From Diphasiastrum complanatum (Eukaryota > Streptophyta > Lycopodiopsida > Lycopodiales > Lycopodiaceae): a DNA stretch of 64,000 nucleotides. Below are positions 1-64,000 of the stretch, in pieces. The translations under genes were made by a program, and so were the position numbers. The DNA is taken from the NCBI GenBank assembly GCA_029204225.1, contig MU832006.1:1-64000 (forward strand), written 5' to 3'. The notes beneath the pieces were generated by a model. The model saw nothing but the letters and a program-made list of their open reading frames with translations, did not search any database and was not told where the DNA came from. The number at the start of each line of letters is the position of its first letter. Position 1 is the stretch's first letter.

Positions 1-1
1 T

Positions 2-825
2 ACAACACCAAGGACCTCACAACAAAATGAAGTGGCAGAAAGGTAGAATAGGACTTTATGTGAAAGTGCTAAAGCCATAAGATTGAGTGCTAACTTTGAT
101 AAGCCATTTTGGGATCAAGCTTTGTCTGTGCCAATTTCTTGTGCAATAGGTGGCCGAGTGCTATTTTGGATGGAAGGACACGTTTTGAGATGCTATTCAA
201 GAGGAGGCCAAGTGTCAACTTTCTAAGAACTTTTGGATGCACATGTTATGTCAACATTACTCTTGATGATAGGACCAAGGAGGATCCATCTTCAAGAAAA
301 GGTATTTTTGTTGGATATAGTGAGGTGAGTAAAGCCTACAAGATTTACATTTCTTCTACTAACAAAGTGATTGTTGGTATAGATGTCATTTTTTATGAGG
401 GGAACATGCCAAAAGTATCTTCAAGCATGATTGATAGTGATGGATCTAACATTCTTGATGTTGATGTAAAGGATCCTACCTTGGATGGTGATGATGAAGG
501 ACCATCATCAAGTCAAAAGACAAGAAAAACATCAAGGGAAAGACAAATACCTTCAAGGCTCACATATGATGAGAAGGGTAAGCAAGTGGAAGTGACTCAT
601 TTTCATTTTCTCACATCTTTTGGTGAATCTTCTGGTGTAGATGGTGCTATGCAAGTGGATGGATGTTATCATGCTGTAACATCAAGTAATGGATCTGGAA
701 AACAAATTTCTTTCAATGACTTTGATGGTCAAGTTGAAGATCAAGAGGTTGATCTCAAAGGGCTTCAACAACATGAAAGGAAAGATGGCAATTTGGAGCT
801 AGTCAAGAGCATCAAAGGAGAGTGA
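2..825 (+). pseudogene. Ty1/Copia integrase C-terminal fragment (broken)
   Basis: This is the end of a Copia integrase core followed by its C-terminal SH3-like domain. The first bases encode the typical TPRTSQQNEVAER stretch, then an in-frame TAG near 44, then FDKPFWDQALS. A frameshift near 145-155 moves the match into the frame open to 825. That frame shows LDGRTRFEMLF, RTFGCTCYV and SSRKGIFVGYS, the usual Copia sequence after the catalytic core. The last third (from about 575) starts the reverse-transcriptase N-terminus (THFHFLTSFGE...DGAMQVDG), and the same text recurs at 39,256-39,520. The catalytic domain lies outside the window. The stop and frameshift make it non-functional. Confidence 0.85.
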
Positions 826-1260
826 ATTGGCAAAGATGTTATGGTTCTATTTTTGCAAGTTATTGAAGACTCATGTAAGAGTCAATTTGGAGCAATTTGG
901 AGCTAGTCAAGCATCAAAGGAGAGTCAATTGGCAAAGATGTTATGGATCTGTTTTTGCAAGTTATTGAAAACTCATGTAAGGTCAAAGGAGTAGCAAGGA
1001 AGTGTTTTTCAAGTTTACTTTACTTGTTCTATCTCATGTTTGAGCATTTACATGTGGATGTGTGCAAATTGTCAAGATATGGTAAAACTAGCTACATTGG
1101 TGAGCATCAATTTGGTGTTGGAGTTGTACTAGCATTCTTGGCCGGCCATTTCAATTTAAATTTCAATTTTTTGGGGAGTTCTTCTTACAATTTACCTCTG
1201 AGAATGATTCGTCCACCCCCCTATCTAATGAATATACTTGTAGAACTTGAAGACAGATAG
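826..1260 (+). pseudogene. Degenerate Copia remnant, same family as 39.5-39.8 kb
   Basis: No intact domain survives. The open stretch 943-1260 (KGVARKCFSSLLYLFYL, then HVDVCKLSRYGKTSYI) is clearly paralogous to 39,560-39,760, where the same words occur in two frames. A short segment (GGAGCTAGTCAAG...CAAAGATGTTATGG) is present twice, near 797 and 899, so a local duplication of about 100 bp occurred here. It sits where reverse transcriptase should follow the integrase, but the polymerase motifs are missing. Best read as an internally deleted Copia derivative. Confidence 0.6.
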
Positions 1261-1397
1261 GGTAAGTTTTGTTGATCAGTGGATTGTGATATCTTTTGTA
1301 GTCCAATAGTGAATCCATTGTGGAAGAAGATTGTAGACTGCTTCTGATCTTGGTTGACTGTGTTGCATTTATGTGCATGAGCTTAGTAAGGAGGAAG

Positions 1398-2306
1398 TGT
1401 GAAGAATAAAAAGCTATCCAACTTGTCTATAGGGGTTGATGAGGAAAATCATCTTGCTTGTGCATTTACAAGTTGTAAATATCATTCTCTAGCATGTACA
1501 AACTCGAGCTACATGACATGCACAATGTCTAGATGGTCATATTTCACTTTGTTCCATTGTATATATCAAAGGTCTGTGAATTGAGAACATGACCTTGTAG
1601 ATTAGGGCGAGTTTGAGTTAGGTAGATCTAGATTTGATGACATGCATAAAACTAGATGACATGCAAAATCAGTTAGTGTGCATGCATGCAACATGCAATC
1701 ACTGCATGCAACATGCAAGTCAGTATACATGTTCTACACATGTCCAAGTCATCTAGGGAAGTTACATGCAAGACATGCAAACACTATTTGACACATGCAT
1801 GTAGTTTTGTAGGTTCATATTCGAGAAATAACATTTGAACAAAGTAGGTATAAGTTAGGTGCAATTTCAGCATGCAAGCTGTTAGGTGTCAATATGGTAC
1901 ACTTGATTAGGTGTAGGGAATGTATTGAATGCAAGGAGTACCATGAATTTTGGCTCTCCTATATATGTACATATCATTCTCATTCATATGTAATGATGAA
2001 TCAAGCTTTGGTAATGACACAATGTCAAAATTGGATCTCAAGCTATTTTGCTTGTTTTGATATTCTCTCTCTAACTCGAGTAGAAGGCATTCTTCTTACA
2101 TTATTTTAGTCATGTATTCTCTCTATTTGTGAGGAATTAGATTTGCTTTGATCTGTAGCATTCTAGATTGTGCTCTAGCCTCAGATCTTGTGATAGATTG
2201 CAAAATTGCTCTACAGGTGATCTGTGTCCCACCACAAAGCATGGTCAAGATCATTCACACATTTGTTGTGGTTCCCCCCACGTGTGAAGTTGCTGGATTT
2301 TTCACA
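1398..2306 (+). repeat. Putative LTR ending at a primer-binding site
   Basis: The right end is well supported: a terminal TTTTTCACA is followed at once by an initiator-Met primer site. The left end is a guess from a purine-rich run (AAGGAGGAAG, 1388-1397) followed by TGTGAAGAAT. A CTATATATG near 1972 could be the promoter TATA. There is no second copy in the window to confirm the boundaries. The sequence does not match the LTR at 4394-4923 that closes the element downstream. Confidence 0.35.
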
Positions 2307-2319
2307 TGGTATCAGAGCC
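2307..2319 (+). other. Copia primer-binding site (initiator tRNA-Met)
   Basis: TGGTATCAGAGCC directly abuts a CA-ended LTR. It is the standard plant Copia primer site, complementary to the 3' end of initiator tRNA-Met. Confidence 0.8.
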
Positions 2320-3083
2320 ATACCATGCTTTGAATGCTACTAACATCAGATGTATGAAGATTTTTCTGTCAATTCAAGCTAGGAAGCTGTTTAGCAGTGT
2401 TTTGCTATCTTTTCTTGAACAGTTTTTTGGTGAATGAGGTAAAGACTGATATTTTTAGTCTAGAATAGAGGATGTATGGAATTTTGACTTTTCACAGGTG
2501 TGAAAACCAGAATACATCATTTGACTCTATCTCCTCTATGTTAGATCCAAAGATACTGACATTATAGCTTGTTGGAAAGCTAGAAGAGTCACATGCCAAT
2601 GCAATTAGTTTTAGTTCATTCTAATGTGCCTAGTAGGAGTTATAGCTCTTAAAGAGGTAGGGAGAGACCCAAAACCCGAGTGGATACTTTTTGATTTGAA
2701 TATATTGCATGCATGATTCATTCACAGTTTTGGTACTCAATCTGAGATAGAATTGGATAAGACAAGTTTTTGTAGTCATAGTCACATCATTTGACACAAA
2801 GAGTTGTGTTTTGATTTGAATGTGTGTTTCTAGAGTGTTTTCATTCATTTGAAACTTGTGGAAAAATTTGACATCAGAATTGTAATTGCTTCATCAGTAG
2901 ATAGAGCCTAGATCCAAATCCAATTTGATTGATTTTCTGTTGTGAGATAGGTCTCACATAGCTGTTGCAAGATTTTACATAAGATTTGGTAGTACACCCA
3001 ATTGTTTTGGTTCCTATAGTGAAAGAGAAGCAGCATATTCAATTTCATTTTTTGTTGTCCAATTTACAAGAGTCTTCACATTC
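2320..3083 (+). other. Untranslated Copia leader
   Basis: The stretch between the primer site and the gag start codon holds only short chance ORFs and no recognisable motif. Its position fits a retrotransposon 5' leader. Confidence 0.5.
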
Positions 3084-3569
3084 ATGACATCTATAGGAGA
3101 TTTTCTCTTTGAAGCTAGTGAGAGACTAGATACCTTCAATTATTCATTTTGGAAGGATAGGATAGAATCCTTGTTTATTCTTTATGGTGTACTGGACATT
3201 GTATCAGGAATTGAAGTTGAACCTGATGCTTATGATGAGGCTCATAGATTCAAGAAGAGAGCAAGAATTGCTCTTCATATCATCAAATTGAACATCTCTG
3301 ATGAGATGTTGAGAGAAATAAGTTCATGCACCTCAGCCAAGGAGACTTGGAAAACTCTTAAGTCCATTCATGAAGCAAAGATCAAGTCAAGAGGGAGGAG
3401 CAAGAACAGTTTTTCTCAAGCCTTCACCAAGGACAAATCAAAGAACAAAGACTATAGTGGAGTAGAAGATGATTCAACTCATTCTTCCAATTTCAAGAAG
3501 AAGACTCAAGAAGATCAAGCCAATTTTATCATAGAAAACTTACATGCAAGTTGTGGAGAGGCAATTTAG
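3084..3569 (+). pseudogene. Copia gag, truncated by internal deletion
   Basis: The start MTSIGDFLFEASERLD...SFWKDRIESL, followed by KKRARIALHIIKLNISDEML and SAKETWKTLKSIHE, is the usual N-terminal Copia gag (UBN2/DUF4219 type). Gag forms the virus-like particle that packages the element RNA. After about residue 100 the sequence jumps to a lysine-rich stretch, and the zinc knuckle is missing. The protease and early pol are deleted, so the gag frame runs almost directly into an integrase fragment. The ATG follows a leader of about 760 bp after the primer site. Non-functional. Confidence 0.8.
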
Positions 3570-3966
3570 TACATTTGGATGTGCATTTTACTAGTTCTTT
3601 GAGTAATGGAGGAGTAAAGATGTTTGTGACTTGCATTGATGACTTTAGTAGATATTCTTGGATTATTTTCTAAAGAGTGAGTATTTCATATTTGATGTCT
3701 TTCTCAAGTTCAAGAATGTTGTGGAGAGTCAATTCAACATGAAGATCAAGTGCTTAAAGTTGGCAAATGAAGACCTATTAACAAAGTTCAAAGAGGTTTG
3801 TGTGGCACATGGGATCAAGAGGGAGCTTTCAACCTCAAAGGTTCTACATAGTGTGGAAGAGAGGAAGGTGAATATTTTTGAAAGAGCTATATCCATGAGC
3901 GTGAATGCAAATCTTCCTAAGTCATTATGGGATCAAATAAGTAGAAAATCCATAAGTGCTCATTGA
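3569..3966 (+). pseudogene. Copia integrase fragment with frameshifts
   Basis: One frame encodes VHLDVHFTSS...FVTCIDDFSRYSW, matching the first catalytic Asp region of Copia integrase (normally VHTDVCGP...FVTFIDDFSRK.W). Near 3658 the match shifts to another frame, with FDVFLKFKNVVESQ, FKEVCVAHGIKRELST and ERAISMSVNANLPKSLW. The strand-transfer region has decayed (for example the block normally reading LRSDNGGEF). It is fused in place to a truncated gag and followed by an RNase H end, so reverse transcriptase has been lost. Confidence 0.8.
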
Positions 3967-3978
3967 ATTTTCATAGGT

Positions 3979-4354
3979 GATGGAGCTATATCATGGATGT
4001 CAAAGAAGCAAGCCACTATCTCATTGTCATCTAGTGAGGCCTAGTACAAAGCACTTACACATTGCACAAAGGAGATGGTATGGATCAAGAGGATGATCAA
4101 GGATCTTCACTTGCTGAATTTTTCAAAGAGCCCAATCATCTTTTGTGAAAACCTATCAGCCCAAAATTTGGAAACCAATCCTATCTTTCAGGCTAGGAGC
4201 AAGCATATTGAGGTGGCATATCACTTTGTAAAGGAGCAAGTCATGGCAAAGGAGGTGGAGCTTCAACATGTTTCTTGAAGGGAATGTGTAGCTGATATCT
4301 TTACCAAAGCATTGGGAAAAGACTTGTTCATGAAGCATAGGACTTCACTTTGAG
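3979..4354 (+). pseudogene. Copia RNase H C-terminus
   Basis: DGAISWMSKKQATISLSSSEA is the classic Copia RNase H motif (normally W.SKKQ..VA.SS.EAEY). A TAG replaces the Glu codon of SEAEY. Downstream SKHIEVAYHFVKEQV and ADIFTKALGKDLF match the end of Copia pol. A TGA near 4276 and another near 4353 interrupt it. The reading frame ends just before the polypurine tract at 4384. Confidence 0.85.
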
Positions 4355-4383
4355 TGTTATCAAAGTCTATGCTAAAACTAGTT

Positions 4384-4923
<540 letters not shown>

Positions 4924-6429
4924 CGTGTGAAATAGGGATGTGGGAATTTGTTATGTGATTTATAAAAAAAGAGTAGAAACTAAGATGAATGAAGTTTGAA
5001 GTAGAAGCCCAAATTAAGAATGATTGTAAAGCATGAGCAGGATTTTGGACTTGATAAGTAAATCCACATGCCTTTTTGGGTCAATTGTATTATCGTTTTT
5101 TGAGCTCACACAAACAACTTAGCTTCTCAGTTTCTTGTTACAATGTGTTGTAGTTGTGGAAGTAATCTTGGCTATATAAGATTCTTGGGTAGTTGATGAA
5201 AATGAAAATTCCAACATGTGCAGTAGATCACTTTTTAGACATGAGAGATGACAAAGGCACCATATTTTGTGCCTTCTAGTAGCCACATCAATGGTCTTGT
5301 TTATCTCAACCAATTGAATCTCATACTAAATTGATCTAACTTGTTCATAAAATACTACTATCCAAGTTACAAGCAAAACTACATAGAGTAGAAAACAAGG
5401 AGAAGTTAGCAAATATAAAGAGCAAAATACAATCTCATGAAGAATCAAGTTAATAAGCTACTATAAAAATTCTGAGTTGACTATGCTAAACTAAAACTAG
5501 AGTTATATTAAAAACTATTTGTTATGTCCCTGACTTATTTAGAACGAGTCAATAACTTGGATCTAGAGTTGAATGATGCACTTTTGTGAGTGGGATGGGC
5601 TACGGTAGTGTGGGATGTCATAGCTATTGTTCATCACTGGACATATCTCAACAATCTTTCCTACATATATTCATATTTTTAGCAATATAAGATACAAACA
5701 CGATCAAGAAAACATTACTTGGATCAACAAACAAAGTTACAAAACTATTCCAAAAATCCCAAATATATCGTACTTGTGCCATGCCGACAAAGACATGGAC
5801 AACATACTTCTCAACAAGCACGAAGTCCCACATTTTTGTTTGCAAGTTGTTACCACTCGCTCAGATAGATGTAGTAAGAAAATACTTATGCCACAAAAAC
5901 CAGAAGCATTGGAGGATTATATTCACAGACAGTACTCATCAAAACGAGAATGCTCGTCAACATATATAATTCTAACATACACATTAAAGACAAACTCGTC
6001 AATGGACCTAATGGTACATTCCAAACAAATTAATGGTATATACTTTAAATTACACTTTGAAAACGTCTCAAAGAAACACACCAACAAAAGTTCTAGGAGT
6101 CTCCAACATTGACATGCTCCCTTCAAATGATTTTATGAGTCATCTCACAATACTCTTGAGTCAACATAACCTCAAACAAATAATCAAACCAGACTCAATA
6201 TTATAGGAAATCTAGCTACACCATTTATGGACAAATTCTTACAACTTGATACATTTCCATGAAGTCACTTATCCATTATTTTATTTACATGCACCATGAC
6301 AAGTCATTAACTAAGAACCATTCTTGGAAATGAAATAAAGCAAAGCAATTTTTTCAATGGCATATACGCCAGCATTTCAATGGCTTGCCACTATTCCCTT
6401 GGTTATCTTGTTTATATTTTATTTGTGCT
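4924..6429. other. No gene recognised
   Basis: AT-rich sequence with scattered short ORFs on both strands. The longest, at 5627-6112, resembles nothing I know and lacks any compositional sign of coding. No RNA gene or clear repeat boundary is visible. Confidence 0.5.
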
Positions 6430-7290
6430 ACTTAGGATGCACTATGTGATGATTATAATTATCGATATGAAGTCACAACACCATAAACATATGGATTTCT
6501 TTGAAGTCAATATCTTGTACTTGAATTGTGCTTGGGTGCTTACGAAGAACTCACGATGATGAAGATGATCGATCTGAAGAAAAATCAGCACATGTAATGA
6601 CTTCACCCCAAAATGGTTTAGGGAGAGAGACATCTAGCCTCAAGGCCTTAGCACACTCACAAAGTGATCTATTTGTCCTCTCGACCACTCCATTTTGTTG
6701 AGGGGTATAAGGACATGGAGATTATTCTCCACCATGATCACTTCTTAATACTTTGATCTTAGTATTAAGTTGATTTTCAATTAGAGTTTTGAACTTCACA
6801 AATGAATCAAACACCATACTCTTCATAGGCAAACCATAGATCCAAGCATATCTTGAATGATCACCTATAAATGATCATTAGATACATGAGAGAAGCTCTG
6901 CACATCCGAATGTACAATCTCTACAGGAGTGGAGAGGCCGAGAGCTAGCTCCTTTGCACACATGATCTCCATTGACTTGAAGTCAAGATGGCCTAACCTC
7001 TTGTGCCATAGCTCTCCACTTGAGTGATTTTCTTAGCATCCAATTTATACAACCTTCCATGTTTAAATCCCTTTGCCCTTTGATATGCATACGTCATTCT
7101 TCAAAATGGAACAAACACCATACTTGAAGTTGACATCCAAACCATTATCCATGAGCTGACCAACACTTAGCAAAATTTTGGTGATTGATGGTACATAAAG
7201 AACATCATCTAGATCCATCCACATTACGAGAGAGTGTTGGATTTCAAAGATCAAGTGAAAATCCACTTGTTCATGTGTTTCTTGCAAGTG
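6430..7290 (-). pseudogene. Copia pre-integrase and integrase fragment
   Basis: Read on the minus strand, 7287-7063 gives LDDVLYVPSITKILLSVGQL and NDVCISKGKG, the Copia gag-pre-integrase region. The next part (to about 6960) has decayed HLDFKSMEIM and VEIVHSDVQ. Further on come QNGVVERTNRSLCECAKAL and LPKPFWGEVITC, the integrase end. Multiple stops and frameshifts are present. Neither gag nor reverse transcriptase is found next to it, so it is an isolated pol fragment. Confidence 0.8.
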
Positions 7291-7889
7291 TAAATACTTA
7301 GGAATTTTGAAAACTACAAGTTTTGGACAAAAGATTGAAATTGAGAATTGAAATCTATTTTCATCTAGAGAATAAAAAACTATTGCAATTCTTGCCTTGG
7401 ATTGATGGGTCAGAAGGAGTTGGATTCTATTTCAATCTAAATGTCTATTTTGAACTCTAAGGTCAAAATCAAAAAATTGACCCCTAAAGTTGAAACTAGA
7501 AAATCAATCTCGTGTCTATTTTGACCCAAAGAATCGACTATCATCTGTTTTGATCCAAAGTCACGATCTCACTATGATTCAAAAAAATGATGTATACATA
7601 AGAGATTAAGCTTTAAAACGGTAGTCATCTACTATAGGACACCTTAGCTAGCAGTAGTTGATTGTTTGTAAACATCTATCAATATTTGCAAGTAGGAGAT
7701 CACTTCTATGAACTCAAGACAATTAAGGCCAATAAAGGGTAGATCATATTATGTATTGTAATCTTTTCAAGATCACTTTTGCTTAATCTAAAGTATTGCT
7801 GATTGCTACAATATAGATCTTCAAACAAGTTTTTACTTCTCCTACCACTGTCCATTCTCACTCCACTTGTTTCATTTCGATTTTTGACA
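7291..7889 (+). repeat. Putative Copia LTR 3' portion
   Basis: The sequence just before the primer site at 7890 ends in TTTTTGACA and is pyrimidine-rich, as in Copia U5 regions. The left boundary cannot be set because no second copy is present. The stretch 7380-7560 has several diverged copies of a CAAAATCGA/GACCC-like word, also seen near 57,900-58,170, and no coding signal. Confidence 0.35.
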
Positions 7890-7901
7890 TGGTATTAGAG
7901 C
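7890..7901 (+). other. Copia primer-binding site, one mismatch
   Basis: TGGTATTAGAGC differs by one base (C to T) from the usual initiator-Met site and follows an LTR-like CA end. Confidence 0.6.
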
Positions 7902-8340
7902 TTTGTCTCTGACAACCCTATAGCTCTTGAATAACTCTTGAATAACCTGAGTCTCCCTATAGCTCTCGTGTGATGAAGCACCTTCTCTCATAGGAAATGC
8001 TTAGACCAAATTGGTAAACACACTTTTATCTCTCTAGAAAGTAATTTTTTCTCTCTAGACATTATTGATTCCCAAGCTTCTTGTTATTATGATTATAGAT
8101 AGTATGAGCTGATGGCACCAATCAAAGTTGGTGGGCCATAGGAACTTGTTGCTAGCTTGTTTCTTAGTCACAATGGCCCTAGGAGTAATGTTGGTGCTAG
8201 TGGTGCGAGGAGTAAAATTGGTGCAACTTTACAATAAGCTAAGAATCATGATTTAGTCACCATCAAAGACATCAATTCCATTGTGATTTAGTTAAAGGCA
8301 AGAAGTTTAGGGGAAGCTACCTCCTAGTATCAACTCGTAA
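7902..8340 (+). pseudogene. Copia leader and gag N-terminus remnant
   Basis: The leader carries repeated TCTCTCTAGA(A) motifs, then an ATG near 8111 whose frame (with stops) contains NVGASGAR. The same leader and GASGA-rich start recur at 32,330-32,605, so both derive from one Copia family with a Gly/Ala-rich gag N-terminus. No gag core follows. Confidence 0.5.
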
Positions 8341-8929
8341 GAGCAATATCAATATATAAATATTATATATAGACACACACCTTTTACCACTACTCTTTGA
8401 TGTTTTGCCACTAGGCTCCCCTTATCACGAGCATACTCTTCTTGAGCTCCAAAATTTTGGAGCATGTCATCTCTCTTTCGAAAAGGCACCGCACCCTTCA
8501 TACATGAAATTAGTAATTACAAGTTTCCAAAGTCACAAGAGAACCTTTATATCATCCCTATATGCTTGGAATTTGACTCGCATATCTAGGAGTTTAAAAG
8601 GCTTCTTGTATTTTTAACCTTAATAGAACATGCTTAAACATACAGGTCTACTTGGATTTTTAGTTCCATATGACGTGCATGTTTCAAGGTTACCTTTCAT
8701 CAAAAAAATGTCAGAAGATTGCAACCTCTCTGAACATAATCCTATTCTCTTGACATAATGTATTTTGAGTGGAAACTTGTAAATGTTTCTCCTAAGATAT
8801 TGGCTTTATATTTTAACCTTTCAATAAAAAGCTACTCCTATACTGCCTTTCAATTGACAATTGGCATAAAGGAAATAGGCCTTTGACATGCATTGCATTA
8901 TGCATAGTTTGCAAATGCCAAGTCTGAAA
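8341..8929. other. No gene recognised
   Basis: AT-rich spacer between the Copia remnant and the segmental duplication. Only short ORFs, no motif. Confidence 0.4.
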
Positions 8930-10531
8930 TGACTTGCTCCCCTCCTGTGCTGAACAGTGAAATACAGGTCTCAGATTTAAGAGTATTACCTGATCCAGCA
9001 TACTCTGCAGGATTAGGAATCATAATAATATCAATTGATGAATTAGAGCTTATCAGAAAAGTCAAATGATGAATTGCAGATCCAAAGTTTATCTCGTAGA
9101 ATTGCAGGTGTGTTAAGTTATACATTGTACAAGTAATATGTTAGTGTATTTAAATGCATACATGGACTTTTAAGAAAACGAGGGCACACTCAGCGGTGTA
9201 TATAGTGTTGATACTTCATCGTATTTCTTGTTACTAGCCGTAAAAAGGTCGTCGCTATGGAAAAGAATGCAGTTTCGAAGCAGAATGATTTGACATCAAC
9301 TGTGGCTGAAGGAACAAAGGTTGGCTTCAACCTTCTGGCATGTGTCCAACCATCCAGTACATCAGTTTGAAGAGGCTCTTATATCTGACTGTGAAGGGTA
9401 TACCAGAACTTCTCAAAACAATACTGCATTGCAGTAGGAATCATAGTCAAACGTATAGATCTAAGCTGTATACCAAGATCAAGTAGCCACAAACACAGTG
9501 TTTATATGTATTTTAAACACATCTCGTCAGTACCTGTGATGTATTTGATAGATAATTCTATGAGGAAAGTTACATAGCCACAAGCACATCATTTGAACAT
9601 GAAAGATTATAAACACATCTCATCAGTACATAATGTATTTGATAGCTTCTGTGAGGAAACTACTGGCAATTATAGCCAGAAGGTGGGTTAAATCACCTTC
9701 AGGCTTCTAGTCTTCTAAGACTTGAGAATGTCAACCTTGCACGGCTTATTAGTTGGTATGATACAAAGTTCTAAACAGATCAATAAGCGAATCCATTGTT
9801 GACTAACCTAACCTATAGGAAATCTACTCAGCTTTGTAAACTGAAGACGTTGGTTGAAATTGCTACGTCTGCGCTACCAAAGAGTTTGATTAAGAGTGCT
9901 TGCATCAAATATCTACCATTTATGTCGACTAGCAAAAATTTATGAAGACTTTAATAATTTTTTGAACTAATTCGAGATTTTTTTGTAGCCATCCCAGTTT
10001 CACTTCCCACATATGTTGATCTTCTCAGGATCTCGAGCTGTGTAGATAGTTTGATGAGTAGCATCTCATCTTATGCTGAGTAAAAGCAGAGCTATTTATT
10101 AACGTTGAACAATGCGAAGCGTTACGTCTGGTTTAGTCTTGAGGCGACTTGTAGTTCACCTCTTATTCTGCATATATAAGCACAATAGAGTTGAGCGATA
10201 GGCGGTGCAAGTCCTGCTGAAAGTAAGCGATTTTCAAAATCGTCCCTGAATTTGCCATTGAAAGCAAGTACAGCTGTTAATTCACTGGATATTTTACAGT
10301 GAGTTCGTCATTCCCTGCACGACATAGAAAGACATGATGATAAACTCATAACAAAAGGAAACCATCTTCAAATGCTACACTGATATTATTGAATCTTTAC
10401 TGCCAACACATGCTTGCAATGCCTCAATACAAGAACAGGAGTTTAAATGCAGAGATTTGAGAAAAGAATTTGCCAAAATGAGCAACATAGATCATTGCGA
10501 AAAATATTTCTATACTGGCAGCTCCATTGTG

Positions 10532-10541
10532 ACTATACCTG
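10532..10541 (-). other. Possible 5' splice site of a 3'-UTR intron (extensin 1)
   Basis: On the minus strand CTTTTACAG is followed by GTATAG 34 bases after the stop codon. The second extensin keeps the same context (CTTTCACAG, GTATGG). Introns in extensin 3' UTRs are known in plants. The acceptor was not identified. Confidence 0.35.
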
Positions 10542-10571
10542 TAAAAGAGTCCGTGATTGACCGATGAACAT

Positions 10572-11330
10572 CTAGTAGTGTGCAGGAGGAGGTGGTGGAG
10601 ACTTGTAGTAGTAAGGGGATGGAGGAGGAGGTGAAGGGGGTGGTGGGGATTTGTAGTAGTACGGGGATGGAGGAGGAGGTGATGGAGGTGGTGGGGACTT
10701 GTAGTAGTAGGGGGATGGAGGAGGAGGTGAGGGAGGTGGTGGGGACTTGTAGTAGTAGGGAGATGGAGGAGGAGGTGAGGGAGGTGGTGGAGACTTGTAG
10801 TAGTAAGGGGATGGAGGAGGAGGTGAAGGAGGTGGTGGAGACTTGTAGTAGTAAGGGGATGGAGGAGGAGGTGAGGGAGGTGGTGGAGACTTGTAGTAGT
10901 AAGGGGATGGAGGAGGAGGAAAGGGAGGTGGAGGAGATTTGTAATAGTAAGGGGAGGGAGGAGGTGGTGATGGAGGCGGTGGCGATTTGTAGTAGTAGGG
11001 TGATGGAGGAGGAGGCGATGGAGGCGGTGGGGATTTGTAATAGTAGGGAGATGGAGGAGGAAGCGATGGAGGCGGTGGGGATTTGTAATAGTAGGGAGAT
11101 GGAGGAGGAGGTGATGGTGGTGGTGGGGATTTGTAGTAGTATGGGGATGGAGGAGGAGGTGATGGAGGTGGTGGAGATTTATAGAAGTAGGGAGATGGAG
11201 GAGGAGGAGAGGGAGGTGGTGGAGAGGAATAGGAGTAAGATTCAGCATTGCCCATATTGAAGAAATGGGTGATGCTGGCTAGCACTACCAGCAGAGCCCA
11301 TATCAGCCTCGGGCCTTTCAAGCCCACCAT
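10572..11330 (-). CDS. Extensin (hydroxyproline-rich cell-wall glycoprotein)
   Basis: Predicted 252-residue secreted structural protein. Residues 1-29 are a signal peptide (core IWALLVVLASITHFF, likely cleavage after GNA). Then come thirteen 16-residue repeats of the type SPPPPSPPPPSPYYYK, with three variants (YFYK in repeat 1, SLPPP in repeat 4, FPPPP in repeat 7), and the tail SPPPPPAHY. SPPPP blocks are the usual sites of proline hydroxylation and arabinosylation. YYY supplies the YxY motif that peroxidases cross-link by isodityrosine. The start at 11,330 is chosen over an upstream in-frame ATG (11,408) because it gives the signal peptide directly and the second extensin conserves it. No stop or frameshift. 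Likely a real expressed gene. Confidence 0.93.
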   Translation of the reverse strand: MVGLKGPRLIWALLVVLASITHFFNMGNAESYSYSSPPPPSPPPPSPYFYKSPPPPSPPPPSPYYYKSPPPPSPPPPSPYYYKSPPPPSLPPPSPYYYKSPPPPSPPPPSPYYYKSPPPPSPPPPSPYYYKSPPPPFPPPPSPYYYKSPPPPSPPPPSPYYYKSPPPPSPPPPSPYYYKSPPPPSPPPPSPYYYKSPPPPSPPPPSPYYYKSPPPPSPPPPSPYYYKSPPPPSPPPPSPYYYKSPPPPPAHY

Positions 11331-11560
11331 TGTTCCTGCTTGCCTTTTCCGATCTTCCTCCTTGCTTCCAGTGAACAAAAGATTACAATGCAAGTATCTC
11401 GGATTCAAGTGCTGTTGATCAACAGATCCAAGTGACTAATAGCTTGCAAGCTCCAACCAAGCCTCGGAGAGATTTAGAAGAACGAGAGTGCAGAAGGAGG
11501 AGGGAGCTCAGAATGGAGTCCTGAGCTGTGAGAGTGATAAGTGAAGTTGTCGAGGCAGCT

Positions 11561-11570
11561 TTCTATAGTA
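11561..11570 (-). promoter_or_regulatory. TATA-like box of extensin 1
   Basis: On the minus strand the context CCACTGCG.ACTATAGAAAG.TGCC matches extensin 2, which has ACTATAAAAC. Copy 1 has the weaker TATAGAAA. The distance to the ATG is about 230 bp here against about 135 bp in copy 2, because copy 1 carries about 110 extra bases in the leader. Confidence 0.55.
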
Positions 11571-12860
11571 CGCAGTGGAGGCTTGAAGGAAAAGCGTTCG
11601 AAGCTTCCTTCACGTAGCTAGGACCCAGGCAGACGGTACTCAGTAGACTTGAGATTGACGGTTTGGGAACTTGGGGTCCATTGCCATATCGTCTAAGCTC
11701 TCCTTCGGACTTTCGACTCGTTTTGAGTCCCGATTTCTGCGTTGCGCACAGTCAAGCCTGGCGGGTCCCGGCCCCACGCTGATTCTGAGAGACTTTCTCA
11801 TGACTCAGGAGCAGGAGCAGTGAGCTGTGAGCAACAAAGTCATGCACATTGCAATGTGTGCCAGTGTGATGGATTCTAATCTCTTAATAAGAAAGAAAAA
11901 CTCGAGTAGTGGACCGTGGGCGACAGGTGAATATTGCAAATATCGAACAGCCTAGCCTATAGGTATGGCTTCACTCTTCACTCTTTCACTCTGAATCTTT
12001 TTAGGCTTGAAGATTGGCAGAGCATTTGCCACCTGCCAGTAGTCACTAGCATAGGTAGCTACTAGCAGCATAATACATATGTCAACTAGGCTCTTGAATC
12101 TTTGCCATAATTTGCCAATACCTCTCTCTAGACTAAGCTGGCAGAAATTTCAAGAGTAGACAGTCGAGAGTAACGAGAGTAAGTCCCTGCTAATCATATT
12201 TCAGTAGATTCCAGACTCCAGAGTCAATTTCTTCGCAATTTAACTGGTCTTGATTTACTTATTCTAATTTATAAATTCTGTTTAGGAAAAGCACGGTTCA
12301 CCCGCAAGTGGGAACTCGGCAATTTGGAAGAGTAGCAACTCAGTCTCATCAAACACCGTTCAGCAGGACCCAGTTCAGCAGTGCATTCAACAGGCACACG
12401 GCATTGCAGAAGAAATTGCTAGGCAGACGTCGACACTGAACACCCTTTCATTTCAGAGGTTTATCACCGAACTTTATCTGATAATTGATCTCCTACAGGA
12501 CCTAGATTTGGTAAATACGAAATGCATTCATGCAAAGTCTCCAAATTACAACATCGTCCAACATACTACAACACTGTCAACAGCAAATCCTACAGGGCAC
12601 ATCCTTCTATGTTGTACCGCTCATGGATACGATGTCGTATAACGGCAGATCACCCATATATAATCTAAGTATTAATACTCCAGCTATCTGCATACACGTG
12701 CTAATAACTGTCTGCCAATTTTTATAATGTTTATTTGTCTATACTTAAATACTCTCCTGCCAATTTCTGCAGAAAAGAATCACTGTATACGAGGATTCTC
12801 TTATGTTTGTGGACACTCCAATAATGTGAATAATGTTCTAAATAACTCATTATATATACC

Positions 12861-13799
12861 TGTTTCAATCCTTATCCATTGCAATAAACAATGAATCAAA
12901 CTTTCATGGTAATGATGATTCTTCATCAGGCTTTCCAACCTTACTTGAAGCTGCTCCGTGCTCACTATTGCCAATAAGTCTTTGTTACAAGGGATGTGAT
13001 TGATTACTATGCTTGAAGATTGCATACACTCCCTAGAAACAATTGCTGCTCACTCCTCAACAGAGCCATTTCTATGAACACCTTCTAAAAGATCACCTCT
13101 ATTGTCTTCATTTTTTAAGGTCCTTAATCATAAAAATTGTTGACTTCAAAATCCCACAACTCATCTTTCAAGAGTCTTCTAAAAATTAGATTTGGATTTG
13201 GCTTGTAAACATATGTAAATTTTCTATCCATATAAAACTTAGGCTTTAGTTTTGCAAGCCCAATGATTCTGATGGTGATGTACAATAGCCATGGAAGGAG
13301 TGTAAAGCTCCTAGAAGATCAAATTGTCAAAGGTACCATGCTCGTAAAAGTTCAAGCAAGAAAAAATAACAAAAGCTTTCTCAATGCTTACTCTCGCTAA
13401 AGGCCTCTGGTAAGGGCCATATGCCGGGTGCCCCTTCGGGACCTTCCCCTCATGGGAGTATAACCCTATACAAAAGATTAAGAGAATCAACAAATTACCT
13501 TGGCTATAAAAGTAAATGTACCTCTATAATATCCAATTTGATTCTCAAAGTTTCCTAATATCATTTTTTCCCTCAGGCCTCGTCTCCTTGATATGTATGT
13601 CAAAATGCATACATGACAATATCAAATTTTTTTGTTATCTCAAAGATTGTGTAATTGAGGTTGATCAATCCTACACACTAAAAGACTTCAATTTCTAACT
13701 ACTCAAACTATCTTTGATGAGCATAAGATTTCCTACATAGGTAAAAATGTCCTTCTTGAGAATCCTTCACATTTTTTTTCCAGCTCTGGGAAAAAGACG
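12861..13799. other. Mostly featureless; GC-rich minus-strand exon-like patch at 13,385-13,470
   Basis: Most of it is AT-rich with no motif. At 13,385-13,470 a conspicuously GC-rich patch reads on the minus strand as YSHEGKVPKGHPAYGPYQR followed by PLARV. It is preceded by an acceptor-like TTTTGTATAG and followed by an AGAG|TAAGC-like donor. It could be a lone exon fragment of a host gene, but I do not recognise the protein. Confidence 0.25.
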
Positions 13800-14040
13800 T
13801 GAGTTTAGCATGATGGATAAAAGAATGGCATTTGGCCTTGCCTAGATAGGTTTGAGTCCCCCAATGCAGGTGTAACATAGTCTTAATGCCCCAACATGCC
13901 TCTCCAGTTTAAAAGTTGCTCTTCAAGATTTGTGTCATCAAGGTGTGTGACCTAGGTTTAAAACCCCAAGGTAGCCTTTCAAGTTTGAAAGTTGCTCTTC
14001 TGGTTTGTGGCTTCAAGGAAGACTTTTGAAGTTTGCGACA
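13800..14040 (+). mobile_element. tRNA-derived SINE-like element
   Basis: TAGCATGATGG (13,806-13,816) fits the Pol III A box and GGTTTGAGTCC (13,849-13,859) the B box, spaced as in a tRNA. The tRNA-like part is followed by two diverged copies of a unit of about 80 bp (around 13,886 and 13,968, sharing AGTTTAAAAGTTGCTCTTC-like words). A second B-box-like ACCTAGGTTTAAAACCCC lies between them. It is not a functional tRNA, as the arms do not pair. No clear poly(A) tail or target duplication is seen. Confidence 0.45.
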
Positions 14041-16990
14041 TACTACACTTTAACCACTACTACAAATATATGTAAATGTTGTCCATATTTTCCTGCTTTG
14101 GTGTGATGAATCTTTTTCCTAAGGGTCAGTTACAAAGCTCAATGAATAAGTCAAACTTTGACTTATATTCTATTTGAGAGCTTGCTATTGAATGTTTTGA
14201 AGGGTATTTAGTACTGAAACGAAATATATGAGCTAGCAGCTTTGTCAAATTGAATGCTATTAGAAGGTGATACCCTTCCTTTTAAATAGGTGGTATCCCC
14301 TTTGAATTTCATGCCTCCTTTCCGGTATTGCTTAAAGAGAACCTTAAGAGTCCTAGAACCAATTGGCTATTTTAGATCTAGCTAACTTACCTTGAAACCC
14401 TGCAACATGCTAGTAATAACAATTTAAAATGGAGGAATTTTCCTTTTGTTAGTCGGATTTGAATACAAAGTAAAGGTGCTCGAAGTTCGGAGGAAAAATT
14501 TAAGCTAGCCAACAATGGAGAAGATCAACTCATCTTGAAATAGAATGAGCATGAGCATTGCTAAGCCCACCCAAATTGACTTAATTGCCTCACGTCACTT
14601 GAACCACAACTTATGAAACAAGTCTTTCTCCACCAGACCACAAGGTCTTTCTCCACCAGACCACATTGACAAGCTATTGAACAATACAAGGTAACAAGTT
14701 TAGGCCTCAATTGTGATTTGTGTCTTGATCAAATTCTTGTGGTCAAAATGCCCTTCAACTAGGAATCACCAATCAGTCAATGCATTTTCTATATTTGTTG
14801 TATTTTTCATGTGAGTGCGATTGATGGGAATTTAAGCCCTGACCGAAATGGAGGAAACGAATAGGACGTGTGCATCTACAAACCTCACATATGCTTATTA
14901 GACTTAATCTCTATAAAGTTTTGACATGTCAAAAGCCTATTGATCCTTAAGTCTTGTAGGCTTGTACTAAGCAATCTCTTATGGGCAAATATTCACATGC
15001 ATAAAGCCTTGTTGTGTTATTTTTGAGGGTGTGATTGAGTGAAAAATTGAGAATGTGTCTGAGGTTGCAAAAATGGTGGCAGGAGCTTGTGATCAACAAG
15101 AGACCAAATATCTAACTAATGTCATATTATACTCTAAACAACAAGATACCACTTTGATGTAGGAAAGAGAAATTCACAAGGAAAGTAGCAATATAGTAGT
15201 GTGTATTAAGTTCGTAGCCATAAGTGAAACATAGAGCATGAAGAAGTTGGGGAAATGGGAAACCCTCAAGAAACCAGCCAAGAATATGAAAGAAACATGA
15301 TGAAGGAGAAATAAGGATAACACCATGGGAAAAGAGCCCCCTACTTAGTTGCAAGATGTTGAATCGTGAAGACTAGATCATAAGCTAGCAAATTTTGAGA
15401 TAAGTAGAAAAACTTCCATACAATATCTTGCCAATTGAAATTGATTGGATAGTGGAATGAGGTGACAAGACTACCGCCTTACCTTACCACTTCCAACAAC
15501 ATACCACTAGGATAGTCATCAAACAAGAGAGTGCTGGAAAGGAGTAAATAGTTTTTTAGTGCTAAAGGGAAATGTGTAAAGCATGAATATACTCATTGAT
15601 TGAACTAGTTGGTAGACTGCTTGTATGATGAATTAATGTGCTACCTATGATAGGTGTAAGCATAGTCAAATTGGGCTTGTGATTGATTGCATGGAGGTTG
15701 ACGAGTTAAAGTGCTTTTCAACCTATTGCCAAAAAAATGTATGCATGGTCAACACTCAATAAGGCATGGTAGTATACATACAGCTTGGTCTTGGCTAGCT
15801 ATGGAGCTAATAAGTGAATGTGCTCCCTAGCTAAGGGGTTGGGTGTAAGCACAATTAGTCTTCAATGATTTCTAGTGTGTTAGAGTGCTATCGAGCCACT
15901 ATCAGGATGAGTGCAAAGCATGAGTAGTATGGGACACAGGGGCACAAGTGGCAATGAGAAAATTAGCTGGTATGGGTCACATGAGTGTGTAATTATGAAA
16001 CTAAGTGAGGTGCAAGCACATCTAGTATTCCAGTGAGGATTTTGGATGATGATTGTTCAAATGTCAGCAATGTGCTTTCCATCTTTATCTTAGAGTGGGT
16101 GCAACCATGAGCCTTCGTTGTACTGTGAATTGTCTTCCAGAGTGTAGAAATGCCATTACTCGATGAGCAAAAGGCAGGGACTCGTTGTACTTAGTATATG
16201 TTCTTGGGATGACTGCATGTTCTCGATTGGACCATAGCTATGCAAAGATCTTGAGTGGGTTCTCTCAAATGGGATTTGCATCTTGGTGAGCCTGGTAGTA
16301 AAGTTACATGAAATGTGTTGTCTTTTTTATAATCTAGTTACATAATTTGGGGGAACTATTGAACACTCCTCTCTCTTGGTGCAAATATTAAATAAGATTT
16401 ATTAGAAAAGGAAAAATTTCAAGGTGAGCTAGTCAACAAGTTTTTGTTGCTAAAAAAGAAGGTTTGCTATTGGATCTCTTACTATGGATGTTACATCTCA
16501 AGCTACTTATGGCTGAGTAATGAGTTGTGTTATGGACATCATCATCCTTTGTAGATTAGTAATGATTTTACACAAGGGACAAGATGCTTCAAGCAAACAC
16601 CGAGGGATAGTTTGTGCTAGAATTGACTACTTCAACATCTTGACTCTCAACCACTTGAGGCCAAGTCAACAGCTACATGAGTTTGGTTAAAAAAAAGCTA
16701 CTTAAGGTCAATTGTGAAGCATAGTGTGGAGTCTTCATCCATTGTCCATGTAAAAGAGCCAAATTAAAGGGAGAACCAAAAGTAAGGTCAAGTTTGGACA
16801 AAAGTGAGATCAAATTTGTGGTTCAAAATAAGAGACATGGAGTTGAGTTCAAATAATTTGGATGATTAATGATAAAACATGGGCTCAAAGAGCCTCAACA
16901 TCTATTTAGAAAAATCATATTTGGAGCTCAAAGAACAATTTGTGTGCCAATGATGGTTTAAGAGCTCAAGGAGGTTCATCAAAAGTGAAA
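14041..16990. other. No gene recognised; one short tandem duplication
   Basis: About 3 kb with only short ORFs and no motif. At 14,622-14,666 a 23-bp unit (GTCTTTCTCCACCAGACCAC plus three bases) is present twice in tandem. Confidence 0.5.
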
Positions 16991-17999
16991 GTGATGGGGG
17001 TGTTTTCTTCGAAATATTATGTGGTGACCTAGTCGTTATAGATTTCCACAAAATCGATGAATTACGTAGTATAAAAGGTTTGATCGTTCCCCAATAGAGA
17101 GAATAATCTCATCTTTTGCATGGCAACTGTATGTATGATGGTAAACGGACTAGAATACATAAAATTCACAATGAATACTACAGTGACATAACTGGCTATC
17201 CAAAGATATTTTGGTAAATTGGTATTCAGGAACACCAATGGTGAAACGATTTGGTCAAGGTCTGCAATTGTAAAGATGACTTTATCTTTCAGGCTCTTCA
17301 GACATCAGGTAAACAGTCAGGACACATCAACTAGCAAATAGATTCATCAAGCAGAATCACATTGGCTGAAGATTCTTCTTAATCAAACATAGAGTCTTAG
17401 TTCTTATCGCAGGAAGCAAACAAAACAAAACATCAAACAATCTCATTATCCGAACACAAAGCTCATTCAGAATTGAAGGAAGTTTTGCTAAAAGTTATGC
17501 TTAACAGCTTTGGCTAATTCCTGCACCCATTAGTCAGAATTGTTACTTGCTGGCATCACCTGAAAATCCATGTTAGAGTAATTGAAATTCAGTAAGACAT
17601 GAGAAATGTGTGTGACGCAAACATAATAGTATCACAATCAATCACAGATCATACAAAGTGTATTCGCACAAATGATAAGAAGTAATTCTATGAAAGATAG
17701 CAGAGGGAAAGAATGCTCAAGCTATAGAAACTTGCCCTTCACTCTCTATTGATACTCAGCTCTGTGTACAAATGCGTCAGTACAATAGCACATAGTGTTG
17801 TCCTTATAAGAACGTTCTTCAGCCTCAATGTCATTTACGAACCATCAAAATGTCGGTTCTGAACTGCTATTGCGTCTCTTATAGAACGTCACAACTTCTA
17901 TTCTAAATATGAATTTACAAGGTGCAATTAGGCCTTTACATGAATTTAGGCACTACAATATATGACAAAACTTGGATAATGTGAGATCATGAGACTCCA
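16991..17999 (-). repeat. Putative 3' LTR of the minus-strand Gypsy element
   Basis: A polypurine tract on the minus strand (plus 18,005-18,015) is followed by ATATT and then TGGAGTCTCA, a plausible LTR start near 17,999. A TATA (CTTATAAGG on the minus strand, near 17,815) would lie in U3. The far end is unknown because the 5' LTR is absent from the window. Confidence 0.3.
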
Positions 18000-18004
18000 A
18001 ATAT

Positions 18005-18015
18005 CCCCTTCCTCA
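18005..18015 (-). other. Polypurine tract of the Gypsy element
   Basis: GAGGAAGGGGA on the minus strand lies just after the stop of the extra ORF and just before a TG-starting LTR candidate. Confidence 0.4.
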
Positions 18016-18043
18016 GCTGTGCAGCGGCTCATAAACAACTGAT

Positions 18044-20883
18044 TTACATCCTTTTTTGTCGCTTTCGGACTGGCTTGCAATGAAAAATGGCCTTGGCTCG
18101 AGCTTCATTCTCTTCATTTACTTGCTCCAATGTCATTCCTTTTGTTGCCAGGAAATAATTGTTCTTCTGATTATAGTCTTCTTGAAATGACAAGTTCGGA
18201 TAACCCCCCATTTCTTGATTGCCCATTGGTGCAAGAGGGTTATCAATTAATGTATTATTAACAAGATGCGTGTACCAACTACCCTCAGTCAGGATTTCAG
18301 GCATCTCGGTAGAAGGGACATTTAGTGAAAGGGCAGCATATGTATGTTCGGGAAATTTTGCTTTAATGTACAGTTGTTGAACAGATAGAAGGGCATACGA
18401 AATAAGGGAAGCAATATCTACATGGCTGTAAGTGTAATATGATCTGGTTATTGGATTAGTGGAGCGAAGTATATTATTTGTTTTTACTTCTTCAAAATAA
18501 CGAGAATAGTTAGCTTCCCAATCTGTGTAAATTTCTCACAGATCAGGGAATAGTAATTGATGAGAAACTCGAGAAGAAACTGATTTAGAGCTAGAAACAA
18601 TTTCCTTCACATCAAAAATGTTAATTGATTCTAACTTATTCAAATACTTATCCAGAGCTGGAAAAATATTATTTTCAAATGTTCTTAGGTATTCTAAAAT
18701 GTATATATACAAGGATCCTGCGACCACATGGATGTAGTTAGTTTGCACATTGAACTTATTCTGAACAATGGCAATGGCTAGGATTTCTTTTTGATACACA
18801 GTTAGTTTGGCCCAAAGAGTATTTATGTTAGAAAAAGTCCAAGGGTTTTCCCATTGTTCTTTTGTGTAACCAAAAAGTTTAGATAAAAAAAGTAATCCAT
18901 TCTCCATTGGAGTTCTGGACTACAAAAGGGTGGAAGAAAGAATATTAGTTCTTGATGAAATGTTTCAAATTCTGACCTTAGTAGTGAGTACACTATCTTG
19001 TTCTTCTTTACAACTGCTCCACTTGGTGACGCCTGAGCTTGATATGGAATAATGCTTAGCATCTCAGGTTGGTCTTCAACAGTTTGTACCTTCGTAGCCT
19101 CCTTGGATTCGGTCTGTGTCTCCTGATCCTTCTAGACTTGCCTGCAGATGGTATCTGTTTGGATGGCCTTTTCTGACATAACCTGAGCTGGCTCATCTGT
19201 CTGTGTCTCCTGATCTTGGCATTGTGCTGGTTCTTCCGCGTCAGAAATTTGCATTTGGCCCGATTGAAATTTGGCCTCTTCCAACTCTTCCTTCAATTTT
19301 TCATAAGCAATCATCTACGGTTGCAGATATTGCAACTGAAAAGTTTGGATCATCTTTTCCTGAATTCCCTTCCATGCTACTAGGTCAATTCTGTACCTGC
19401 CATGAGATACACAAGCACCTAATGTGACTTCGGCGCTGATTCGCCATAAAACCGCCTCTTCGGCCTGTCTCTTGTATATTTGATTGTCTTTTTTTAACAT
19501 TTCTGTAGAATTTTGCAGTTGGACAATTGAGTCCTGAGCACTGCTAAGTTCGTTACTCAGCTCTGCATTACTATTCTAGAGAGTAGATCAAATACGTCTC
19601 TCCTCCTGCAAAGTAGCCTATAGAGTCTGAATTTGTTGTTTAAGCGATATGTTTTCGCTTTCGAAGGCATTGGACTGCTCCTGCATTTCTTCCAATACTT
19701 CGAGCATAGCATCCTGCCTTCCTTTTGCTTCTTCAAGCTCTATGTCCTTCCTGCTCAGCTCTGTTTGGTCCGATTCAAGTTCTTCGTTTTTATAGAACAG
19801 CTCAGCCTTTGTTTCGTTCAACTCTATATCCCTCTGGATTAGGTCTGCTTGGACTCTTTCATACTTTGTTCCAAGCTTCCTGGATACCTTCTCCAAGCTA
19901 GCAAGGTGCTAAATAGCTGCCCGCGTATCCGACAGTAGTGTTCCAAAAATATTTTGATATAATTCGGCATCAAGAATTGGTGCCCCGACATCACTTTCAC
20001 TGCCCTGCTGGTCATCAGGAAGCTGTTTTGCTTCTTGTGGTGTTGGCTCTTGTGGTATATCACCCTGATTCTGCTCCTGATCAACAGTGTCCTCCGCTTT
20101 CGCTTTCGCATTCCTATTTCTTTCTGTTTAAGACAATGGCATATATTGGGATGATGGCGAAGTCATTCTCACCGAGCTCCCTTGACTTTATGATGATGAT
20201 GTGGTTGTTACGGTGGTTGCTTTTGATATCTGCATCTGGGATTCAGCCTCTATTGATGGGGCTAGCTCTGGCAGCACTGGTGCAATTCTGATGTCCTCCT
20301 GCACTGTTAGCACACCATCATGCATACATAAAATACCCATCTACAGACCCAGTCTGGAAAACTAATTAACTTTTACTAATTTACAGAATTGCTTGAAAGC
20401 AATCTATCTGAAGGCAATAGGCTCTCCATTTAAGGCTCTCAGCAGATATCCCATATTTGTATTTGAGATGGTGTACTCTTGCTCCGGTAAAAAGTTAGAA
20501 GCAAGAGCAAATCGAACGAAGCTTTTGAGATTGGGATCTCTAATGTAAGAGAGTTTATATCCCCGTTTTTCAAGATAAGCTTTTTCTTGAAAAACTCCGC
20601 TCTCTGTGATGAAATCTGGTTTAGTAATTGGCATACTGCCGTCCATAGGCAATCCTAAGGCACAACAGTAAAATCTTTTTGTAATAAGAATCTCTTGATT
20701 GCGGACGGTAGTGGAAATATGTCCTTCTTTTGTTTCACTCAAATTGTGGATCAACTCATAACATAAATCAATAAGAATTACTGATGGGTTAAATTGAAGA
20801 AGACCTTCAATTTGCACTGTAACAGCTAGTGGTTGTAATACTGGTATCACTGGCTTTGGGTGCATTTTGAATACAATCGCCAT
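18044..20883 (-). pseudogene. Extra ORF of the Gypsy element: N-terminal domain, long coiled coil, basic tail
   Basis: Not a known pol domain. The best start is an ATG in good context at 20,883 (MAIVFKMHPKP). The first 160 residues form a compact domain I do not recognise, containing RFYCCALGLPMDG and YKLSYIRDPNLKSFVRFAL. Next comes a charged heptad-rich coiled coil (about 19,900-19,500), Gln/Glu-rich linkers (QDQETQTDEPAQV) and a C-terminal domain (18,907-18,044) ending in a nuclear-localisation-like KPVRKRQKRM. From 20,883 to about 18,900 one frame is kept. In its coiled-coil and linker part only nonsense codons break it (TAG at 19,909, 19,618, 19,576, 19,315 and 19,132; TGA at 19,588). One frameshift occurs near 18,900, then a TGA at 18,536. 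It sits between integrase and the 3' LTR on the same strand as pol, like the additional ORFs of Tat-type Gypsy elements. Confidence 0.65.
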
Positions 20884-21430
20884 GGTGCTTGCAGTTGTAA
20901 ATGAGCGATGGTAGAAAAGAGCTTGATCGCAACAATTCAGAAATTGGAGAGCAAGAGTGATGGAAAGTGTTAGCGACAACAACTGAAGTGTTTGGGGTTT
21001 TAGGCGTATTGATGGTATTTCGGCGGATTAGACTAATACTAAATGGAAGCGTGTCCTTCATTTTGAAGGTAGATACTCAATAATAAAGTGTCTAGTCCTA
21101 AAAACAAAAATAAATAAATAAATAAACAAAATACACAAATGCTTCGCTTAGTAAGTCAAAACAAAGATTTTCATTTCCTTCATTAAAAATGCGAAGATGT
21201 CAGAAGGTAGAAAATCCCGAAAAATGCAAAGGTACGTGTTGCAATTTTTGTATTTCTAAAAAAAAAAAAATGGTGAACTCACTCAATACACCATATTCCA
21301 ATATAGTGTCGGGTTTTTCGCAGAATAATATAGAAATGTAACGAAGGTGTCATGTTTCGACATTTTCGCAAAAATGTACACGCTAGTTTCGGCATTTTCA
21401 CAACCTTCGGTGAACATCATGCACCGGAAA
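20884..21430 (-). other. Spacer between Gypsy pol and the extra ORF
   Basis: AT-rich, with several CGAAA-type words on both strands (for example ATTTTCGCAAAAATGT), a poly-A run near 21,260 and no ORF of note. It may contain the leader or splice acceptor used to express the downstream ORF. Confidence 0.35.
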
Positions 21431-23545
21431 TTAGTCATAATAGCGCTTCACCCTTGAACCATTTACTCGAGTGTCAAGTAAATTTCCTTGGAGATCAGCT
21501 AACTGAAGTGATCCATTATTAAAAACTTCTATGACTTTATACGGTCCCATCCATCTGGTATGTAATTTTCCATGAAACAACATGTGTCTATTATCATACA
21601 GAAGCACATAGTCTCCTCGTTTGATTTTTATTTTATAATGGATTGGTCAAAAATTTCTTTTCTTTTATTTTGAACTCGTTCAGTCTCGATTAATGAAAGA
21701 CGACGATCCTCTTCCAGTTGCATCAAAGAAATCATCCGCTCCCGAAGACTATCGTGTTCATCCATTCGCTCTTCATTGCTAATGCGAAACATCAGAACTT
21801 CGAATTCTATTGGTAGTATGGGATACATTCCATACACAAGATAGTATGGAGTCTGCCTAGTTGTAATCTTTTCAGCAGTTCTATATGCCCATAAGACAGA
21901 TGGTAACTTCTGATCCCAATAAGAAGAATGTGTTTCCATTTCTTTATTCATAATTTTACATAAAATTCCATTTGCCCACTCCGTAAGCCCATTTGCTTTT
22001 GGATTATATGGAGTGGTTTGGCGATGTGTAATAGAAAAATATGATGACATGGCTTCAATGGTCTGATTAAGGAAATGGGTTCTCCTATCGCTAACGAGTT
22101 CTAAGGGACAACCATATCGCGTTATAATATTTTGGAATAAAAACCTTGTTACAGTCTTAGCATCGTTCTCAATTGTGGCTTCGGCCTCTACCATTTTGGT
22201 AGCATAGTCTGTGGCAACGAGTATGTAACGATGATGAGTTTTACACGTGATCGGTTTAATAGGTCCTACAAAATCTATCCCCCACTTCTCAAAGGGTGCT
22301 AAGGGAATAATTGGAGTAAGCGGCCAATGTGTTGCGAAGCTGGGTTTCCCCATCCTCTGGCATGCATCACATTTTTTAATGAATAATTTAACATCTCTAT
22401 AGACGGTAGTTAACATTGAAAATCTTTTTTGCAGTGTTTTTAAGAGCATAGTGACTGTCCGGATCTTTCTCATGTAATGCACTTATTATAATGGTCGTCT
22501 CAGTTGGTTCTAAACATCGGCGAAGACTATCGTTAGCTCCTAATTTATACAATATTCTATTTACAATCGTATAAGGTCCTAAATTAGAAAGAAAAACAGT
22601 TTTTTTGCTGTTTATTAAAATGTTCAGGATATATCTGGTCCTGTAAGAAGTTAATAACATCCATATAAATTGATGTTTCCAATTGAATACGCATTATATG
22701 TTCATCTGAAAATTCATCAGAAATGGGTGGTAATTAATTTTTTGTTTGGAGGTGGGATATATAGTCAGCATTTTCATGATCCTTGTCTCTTCTTAATTCT
22801 ACTTCATAATTAAACTCATCTAATAATAATACCCATCTAGCTATTTTACCCAAAAGATCAGGTTTATTCACTAAATGTTTTAATGCGTAGTGATCTACGT
22901 GAAAAACAAAAGGGTAGTCTAAATTTCTTTACTGAATAAATCATCCCTAGTGCTTCTTGCTCTGTAGCGGAATAATTCTTTTCTGATGCAGCGAGTTGCC
23001 TACCCGCATAGTAAATTGGATAATCTATATTTTGGTCATCTTTCTGACTAAGCACTACACCTATCGCAGATGATGATGTGTCTACATATACATGGAACTT
23101 TTTAGCCCAATTTGGAGGTCTAACTTCAGTGGCTTCTGCTAATGACTGTTTCAATTGATCAAAAGCTTGTTGATGGTCCTGTGTCCAATGGTACTGAACA
23201 GATTTTTTTAGTAAACTTGTTAAAGGAGTTACTATTATAGCATAATCTTTAATTATCCTTCGATAGTAACCTACATGTCCTAGAAAACCTCTAAGCTCTC
23301 TTAAATTGGTTGGTTCCAATAATTCTAAAATCATTTTTATTTTTTCGATGTCGGCTTGTATACCATCCTTCGAAATTTTATGCCCTAAAAGGATGCCTTC
23401 CCTCATCCCAAAGTAACACTTAGCTGGATGCAGTTTAAGAGATGTCTCTTGACATCTTCTCAATGTTTTCTCTAATGCATCTAAATGGTTTTTAGTTGAT
23501 GAATAGACACAGAAGGCATCCATAAAAATTTCTAAAAATTTTCTT
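21431..23545 (-). pseudogene. Gypsy pol: RT end, RNase H, integrase, C-terminal domain (5' truncated)
   Basis: The minus strand runs from the RT active-site region into RNase H. The site is FMDAFCVYS, where YMDD is expected, so one catalytic Asp is now Ala. Then come GFLGHVGYYRRIIKDYA, VDTSSSAIGVVLSQ and SATEQEALGMIYSV. After a frameshift near 22,925 RNase H continues to the integrase zinc finger (CDACQRMGK). The integrase core has WGIDFVGPIKP, LVSDRRTHFLNQ and YNPKANGLTEWANG, so D, D and E are present. The C-terminal part has LHTRWMGPYKVIEV and ends at 21,431. The core style (YILVATDYATKMVEAEA) suggests a non-chromovirus, Tat/Athila-like lineage. Gag, protease and the first half of RT are missing at a junction with element A near 23,545. 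Confidence 0.88.
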
Positions 23546-23549
23546 AAAG

Positions 23550-24126
23550 AAAGAAATTATTGCAGCAACTCAAGATTTCGAAGAAGAAGGTTCTACTCGT
23601 ATACACAAAGTAGAAGTTTGGAAAAAGTTAGACAACATGGTGAAATACTTGAGAAAAGATAAATTTTCAAATACTGATGTTCAAATGATATAGAAAACAA
23701 CCAATGAATTTGTGAATGCAGTTCAGAGTGCATGGGGTGTTGATTATATAACACATTATATGGTAAGATTTTGATTTTACACTACGATAGACAAATATGT
23801 GCAACTAAATTAGGTACTTTTGGTACCGATTTAGATTATGTTTTTATGACATGCAGCACATATTACGACATCATTTGACATTCTTTGCAAGAAATAGTGG
23901 AAGTCTTAGCATATGGTCATCGCAAGGAATGGAAAAATCTCATTGGCAAACAAGAGCGGCATTTCATAAAAGTACACAACATGACGGGACTAGCAGAAAA
24001 AACAGCTATATACTACAACTTTTCCAATGGTTTTACAAAAGAATCCAAATTCGTCATCATACAAAATCGATGGATTATAAAAAATTTCAAAAAGCATGCA
24101 AATTTATACAAACTAGTAGGCTATAG
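23550..24126 (+). pseudogene. Z gene 3' part (transposase-like protein), element A
   Basis: Exon 1 remnant encodes TRIHKVEVWKKLDNMVKYLR (one TAG near 23,690) and ends FVNAVQSAWGVDYITHYM. A GT..AG intron occupies 23,763-23,856 (GTAAGATTTT...ACATGCAG). The next exon encodes HILRHHLTFFARNSGSLSIW, SSQGMEKSHWQ, STQHDGTSR and LQLFQWFYKRI, ending at 24,126. Element B carries the same exon junction and the same HILR.H..FFA...GSL..WSSQGM.KSHWQ text at 47,206-46,930. Its stop lies 60 bp from the stop of the convergent X gene. The function is inferred only from its mobile-element context; I cannot name a family. Confidence 0.7.
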
Positions 24127-24185
24127 ACACACAATAAAATTTTGTAATTAAATAAAATTATTTACAAAGTAAAATTTAGCAGTAT

Positions 24186-25656
24186 CTAATCTGCTTCCGA
24201 TATTTTTTCCAATAAAAGTTGCAACTTAGATTCATGCAACAATTTTCTTCTTTCATATGGATCCAATAGCTCATAGTTTTCATGCTTACTCAGATCAATG
24301 TAAGCAGCATACACTGCAAAATGAGATGATCTGAGCATGGAATTCACTGGTCCATATCCTAAAATTTTAACCGCAATAGTTTTTTTCACAAAAATTATTT
24401 TATGCACCTTATTAAAATTATGTCCTCCAAGAAAATGAGAGAGTGCCTTGATTGCCATAATCATAGTTTCACCATGTTGATGAAACTTTGAATGGACAAC
24501 ACTTATCTCATTATTCTTGAAGGACTTTAGATAGTGCCCGAGTGCATGATCTCTTGAAAATTCTCCTGTAGAAGATCTATGTCCTCCTCGACGAATTGCG
24601 AAGTCATCAAGGAAAATTGTTTTCTAAAATGATAAAACACAAAGTAAGATCCAGTATATAATCTGACATAACAAATCTACTAGTACTTGATAAGAGAAAA
24701 ACTTACGCATTCGGCTTTGTCTTCTCTGATTACTGTCTCTCCATCAATATTATGTCCACCTTTCGATGTCAATATTGTTGGTGAATAGACAGTTGGCTGT
24801 GGAAAACCAAGTTGACTTTGGATTCTAAAAAACTCCTCCTCAGAAGGTAGATCATCTTCTTTGTTGCGCATTTCCTCCACAGCCATTTTCAAGCAATCTT
24901 TTCCTAAATAAAACTTATCATTAGTACATCGTCAACACCAGGGAGAAGATCATCAGCATCTTCATCAAGCTCTTTGCTCAAAATGAAAAGAGTCTCAGCT
25001 TCAGTGAAGTCAAAAAGATCCGATATATCCGATATTGTCAAAAAGGAATTATTATCTATATTATAAGTAGGCAAAGTGATCAAAGATTTATCAGAAGGAG
25101 AAAGGGTAGTGGGTGTTCTAGGGCCTATAAAATTAGCCCTATTTCGAACATGATCAAAATCAAAACAATCATCTAAATTAACACTCGTATCAATAAAAAA
25201 GGTATCTATATCTACAATCTTTGACTTTTCAGACTTTGTACCACTAGAAGAAGCTGCTTCAAAAGTGGAGGGCACAGAGTCTGAATCGTCAGAAATATTT
25301 AAGAAAAGAAAAAAAACAAAAGCAGACTGAAAATCAACAAATCTACATTTTTTATTATGAATTGGGCACTCATTTACAGACTTGAAATCATTATGTAACT
25401 TGGTAAACATTCTGTCAAGCTTAGCTTTGTAGATATGTTTGTCGAGTGCCACCAGGTCTGAGACCTGAATAACGGAGTACTGAGCAGGGACTTAAATCTG
25501 AGATATATCTCAGAAAATGCCTCCACACCATGGCCCTCAGTTATAGAAGGTAGAATAAAAAGAAAAAGAGAAAAAAGAGATTTAAAATAATCCAACCTAT
25601 CAGTAATACCAAATTCATTAAAAAAAAGAAAGCAAACTAAATTCAAAATTAGACAT
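24186..25656 (-). pseudogene. X gene, conserved protein of unknown function, element A
   Basis: A spliced protein with a clear homologue at 45,350-46,835. The start at 25,656 gives SLLSFF then NEF.ITDRLDYFKSLF, against SLLSKF.EFEHIEHFKSLF in B. A poly-T tract near 25,620 and a spot near 25,470 hold frameshifts. The middle part has LDRMFTKLHNDFKSVNECP and CRFVDFQSAFVFFLFL (B: LDKMYTKIFDQF...CRYLEYQTGFVFFLL), an acidic/Ser linker, then LPTYNIDNNSFLTISDISDL. After a short break comes LPSEEEFFRIQSQLGFPQP. An intron at 24,624-24,706 (GTAAGT...TTTTAG) leads to FAIRRGG, HYLKSFKNNEISVVHSK and IKALSHFLGGHNFNKVHKII...LRSSHFAVYAAYIDLS. No known catalytic motif. Divergent from the H3-like gene. Confidence 0.75.
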
Positions 25657-26236
25657 TTTAAACAAAAAGAACAAAACTGAAGTTTTAGATAACACTCTCA
25701 GGCGCAAAGCCCAGGTTAGACAAGCACATCAAGGCAACGTGTGCTCGAGAGAGATATTGGATGCTGGAGTATCGGATCCAAACGCAAGGACAAAGAGCAG
25801 AAAAGAAAAGAGTTACGAAACATGCTTGAATGCGATACCGGAGGATACAGTATCAGATCCAGGTGCATAATAGTCAACGAGACGTAATGAGGGCAAGCGG
25901 CGCGCTTGAAATCGATAACCGGCAAAGCCATCGTAAATTTGCGTGAAAATCTGAGCCGAAAAAGAACTATTTATATAAAAAAATTTGCACGTGTGGAGGA
26001 GAGACGACGGAACACATGTCGACAGGTGATTGGCCAAAGTAAATGCGCCGTACATTGAATGATTGATCTGACATCTGCCACGTGCGACAATGACACGCAT
26101 CGATATGGGATTTGGGCACGTGTCTCAGCCCACGTGTCCTCATAATTGGGTCATCATTTGTCGATACGGACATTCCACATGGTCTAATCATATGATGACA
26201 CGTGTCTCAGCCGATTTTTCACACATGCAAAAATTT
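25616..26236. repeat. Promoter/start-region direct repeat, copy 1
   Basis: Tandem with copy 2. Shared landmarks in order: AAAGAAAGCAAACT.GATTCAAA, CTCGAGAGAGATATT, GAGTATCGGATCCAA.CGCAAG, GCAAGCGGCGCGCTTGAAAT, CAGGTGATT/CTTGTGATT, AATGATTGATCTGA.ATCTG and CTCATAATTGGGT. Copy 1 is joined to the X gene body and holds the X start at 25,656. Confidence 0.85.
25968..25977 (-). promoter_or_regulatory. TATA box for the X gene
   Basis: TATATAAATA on the minus strand, about 310 bp upstream of the X start. The repeat copy 2 counterpart near 26,535 has decayed to TTTATACATA. Confidence 0.5.
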
Positions 26237-26291
26237 GCAAAAATTTATTAAAAAAAGAAAGCAAACTGGATTCAAACCCCAAGTCCGACAT
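26184..26291 (-). pseudogene. Orphan N-terminus of X created by the tandem duplication
   Basis: The minus-strand ORF from 26,291 begins MSDLGFESSLLSFFNKF, matching the X N-termini of both elements, then continues into promoter sequence of copy 1 (HVSSYD) and stops. It confirms the X start codon but cannot make X. Confidence 0.7.
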
Positions 26292-26812
26292 GCAAGACAA
26301 ATCAACGTGCACTCGAGAGAGATATTTGAAATTGGAGTATCGGATCCAAGCGCAAGAACAACGAGCAAAAAAGAAAAGGGTAGCGAGACGCGCTTGAATG
26401 AAATACTGGACGATGCAGTATTGGATCCAGGCGCATAATAGCCAACATGATGTAATGAGAGCAAGCGGCGCGCTTGAAATCGATACCTGGCAAAGGAATC
26501 GTAAATTTGCGTAAAAATCCGAGCCCAAAAAGACCTATGTATAAAGAAAATTTTGCACATGTGGATGAGAGGCGAAGGAACACGTGTCGACTTGTGATTC
26601 ACCTAATTAAATGCGTCGTACCTAGAATGATTGATCTGATATCTGGCACGTGTCGGAATGACATGCATTGATTAGGGATTCGTGCACGTGTCTCAGCCCA
26701 TGTGGCCTCATAATTGGGTTATCATTGTCAGTACGAACACTCCACGTGGTCTAATCTTCTGACGACATGTGTCTCGGCCATCTTTTCACACGTGCAAAAA
26801 TTTCGTATATAT
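26249..26812. repeat. Promoter/start-region direct repeat, copy 2
   Basis: Second copy of the block, next to the H3-like gene. It preserves an intact first stretch of the X coding region on the minus strand (ATG at 26,291, MSDLGFESSLLSFFNKF), which then runs into the repeat junction. The duplicated unit therefore comprised the promoter, leader and first codons of X. Confidence 0.85.
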
Positions 26813-26815
26813 AAA
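26806..26815 (+). promoter_or_regulatory. TATA box for the H3-like gene
   Basis: TATATATAAA, followed by a leader of about 310 bp to the ATG at 27,125. Confidence 0.6.
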
Positions 26816-26839
26816 TCCTCAGAATTTTCATTTTTTTTC

Positions 26840-27095
26840 GGAAAATTTTCACTTTTAGCTCCCGATATCGCTCTCAAGTGTGCTCTTTCATCATTCAAGA
26901 TTCCGCCCTCTCACAGTGCGCTCGAGTCCGATACCGCCTGTTGTGCAATATCGCTTTCGAACGCCCATCGCTTATTAGCAAATAATCTCTGTAGATCTTG
27001 CGCTCAAAACTGATATTCAGTGCTGATATCGATCTCAAGCGCCCTTTCATTGCAAATTTTTTTGTTTTGATCCACTTTTGTTTTGTTCAAACTTC
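26840..27095 (+). repeat. Leader array of GATATCG..TC(A)AGCGC motifs
   Basis: Diverged copies of a 16-18 bp word are spaced through the H3-gene leader: GATATCGCTCTCAAGTGTGC, CGATACCGCC, ATATCGCTTTCGAACGCCC and GATATCGATCTCAAGCGCCC. The same word occurs in the X leaders on the minus strand (ATCGATTTCAAGCGCGCC) and in element B (ATATCGGTTCTATGCGCGCC, ATATCGCTTCTCTGTGTGCC). Such spaced arrays resemble subterminal or transcript-leader binding sites of transposons. Confidence 0.5.
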
Positions 27096-27124
27096 TTTTT
27101 GTTAATTTTTTTCTTCCGAGGATG

Positions 27125-28240
27125 ATGGCCAGGACCAAATCCACCGCCCTTGCCATCAGCAATGTACAGCCATCTCATTCTCGTGTCCCCCCTAGTACTG
27201 GTCGTAGGCATGGCAGGAAGTAGGTCTGGTTGAGGGAGATAAAAAAACTCCAGAGATCAACTGAATTGTTGATCCTTAGAGCTCCTTTCGACCGATCTAT
27301 ATGGAATGTTACTCTGTCACTTGGTCTGAATGTTTGTTTTGTCGTGATAGCCATGCAGGCCTTGCAGGGTGCTGTAGAAGATTTTTTGTCCCAATTTTTT
27401 GAGGATACTTGTCTTTTGGCAGTGCATGGTAAGCGTGTCACCATTATGCTAAAGGATTTTGTCATTCTCAAAAGGCTTCCGGACAGATATTCTGGTCTGC
27501 ATGTTGATAATGCCAACACCTCCAAATACCTGCCTCTAGATAGAACCGACGTGCCTACTACCTCTAGGAGGAAGAAAAAGCAGGCTGTCCCAAAGAAGGC
27601 TAGATCTCGAAGGCCAGCCGCTTCCCTTCCTCCTAGACGTATCCCAGCCAAAAGACCCCGTGTTTTCCTGAGCTCTGAGCCAGATGCTGGAGAATCAGAC
27701 GTAGATTGAAAATCTTGTCCTAGTCCTCCTCATGTTATTTGTCCAGCTCCTCAGCAGGTTTCATCACCAAAAGTGTTGATTACCCAAGAGGAGCTAGACA
27801 AAATAATAGAGAAATTTGTAAATATTGTTTTCACTTCTCTTTCTGCTCTTGTACAGGAGAATTCCATATGATCCAGCCCAGGTTTTTTTTATTCTGAACA
27901 TTATAATCAATATGAGGCCTACCTAGCTAACAAAATTGATCTTCTCGGCAATTTTTTTGATTTTTTTCTTCCAGATACACGTAGAAGCTTTAGATTAGGT
28001 CCCAAATTTTGTGTTGAGCTAAAAGAAAAGACCTCAAAAATTTCAGATGCAATAGTAGAGGCCGGAGTTTTTTTTTTGTAGAATAGTATATGTTTCGATT
28101 CCCATGGTACAGTTTTTGTAGTTAGTCCATTTTTCATGGGAGCGGTAAAGGCGAAAAAAGCCAATTTTGAGAAGGCTGTCTATTTTATCGAGTGTAGTCC
28201 TTTGGCAAAATTTTATTTGATTCCATATGAAAATAAGTAA
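27125..28240 (+). pseudogene. Histone H3-like protein with a long C-terminal extension (nonsense-mutated)
   Basis: One uninterrupted frame of 371 codons with four nonsense codons and no frameshift: TAG 27,221, TGA 27,707, TGA 27,869 and TAG 28,079. Residues 1-8 are MARTKSTA, as in H3. The tail is about 13 residues shorter than in canonical H3 and lacks the usual K9/K14/K27 contexts. The fold region reads LREIKKLQRSTELLI, then ALQGAVEDFLSQFFEDT and HGKRVTIMLKD, matching the H3 alphaN, alpha2 and alpha3 helices. Loop 1 keeps canonical length, so it lacks the CENH3-type insertion. Beyond the fold come basic NLS-like runs (SRRKKK, AKRPR) and a domain of about 180 residues I do not recognise. The stop overlaps a donor-like GTAAGA (28,237), so a further exon (perhaps the Ulp1-like part) may have been joined. 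Confidence 0.8.
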
Positions 28241-28499
28241 GAATTGCTCGTTTGTTTTTGTTGTTTTAATTTGGATTGTTGCATGTCTGATTGCTTTAAT
28301 AAGAACAGAACTTTTTCATAAATATGAATTTAACGATATTTGTATCTTGGTTGTTGTAGTTGGCATTAGAGCCTACATATTTTTTTTGTAAAGATAAATA
28401 AGGAGGGAGTATCAAATTTTCTATGTGTAAAATTAAACTAAGATGCAAATACACATAGAGAATTTGATTCTCTATTTCATGATGCCGTTCGGAAAATAC

Positions 28500-29274
28500 T
28501 GTAGTGCAAGCATCCCAAAGGGAGCAGGGAACCACGACTTAGCTTTCCAGCCTTCAACTCTTGCCATCCAAACCCACTTGACATACAAGCAACCAACTCG
28601 CCAACAACGATCAGAATTAACCAACTTGAAGTTCCGGAAACCAACATTGAGATCCAACCTGGCGCCATGCCCGATCGGGGGTCCCGATGTGGGTGACTTC
28701 CCTCCAAGCAAGTCGCCCGACATATATCAATCTTAACCAACTCGAAGCTTCGTTACAAACGAGTAACATCCATTCCAAGCAGGCGGTCTGACTTACATCA
28801 TACTTAACCAACTGAAAGCTTCGTCACGAGCGCTGGAAGCCAACTTGGCGCCACGCCAGACTGGACAGCCATAAACAGGTAACTTCCACCCAAGCAAGCC
28901 ATCCAACTCAGCCGACAGGTTAGAGCCCGTTTCCCAAGAGCTTAACCCATTCACGTTCATGCAAGAAACACTCAGAACCACAAGCCGTAACAAATATGGA
29001 GACAACCAATTCCTGGACCAAATAGTCCCGACAGCATACCGCTGGCACCACGGACCGAATGGTCCTGAAGGCATACCGCTGGCGTCTCGGGATACGACCC
29101 TCAGCTATGTGCCAACTTAAAAATTTTGAAGCGGCCTTACAACTGGCGCTTTTACCGAACACTGAAACCTAGAAGGTAATCAGAGTCAGTTTGAGAAAAA
29201 TCCCACTTTATTGATAAATCTAAGAAGGTTACATTTCAAGTGTGTGACCGACCCTAGTCTCCGGGGCGCTAGCA
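28500..29274 (-). repeat. 3' LTR of the LARD-like element
   Basis: Starts TGTAGTGCAAGCATCCC and ends CGGGGCGCTAGCA. It is the same length as the right LTR and visibly similar throughout, with scattered differences. Confidence 0.85.
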
Positions 29275-29664
29275 TGCCAAGCTCTTTGTTTGGGAAAAGC
29301 GTAGATCTTATATCGCTTTCGTAAAACCCAAGAACCTTATTAATTGGTGACAGAGGCCTTTCTTTGAAATGTTCGCCCCTGTCGCTTCTGAATTTCGACT
29401 TTGGAACTCCTTTGAGCTCCTGATTTGTCCTTGATGCACTTTGTGTTGAGTTCCCTGAGCTCCAGATTTGATCAGTTCTGCACGGGTATCAAGGTTCCCT
29501 GAGCCAAAGGATTTATCGTTTGATTGCCCACTTTATGGTCCACTCCGTGCCTTGTTGCTTCTGCACCTTGATTTCTCTCCTTTGTCCCAGCCTGATCTTG
29601 ATACATTTTCTTCTTGGCTCTTTAAGGTAGGCAAAGATTGAGTACTCCACAATGCACCTCTCAC

Positions 29665-30030
29665 TTAGCTTGAAGTAGCTCTTTGAATCAGCCCAAATGT
29701 AACCATTGACCTCGTGGAAAGCCAAAGGGTCGCACCAGTTTGATCCGCATACGAACTATCTCTTCGCGTTTGTTTGAAGCACCATGTCCGTCGCGCAAAA
29801 CTTGACTTTCACAATTCTATCACTGGTCAGTTGCCTCACAGTCAAAACAAGAAGTGTACATCGAGCTTGACTTCAAGTAGCTCTCTTTGATTCAGACCCA
29901 GAGTTTGCACTAGTCCGATCTCAACGCGAACTGAACCTTAGCGTCCGTTCGAAATACCAAGTCTCTCATGCAAGATTCAACTTTCACAGTTCCTTCATTG
30001 ATCAGCTGCCTTACACGTAACACAAGCCAG
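29665..30030. repeat. Internal tandem duplication in the LARD-like element
   Basis: Two diverged units of about 190 bp begin with CTTGAAGTAGCTCT / CTTCAAGTAGCTCT and share TTGACTTTCACA / TTCAACTTTCACA and CAGTTGCCTCACA / CAGCTGCCTTACA. Confidence 0.6.
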
Positions 30031-30552
30031 CGCACTCATATGTTTCCTCATCATTGCTGGTCCAGAGAAAGCCTATAACAAGCCTTCCTTTCCACAACAA
30101 AAACTTGTCAACTTATTAGGTCCAAAGTTCGCCAGTCTCCTCATGTGAGTATGGCTAGATCACCTTGAATTTGCCCCCATTTTGATCAACTTTCATTCAA
30201 AATTTGCCCCAAGAGAGAGGTGTGTGTGATAGTTCCCCTCCACTTATAAAATCAGCTGATCGGACTTACAGTAGAGTTCTTCGGTCAAAAAGCCTTTCCA
30301 ACACTTTGCTTCCCATCTGTTAGGATTATGGCTCGATCCAACTTGTTGCCAATCTCTGAAGAGGACCCTAGTCTTTCCCCTTTGGGAAAAACCCAACTGA
30401 TACTGGATATCACCCATGCTCAGTGAGTTTCAGCTCCGAAGGTGGCCGTCCCAAAATGAAGACCAACTACTCCATAAAAGATCTCCCCTGAAATTGCCCT
30501 TTCCAATTTTTGACTTCCTGCTTGCGTCTGGTGGGCGTTGTCGCAAATTAAA

Positions 30553-30714
30553 CTAACCCAAGAAACAGGCTAGCCATCCATCCTTTGCAAACATTGAGTC
30601 GTTTCGTTGCCGTTCACGTGCAAGTACTTGAACTGCAAATCCGCCCCACAGATTCTGTAGTCCTCTTTGTTTGATGGTATCAGCCTTCAAAAGAAAGGTT
30701 CCTTCTCGAGCCAT
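30553..30714 (-). CDS. Short ORF of unknown function in the LARD-like element
   Basis: A 53-codon frame from ATG 30,714 (MAREGTFLLKADTIKQRGL) to a stop at 30,553. It lies where gag would begin. It resembles nothing I know and may be chance. Confidence 0.2.
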   Translation of the reverse strand: MAREGTFLLKADTIKQRGLQNLWGGFAVQVLARERQRNDSMFAKDGWLACFLG

Positions 30715-30845
30715 CAGCTCCTTGTATCACAAGCAATCATGCAAACCAGGCAAAGCACGAGTACTAAGACTCACCACGAATACATACAAGTAAGGCACTC
30801 AGGCAAGTTTACTAACAAGTAACAAAGACAAGGTCCCCCTTTGAG

Positions 30846-31385
30846 ATGGTCCTGCCAACGGACCTTTGCCTGGCTGCGCCCATACAAATCGATCACAAAA
30901 TCAGCCCACATAGGACACCTCTCCAACTATCCATGCTTTCACCATTAAGCAGCACATTGCCTCAGTCACGCCCCACCACTTTTTGGTCGATAACCCTTAT
31001 AGCTAAACGATCGGCAGCTATCCCGCACCGACAGCTAACCACCCGTGCTACACCCGAATTCGAGCAGCATCTCTGTATCAATGGTTAGCCCGTATAGTTC
31101 GAATATGTCGCCCTGCACCCCACAAGGTACAGACCGTGCTTTCACCTACCTAGACAGCACTTTGCCTCATCCGTCCTACGTGCAGACAGTGCCAGGCCCG
31201 AACCGCGAGAACTGACCGTGCTTACACCTCAAGGGCAGCACCTTGACTCATCAAGTCCCCCGTTCTGTCGACCACCCCGACCGTGGAGGCACCCGTGCTT
31301 ACACTATGGGCAGCACCTTGCACAACAGTTGTCTTGATGAATCCCAAACAGTGGCCATTTCCGTGAGATCCGCATAGCTGACCGG
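30846..31385 (-). repeat. Gypsy leader segment, inverted copy of 61,046-61,545
   Basis: Plus-strand text such as GACCGTGCTTTCACCTACC, ATTCGAGCAGCATCTCTGTA and TTTTGGTCGATA is the reverse complement of sequence around 61,280, 61,345 and 61,435. Both segments lie between an LTR and the coding region. Confidence 0.85.
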
Positions 31386-31391
31386 CCAGTC

Positions 31392-31404
31392 GGCTCTGAT
31401 ACCA
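31392..31404 (-). other. Primer-binding site of the LARD-like element
   Basis: TGGTATCAGAGCC on the minus strand, two bases from the LTR end. It sets the element's orientation. Confidence 0.8.
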
Positions 31405-31406
31405 CA

Positions 31407-32181
31407 TGTAGCGCAGGCATCCCAAAGAGAAACGGGAACTACAACTTAGCTTCCCAGCCTTCAACTCTTGCCATCCAAACCCACTTGACATACAAGCAGC
31501 CAACTCGCCAACAACGATCAGACTTAACCAACTTGAAGTTCCGAAAACCAACATTGAGATCCAATATGGCACCATGCCCGATCGGGGGTCCTGATGTGGG
31601 TGACTTCCCTCCACACAAGCCGCCCGACATACATCAAACTTAACCAACTCGAAGCTTTGTTACAAACAAGTAACATCCATTCCAAGCAAGCGGTCTGACT
31701 TACATCATACTTAACCAACTGAAAGCTTCGTCACGAGCGTTGGAAGCCAACCTGGCGCCACGCCAGATTGGATAGTCATAAACAGGTAACTTCCACCCAA
31801 GCAAGCCATCCAACTCAGCCGACAAGTTAGAGCCCATTTCCAAAGAGCTTAACCCATTCACGTTCATGCAAGGAACACTCAAAACCACAAGTCGCGACAG
31901 ATATGGAGACAACCAGTTCCTGGACCAAATGGTCCCGACAGCATACCACTAGCGTCATGGACCAGATGGTCCTGACGGCATACCACTGGCATCCCGGGAT
32001 ACGACCCTCAACTATGTGCCAACTTAAAAATTTTGAAGCGGCCTTACAACTGGCGCTTTTACCGAACACTGAAACCCAAAAGGTAATCAGAGTCAGTTTG
32101 AGGAAAATCCCATTTTATTGATAAATATGAGAAGGTTATATTTCAAGTGTGTGACCGACCCTAGTCTCCGGGGCGCTAGCA
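31407..32181 (-). repeat. 5' LTR of the LARD-like element
   Basis: 775 bp, TGTAGCGCAGG...GCTAGCA. Pairs with 28,500-29,274. Confidence 0.85.
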
Positions 32182-32186
32182 TGCCA

Positions 32187-32612
32187 AGGCGAGAGCCATG
32201 ACAACATTCTAGCAAGGGAGGCTGAGACTTGGTTGGAGCTCGTCCTAAGTCGCAACCCGCACTCCCCTACAGTATTGGTGGGATTCGACACCCCGCCTCA
32301 TACCAAGCACTCTACCCAGGCTGGTAAAGCACTTTTTTCTCTCTCTAGAATTTTCTCTCTCTAGAAAGTTATTTTCTCTCTCTAGATCTTATTGATAACC
32401 AGGCTTCCTTCAATCATGCCTAGATCGTGTGAGGTGATTGCACATCGATCTGAGCTCTCTGGACTTCGCTAGAACCGATCAAAGATTTTCAGCCATAGAT
32501 TCTGGTCACAGTGGTGCCGGGAGCGGCGCCGGTGCCGTTGGCGCCGGGAGCAGTAGGGGCGCTGCTGGCACCGGGGACAATGTTGGCGCCAGTGGCGCCG
32601 AAGTAAAGCTTG
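32187..32612 (+). pseudogene. Copia leader and Gly/Ala-rich gag N-terminus, fused to the Ulp1-like exon
   Basis: TCTCTCTAGA-type repeats (32,338-32,386) and a frame with GHSGAGSGAGAVGAGSS and NVGASGA match the leader and gag start at 7980-8230. The frame continues without a stop into the protease-like exon at about 32,613, so Copia sequence is now fused to element A sequence. No gag core is present. Confidence 0.5.
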
Positions 32613-33355
32613 TAAAGGTAGCTTTACAAAAAATACCGACAACGGCAACTTCAATTGGAGATATAACCATTAAATCTCTCAAGGTATATTGAATTTATCT
32701 CTGATATGCACGTATTCCTTTTTTAATTCAAATGTATCGTCATAGCATAAATTAAATTTTGACCATAATATTACTAATTTTCATTCTATATATGCAGTGT
32801 GTACAGCAAAATGATGCTTTTAGTTGTGCATGGTTCGTCCTGTACAATACGAAGCTATTTTTTGAATGGTATAATTTACAAATGGATGTAGATATTGAAA
32901 AGGTAAAATTCTTTTCATTGTAGTTCATTTCATTCTGATTCATATTTTACTACTATCATTGATTGCAATTTGCTGATTCTTGTATTTTGTGATGACAGTT
33001 CACTCTTGAGCTGTATACTCCTGATAATGTATATAGATTTCGGCAAGAGTTGATCAAAACCTTTGCCCAATATAGTGTAAGCATTGCACCTGCAATTGAG
33101 GGCCCTCAAAAGGAAGTTGCTCCTGCCTTAACAGCCTTTCAGGTTGTTCAGGATGCAGATCTTATATTATATGATCAAAAAAGAATAAAAGTCCTTCCTA
33201 ATACAAAGGAAGGCAATTTTGTAGCAGATATTCCTCTTGCCTTAAAAGGCATTGAGGCCCTTCCTGAAACAGAGGAGGGCGAGATTATAGAAAGAGCTGT
33301 TGCTTTATCAGTTCCTAATACTAATATAGAAAATATAGAAAAATTGATAAAATAG
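32613..33355 (+). pseudogene. Ulp1/C48-like cysteine protease C-terminal exons, element A
   Basis: Three exons with phase-0 GT..AG introns at 32,684-32,797 and 32,903-32,998. Exon 2 encodes CVQQNDAFSCAWFVLYN and FFEWYNLQMDVDIEK. The Gln followed by a Cys and FVL fits the oxyanion Gln and nucleophile Cys region of Ulp1/SENP (C48) proteases, which cleave SUMO-like modifiers. Exon 3 starts FTLELYTPDNVYRFRQELI, then has imperfect repeats containing LPNTKEG and LPETEEG, and stops at 33,355. The His and Asp of the triad would lie upstream and are missing, so it is a 3' remnant. Element B holds the same exons at 44,690-44,335. It is probably the tail of the H3-like gene. Confidence 0.6.
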
Positions 33356-33589
33356 AGATCTATTTGTAAATAGATAGACATAAACAAAAAATACAATCAT
33401 TTTACTTGTAAACAACCCGTTTATGGATTTTTTTTATTGATATCATAATAGATTCTTACAATCAGCTTGTGTCCATAGTCTAATAATGGAATGCAATTTT
33501 TCTAGAATGATAAAAAGACATTGGCATGTATTTGTTGATAGTGAATCTCAATGTTTTTCCATAAGTTGGATTGTTTCGCCAATATTTCT

Positions 33590-33930
33590 TCATTTGATCT
33601 CGAGCTCATGTCTTTTACATACCTGCATAAAACTAATACAAAGTTAGTTGAATTAGTACAGAGTTTGTATTAGAAAGTTTTAATTGAAACTATTCATAAA
33701 AGATCGAGCGTTTACAATTACTTACGAGTTTACCATTGAAAATGAATCTGAAGTCTAAAAGTACATCATCTTGTAGGAGCAATAGTTCCCGCCGGATGTA
33801 GTTTAGACTCCAATCTTCTTCTACCTCAACACATGTCAAAACGACATCATTGTAAGTAATTTCAATATTTTTTCATTTTGAATGTCCACTGGTTTCCAAG
33901 TCTTGATCGAGTTGCACCCATTTACCTTTA
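33590..33930 (-). pseudogene. C-terminal domain of the fourth gene, element A
   Basis: The minus strand encodes QLDQDLE, then LTCVEVEEDWSLNYIRREL and FRFIFNGKLV, directly followed by a donor GTAAGT (33,725-33,720) and a probable next exon after ...TTATGCAG (near 33,628). Element B has LPLDQDLQMDGH, VEDNWSLSYIRQELV and FIIINGKLV-like text at 43,771-43,975. The strand-helix pattern recalls ubiquitin-like (beta-grasp) modules, but that is only an impression. Confidence 0.5.
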
Positions 33931-33969
33931 TTTTTTTTCCATCTTTGATAATGGAAGCATAAGCTCAAC

Positions 33970-34865
33970 ATTTATTTTTCAATTTGATAATGGAAGCACA
34001 TGGAAGACATTTTAATTCTGCATTCTATTTCTCCATCTGATTTTTTGTCCCAGCCTTCATCCATAAGTTCAGATAATAAACTATCTGATAAATTTTTGCA
34101 TACAAACATCGTTGGGGTTTTGTGTACATTGACACTTGAAAAGAAATCCACAAATATATTCAAGGAAATAAACAAACTCAATCTGACTGTTTTTTATCCC
34201 GTGCTCATTTTTAATGAATTTTTTACATCATTATATATCCCCCACTTTCAAAACTAGGTAATGGAATTGGTACTATTTGTCCAAATTTTTCGTTTGTATC
34301 AGGAATATACATTGATTCATAAAAAAAGATTCCACTATCAGCTAGATCTTTGGTAGTTCTACCTCGATATTGCAACTGTCCAATATCAGTGTGAATAACA
34401 TCTAACACACCTGCTAAAGATCCACTCGGCTCCCATTCATTTATGTTGGATGGATATAAATATGCAAGAGAAAAATGATTAGATTGGCAAGTTTACTATT
34501 AGATATTTATGAATGACAAAAATCAAAGTATCAAAAATATCAATACTCACAGTTGTTTTTTTTGTGATCCTGACGGTTGAATCCTTGCACATTTATCTCT
34601 GAATGCATATATACATGTTGGACTAGAATTTCAGAAATAGATTTTCCTCTGATGATGTTCTGAAATCCAAAATTTTGGCCTTCCAATAAGATCGAAATGA
34701 TAATTTTGACATTTTCCTTTTTCGAAATGCTCCTCTTGATGATGGATGCATCAAAACCCAAGAGTTTTTTGAATATTTTCTTGGCACCCATAATCCATTA
34801 TCATCTATCTCGTTGAATAGAAGCACAGAGTCGATTGAGGAGCATGGCTCCCTTGATGGCGCCAT
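33970..34865 (-). pseudogene. Fourth gene N-terminal part, shares its N-terminus with Z, element A
   Basis: Start ATG at 34,865 (MAPSREPCSSIDSVL...NGLWVPRKY), paralogous to the Z start in element B (MALRRPRSTIDSVI...NWIPKKY). Later text ISEILVQHVYMHSEINVQ precedes an intron at 34,462-34,550 (GTGAGT; the acceptor AG is now AT). The next exon has LYPSNINEWEP, LDVIHTDI and KDLADSGIFFYES, then SLFISLNIFVDFFSSVNVHK. Each block has a close match in B. Frameshifts and stops are frequent. It is convergent with the Ulp1-like exons. Confidence 0.65.
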
Positions 34866-35030
34866 TCGTAATTTGCATGCAAAAATTTGAAACAATGAAC
34901 TATGAATCTAATAATTTGCGTAGACAAAAGGCCATGAATCTGAAAAAAAAAAAGTGTTGGCAAAAATTTGAAATACTGATCTATTTGGCACCACAAATTA
35001 ACTCTGGTTATCCTTGTTAACCATGGTTTG

Positions 35031-35512
35031 ACAATGCATATACATTAATGGTACATCGATTTTCTCATCTCAACCATCTGTCATATTCATTTTTTATATC
35101 TTTGAGTCTCTTCGGGCAGTGATGAGCTAGAAGGACAGGCCTCATCAACCAATAGCATTTCCACATGCTACCCGATGAAACAACAATATATTTAAAAAGT
35201 TTTTATTTTATTTATATTTGAAAAATTCTACGTTACGTAGAACCCTGAAGCTAAGGTTTCAATTGGTCCACATGGCAACGAAAATAAGAAAAAAAAATAA
35301 AAAAAAACATCTTTTTCAAAGGCCCTCGTCGGGCTCTAAGTTTCTCTAATGTAGAAACCTCAAAAACATTAGAAGCCATGAAAAAAATGATTAGTACTTT
35401 CAACATAAGGATGATTGAAGTACTCTCTTTTTTCAAACAAGAACTTCTACTCAATGTTTTAGATATTGACTCATATGGTAATGATTCTTCCTCATTATCA
35501 TTCACAATGATA
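35031..35512. other. No gene recognised
   Basis: Spacer between element A and a minus-strand Copia element. It contains GGCCCTCGTCGGGCTC followed by TTTCTCTAATG (35,322-35,352), resembling GGGCCCTCTTTGGGCCC and TTTCTCTAATG at 38,714-38,743. Confidence 0.4.
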
Positions 35513-37222
35513 TCATTCACATCCTATTTTGAACTCTTCCCATACTTCTCTTCGTCTTGACTTGTAACTATCTCCCTCACCAAGTCTCTTGATAGAACCA
35601 TTTGATTTACCCTCTTTATGAAGACATGTGACTCCACTTGCTGGAAAAATGACTTTCTTGGACTCATCACAAAAGAATGTAGAAGAACCACCTCCTTCAT
35701 GCATGCACCTAGCAACATATTTTCCCATATCATCAAAGAAATCATTAACAACAATCTTTTCCAAGGAAGAACCTTCACCTCCATTGATGAAGTCAGCTCT
35801 TTCCTTACCTTTTGCATGCTTGCACTTGCCATGAAGAACCATTGAAGAACCATCATTATCCTCATTACTAGCCAAGTTAGCACAAAGATGAACATCTCCA
35901 AGAAGCATATTAGATCTTGACCTAGATCTAGCATAAGGAAGCTTTTTAGACTTTGCATAAGATCCACCAATCTTATTGATGCTAAAAGGAAACTTTGGAA
36001 AGTTGAGACCAATCTCCTTTTCCATTCCATCCTTTTTGTTAGCCATAACAAAAGCATCAAGCTTGAAAAGTTACCTTGTCTATTGCCCCTAGGAACCAAG
36101 ATTTCTTCCTTTGTAATGAAACAAGCATCACCACCAAACTTTACCATGTATCGTTTTTTAGAAAATTCTTTGAAAGTGAAGGAATGTAAAGAACACCATC
36201 AAGTCTTGCTTTCCTATTAGTAGAGAGACAAATAGGAATTGAACCAATATCTTCAATCACACACTCACCACCATTAGCCATGTGAATTGCTTTCTTGGCT
36301 CCATCATAAGTGACCAAAGAAGTCAAGAACTCCTTGTGACTAGTCATGGGTTAACTAGCTCCACTATCAATCCACCATGAATCTTTGTCACCTTCACTTG
36401 ATATTGGACTTGAAGAACACATCAAAAGAGAATCACCACCACGTAGATCCTCATCATTAGTAGTAAAGTTGATTTGCTTGCTACCTTCATCTCTTTGCTT
36501 CTTCAAACGTTCATTTGCAAATGCCCTTTGATTCCACAATAAAAGCATTTCAACTTAGACTTATCTTTCTCTTTGCCAAAAGAAAAAGTCTCACCGATCT
36601 TGCCCTTTATACCACTTGCCTTTGCCTTTGCCTTTGCCTTTGCCTTTGCCTTTGCCTTTGCCCTTAAACTTGCCTTTGACTCTTGCAAATCCACAATACT
36701 TGGCAAAGTCTTTTGAATAACAAAACTTTGAACAAGATTAGCATGATCATCCAACAAGCCATTAAGTATAACTTGAACAAGTTCTACCTCCTTAATGCTT
36801 TCATCAATACATGCTAACTCATCATTGAATGCTTTAACCCTCAAAACAAAAGCATGAGTACTCTCTTCCTTCTTTTGTAAACTTTGAAAGATTTTCCTCC
36901 TAAGAGTAAGCACTCTTGATGTAGACTTATATTCATAAAGCTTCTTCAAAGCTTTCCAAGCCTCCAAAGATGATGTGCACTTACCAATTTCCTTGAGAAG
37001 TTCATTGGTAACATTCATCTTAATCATGTGTAGAGATTTCTTTGCTCTCTTGTCATACCTCACTTGATCTTGTTGAGTTGTTGGTCTCTCCTCCAAACCT
37101 ACAACAATATTTAAAACATCATTCATCTCAAGAAGTGATTCAATCCTCGCTTTCTATAATGAGTAGCTACTTGAGGTAAGCCTATCATTGCCTTCCAACA
37201 TGAATCCACCACTTGTAGCCAT
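35513..37222 (-). pseudogene. Copia gag and protease region (minus strand)
   Basis: Gag starts at ATG 37,222 (MATSGGFMLEGNDRL); a TAG then interrupts ARIESLLEMND. It continues SLHMIKMNVTNELLKEIGKC, SRVLTLRRKIFQSLQ and an (AK)n run from a hexanucleotide repeat, to a zinc knuckle start CFYCGIKGH. A frameshift at about 36,520 breaks the knuckle. The protease signature WWIDSGAS, then MTSHKEFL, lies at 36,370-36,320, followed by LDGVLYIPSLSKNFL. From 36,046 the frame becomes low-complexity and unlike pol. Integrase and RT are absent, so this is an internally deleted element with its 5' end at the primer site 37,811. Confidence 0.8.
36618..36662. repeat. (TTTGCC)n hexanucleotide repeat
   Basis: About seven units within gag, coding Ala-Lys on the minus strand. 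Confidence 0.9.
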
Positions 37223-37810
37223 GTTGCAATGACTTGATCTTCTTCTTTCAACATGTTCCAATGCACAAAGCACTCTCTTGAATGTCAACAAATGAACTCA
37301 AGAAGAATCTCAAAGATATGGAACCTCTCAAATCTCTTCTACACTTCTAACTAGAAAATCAACACATAGAATAGTAAAATCTTGATCAACCTATGATCTA
37401 TCCTCAATCTAATGATTCTTGCCACTTCTTAAGATTAAAACACACTCAAATGAAGTTCAGTAACCTCACAAACTAGAGATCCAATCAAAATTAGGGTTAT
37501 GACAAAATCCCAAAAAATTGAATATGTCAAATTCTACATGCAATTTCAAAAAATTTGATATATCATCCTATAGCCTCCAATGAGACCTTCATAATGCACT
37601 AAAAAGCGGCCAATTCTAGTAAACCAAGTGTGAAATCAGAATTGATCAAGTATATAAACCTATATTGAGTTTTGACCTTCAGAAGATCAATTCTACATGT
37701 GCGAAAATGGAGATTTTTGAGTAGAAATCAATCTAGCATGCTCTAGCATTGGTAACTCCTCCAATTCTTTGCTAAACATGGCTGATCCTTTCGTAACCTG
37801 AAACACAATA
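37223..37810 (-). other. Copia untranslated leader
   Basis: Non-coding interval between the primer site and the gag start. Confidence 0.5.
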
Positions 37811-37905
37811 GCTCTGATACCATGTGAAAGATTTCAGATCATTTAAGATCCAATCCATGTCCCTGACCTTTGGTTACAAAAAGGAGCAAACCAACAATCC
37901 TGCCA
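37811..37905 (-). other. Primer-binding site and LTR end of the minus-strand Copia
   Basis: TGGTATCAGAGC on the minus strand (37,822-37,811) abuts an LTR end reading ATCTTTCACA. Only about 80 bp of LTR are left before Gypsy sequence begins near 37,905. Confidence 0.65.
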
Positions 37906-37917
37906 ATATACTACTTT

Positions 37918-38020
37918 CACCATTGATTGGGGGACGTACGCGTATACGCGAATGCCCCTTGGTCTTTGTAATGCACCTGCTACATTCCAATGTATGATGA
38001 CAAATATTTTTCAAATTGCC
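37918..38020 (+). pseudogene. Gypsy reverse transcriptase fragment
   Basis: Encodes IDWGTYAYTRMPLGLCNAPA followed by TFQCMM and IFQIAK, the RT block normally reading WG.YAY.RMPFGL.NAPATFQ. About 33 residues only. Confidence 0.75.
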
Positions 38021-38371
38021 AAAATAATTTAATAAAAATTCGCGAGCTCTAGATCTTCCAATGCTCGGCTTGCATGGAATATTTCCTATTTTACCTGATA
38101 ACTTGTCATTTTTTTTTATTTTAACGTGGCCTTTATGTAAGCCTACTTTGGACAACACATCCTCTAATCTGGAAATAGCTTCCTTTGCAGCCTCTGGCTC
38201 GGAATCCCATGCAAACAAGATGTGAAGATATATTATTTTTTCTATAATACGCACCTCCACATGCAATGTACAAATATGATCATTTCGTAGAGGAATCGGT
38301 AGTACAGGTTTCCAATTAGGATTTTCTCGATCTCTTGATGAGCGGAGCATATTCTGGTGACAGATCCACAT
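38000..38371 (-). pseudogene. Z gene internal fragment (third copy)
   Basis: The minus strand encodes RENPNWKPVLPIPLRND, CTLHVEVRIIEKIIYLHILF and AISRLEDVLSKVGLHKG. Its start matches RENANLNWKHVLLITL at the equivalent place in Z of element B (about 47,280), but this fragment is better preserved and extends further. It shows what Z encodes beyond the HPCLYC motif. Flanked by Gypsy RT on the left; not attached to other element genes. Confidence 0.5.
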
Positions 38372-39081
38372 GAAGATGATAAAGCTTTGTCATCAGTACA
38401 ATAGTATAGTAACAAACAACACAATGACAATAACAAAGCTGGAGATGGCGCTAACGACTCTGCTGGAGATAGACATGGCGTAGGCTTTTCTCAGAAATGT
38501 CACTCCTAATTCAAATTTTTGAGTGTTCCCAACTATTAGGAGGGTTGAAAATTATATTTTAACTATGGTTAAACACCGGTGAAGTTTGATGTGACTAAAC
38601 TAAGGTGCATTCATTTACATGGAAAGTAGTGCGGGCAGATGCGTAAAGAATTTAGAAAATGATATTATAATTACTTTATAGTTATTTTTCTCTCTCCTAC
38701 ATGGCATTTCTTATAGGGCCCTCTTTGGGCCCATATTTTCTCTAATGCTTCTTATGATGCAATCATTAAGAGGGAGTCTTATGAAGGAAAGAGAAATGGA
38801 AGATTGGTTATTGGGACGATCCAAGGCATGGATCTCACATCTCTTCATCAACTCAAATGATTCTATGATTATGAATTGATCACTCATAATCGAGATGGCA
38901 AAAGGTTGGTTGGAGAAGACTACATGGAGCAAATCGAGAGGTAATTTCTTCAAGGCAAGGGAAATCTCATTGGTGAGCTTATTGAGGTTTGTTATGGACT
39001 CAAGAGGGCTGGATTTATTAGGTTTGATACTCATCTTCACCTACTCTACTTCATGTTGGATGAAAAGTTTGAATCTATCTT
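38372..39081. other. No gene recognised
   Basis: Spacer; holds a GGGCCCTCTTTGGGCCC palindrome-like word (38,718-38,733). A minus-strand frame at 38,477 starts like a signal peptide but stops after 27 codons. Confidence 0.4.
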
Positions 39082-40153
39082 TTGATTTATGATGGTGCCA
39101 CCAATGACATTGTTTTCACTAACCTTTGTGGAAATTCGAGATCAAGCATTGATGAGATCTTGTTGTTGGATCTAGATCATATGTTTGAGAGGGAATATAT
39201 CCAGAGGTTTAGGTTTGAATATATTCATATCTTTGATATCTTTGATGTTCAAGAGAAAGGTAAGCAAGTGGAAGCGACTCACTTTGCTTTACTCACATGT
39301 TTTGGAGAATCTTCTTGTGTAGATGATGCTATGCAAGTGGATATTGGTTCTCATGGTTTTCATGCTGGAAAATCAAATAATGGATCTGAAAAACAAAGTT
39401 TGTTGAATGACTTTGATGGTCAAGAGGAAGATCAAGAGGTTGGTCTCAAAGGGCTTCAACAACACAAAAGGAAATGTGGCAATTTGGAGCTAGTCAAGAG
39501 TATCAAAGGAAGGTTAATTGGCAAAGATGTTTTGGATCTGTTTTTGAAGGAGTTTTTAAACTCAAGTAATGTCAAAGGAGTAGCAAGGAAGTGTTGTTCA
39601 AGTTTACTTTACTTGTTCTATCTCACTCATGTTTGAGCAATTTCATGTGGATGTGTGCAAATTGTCAAGATATGGACAAACTAGCTACATTGTCTTGCAA
39701 TATCTTATTGTTGGATTTGTACTAGCATTCTTGGCTGGTTTTGCTAATGGAAATGAAGCTATTGGAGGTCCATTATGTCACTCATTCATGTCCAAGTCGT
39801 CAATTGTTGATGACATCTTGTGGCAAGATGGAGATGGAGGCTCATTCATGGAGTTTTATGGTGGAGACATATCAAGAAAGGACAAAGTTGAAGGAGACAA
39901 GCAAGCAAATCGTCATCACTCACATTTATTGTTTGGTTGCTGTAATTATCCAAAGAGTTCAAAGTTTGAAGCATGGAGGAATCATTTCATTCACATTCTA
40001 TTTGGTTCTTCATGTTCTAATTATATCTTGATGTGTAAAATTCATGTAAGAAATAGTGAAGCATCCAATTTGGACACTATTCTCTATATCAATTATGGAA
40101 ACTACTTTAGAACATTAGAAAGAGATCTATACTTAGGATGTAGATCATTCTAA
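39082..40153 (+). pseudogene. Degenerate Copia derivative, sister of 1-1260
   Basis: From 39,256 the frame encodes KGKQVEATHFALLTCFGE, DAMQVD, NDFDGQEEDQEVGLKGLQQH and GNLELVKSIKG, all present at 570-825. It continues KGVARKCCSSLLYLFYL and (after a frameshift) HVDVCKLSRYGQTSYIV and LAFLAGFANGNEA, as at 960-1150. The beginning resembles a Copia RT N-terminus. Later parts carry no polymerase motifs, so the family seems to have propagated as an internally deleted form. Followed by a polypurine tract and LTR. Confidence 0.65.
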
Positions 40154-40193
40154 AGTTGGTTCAAAGTAGTATGGTTAAAACTATGCCAAAACT

Positions 40194-40638
40194 AGTTGAA
40201 GAGGGAGTGTGAGAAATTTCAACAAGTTTAGTCATATTTTGGTAAATTGTCAATTGAGGCCAAAACTCATTTTAGAATTAGAGATAAGCTTTTTGAAGTT
40301 ATATTAGTTTAAATACATTCAATAAACACTTTTTGAAAGTGTGGGAAAGTTGGTAGTCGAGTTTGAGAGAGATTCAAATGTGAACTTTGGGTACATTGAA
40401 TCTAGACCCAAAAATAGTAGGATTTACATTTTGGAGAGAAAGCCAAGTGGCGAAATGGGGTTTGGACCTAGTATATATTGTTGTAACTCATGGAGAAAGG
40501 GATCTTCTCTCTTCTCTCTCTCATTCATCGTTATACATGGTTCTCTTTGGGTTCTACTACTCATTGGTGCACTCTCAATTGTTCATAGGTTCTTGAAAAT
40601 TTTTATTCATTGCACAAGGACTAAGAGAAGGTTTCACA
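40194..40638 (+). repeat. Polypurine tract and 3' LTR of the Copia derivative
   Basis: GAAGAGGGAG (40,198-40,207), then TGTGAGAAATTTCAAC...GGTTTCACA (about 40,208-40,638). Inverted TGTGA/TCACA ends. Homologous to 4394-4923 but without the long CT run. Confidence 0.7.
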
Positions 40639-41977
40639 TTTCATAAAATAGATTGCTTACACATATTTTTTTATTGTTTGATATTAATTAACACCAACAT
40701 CTTTGTGAATAACATTTGTATTATACATCCACATTTATAGCTCAAAGCCAATTTTGGAGCCATTAGGCTCCTAGATGTCCCTATTCCACATGGAAACTTC
40801 AAGAGTATGAGTCTTTATTTTAAGAAGAAACATTCTTATCCTACTTGATATCCAAAAATTAGCTATGGTTGCACATGTTGACCTATGTTTTAACTTCATT
40901 GATAATTCACAACATCTAATAAGTCACCATTTTGCCTAAATTTGCAATGCATTTCCAAGTTGCTAGGTCAAACAAACTCATATGACATGATGACATATTG
41001 ATAAATATTGCAAAAAATTGTCAACTCCAAGGTCCACAAAAGTTTTTCAAATAGTTAACTCCTTGTGAAGTCTATTATCTTTCAAGGAGAGCACTTTAAA
41101 CTCTTGAAAAGTTAACTTGGACCCATTTTGGCACTTGCTCTCATAACTCTCTTTTTATTTTCTCTCATAAATTCCTTCTGAATGAGAACAAAGATGTAAA
41201 CTTGTCAATCCAGAGTGTTATTTGTGTTTTTATCTTTATATAAAACAAGCCAAAATGTACCATACTTGTTAGAACCTTTCGGAAAAAGACCTTGCCTAAA
41301 CGATACCCGATACTAATTGTTGCACTTTAGATGCAAAAGAAGAATCTAAACACGTGACAACTAACTCACTACTTGTTCCAAACTCATGACCTATCATTTG
41401 TTGACACTCTCCTTGATGAAGCATATTGAAAAGGATGCATGCAAATTAATGGCCTTATATATGCCATTACGACATAATACTTTTAGTTCTTGACTGGACT
41501 GAGGTGATTAAAGCAATTGTAGGAAAATTGCTGGGAAAGTGAGCCATTGAATAGACTTTGTATGATGAGAACTACAAATCGATTGCCTGGGCAAGTGCAC
41601 TTCAAACTTCAACCAACATTTATTTTTGTGCATAGCTTGAAAGCTTGGAACATAAGTTCATTCCAAGAAGTTGTCATTATTTAAAAAAAAAATTATTTGA
41701 TCTATAGTATTCAAAAGTCTGGAAGCCCCAAGATAGGTGTCTCCTCTCTTTTGATATTTCTACACCTAGAATTAAATCTAGGGTTGGCTGATAAAACAAT
41801 GGCACTTTGATTATCACAAAATAAAGTTATAGCAAGTCAAAGGTATTAGCTGAAAATAGTGCTATAATATTTTAATAATGCAAAAGGGAGGTTTGCATGC
41901 ATTCTTATAAGGTCCTTTTGGAGCTCAAAACTCCTCTAATGAGTATGAACATGAAATTTGATTGTCCAATTTGGAGC
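40639..41977. other. No gene recognised
   Basis: AT-rich spacer with no motif and only short ORFs. Confidence 0.5.
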
Positions 41978-42250
41978 TCATAGAATCGGTGCAGGAGTTA
42001 ATGCTTTTTTTAATTTCTCAAATGCTTCTAATGCCTCAATCGTCCAGATAGGTACAATGGTCAACTTATATATAGGTCGTGCCAAATCCGCAAAGAACAA
42101 AATGAATATCCGATAATAGTTTGCATGACCCATATAAATATAAACTCCTCGAATTGTTCCTAGTGGCGACAGCTCCATAATGACTTTGATTTTAAAATAA
42201 TCCATAGCAATCGATTCAGACTGATATCTGAAAGTAAGTTTCTCAACCAT
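41978..42250 (-). pseudogene. Gypsy RT/RNase H connection fragment
   Basis: The minus strand encodes GHANYYRIFILFFADLARPI and EALEAFEKLKKALTPAPIL, the block between RT and RNase H in Gypsy pol. Only 90 residues, no flanking Gypsy domains. Confidence 0.75.
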
Positions 42251-42287
42251 ATTGTTTTCTTTGTAGCCTTAGAGCTGTGAGATAGAG

Positions 42288-43717
42288 CTATCGAAGTTTG
42301 CTTGTGACTGCTCCATGAACATATAAGTTGAGGAAGAATGTAAATCCAGAAGTAGATTTACGAGTGTCTACATCTCCTACCCAACTTCCATCTAAGTAAC
42401 CATTGAGAATATTGAGATTGTCATTGTTGGCTCCTCCATAACAAATGCAAAAGTCCATAGTAACTCGAAGATATCTCATGACTCTGATAAAAGCCTTCCA
42501 ATGTGTTATACCAAGATTGGTCATATACTGACTTTAGGAACTGATTGCAAAAGCTATGTCTGGTCTGGTAGAGATCATCGATTACATAAGGGATCCTATT
42601 ATTGATTGATAAGGATACTCACACATCTGCTCCTCTTTGATTGTTTGGGGACACTGGTCCTTCAACTTAGTCTTTGATTATATCTGATTAAGACATTGTG
42701 AATGTATCTTTGCTGAGAAATATAGATTTTTTCATCTTGAAACAAATAGTTGTTCTTCTTGAATATTCGTCAGTAAAGGTAATAAAATACTTTGCATCTA
42801 GCAATGACAGAGTTTGCATTGGACCACATATATCTAAATAAACAACGTCTATCTTTTGCTACATGCCTATGACTTGATCTAAATGGAATCCTAGTCTGCT
42901 TTCCAAAAATGCAACTATGATAGACAGGGAGGTTGACTTTGTCAGATGGATAGTCGAGATCAAGTGCTAGGGATCATTTAGACATGTATGAAACAAATGT
43001 ATGATTCAAGTGTCCTAATCGATGATGCCATAGTAATGCTTTATTGACAAGAATAGAAGTTTTCAAGGCTTGACTATTATCAAAATAGCAGTGTGCCAAT
43101 CTATATAAGTTTCCATGCCTCTTGCCGACGAGTGCAAGGATCTTACTTGTCCTATCGATAATTTGGCATTGCTCAGACTCGAACTCTACTTTATGACCTA
43201 AATTAGTGATTCTACTTACTGATAGCATATTTGTAGAAATTTTAGGGACATACGAAACATTTGATAGTAGTTTGAATTGATCATGGTAGAATTTCAATGT
43301 TATAGTGCCTTCACCTTCGATATTGTGAGTGCTAATATCGTCGCCAAGATGAGCGTACTTCTTTGTACTGTAAGGCGTATAGGAGTGAAAATGTTCACGA
43401 TGACTAGTCATATGTTGAGTAGCTCCAGAATCCAAAAACCAAGAATTATCCAATAGTGCTTTTCAGTCTTTGACCATAAATGCTCCTTCGTCCATGTCGA
43501 TGTCGGGAGGTGCTATGACTACATTTGCCTGTTGATCAGGTTGCTTGCTGGCATTCTTTGCTTTGAGAAACCTACAATTCTGGATGTCATGATTAGTGCG
43601 CCTGAAACACTTATGGACTATTTTTTTTTTTTTCGATGGGAATGCAAGATAGTTCGAGATATTGAATGTAGAATTAAGAAATCTTCTATGATATTTTGTT
43701 ATTGCATTCCGAGACAA
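42288..43717 (-). pseudogene. Copia element core with internal deletion
   Basis: In minus-strand order: a zinc-knuckle-like CFRRTNHDIQNCRFLKAKN (third Cys of the consensus replaced), protease WFLDSGATQHMTSHREHF, pre-integrase region LSNVSYVPKISTNMLSV and LLWHHRLGHLNH, a short integrase piece (LDAKYFITFTDEYSR, about 42,800), then a jump to the RT/RNase H end (MRYLRVTMDFCICYGG, GDVDTRKSTSGFTFFLN). Most of integrase and RT is deleted. Its 5' side (43,717) abuts element B. Confidence 0.85.
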
Positions 43718-43770
43718 ATGCTTAGCTTACATTCAGCTACCAGAGATGGAAACAAATAAGTGGGACTTGG

Positions 43771-44150
43771 ATGCCACTAGATCAAGACCTTCAAATGGAT
43801 GGTCACACAGATCGAAAAGAAGTCCACATTTTCAACAATGAAGATATGCTAACTACGATTGAAGTGGAGGATAATTGGAGCTTAAGTTATATTAGACAAG
43901 AGCTGGTCTTAATGCACTATGAAATTCTACCTGAACACTTCATATTCATTATCAATGGAAAGCTCGTAACATTTTCTTGTGATTTGCAAACTAGCCAATC
44001 ATTATATATGTAAATCTACTCAAAGAATAACCAAATTAACAAGTTGCTTATCTTTCATGCAGATACAAAAAAGACAAGAAAATACAACACTCTGCAAGGA
44101 TCTTCCAACATATATCAACATTGTAGAAGAACAATGACAAGTCATACAAT
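43771..44150 (+). pseudogene. C-terminal domain of the fourth gene, element B
   Basis: LPLDQDLQMDGHTDRKEVHI, then TTIEVEDNWSLSYIRQELV and INGKLV match 33,930-33,726 of element A. The donor after INGKLV has decayed from GTAAGT to GTAACA (43,968). A probable next exon starts after ATGCAG at about 44,060 and ends at a TGA near 44,136. The N-terminal part has been removed by the Copia insertion. Confidence 0.55.
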
Positions 44151-44334
44151 CAATTGTACAAATTGATATTTGTATTCAATAAAATATCACCCAAATTTGG
44201 GGATTTTGTACAATTGTGCAAATAATTCTTTTTCTGTATATACTATATATCGGTATTTCACTGTATCTCTATAATTCTATATCAGTATAAAACTATGTCT
44301 ATCTATTCAGCTTGGGTATTTACAAATTTTCCAG

Positions 44335-44690
44335 CCTCATTTAGAATCTGAACATCATCTGGCTTAGATGGCCCAGCAGCAGTCTTTGGTCCAACAGTTG
44401 ACTTGGCCAATAGACTAAAGATGAGCTCTTGTCGAAACCTGTACACTTCACCAGCTGTATAATCACGGAGGAAAAAGTACAATAAACAATATATTAGATG
44501 AATATTTATAATAAACGATATATTACATAAAGATTAAAGAGAAAGAAAACTAAATAGCTCACCGTCAAAATATCAACATCCTCTTGAAGAATGTACCACT
44601 CAAAAAATAAGTTGGCATTGTAAAGAGTACACCATGCACAGCTAAATGAGTAGTTTTGTTGGGTGTCTGCAGTACATTCAACTAATTAAT
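44335..44690 (-). pseudogene. Ulp1-like C-terminal exons, element B
   Basis: After an acceptor TGTACTGCAG the minus strand encodes QQNYSFSCAWCTLYNANLFF and EWYILQEDVDILT, then a GTGAGC donor. The next exon has YTAGEVYRFRQELIFSLLA and soon stops (about 44,335). Same Gln...Cys arrangement and intron placement as 32,798-33,355. The acceptor AG of the second intron has decayed, and the repeated C-terminal tail of A is missing. No H3-like sequence lies between these exons and the promoter, so the 5' part has been deleted. Confidence 0.55.
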
Positions 44691-45349
44691 AACGCAGAAA
44701 AGCGATATGTGATGAAAATTCGAGGAAAAAAAAAGTGAAAATGACCTCCATGTTCGTGACCTTGTGCCCTCAAATTTTCGCACGTGTGGTCACACTTGCG
44801 AGTTTCGTACAACCCAGTCAACGATTGCCACTTGGCATTCACACGTGGGTATCTAGAAGCCCAATGAGACCTCGACATGTGCCATGTATGGCCCAATCAA
44901 TTCTTGACACCTGGCGACTGGACGACTTCGCTCGTGTGGTTGTTCATTGCCAATTGGAGGATGACATGTGGACAATTGACCGTTTGACTCACACGTGTGA
45001 AACAACTATAAAGGGCACAGTTCCCAATTTTTTTTTTCAAATCTTTCTTTCTCAATTTTCGGTCATATCGGTTCTATGCGCGCCTGACTTGTAGTTCTAT
45101 GAACTAGAACATGACACGCGCACAAGAGCGATATCTAACCCCTCAGTCCGTAAGAGGATTTTCACTTTTTTTTTCTTAGAATTTTTGTCACATATCGCTT
45201 CTCTGTGTGCCCCGTTTGCTCCCTCATTGTCTTGTCTCTCTGTGTGCACACAAGAGTGATACTATGACCGTACATATTGCTTCTGTGCATGCATAGTGTA
45301 CTCCTTTTTTATGGATAGTCCCCTCTCGCACAAAACCAATACTAGGCAA
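44691..45349. promoter_or_regulatory. Divergent promoter of element B
   Basis: Contains GCACGTGTGG (44,780), ACACGTGGG (44,842), ACATGTG motifs and ACACGTGTGA (44,991), as in element A. TATAAA at 45,007-45,012 faces X. The X leader has ATATCGGTTCTATGCGCGCC and ATATCGCTTCTCTGTGTGCC. The minus-strand side has CATATCGCTTTTCTGCG (near 44,700). Confidence 0.6.
45007..45012 (+). promoter_or_regulatory. TATA box of X in element B
   Basis: CTATAAAGGG lies 340 bp before the proposed ATG, a spacing close to element A. Confidence 0.5.
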
Positions 45350-46835
45350 TGGCTTCCTCGTCTGATCCTAGTCGGGAGTCCTTGTTGTCCAAATTTCACT
45401 GAGTTTGAGCACATAGAGCACTTTAAGTCCCTCTTCCAGCCTTTCTTACATGTGTTCAGTGTAGCACAACAGAGTCCAGATGTTTTTATGACTAGTATGT
45501 CAAATTTAGGGATATAAGCAGTACTAATCTCATTGGATAATTTGTCATTTATGCATTTCACTGACCTTGTACATAGTTTTCTACATTATAAGCAGTGGCT
45601 AGACAAGATGTACACTAAAATTTTTGACCAATTTAGGAATTCCAGTGAATGTAATTTTTGTAAATGAAAATGTCGTTATCTCGAGTATCAAACCGGATTT
45701 GTGTTTTTCCTATTAGTACAGATCCCAGAAGAGTCAAATACATCGATTTCTGAAACTATGATCCCTTCATCCTCCACTACATTCCATCAAGGATATCAGT
45801 CATTTCTTGGTGGATACTCCTGATAAAGACACTGACTATGTGAGTGTAGATACTAATAAGTTGAGAGATGCTTTCATTGGCTCTAATGCCAATATTGTAA
45901 TTGCTAATGTACATTCTAAATGCTTTTTGATTTGCCAAAATATTATATTAACGAAGATGTGTATATCACAACTGCAGATCTATGTGTTTTTTTTTATTAT
46001 CGGGAGGATGAGGTGCTTTGTCTATCGTCAAGCACCATTTTTGAGGTCTTTAACATTGTTGATTTTGAAACCGAAGACTTGGTGTCGGGCATTGAGTATG
46101 GTGATGAAGAAGGCATTCTAACTAGTGAGGAATGTTTGTCCTTGTCTTTGGCAAATGTTCGTGATCATGGATGAGGTTTTCCATCTGAAGAGAAATTTAT
46201 TTCCTTCCAAGCCCAGCTGGGATTCCCTCATCCATCGGTTATGAAATTTACAGATGACTCTTCCTCAATAGGTGGTCACAATATAGATCATCTCGATCTA
46301 GTTGCAGCAAATGATGATGAATGCCTAAGTTTAGTAATTTTACTATAAGTTTATCAGATGTATGTGTTTTATTAGATTTTATCAACTAAGAACTCCAATT
46401 TTGTTATGCTAAATACACTTGTGATCAATGAATTTGCTACTCGTCGAGGGGACTTCAGACAACATTCATCATCTTTCCACAGGGATAGAGGTCTCGACCA
46501 CTACTTGAGGCACTTTCAGAAAAATGAAATTTGTGTTGCTCATTCCAAACTCAGTCCAGTTGGCCGTGAAAGCCTTATCTTATTATCTATGTGGACATAA
46601 ATTTGCTAAAGCAAATGAAATAATTTTTGTGAAGAGATCGTATGTTTTGAACATATTAGGATTTGTAGATGGGAATGTACCATTAAGGAGTTCCCATTAT
46701 TCATTGTATGTAACATATATAGAATTGAGTGGCAACAAGGACAATGCGCATCTTCTGGATGCTTATGCAAGTAGAGAGGTATTACATGATAGCACAACAA
46801 CTGGACAAGATGAAATATCAGATCCCACTGAATGA
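45350..46835 (+). pseudogene. X gene, element B
   Basis: Starts MASSSDPSRESLLSKF, then a frameshift to EFEHIEHFKSLFQPFL. It goes on (with stops and shifts) to WLDKMYTKIFDQF, CRYLEYQTGFVFFLL, DLPKYYINEDVYITTADL, GFPSEEKFISFQAQLGFPHP, an intron whose donor has decayed to CTAAGT (about 46,335), FATRRGD...HYLRHFQKNEICVAHSK and, after a shift near 46,560, VKALSYYLCGHKFAKANEII and PLRSSHYSLYVTYIELS. Every block aligns with 25,656-24,186. Conservation at protein level despite DNA divergence suggests past selection on this protein. It stops at 46,835, facing the Z gene. Confidence 0.75.
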
Positions 46836-46855
46836 AACTTTGTATATATTGAATA

Positions 46856-48744
46856 TTAAGAATACAATTTACATTTGTAGCATCTTTGTAGCTCTAAATT
46901 TTTAGCATCTTTGTTGCTCAATGAATTTGCAAGCTTTTCTAAATTTGTTGTAATTTGAAGATTTGGTGATTTGCTTGCCAATGTGACTTCTTCATCCCTT
47001 GTGATGACCAGACACATAGGCTTCCATATGTATTTGCAAAAAATGATGTATGATCTCTTAGTATGTGCTACACATGTCAAAATTGTAATGTCAGTCTTAC
47101 GCTTGGATCAAAATATATAGTTGAATTGAAAGCTGCTCTGAGCATGCATACTAACCATGTAATGAGTGGTGTGATCTTTACCCCATGCTTTTGATACTAC
47201 ATCAACAAAATCGACACAAGTACAAGGTAATAAGCAATACATGCTTCCAGTTTAAATTTGCATTTTCTCTAGTAATTCTTGTACTTCTAGTTACATCTTT
47301 TTCCATTTTCATGCAGTATAAACAAGGATGTTTAGACGTAGCACCGTGAGAGACATTATACATGCATTTCAATGTTTTCAAATGACCTGCTAAGTGCCAT
47401 TCAACATTGAAGTCTCCAACTCTTGGAACATTGAGAAATCCTCTGTTCATATGGTCCTTGATGATCTTAGGGTAAGATGTGCTAGAGAATATCCATGATA
47501 ATATATCATAATTCTCCTTCAGTGCCTGTCCAAAGAATAAAACCAACTTAGTGAAATAAGAATTCTCACTATCCATTGAATCTAATCTAAGAATGAGAAA
47601 AATTACTTAAAAAGCTGCCAACCACCATATATTATTTTCGGACTGGACACTGAATCTGAAGTCTCCTTGGTCCACTATTTGTGATAGTGCACCATTCATG
47701 AGAGTTATACTAACTCTCTCCATCTTCTGCCCTTTCACAGTCTCTGACTCATCTAACTTAAGTACTATAAGATTTTTACCATTCACCTTTTCAAAGGTTA
47801 TATCATAAAATGTGACCATGTATGTTAGCAAGTGATTTAGATCAACAAAGAAGTTGTTTGATGAATATAAAATTTTGATCTTCCATCTTTGACAATGTAT
47901 TATCTAACAGATCCTTACAGACAAATAATGTCAGTGTTCTATGCACATTTGGAATCGAAAAAAAATCAACAAATATATTCAAAGAAATAAACCAACTTAA
48001 TTGGACATTTTTGGACCCAGTACTTATTTTCATAGAGTTCTTCACATCAGTAAAGAGCTTGCATTGAAATGATTCTGAAACAATCTTGTCAGGAGTAATC
48101 CATTCTTCACTATCCAAGCTTGGAAGTGGAAGGGCCTCACGGTTTCCAAATCTTCCATGCGTATCTAGAGATTCATAAAAATAGATTCCACTGTCGGCAA
48201 GTTCTTTTGAAGATCGGCCTTTGTACTACAATTTTCTTATATCTGAATGTATGACATCCAATATACCTACAAGTGATTTTTTGGGCTCCCATTCCTTTAT
48301 ATTTGATGGATATAAATCTGCATGATAAAATAGATATGAGTTTCCAAATAGATATCCAAATTCAATATGCTAAATAAAAGTAAGTGCATAAAAAAATAGA
48401 GTTGAATTTATTTGCATAAAAATAAAACCACAATGATTCAGATACTTACAATTGCATTTTTTATGATCATTTGGATTGACGGATTGAATACTCAACTCGG
48501 AATGCATATAAACATGTTGAACTAACACCTCTGAAATGGATTGTCTACCTGGCAATGCTCTAAAGTCAAGATTTGAAACATAACTTGGATCGTTTTCTCT
48601 TTCTAAATGCTCCTAAATTTGATGATGGATGCATTAATATCATGTGTTTTTGACGTATTTTTTTGGTATCCAATTTCCTGCTTCGTCTTTCTCAATGTGA
48701 AGAATGACAGAATCTATTGTGGATCTCGGTCTCCTTAATGCCAT
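46856..48744 (-). pseudogene. Z gene (transposase-like), element B, nearly full span
   Basis: Start ATG 48,744 (MALRRPRSTIDSVILHIEKD, NWIPKKY). Then SISEVLVQHVYMHSELSIQ, an intron 48,318-48,449 (GTAAGT...ATGCAG), LYPSNIKEWEP, LADSGIYFYES, SWFISLNIFVDFFSIPNVH, VSITLMNGALSQIVDQGDF, a cysteine-bearing block (RVGDFNVEWHLAGHLKTLK, GATSKHPCLYCMKMEKD), VDFVDVVSKAWGKDHTTHYM, an intron 47,068-47,155 and HILRDHTSFFANTYGSL, WSSQGMKKSHWQ. Many stops and shifts. The CxxC-type pair and C-terminal GSL..WSSQGM motif recall transposon-encoded proteins, but I cannot assign a superfamily or catalytic residues. Confidence 0.65.
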
Positions 48745-48749
48745 GTTTT

Positions 48750-48752
<3 letters not shown>

Positions 48753-48804
<52 letters not shown>

Positions 48805-48805
48805 A
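48753..48805. repeat. (CT)n(CA)n compound microsatellite
   Basis: About 14 CT units run straight into about 12 AC units, exactly at the junction of element B with a Copia fragment. Confidence 0.95.
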
Positions 48806-49215
48806 AGACTCACAAACATGATTGATTCTCTTTAAGAAACTTGGAAGACCTATCACAGCTTGCTTTCTAGCCATTACCTCCAATGACTTGAAGTTGAGGT
48901 GTTCCATCCTTTTATGCCAAACTTCTTGAATAGGTATTTTCTCTCTTGCAGCACATCCAACTTGGTTAGCATAACACAAGCATCTAGTTTGAACAACTTC
49001 CCTTTTCTTTTACCTCTTGCAATCAAGATATCCTTTCTTTTGATCATACAAGCATCTCCATTGAGGCCTTTACTTAGCAATTGACTCACACTAAGCAAAT
49101 TCTTGGTAATAGATAGAATAAACAAGACATCCTCCAAATGAACATCCCTATTTGTAGAGAGAAAAATAGAATTGTGCCAATCCCTTTGATTGCACACTCA
49201 CCATCATTGGCTGTG
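48806..49215 (-). pseudogene. Copia protease-end and pre-integrase fragment
   Basis: The minus strand encodes LEDVLFILSITKNLLSVSQL and, after shifts, VWHKRMEHLNFKSLEVM and IGLPSFLKRINHVCESC. This is the Copia gag-pre-integrase zinc-binding region. Truncated by the microsatellite. Confidence 0.8.
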
Positions 49216-49875
49216 TAGATCACCCTCTTGTCATCTCCTGGTATTTGATAAGAATCTTAATGTGGTTTTGTACTAGTGCAATTGAGATCTATACTTGAAC
49301 ATTTCAGATTTCTGAATCATTGGCAATCAACTTGAGTAGTTTGGTTAGTCCTAAATAAAGTTAGTTGATTAAATGAACAAAGTGAAGTGAATTTACCAAT
49401 GAACTATTTGTTAAGATCATATATTGCTTACAAGACACATACTTTGACTTAGAATTATTGATTATATCACAATGAGCACATAACGGATGACATAGTTTAA
49501 AAAATATCAAGAATAGCCACTAAATTTAGTTGGAATTTAGCAAAATCTTTGAATATCTAAATTCAGTTCTAGATGGTTGTATAAAGTTTATTGTTGTTGA
49601 AGATAGATATTAAAATGGTTTTGGCATGCCTTTTGTCTTTACTTACCTGATCGAATGGAGAATTTGGATAACTCACATTTCTGACAAGAATTTGTTTGAA
49701 GAATAATCATATGTAACTTCCATATAGCAAGAGCCTTTGTCACGATTCTTATGTTTCCTAAGTTATTTGTTTTTGACATATTTACTCCTGTATTTCCTAA
49801 TGATTAAGTATGAATTTGAAATCCATCATGAATCATAAAATTCTAAGTGTTTATGATTGACGAATCATAAATAGA
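49216..49875. other. No gene recognised
   Basis: AT-rich spacer without motif. Confidence 0.5.
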
Positions 49876-50332
49876 TCAAAAGTATCACTCTTACATAATC
49901 TCAAGTTACATAAAACATTAGGTGAGTCATTACCTTATCAGACTATTCCACCTAAAGAAGCACTCGAAGATAAAATAATTTCAAACGTTGATCTTTTCTT
50001 TAGAGTACTTGCTCAGATTCCGATAGTATGTTAAACGATAAATCCTCGAATTGGGTTTGACCCTTTCCAAGTCAAAAGTATCACTCTTATGTAATCTCAA
50101 GTTACATAAAACATTGGGTGAGTCATTACCTTATCAGACTATTCCACCTAAAGAAGCACTCGAAGATAAAATAATTTCAACCGTTGATCTTTTCTTTAGA
50201 GTACTTACTCAGATTCCAATGGTACGTTAAACAACAAATCCTCAAATTGGGTTTGACCCTTTCCAAGTCAAAAGTATCACTCTTATGTAATCTCAAGTTA
50301 CATAAAACATTGGGTGAGTCATTACCTTATCA
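49876..50332. repeat. 196-bp tandem repeat, about 2.3 copies
   Basis: The word TCAAAAGTATCACTCTTA starts at 49,876, 50,072 and 50,268, an exact 196-bp period. Units one and two differ at few positions. The third is cut after TCATTACCTTATCA. Confidence 0.95.
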
Positions 50333-51409
50333 TGGAGATCAAGTCCAAAAGCTAAAGAAAATAATATAAATATAAATTTAATTCAGAATTATCCTCAATA
50401 TTTTGTAGACATTTCATAATACTTTCAGGTATGTGTAGGTATATGTTCCTTAGAACATGCTAAGATATTAACTAGTTAAAATCTTTAAGAGGTCTATCGA
50501 AACACATTTGAGTTCAAACTCAATCTTGAGTACTCAAGATACTTTCATGAGTTAAATTTCCCATCCATAGCATCCACTGCTAGAAACCAGCAACTTTTTT
50601 GAGCTACAATTTTTTGCTTCTTTAACAAAAATATATTTATGTTTAAATCCATCCATGCACACTTACTTACTATAATCTATAGCAGATTATCATTAGTTGA
50701 AGTAAGGAGGGGGTTTCGATTTGTCATGTCCCGTAGGCCATGTGCTTAATAATTGCAATGCTAGTACTCTCTACTCAGACAAAAAAGAAAAGCAAAGAGA
50801 AATTAAAAATGCAATTATGTAGCAATTGACTATGATTTTGCCTGCTCTACACCAAGAACTTGGCTTGCCCTAACGAGCCCTTCATGATCCTAGCCAAGTT
50901 CCACAAGAAGAACTTGGATGCTCTTATCTAGCACTCCCTAGGTTCATGGGCAAAATCTACTAAGCTCATCACTCCCATTGCCTAGATAATGAAGGGATCT
51001 ACACCTTTAGCAATTTGAATATGGACCCATGTGCACATGAGCTTATTCCGTCCAATGCACCCAAATGCCACCTTGAACTATGTGGTAAAGTCAAAGACCT
51101 GCCCGTTCAGTGTCTATGTTAAGTGAAGTGTGAAGGTGTTAACATGTGTGAAGGTGTTAAGTGAAGTGTGAAGGTGTTAACATTTGAAATTTGAGGGCAA
51201 GGAGAGTGAGTTCCGAGTGGGCATTTAGCTCAACCGCCATTGACCATTATTAAAAGTATCTCAAGTTTGACTCTGTGTTCTACACCAATGGATGACGTTG
51301 GGATAATGGGGCGTAGGGGCCTGAGGCCATGTCTAGACTCTCCATCCTCAGCCTGAGTAAGGTAGGACCTCGCAGGTGATTCAAAAAGCACTCTCTTCAT
51401 ACTACTTAT
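50333..51409. other. No gene recognised; small tandem at 51,121-51,183
   Basis: The word GTGTGAAGGTGTTAA occurs three times in 51,121-51,183. Otherwise only short ORFs. Confidence 0.45.
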
Positions 51410-52813
51410 TTAGTAGAACTTGCTCTTCGAACAGGGAACTGGACGCCAGCCAGGTCCCAGATTTTAGAGTAGCTGATACTGATCCTGGATGCCTTGCACC
51501 ATTAAGCATCAAAATAATAGCAAATGATGATTGCAAATCTATAGGGCTTTTTATAGAATTGCAAGTGTGTAAAGTATACATTGATGTATTCATGTATACA
51601 GTGAAGTAACGAGGACACAATCAAGCACTTCAATGTTCTGCCATTTGTGCCAGCCATCCAGTCGATCACCTTGTAGGGACTCAAAAATCACATAATAACA
51701 ATGCTCGTTCAGAATATACTACGACTTCTCAAAACAATGACATAATGATAATGTAGCCACAAGCACAGTTTGCAATGTATATTTCAGACTAATGCGAGTG
51801 TGAAATAACATTAGTTGAAGATAAAAGATTCTAAAAATATCTCATCAAAACTTGATGTAGCAGCCTTTGTAAGAAAGTAACTGACAATCATACTATATAA
51901 TCAGAAGTTGCAAAGTCTAGTTTTGATCACTTTCTCATATTCCAAGACTTAAACAATGTCAATCCTGCACAGGATTATTAGTTGAGGACGCTAAAAGGTT
52001 TATAATAGAGCGATAATCGATTTCATTTTTTAACTAACCTATAGGAGATCTACTCAGCTTGTTAGCTGAAGACGTTGGTAGACTTTAAGCATGTGCCACC
52101 AATCACTATAGTTTTATTGAGAGTGCTTGCATGAGACATCTAGCAATTTATGTCAACTAGCGGTTTTCATTTCATTTAAATGATCAAGACTAAGATAAGA
52201 TTTTATAATGAATCAAGATTTTTTTGTATCCATACCAGTTATTCCCGTATCTATAGATCTTCGCAGGATCTCGAGCTCTGTAGAAAGTTTGATGAGCACA
52301 ACAAAGTAGCATCTCTTCTTATGCTGACTAGCCGACCGTTTATTCTGCATATAGAAGCACATTAATAGAACTGCGTGCAAGGCTCTGCAGACACTGCTGA
52401 AAGTAATCGATTTCCAGAAGCGCCTGTGAATTTGACATTGATGAAGTTATGGAAGGAAAAAAGCAATTATTGCAGTGTTAATCGCTGGATATTTTACAGT
52501 GACTTCGTCATTCCCTGCATGCCATAAAAAGATATGATAAATTCATAACATTAGTATCCAAAAGTCAAATACTAATAACTGTGAAAATACAATGCCAGCA
52601 CTGCGTTCGTTACAACCATTGTAGATCCACCGAGTTCATACTTTAAACCATGTTTGCAAATGGCTAAACTCGAAGAACCTGAATCTTAAATGCAAAAATT
52701 TAAGAGAATCTGTCACAAAGAACATAGAGCTGAACAAAAAATATTTGACTGTACTACATGCCAGATTTCCAATCTAAGAAAAAACGCTACAAACAAAACC
52801 GGCTGCTTTGTGA

Positions 52814-52823
52814 CCATACCTGT
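52814..52823 (-). other. Possible 5' splice site of a 3'-UTR intron (extensin 2)
   Basis: CTTTCACAG|GTATGG on the minus strand, 33 bases after the stop, as in extensin 1. Confidence 0.35.
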
Positions 52824-52851
52824 GAAAGAGTCCGCGATTGATAAGGAGCAC

Positions 52852-53859
52852 TTAGTAGTATGCAGGAGGCGGAGGTGGAGACTTGTACTGATAGGGAGGA
52901 GGGGGGGAAGGAGATGGTGGTGGTGGGGATTTGTAAATGTAGGGAGATGGAGGTGGGGGAGACGGTGGCGGTGGAGACTTATAGTAGTAAGGTGATAGTG
53001 GAGGAGGAGAGGGTGGTGGAGGAGATTTGTAGTAGTATGGCGATGGAGGTGGTGGAGAGGGAGGTGGAGGAGATTTGTAGTAATAAGGTGATGGAGGAGG
53101 AGGTGAGGGAGGGGGTGGAGACTTGTAGTAGTAAGGGGACGGAGGAGGAGGCGAGGGAGGTGGTGGGGAGTTGTAGTAGTAGGGGGATGGAGGAGGAGGC
53201 GAGGGAGGTGGTGGGGACTTGTAGTAATAGGGAGATGGAGGAGGAGGTGAAGGAGGTGGTGGGGACTTGTAGTAGTAGGGGGGAGGAGGAGGAGGGGAGG
53301 GAGGTGGTGGGGACTTGTAGTAGTAGGGGGATGGAGGAGGAGGAGAGGGAGGTGGTGGGGATTTGTAGTAATAAGGCGAGGGTGGTGGTGGAGATGGTGG
53401 AGGTGGAGATTTATAGTAGTAAGGCGAGGGTGGTGGTGGAGATGGTGGAGGTGGAGATTTATAGTAGTAAGGGGATGGTGGTGGAGGAGATGGTGGCGGA
53501 GGTGATTTGTAGTAGTAAGGGGACGGTGGTGGTGGAGGAGATGGTGGCGGAGGTGATTTGTAGTAGTAAGGGGACGGTGGTGGTGGAGATGGTGGAGGTG
53601 GAGATTTATAATAGTATGGAGATGGGGGTGGAGGAGAGGGTGGTGGTGGCGATTTGTAGTAATAAGGAGAAGGAGGTGGTGGGGACGGAGGAGGAGGTGG
53701 AGATGGAGGGGGTGGGGACTTGTAATAGTAAACCGGAGATGGAGGTGGCGGAGAGGAATAGGTGTAGTATTCAGCATTGCCCATATTGAAGAAATGGGTG
53801 CTGCTGGCAAGCACTACCAGCAGAGCCCATTTCAGGCTCAGGCCTTTCAAGGCCACCAT
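52852..53859 (-). CDS. Extensin (hydroxyproline-rich cell-wall glycoprotein), longer paralogue
   Basis: Predicted 335 residues. The signal peptide (core KWALLVVLASSTHFF, likely cleavage after GNA) is nearly the same as in extensin 1. It is followed by SPPPPSPVYYYK and about 16 further repeats of SPPPPSPPPPSPYYYK with more length and residue variation than copy 1 (PPPPPSP, PPPPPPYYYK, YYYN, SPPPLSP, SPYIYK, SPSPPPPYQYK), ending SPPPPPAYY. Same wall role: Hyp-arabinosylated SPPPP blocks and YxY cross-link sites. The start at 53,859 (GCCACC before ATG is conserved between copies) is preferred to an in-frame ATG at 53,946. No lesion. Likely expressed. Repeat-number change between paralogues is usual for this family. 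Confidence 0.93.
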   Translation of the reverse strand: MVALKGLSLKWALLVVLASSTHFFNMGNAEYYTYSSPPPPSPVYYYKSPPPPSPPPPPSPPPPSPYYYKSPPPPSPPPPSPYYYKSPPPPSPPPPSPYYYKSPPPPSPPPPPSPYYYKSPPPPSPPPPSPYYYKSPPPPSPPPPSPYYYKSPPPPSPPPPSPYYYKSPPPPSPPPPSPYYYKSPPPPSPPPPPPYYYKSPPPPSPPPPSPYYYKSPPPPSPPPPSPYYYNSPPPPSPPPPSPYYYKSPPPPSPPPPSPYYYKSPPPPSPPPPSPYYYKSPPPPSPPPLSPYYYKSPPPPSPPPPSPYIYKSPPPPSPSPPPPYQYKSPPPPPAYY

Positions 53860-53994
53860 TTTTCCTGCTTGCAATAATCTTCGGATCCTCCTTGCTTCCT
53901 GACACCTGTGAATTAAAAGATTACAATGCAAGCTTCTCGGACTCAACTAGTGCTGTTGATAAGCAGATGTACTTGAAGTTGTATGGCAGGCAGC

Positions 53995-54004
53995 GTTTTA
54001 TAGT
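53995..54004 (-). promoter_or_regulatory. TATA box of extensin 2
   Basis: ACTATAAAAC on the minus strand, about 135 bp before the ATG, in the conserved CCACTGCGCACTATAAAAC context. Confidence 0.7.
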
Positions 54005-54821
54005 GCGCAGTGGAGGCTGGATGGAAGAGCAGGGAAGCTTCCCCTGGATAGCCAGATCAGACAGACAGCACTACTACGTAGGCTTGGGATAGATGGCATT
54101 GAGCAGTGTGAGTGGGGAGTGCTCGAGAATGGAGAGTTGACGCATCTCAGTTGCCCAGTCAAGCCCCACGCTCACATTGATTCCGAAAGACTTGAATAGC
54201 TGTATTATTATGTAAGCACCGACTCGTGAGCAAATTTGCAAATTTACATTGTATTATGTGTCCATGCAATCAGTTCTGAAGAAGCAAAAAAGTGAGTGAG
54301 TAGTAAGTACCAAGGGAGTTTTTAAATCTTTTGCCTTCTAGATCAAGCAAGTCAGTTCTTTTGTCGATCAAACATTACACATGTACACTAAAATTTATTT
54401 TATTGAGTCAGTAAACCTTTGTAACCCGACTTTTATAAGGATATACCTATTTTACTACACACAATATTTTTTCGAAAATGACAAACCAAAAATATCATGA
54501 ATTTAAAAAAAACTATCGGTTTTTTGAAAGTCAACTTCTTGTGACTTTTTTTATGAGATTGGTTTTCGAAGGAAGATGCCAGTTTCGTTCTCAAGTTGGC
54601 TTTCTCGAACACAGCCAAGGGGGGAGCCTCACTTCTTGTTAACATCCACCATCTTGGCCTTGGTCAGCAGTGTCGAAGAGATTTTATGTCTCCTTGCGTC
54701 CTCCCGCCCACCTATTGTGCCTACCCGTGTCCACTACCTTTGCCCTCATTTTAATCCCATGCATTTTTTTTGCAATAACCTCATCTTCTTTTTATAGATT
54801 ACAAAAATCTTGTACCCTGAA

Positions 54822-54845
54822 TGTGTGTGTGTGTGTGTGTGTGTG
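54822..54845. repeat. (TG)n microsatellite
   Basis: Twelve TG units within the non-coding part of duplication copy 2; absent from copy 1. Confidence 0.9.
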
Positions 54846-55114
54846 CACGTGTACATGTGGCTATGAAGGCCACATGAAATAATTGAGTGTGCCCTATGGT
54901 AATGCATGCAAACATGCATGGAATTGAGAAAAAAATATCAAAATTAAAAAAATTGGTTGTGGAGAATGTGCTCAATCTCAAATGCCTCTTACCCAAAACT
55001 AGCACGAATTCACATGTCGATTTCTTACACAAGGCTAGATCGATTTGTCCCCATGCTATTAAGGGACTTTGGGTGCTAAGGAGCATATTGCAACATCCTA
55101 GCCTAAAAGTAATG

Positions 55115-55206
<92 letters not shown>
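55115..55206. repeat. (CT)n microsatellite
   Basis: About 45 CT units. The matching place in copy 1 (near 12,000) has only a short pyrimidine run. Confidence 0.95.
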
Positions 55207-55209
<3 letters not shown>

Positions 55210-56570
55210 TTTTTAGCTTGGAAGATAGCATCATGGACACCATTTCATTGTCTGCCAATGCAATCACCAACAACGGTAGCTACTAGTTGCATCATACATA
55301 TAGCTACTAGTCTCCTTGACAATATCCCTCTCTAGACTAATCGTTGATGATTATGATCCAATAGACTCCACACTAGTATTCACAGAGAATTGGCAAAGTC
55401 CTATAACCTATCGGCTAATTTTGATATTTATCGATTGATTTTGAAACAAGCAAGAAAGAAAAAGTTTGAAAACTAGCAACTTACCTGCTTGATGCAAAAA
55501 TAGGAGAAATGTTTTTAGAATACTTTGACATAATTCATGGAGATTATATAGTGACTTTTAGAAACCATATATACACGCTACAATAAGAAGCATTACTCTA
55601 TGGATTTCTTTTGGCAAACTTAGCTAAAGATATTTCAGATGTATGTTTTTTATTGGACTATTTTAATTTAAATTTTTATGAAGTTTCAAAGTGCACAAGA
55701 TTGATTTTGTAAGGGAATTTCAAAAACTAATATGTGTTTATACTTTTGAACTTGAATGGAAAACCGACCAACTTTGAAACTTGTAGGAACTTGGAGGGTG
55801 AAAAAAAAGAAGCTAAGATAAGAAACTAACCGACTCGTAGAGAAAAAAGAGGGTGAGCATTGCTCCATGCTCTAGGCTCCAATTAAATCACTTGTTCTAT
55901 TCAATTTATTTGGTCAGTCTTGATTTGCTTCTAATTTCTAAATTCTTCTTAGACTTATTGGCACAATTCACCCGAGATTCTAGGAACTGGCCAAATTGGA
56001 AGAGTAGCTACTAACTACTCAATCTCATCAACATCAACACCGAGAAGTACTAGGACCCAGTTCAGCTGCATTCAACTTCAACCATGCACCATGGCAGATT
56101 CAAAAAAACAGTGCTAGGCATGCATCGTCAACAAACCCCCTTTTCTATCTCAAAGGTTTATCTTAGAACTTTCGACAAGACATATTTTGGAAATGCATAA
56201 ATGCATATTGCATCATGTAAAATTTCCAAATTACAACATTGTTAGCATCATATTCCAATGGCATAACCCTCCTTGTTGCACATCTTTTACACTCTATTTC
56301 AACAAGGAGCAATGGATAGAGTATAGTATTACAATAGACCTCTCATATGTGATCTAGATATCAAAGATCTTATCTACGTAAATTGACTATAGTGTTTATC
56401 TGTTTGTATTCAGAGATATCTCCCTACTAGTTTTTATAGTGTATATTCATCTATCATAATATAGTCGCTTGATGGTCACTATAGGAACAAATTACTACAT
56501 ACAAGATCTCTATATTTATATATTTGTGGAGATTTTGACAATATGAATCATGATAATGTTTTGTTCGAAA

Positions 56571-59500
56571 AAATCAAGTATATACAACTATGTACTCTTC
56601 ATCCGTTATCAGGTTTTAGTTGAAAATAGCAAGAATTGATCAAGACATCACCACAGTACAACATCAAGTACTTCAAAACAAGAAGAACAAAATTGCTCAC
56701 CACCCACTATGTATTCACACTAACTTATTATCAAGTACAAATAAAGCAACTTAAGTACTCAACATGGGCTCGTGAAAGAATTGGCCCGATAACTCTAAAA
56801 CTAAGGAAAATGTGTTAATGTCGAACTTAGAAAGTAACCGTAAATAAATTACACATTGATTATTGCTAATTTAACTCTTTCTCTCAATAATCAACGTTTC
56901 ACTTTGTCTATGTGTTGACAATATTTTGAAACATAGGTCAATATGGTATAATATCATGTGACTCTTGATGTAGCCGCCAGGAGAGGCATTGCAAATGTAT
57001 GTCATGGTGACTTGTTAGATCTTATGGATGACTTATGAAGCTAAAACTCAAGTAAGTGTGTGCCAGTGGGGCAAAGTAGCACTTGATTATTGCTTCTATC
57101 AATGAAGACTCATTGAGCTCAATTATAGATCTTTGTGTAAAATAAGAACATCTAGGAGCACAATGGCTTTTGACCGGTAGATGTTAATGTATAATATAAA
57201 TGTTAATGCATAATGATATTGGTGTCAAGTATTAAGACAAAAATAATTTAGGTAAGCAATTTATTTTATGACATGTGAAACACTCTAGTGGTCTTTGTGG
57301 AATGAATGATACCTGTGAAAATCCTACAAACTACTAAAAGAAAAACCCAATTGTTTTTTCCATTGAGCTAAAATTTTATCTTATTAAAAGACTTTGGTTT
57401 TGCAAATTTCACAAGCAGACCCTCCCTATCTCTAGATCTCCGTAATGTCACTCTTTCCAAGCATGATACTTGAAAACATGATGAGCAAGATTTTATCTCT
57501 ATGGGTTTAATCAAAATAATGTCGAATGGGGAGGGGGGAACTCTTTCAATGTGTTTCTAGTTGACTTGTAGATGGAGGTTGATATACATTTGTTCAAGTC
57601 ACAATATAATGGACAAAGAATATATTAGTCGATATGGGCAATGCACTTTGCTTATTCGGAGACTAAGATTTGAAAATTTTGTACAAATAGTTTAGCTACT
57701 ACATCTTTGATATGCCTATTTGATTCTGATTCTCACAATATAATTTGCTACGACAACAATTAACCTTAATCTTCACAAACTACTCGTATTAGTTTTATAG
57801 TTGTGCATTAATGCCCTACCAATGTGTGCTTGTATTGGCTATCCAGACAATAATGCCACATTCCATTGCTGCAATGTCCCATCTCTACAATTCTATTTCA
57901 ACCTTGGGGATCAAAATCCAATTTCAATTCACTATTTTGATGGCCCACAGTTTGCATCTCGACCTTGTGGATCGAAATTCTATTTTTGATCTTGAAATTT
58001 CTCATTCAATACGATTTGACTCCTAAGATCGAACCCTGAGATCAAAATTTTATTTTGATCCAATACTGTACTTCTGATCCAATCCGACTTGTAATTTTGA
58101 TTCAATCTGATTGGATATTCAATTGCATTTTGATTCAACCTGAGATTATAATTTTGATCTAATCTGAATATGTATAAGTATTTTCAACAAGTCCACCTTA
58201 CCTGTGATTTTATCAAAGAAATATAAAGAAATATGTTGCAATCGTGTTGTTGGGACCCTTTCAGTGCCTCGCTAATCATCGCAATCAAGAGGGCAAAGTC
58301 GAGGTTTGGATCTCCAACTGGGTGAGTTTTCGTGTAGTACGGTCTTCGATCCAATGGGGAGGGGGTAAAGCTACGGATCTAAATGGGATCTAAGCCTACC
58401 AAGGGTGTCAATCTTGGCATTAGATCTAGATGTGGAATCGCTTAGATGAGGAGTCAGATTCTTGACTATTTCCTTGGCTCTTTTTGGGTTTTGGTTTTGA
58501 GATGATCCACTTCTTGGATAATCTAGGCTTCTTGAGCTCTAGATCTTCTCCTCTTGAGGCTTATCAACAACAAAAGTAAACCTACCTAATGGATCTTATT
58601 GATCACTCCAATGGTTTTTTCTAAAACCTATTTCACAAATGTGTGATTTTTTGGAATGATGGATGAAAACATGAGCTGATGATCATTCTAGTATGTGATA
58701 GCATGTTTATGAAACAACGATCAAACATTCATAAATCCACAATCAAGGATACAATGGAAAAATAGGAGGGCTTTTAAAATGGAGGAGGAGGCTTCTCTTC
58801 TCTTCTTCTCAATCTCTATTCTTACAAATCAAAAGTGATTACAAAATGGTATCACATGCCCTTATATAGACAAACCTAGGGTTAGGGTTTTTAGTGCACC
58901 CAAAACCATGTGCCATAAGAACTTGACTATTTAAAAAGTCATAACCAAATTGCATTTTTAACTACTTTGGGTCCTTTCATATTTTTGGCCCATTGGAGTA
59001 CAAATCTATTTCTATTTCTCGTGCCATTGACTTATGAGTACAAAGCACCTTCTAAGGGTGTCTGACTTTATATTTACAATTAGATCTTATGTTTTTTGCC
59101 AACTCGGCCATGCTTTTATTCCCGTCGCCGTAAGATATGTTGGGGAGGCACTGGGCTTTGTTTTCACTTGTTGGCCAGTTCGTGACTTGTCGACCTTCTA
59201 ATATTGGCGTTTCCGGTAATCTGGATTCTGGAACTCTGTCTCGGTTACTTGTTGATGCTCCTTAATGTAGTTCGGCGACACGGTTCCTTTATTTAATATC
59301 CATTAGGCTCTTTTGGCATCTGGAATCTGTTAGAAGAATCTTCACTAGAATCTTCTAACATGCCCCCACTACAAATTTGGTGACAGTCACCTGCTTATGT
59401 CGTAGGCATTGGCATGCGTGGCGTGCATGGCGATGTGAGACCACTACGAAAGGAAGGAAAAAAAGGGGTATAGACAAGAGTGGGAAAAAGATTCGGCGAA

Positions 59501-60290
59501 AAGTTTGGAATAAAATTTTGGCAACAAAAGTGAAGTTGAGATGGGGAAAAATAAAGAAAGCGTTAGTACAAATAGATAAAAGAAAAATAAATAATTAAAA
59601 TAATAAATAAAAAATAAAAAGAGAAAATGAATTAACGTGAAAAACAAGAGAAATAAAGTGAGTCCGTTGATATTTTTTATGGATTTCTTTATAAATGGAT
59701 ACAAGGTGTGGATATATGCTTTAGGTGGGGCTATGGATAGGAGAAATTACTTGAAGAAGGGGGGAGGAATGGGTGGGACTAGTGTGCGTTAGGGTAGTGC
59801 GTGTGTGAGTAGATGGCATAGGTGAGGAGGCGAAGGTGGGTGACTATTGGCCTGCCAACAATTGTGCGCGTGGATCTTGTGAGGATAGGCTAGCAGATGG
59901 AGAGGAGGGCGTGGGCGTTTGACTCCTAGGCTTTCTAGACGAGTGTTAGACCATCGCAGGTGATCTGTGAGGGGTGCTTGAAAGTTGCCTGTAACTCTTT
60001 GATGAGAACGAGGCCCAATCATAGATGGTATTTGGTCCTTCCATCATAGTCGTCATGACTATGACTTGCTTGGACACGCGAAGGGGACGGTGGGAACTCA
60101 CGATGATTGAAACAAATAGAAACTCTATCGCGTCACGGAGGTTTGGATTCTTGATTTGCAAAATCAAGTACTCGTCGTTGGTTTTTGTCTTCACATCATC
60201 ATAATCGGGACTGAAGAAGACGGATACGTCGAATTTGGTGAGGGTTTGGGTGACTGGTAGGTGGATGGAATGCGGAAGGGTAAGCGCCAA
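56571..60290. other. No gene recognised
   Basis: About 3.7 kb. Notable only for a run of diverged GATC.AAAT(T)CT/GATTCAA-type words at 57,890-58,170, recalling 7430-7560, and a small purine-rich stretch near 59,440-59,660. ORFs at 59,444-60,290 on the minus strand overlap in different frames and show no known domain. Confidence 0.4.
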
Positions 60291-60393
60291 TGAAATTAAT
60301 GCATGATCAAGGGTGACCAGCTTTCTACCAACTGGGTAGTGTTGTAAAGCTGACTCAGGTGGACCTAGTGTGCCCTGTAAGACTCTAAGGGGG

Positions 60394-60423
60394 TGTTACG
60401 AGCTCGTAACCAGTGCCGAACCC
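60394..60423 (+). repeat. Displaced copy of an LTR start
   Basis: Thirty bases from TGTTACGAGCTCGTAAC match the LTR start at 60,551 with one difference, 157 bp upstream of it, in the region of the chromodomain end. Confidence 0.7.
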
Positions 60424-60540
60424 GAGAATATCTGGTTAAGTGGAATGATCAGCCTGTTGAGAATGCCACTTGGGAAAGAGGCAGCGTCCTTTGCAAGATT
60501 TTTCCAGACTTTGTCTTAGAGGACCAAGACGGTTCTTAAG
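60412..60540 (+). pseudogene. Gypsy chromodomain end
   Basis: Encodes CRTREYLVKWNDQPVENATW, then ERGSVLCKIFPDFVLEDQDGS and a stop at the polypurine tract. This is the C-terminal chromodomain of chromovirus-type Gypsy integrases, which binds modified histone tails. Everything upstream of it is missing. Confidence 0.8.
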
Positions 60541-61045
60541 AGGGAGGGAGTGTTACGAGCTCGTAACTAGTGCCGAACCCTAGAGAACACAGATAGGTCA
60601 GATACCACAGTTAGGGTCGTGTCCAACATACATGACCAACAGGGCAAGACAGTGTGAGTAGTGTGCCCCAGCACGGTCCATAGCCATGGCGGGCCTAACA
60701 CAGCCTAGGGACCCTGTCAACAGGATAGGGCCCCCAGTTGGGTCCCGACGTGCAGTCGGCCACGTCAGTGCCACGTGGCCGACACTTGGCAATAGCATGC
60801 TACCAGTCCTCACACTGGGCTAGGAGGGGCTTACTCTATATCAGGGAGTAGGCAAGGTTGGGTGGATCAGTTAGTGTTTGCCCTACTGTGGTGTTAGGAT
60901 CTATTACAGGGGGACGCTCCCTAAGGTCCCAGAGCAAGTTAGAACGTCAAGGACTGAGCCTACGACCTGTGGTGAGCCAGTCAAGTAGTCACAAGTCATG
61001 AGCTAGCTCTGGAGCTTGAGTCATGGCCTAGTCAGAAAGCAAGTT
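60538..61045 (+). repeat. Polypurine tract and Gypsy LTR
   Basis: AAGAGGGAGGGAG (60,538-60,550) precedes an LTR beginning TGTTACGAGCTCGTAAC, which contains a perfect 14-bp palindrome (TTACGAGCTCGTAA). The right end is not clear, and no TGGTATCAGAGC-like primer site is visible before 61,046. By position it is the 3' LTR of the chromodomain fragment and perhaps also the 5' LTR of the pol to its right. Confidence 0.5.
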
Positions 61046-61545
61046 GATTATGCCGCCGGGACGTGGCCACGTTTTGGGATTTGTCAGGACAACCATTGCG
61101 CAAGGTGTTGCCCACAGTGTAAGCACGGGTGCGTCCACGGTCGGGGTGGTCGGCAGAACGAGGGACTTGTTGAGTCAAAGTGTTGCCCTTGAGGTGTAAG
61201 CACAGTCAGTTCTCACGGTTCGGGCCTGGTGCTGTCTGCACGTAGGACGGATGAGGCAAAGTGCTGCCTAGGTAGGTGAAAGCACGGTCTGTACCTTGTG
61301 GGGTGCAGGGCGACATATTCGAACTGTACGGGTTAACCATTGATACAGAGATGCTGCTCGAATTCGGGTGTAAAGCATGGGTGGTTAGCTGCCAGTGTGG
61401 GATAGTTGCCGATCGTTTAGCTATAAGGGCTATCGACCAAAAAGTGGTGGGATGTGACAGAGGCAATGTGCTGCTTAATGGTGAAAGCACAGATGGTTGG
61501 ATGGATGTTTTCCCGTGGGCTAATTCTGTGATAGATTTGTGTGGG
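61046..61545 (+). repeat. Gypsy leader segment, inverted copy of 30,846-31,385
   Basis: Includes GTTGCCCACAGTGTAAGCAC, GAGATGCTGCTCGAATTCGG and GATCGTTTAGCTATAAGGGC, all found in reverse complement within the LARD-like element. Confidence 0.85.
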
Positions 61546-61729
61546 CGCGGCTAGGCAAAGGTCCTACATCCGGTCTCAAGGGGAATGTGACTTGAGAGGG
61601 ATCCTCTGTTTAGCTTTGGTTGGTATGTTCGTTTGTGGTGTGCTTGCCTGGACCTGAATTATCCTTGACTACTTGTTTTGATCCAGGTGATCTGATCTAG
61701 TTGGGAGTTGTGAGAGGAGCTTACATTTA

Positions 61730-62345
61730 TGGGTGGACGACACACAAGTATGGAAAGGAACTTCCATGGGGCAACCCCCAAGACTGGTTCAAGATTGTTA
61801 TTCTTATCAGGAAAGATCGCGGGGAGGAAGTCAGATTTCATGATCGACTTCAGAGCTTCACATAACTATATCTCAAGGAGCGTAGTGGAACAATTCAGCT
61901 TGCTGACCAGGAATGTTACATCTACTCTCAAGGTAGAAACAGCGAAGGGAGCACTAGATGCAGACAAAGCGACATTGAACATCCCGATGCAGATTGGAAG
62001 ATGGAAGCCTAAACTTAGCTTTGTAGTTTTAGAGATGGATGCCTTCGATGTGATTTTGGGCCTCCCTTGGTTAAATGAACACTGTATCGTAGTTTTGGGT
62101 AGGAGCTCAAACTTGGTCCTCTTGGATTACAAGGGACAAATCTGCGTGACAAAAGCCTTGCCCGGAGGAAATGCTAAGGATATCGATATTGAACAAAATC
62201 TGGTTGCAGCATTAGCGATGAAAAGAATGGCGAAAGGAAAAAAGGTCAAAGTGCTTTCTTTGCATCTGCCGAGAAGTCCCAGAAGGGAAAAGCGTGCGAC
62301 AAGAAAACTTGCCAAAAGAAGTGGCAGATTGGCTAGAAGAATTTA
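61730..62345 (+). pseudogene. Gypsy aspartic protease region
   Basis: Encodes KSDFMIDFRASHNYISRSVV, where a Gypsy protease would have (L)IDSGASHNFIS. The active-site DSG is now DFR, so the protease is dead. Downstream LPMQ-like beta strands and FDVILGLPWLNEH (normally D.ILGM.WL) confirm the family. Gag is missing: only about 185 bp separate the leader segment from this frame. It continues in a new frame into RT near 62,294. Confidence 0.85.
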
Positions 62346-63259
62346 GCGATGTGTTTCCGGAGGAACTCCCAGCTAAGCTACCTCCTCGAAGACCAGTGGA
62401 CCATAAAATCGAGTTGGTACTAGGAACGAAGCCAACTTCACGAGCACCCTACAGAATGTCACAAGAGGAGTTGGTGGAACTGAAATGACAACTTGGTGAA
62501 TTGATAGACAAAGGTTTTATTAGACCTAGCGCTTCACCTTTTGGAGCCCCAGTGTTGTTCATGGAAAAGGCGGACAAAACTCTTCGAATGTGTGTGGATT
62601 ATCGCATGCTTAACAAGAGTACCATCAAGAACAAGTACCCCATGCCTAGAATTGATGACCTATTCGACCAACTCAAACATGCCAAATACTTTAGCCGAAT
62701 AGATCTTAGATCTGGATATCAATAAATTCGAATAGCTAAAGGTGATGAGCACAAAACGACATTTCGAACGCGGTACGGGAGTCACGAGTTCCTAGTGATG
62801 CCATTCGGTCTAACAAACGCACTAGCCACTTTTTGCACGTTGATGAACAATATTTTTCAAGACTGTCTGGATGAATTTGTCATTGTGTACATCGATGACA
62901 TATTAGTATTTAGCCGGAGCCTTAAAGATCACATTAAACATTTAAGGACAGTTCTCCAATGACTGAGGAGGAACTGCTTGTTCGCGAAAAGAGAGAAATG
63001 TGAGTTTGTGGTGGAGGAAGTTGACTTTCTTGGACATGTTATAGGCCACGGATGGATTCGAATGGATCCTAAGAAGATCAAGGCTATCTTGGATTGGCTA
63101 GCACCTAAAACTGTTCATGGCATCAAATCCTTTGTGGGGCTATGTAATTTTTACAGGAGATTCGTTGAGGTATTTAGCAAAATTGTGGCACCGTTGTTGG
63201 AGCAGACAAAGACTCATCTCAAAATGACATGGAATGTGAAGCAGCGTTCCAAGAACTAA
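62294..63259 (+). pseudogene. Gypsy reverse transcriptase
   Basis: One frame with stops at 62,486 (TGA), 62,723 (TAA), 62,960 (TGA) and 63,257 (TAA). Motifs: ELPPRRPVDHKIEL-like entry (KLPPRRPVDHKIEL), [58 protein letters not shown], and an intact catalytic YIDDILVFS near 62,890. The thumb reads FLGHVI and VGLCNFYRRFVEVFSKI. Codon-level damage is mostly nonsense, with a frameshift at about 63,255. Chromovirus style, in line with the chromodomain fragment just upstream. Confidence 0.92.
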
Positions 63260-64000
63260 AGTGACGGATCACTCAAGAACCCATCCTTGCCCTACCGGAC
63301 TTTAGCAAACCATTCGAAATACATACAGATGCGTCAAACTTTGCTATTGGGGCCGTGTTGATGCAAGAGGGAAAACCAGTTGCATATTTTTCAAAGAAAT
63401 TAAGTGATGTAGAACGATGATGGCCATCTCACGAAAAAGAAATGGTTGCAGTCATACAAGCAGTGGAGCATTGGAGACATTATGTGGCAAGAAAGCCCTT
63501 TAAGGCATTCACTAACAACGTATCACTTAAGTACTTCTCATCCCAAGGTATGCTCACGCCAAAGCATATGCGATGGCAAAACTTTCTTGCGAAATTCAAT
63601 ATAGACATTCTACATACGGCGAGAAAGAATAATGTGGTAGCAGATGCACTTAGTAGACAGGAGCACTTGATGGCGACGGTTTCAACCCAGATGACCGGTC
63701 TACTCCAAGAAATCAAAGAGAACTATGGTATAGATGTGTTGGCTAAGAAACTAATGATCGAATTCCAGCTGGGAAAGCCTTGTAAACATTTCACTTGGAA
63801 AGACCAAATGATTGTTTATAAACAACGTAGAGTATATGTTCCAGACAACATCAACTTGAGAAAGAAAATCTTGAGGGAACATCACGACGTACTAGCCGCC
63901 GGACATCCAGGGGTGAATCGCATGTATGAACTCCTCAAGAGAGGCTTCTAAAATGGCCAGATATGTGGGCAGGCGTTGAATCCTATGTGCAAACATGTCC
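63260..64000 (+). pseudogene. Gypsy RNase H and integrase start (runs off the window)
   Basis: RNase H motifs: [32 protein letters not shown] and NNVVADALSR. The usual TD(H/N).SLKY reads TNNVSLKYF, so a catalytic Asp is replaced. The integrase zinc finger begins with EHHDVLAAGHPGVNRMYELL. After a frameshift near 63,950 WPDMWAGVESYVQTC continues to the window edge. Stops lie at about 63,257 and 63,418. Confidence 0.88.

Follow-up and report, generated by a model that had tools for sequence, protein, structure and literature searches.

Transib-like transposons, known mainly from animals, are regarded as the ancestors of RAG1. The ends of Transib and RAG elements carry a CACAATG- or CACAGTG-like heptamer, their target site duplications (TSDs) are 5 bp long, and some plant CACTA/EnSpm elements encode C48/Ulp1 domains. 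According to the section of PMC12730594 drawn on here, lineages of the CMCT (CACTA-Mirage-Chapaev-Transib) group generate TSDs of 2-5 bp, and their hallmarks are a C(2)C motif following the second D, an H(3-4)H motif preceding the last E, and mostly 5'-CA..TG-3' termini. Spy, of the PHIS superfamily, is a described group of DNA transposons without TSDs (PMC4482050, in the part used).

We analysed a window of 64,000 nucleotides from Diphasiastrum complanatum that contains two copies, A and B, of an element with four genes: Z, X, H3-Ulp1 and a fourth gene. With the CMCT clade it shares D, D and C(2)C in the same order, 5'-CA..TG-3' ends and a predicted RNase H-like fold; H(3-4)H and E may follow in the same way. 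It differs in that no PF02992 match was found, in its extra genes (H3-Ulp1, X and the fourth gene), and in that no TSD was seen, whereas 2-5 bp is given for the clade in the cited section of PMC12730594. Transib, ProtoRAG and RAG1 are unlike it in their ends, which here read CATTAG, and in the 5-bp TSD that is missing here. Plant CACTA/EnSpm elements resemble it in their plant host and, by motifs, in their clade, but neither Z nor nine relatives matched Transposase_21, the ends are not CACTA, and there is no 3-bp TSD. Spy likewise has no TSD, but is of the Harbinger kind and inserts within AAATTT, a motif absent from the junctions read here. A fungal hAT element with a captured H3 is also a DNA transposon bearing H3 sequence, but in the cited part of PMC6710886 a host H3 copy is inactivated by RIP, whereas here a diverged, long-kept H3 lies beside a possible protease. 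Fungal DNA transposons encoding TET/JBP, as presented in the section of PMC12730594 used, similarly have an accessory gene possibly countering silencing; theirs is a TET dioxygenase, ours a histone with a possible SUMO protease. Among the open-licence papers listed by literature searches we met neither a transposon that combines a histone with Ulp1 nor a CMCT element without TSD.

Copies, ends and gene order

The element family has fixed terminal inverted repeat (TIR) ends, hundreds of dispersed copies, a fixed gene order, an H3 domain, and four genes conserved between families. The genome searched comprised 1.74 Gb in 5,176 contigs, the window being part of contig C488. A-family DNA (query 23,600-24,600) was found at 40 places with 91-100% identity, the best 40 of 3,300 candidates, and B-type Z DNA at 40 places, the best 40 of 3,916. 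For the A family, ten 18-kb regions were compared (C3, C4, C5, C6, C8, C10, C11, C14, C19, and C892); C5/C892 and C488/C12 are apparent haplotype pairs and hence not independent. The units present kept the order Z, X, H3, Ulp1, fourth gene in all ten regions, and the flanking DNA differed among copies except between C5 and C892. Four regions contained every unit (C3, C4, C14, and C19). The copies in C6 and C8 end abruptly inside Ulp1, H3 plus all or most of Ulp1 is missing from C5, C892, and C11, and the C10 copy retains Z and X alone. In the B-family copy B16 the two halves of the fourth gene adjoin each other, and X diverges from H3 in a third subfamily too. There are at least three subfamilies of the element in this genome. 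A third, maybe fourth, subfamily with a diverged H3 was observed in the C4 copy (15738-17437, with X alongside) and the C11 copy (14056-14232).

The left end lies at an identical place in seven of eight A-family copies inspected, the exception being C11; it reads CATTAGAGAAAATATGGGCCC in four copies, with one change in three others (C4, C5, and C892). The right end ...CTCTAAGTTTCTCTAATG is reached by four A-family copies (C4, C11, C14, and C19), with small differences in C14 and C19, and a B-family copy ends in ...CTCCTCTAATG. Exact 21-mers of the two A-family ends occurred 796 and 626 times, and their reversed controls 0 times. The two ends match each other at 25/32 positions, and the element termini, CATTAG...CTAATG, fit the 5'-CA..TG-3' pattern usual for the CMCT clade. 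Three fetched copies with both ends measured 8.7-10.2 kb. One further left end at 99% (L045, on C22) turned out to be a short remnant only.

The initial annotation, made from the window alone, had proposed a large gene-carrying DNA element, and the genome copies, the 796 and 626 exact ends and the fixed unit order bear this out. It had also foreseen that units found in random order or never together would speak against an element; in the fetched copies they were ordered alike. We consider it highly probable that these copies are a high-copy family of large cut-and-paste DNA transposons in a vascular plant, with a transposase of RAG1-fold identity.

Elements A and B are both decayed (Table 1); a sign of this in A is the stop inside H3. 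The left 1.5-2.6 kb of A is missing, the break lying at 23,549 next to a Gypsy element. The inverted left end at 38,016-38,747 may be A's own displaced end, since in other copies 28 bp separate its inner edge from the base matching 23,549. Element B is internally rearranged. Among the best 40 scored places, the junction 47,887/47,888 is spanned only by the window and the near-identical C12 haplotype; window positions 43,637 and 47,882 lie 8 bp apart in copy B16, and B's interior is therefore flipped relative to its own right side. The N-terminus of Z, expected at 43.6 kb after a simple inversion, was not found there. Of the earlier description of A (23.5-35.0 kb) and B (43.7-48.7 kb) as two inverted copies, the protein homology of the units holds in six-frame comparison, H3 excepted, but the inverted arrangement gives way to the rearrangement within B. 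A region of C12 (58006250-58010250) is near-identical to window 22100-32750 and is without 25,536-32,182, which holds H3, the LARD and most of A's middle; this is a structural difference between apparent haplotypes.

Table 1. Positions of element A, element B and associated sequences in the window
Feature	Positions	Strand	Remarks
Z last exons, element A	23549..24126	+	intron 23,763-23,856; GSLSIWSSQGMEKSHW with presumed last catalytic Glu
X gene, element A, fold unassigned	24189..25491	-	convergent with Z, divergent from H3-Ulp1
X/H3-Ulp1 intergenic region	25705..26803	.	diverged tandem duplication, spacing 568, 82%
Histone H3 domain, element A	27125..27595	+	start MARTK, H3-like; one in-frame stop
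Linker and first part of Ulp1-like (C48) region, element A	27596..28499	+	
LTR/LARD, later insertion into Ulp1-like part	28500..32630	+	AATAC on both sides; foreign to element
Remaining Ulp1-like region (QQNDAFSCAW motif) and C-terminus, element A	32640..33356	+	
Fourth gene, element A, fold unassigned	33693..34850	-	
Right terminal inverted repeat, element A	35320..35351	.	ends ...GGGCTCTAAGTTTCTCTAATG at 35,351
A-family left end and middle Z exon, internal deletion	38016..38747	-	CATTAGAG... inward from 38,747
Fourth gene C-terminal half, element B	43637..44010	+	inverted interior
Ulp1-like remnant, element B	44341..44692	-	H3 lost
X gene remnant, element B	45668..46835	+	
Z middle and C-terminal parts, element B	46942..47887	-	His in place of second catalytic Asp
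Fourth gene N-terminal half, element B	47888..48744	-	

Transposase, H3-Ulp1 gene and selection

A RAG1/Transib-like fold is predicted for Z. In structure comparison the predicted structure of a Z relative, P0001 (44% identity to Z over the searched region), resembled the RAG1/Transib catalytic fold; the model had a pLDDT of 73.1 and a pTM of 0.59, with the helix carrying the last Glu below pLDDT 50. An RNase H-like DDE/D core is likewise predicted for the Z-type transposase, and identity to RAG1, Transib and ProtoRAG in the fold-comparison rows was 12-16%. The RAG1 idea arose from a by-eye likeness of residues to those of RAG1; only the fold comparison led us to retain it. We know of no solved CACTA structure, so a RAG1/Transib-type fold cannot separate Transib from CACTA. 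At E 5, the Z read and nine relatives gave no Pfam transposase match, Transposase_21 (PF02992) being among the families absent, and no RAG1/Transib sequence match for Z was found against PDB chains at E 10 or in Pfam.

In the Z family D, D and C(2)C follow in this order, with a putative H(3-4)H and last E after them. In the alignment, the two cysteines after the second D are C528 (25/26 rows) and C531 (24/25), read as PCLYC in Z copies. HILKVH and GMERSH occur in P0001 and P0002-type rows; the A and B copies read HILRHH or HILRNH, together with GMEKSH or GMEKLH. Of 20 aligned rows, 2 have H at the first His position of H(3-4)H and 18 have V, which we put down to gene predictions reading into an intron; the last Glu is covered by three rows only. 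The CMCT group is indicated by the predicted fold, the motifs and the termini, and within it Z seems to be a divergent, RAG1-fold lineage. The initial annotation could name no superfamily, and at the sequence level, with no Pfam transposase, this stands; it is the fold, motifs and termini that modify it. In the fern Adiantum nelumboides, annotated proteins P0039, P0027, P0053, and P0054 contain pieces of the transposase family, some of them chimaeric.

The third gene starts with a histone H3 (PF00125, E 3e-19 in the C19 copy, 69.9 bits vs. a cut-off of 26.4; E 1.6e-17 for element A on 27224-27709). The best solved chain was histone H3 8pep_E (E 7.6e-17), and the nearest chains were H3. The A-family tail starts with MARTK, as in H3, and is shorter; by eye, the K9 and K27 contexts are missing. 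H3 is also present in the B family and the third subfamily, is missing from element B of the window, and occurs together with a Z piece in fern protein P0053.

In C19 and C4 the H3 part continues into a C48-like region across copy-specific frameshifts, and the two parts are a putative single protein when read across these. His-Trp, Asp, Gln, and Cys can be read in C48 order: CATTGG (HW) is in frame with LFVKIN in C3, C6, C14, and C19 (C4 has a 1-bp difference there), the Asp motif is FDSL or FDFL, and the Gln/Cys motif is QQNDAFSCAW or QQDDAFSCAW, with R instead of S beside the Cys in C3. Pfam Peptidase_C48 scored below its cut-off of 20.7 bits, with 14.8 and 15.6 for single-copy C19 reads and 16.6 for a mixed read; the C19 reads gave E 0.026 and 0.014, and an unrelated family was comparable (E 0.008 and 0.019). 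The full Ulp1 read had no C48 match in Pfam and none in PDB, and no protein homologous to the H3-Ulp1 fusion (residues 95-500) was found at E 1. The assignment to Ulp1/C48 proteases, suggested by the order of these residues, is thus a weak one. For X and the fourth gene, sequence searches of Pfam and PDB returned nothing usable; rows with E above about 0.01 (coiled-coil and others) were treated as chance.

Nei-Gojobori counts gave dN/dS values of 0.11-0.16 for Z between the A and B families (4/6 comparisons with a value; the pair L039/L036, 32 codons and 0.96, was excluded from the range as short pieces), 0.15-0.27 for H3 between subfamilies (8/11), 0.25-0.31 for X between families (2/2), and 0.16-0.17 for the fourth gene between families (two values; one other comparison and three short pieces gave none). 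Within families, Z, H3 and X ranged from 0.31 to 1.60. Between families dS is saturated (1.3-3.1) and the values are therefore inexact; we read them as suggesting purifying selection while the element was active and decay afterwards, not as exact ratios.

Insertion, proposed mechanism and rival explanations

Eight copies (listed places, C1 to early C3) were paired by hand in correct orientation within 15 kb. A TSD of 3 bp or more was seen in none of the eight pairs; one had a 2-bp match and two a 1-bp match, and neither a 6-bp TSD nor AAA/TTT at the junction occurred in any of them. Three fetched two-ended copies were likewise without TSD (C4 has a 2-bp match, and C14 sits in a CT repeat). Left flanks were weakly biased, with C at -4 in 9/15 and A or T at -3 in 13/15, and neither the 15 left nor the 13 right flanks showed a strict target motif.

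Empty sites were sought for three pairs. At the first, a 165-bp match crossed the junction ungapped. At the second, 36/38 junction-spanning rows were of equal length and the two best were 2 bp shorter (best 40 of 1,510 candidates, after omission of two rows from the flanks of the copy itself). The third was ambiguous, with 9/37 rows of equal length and the other 28 having 1-4 extra bp next to an AT run (best 40 of 3,299, three own-flank rows and 52 weaker rows omitted). Two other pairs were not used as empty sites: for 52/53 a partial match with two gaps extended 9 bp beyond the junction, and for 51/50 the match stopped at the junction. The simplest reading is that insertion adds the element alone, without TSD.

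As a DDE enzyme, Z would pair the CATTAG ends, excise the element, and join it to directly opposed target bonds, a zero stagger that would leave no TSD; we think this course of end pairing, excision and joining the probable one. The H3-Ulp1 product might act on chromatin. Its H3 fold would bring it inside nucleosomes or beside them. The A-family tail would be without the contexts of K9 and K27, at which methylation silences transposons, and the C48-like domain would remove SUMO from proteins that act in silencing or repair. The element could thereby counter silencing or open its target. Such a role, against silencing or for target opening, is doubtful at present, and it is just as doubtful that X and the fourth protein are its partners, perhaps in end-binding or target choice. 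Slightly less doubtful, and put forward tentatively, is a RAG1-fold lineage of ferns and allies with blunt integration, in which a long-held H3 variant joined to a SUMO protease would set a silencing-proof nucleosome, or else a tethered deSUMOylase, on the chromatin of the element or of its target. This would be the first known transposon with a histone as a working part. We lowered our expectations for both the H3-Ulp1 role and this lineage because the single-copy Ulp1 reads score below the mixed read. If true, a high-copy plant element with a transposase of predicted RAG1 fold, other ends and no TSD would widen the hosts and the chemistry of this enzyme group, and an H3 maintained by selection next to a possible SUMO protease would give a selfish element direct access to the nucleosomes or SUMO marks that silence it. 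The idea of chromatin action is testable with single domains.

An early land-plant lineage would suit Lanisha, a transposase lineage already named, two of whose authors are reportedly moss researchers. Lanisha (Repbase Reports 2020; Maumus, McDaniel, Carey), with which the element was compared by description only, has C(2)C and H(3-4)H motifs and stands beside EnSpm, Transib and RAG1 in section 3.1.6 of PMC12730594; the lineages in that passage, however, make 2-5 bp TSDs, and none were seen here. That the element belongs to Lanisha is a serious possibility, if short of an even chance. Large size, several genes and a possible C48 protease would also fit relics of a large DNA virus that was endogenised, or of a Polinton/Maverick-like element, and Polintons encode a protease too. 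Yet a Z profile scan found no relative among IMG/VR viral contigs, polymerase, capsid and integrase are all missing from the Pfam matches of five unit reads, the predicted fold is RAG1/Transib-like, and a 6-bp TSD was not seen. Such an origin is very improbable, and the endogenised virus-like remains considered in the initial annotation are not supported, given the IMG/VR scan without a relative, the transposon ends and the predicted RAG1/Transib fold of the Z relative. The window is rich in nested retrotransposons, and A itself is interrupted by a LARD and truncated next to a Gypsy element, as might be expected had Z, X, H3-Ulp1 and the fourth gene been separate transposons nested by chance. 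The same order in 10/10 A-family regions with different flanks, the adjacent fourth-gene halves in B16 and the divergence of X from H3 in the third subfamily leave that reading hardly any probability.

Excised elements captured at double-strand breaks, instead of joined bluntly by a DDE enzyme, would likewise carry no TSD, and the lack of any strict target motif in the flanks (15 left, 13 right) agrees with this. Break capture usually loses or adds bases, however, whereas two empty sites are without net change, and the weak bias at -4 and -3 is explicable by an enzyme; we judge capture unlikely. Rather more unlikely is that the H3 and Ulp1 parts are transduplicated host genes serving as neutral cargo, a situation seen in fungal hAT elements, one of which captured and amplified histone H3 (PMC6710886, in the part cited). 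Here H3 is common to three diverged subfamilies, accompanies a Z piece in a fern protein, has a fixed place in the gene order, and shows a dN/dS of 0.15-0.27 between families (8/11 comparisons with a value), all of which argue against this reading.

The window also holds other repeats. Protein-level similarity between 103-1257 and 39073-40153, and between 4266-4810 and 40164-40643, marks another repeat family. A similar pair at 9958-11614 and 52199-54196, with raised GC and strong GC skew, is possibly a second repeat family, and a tandem repeat with a spacing of 196 bp, its units 94-95% alike, lies at 49876-50332.
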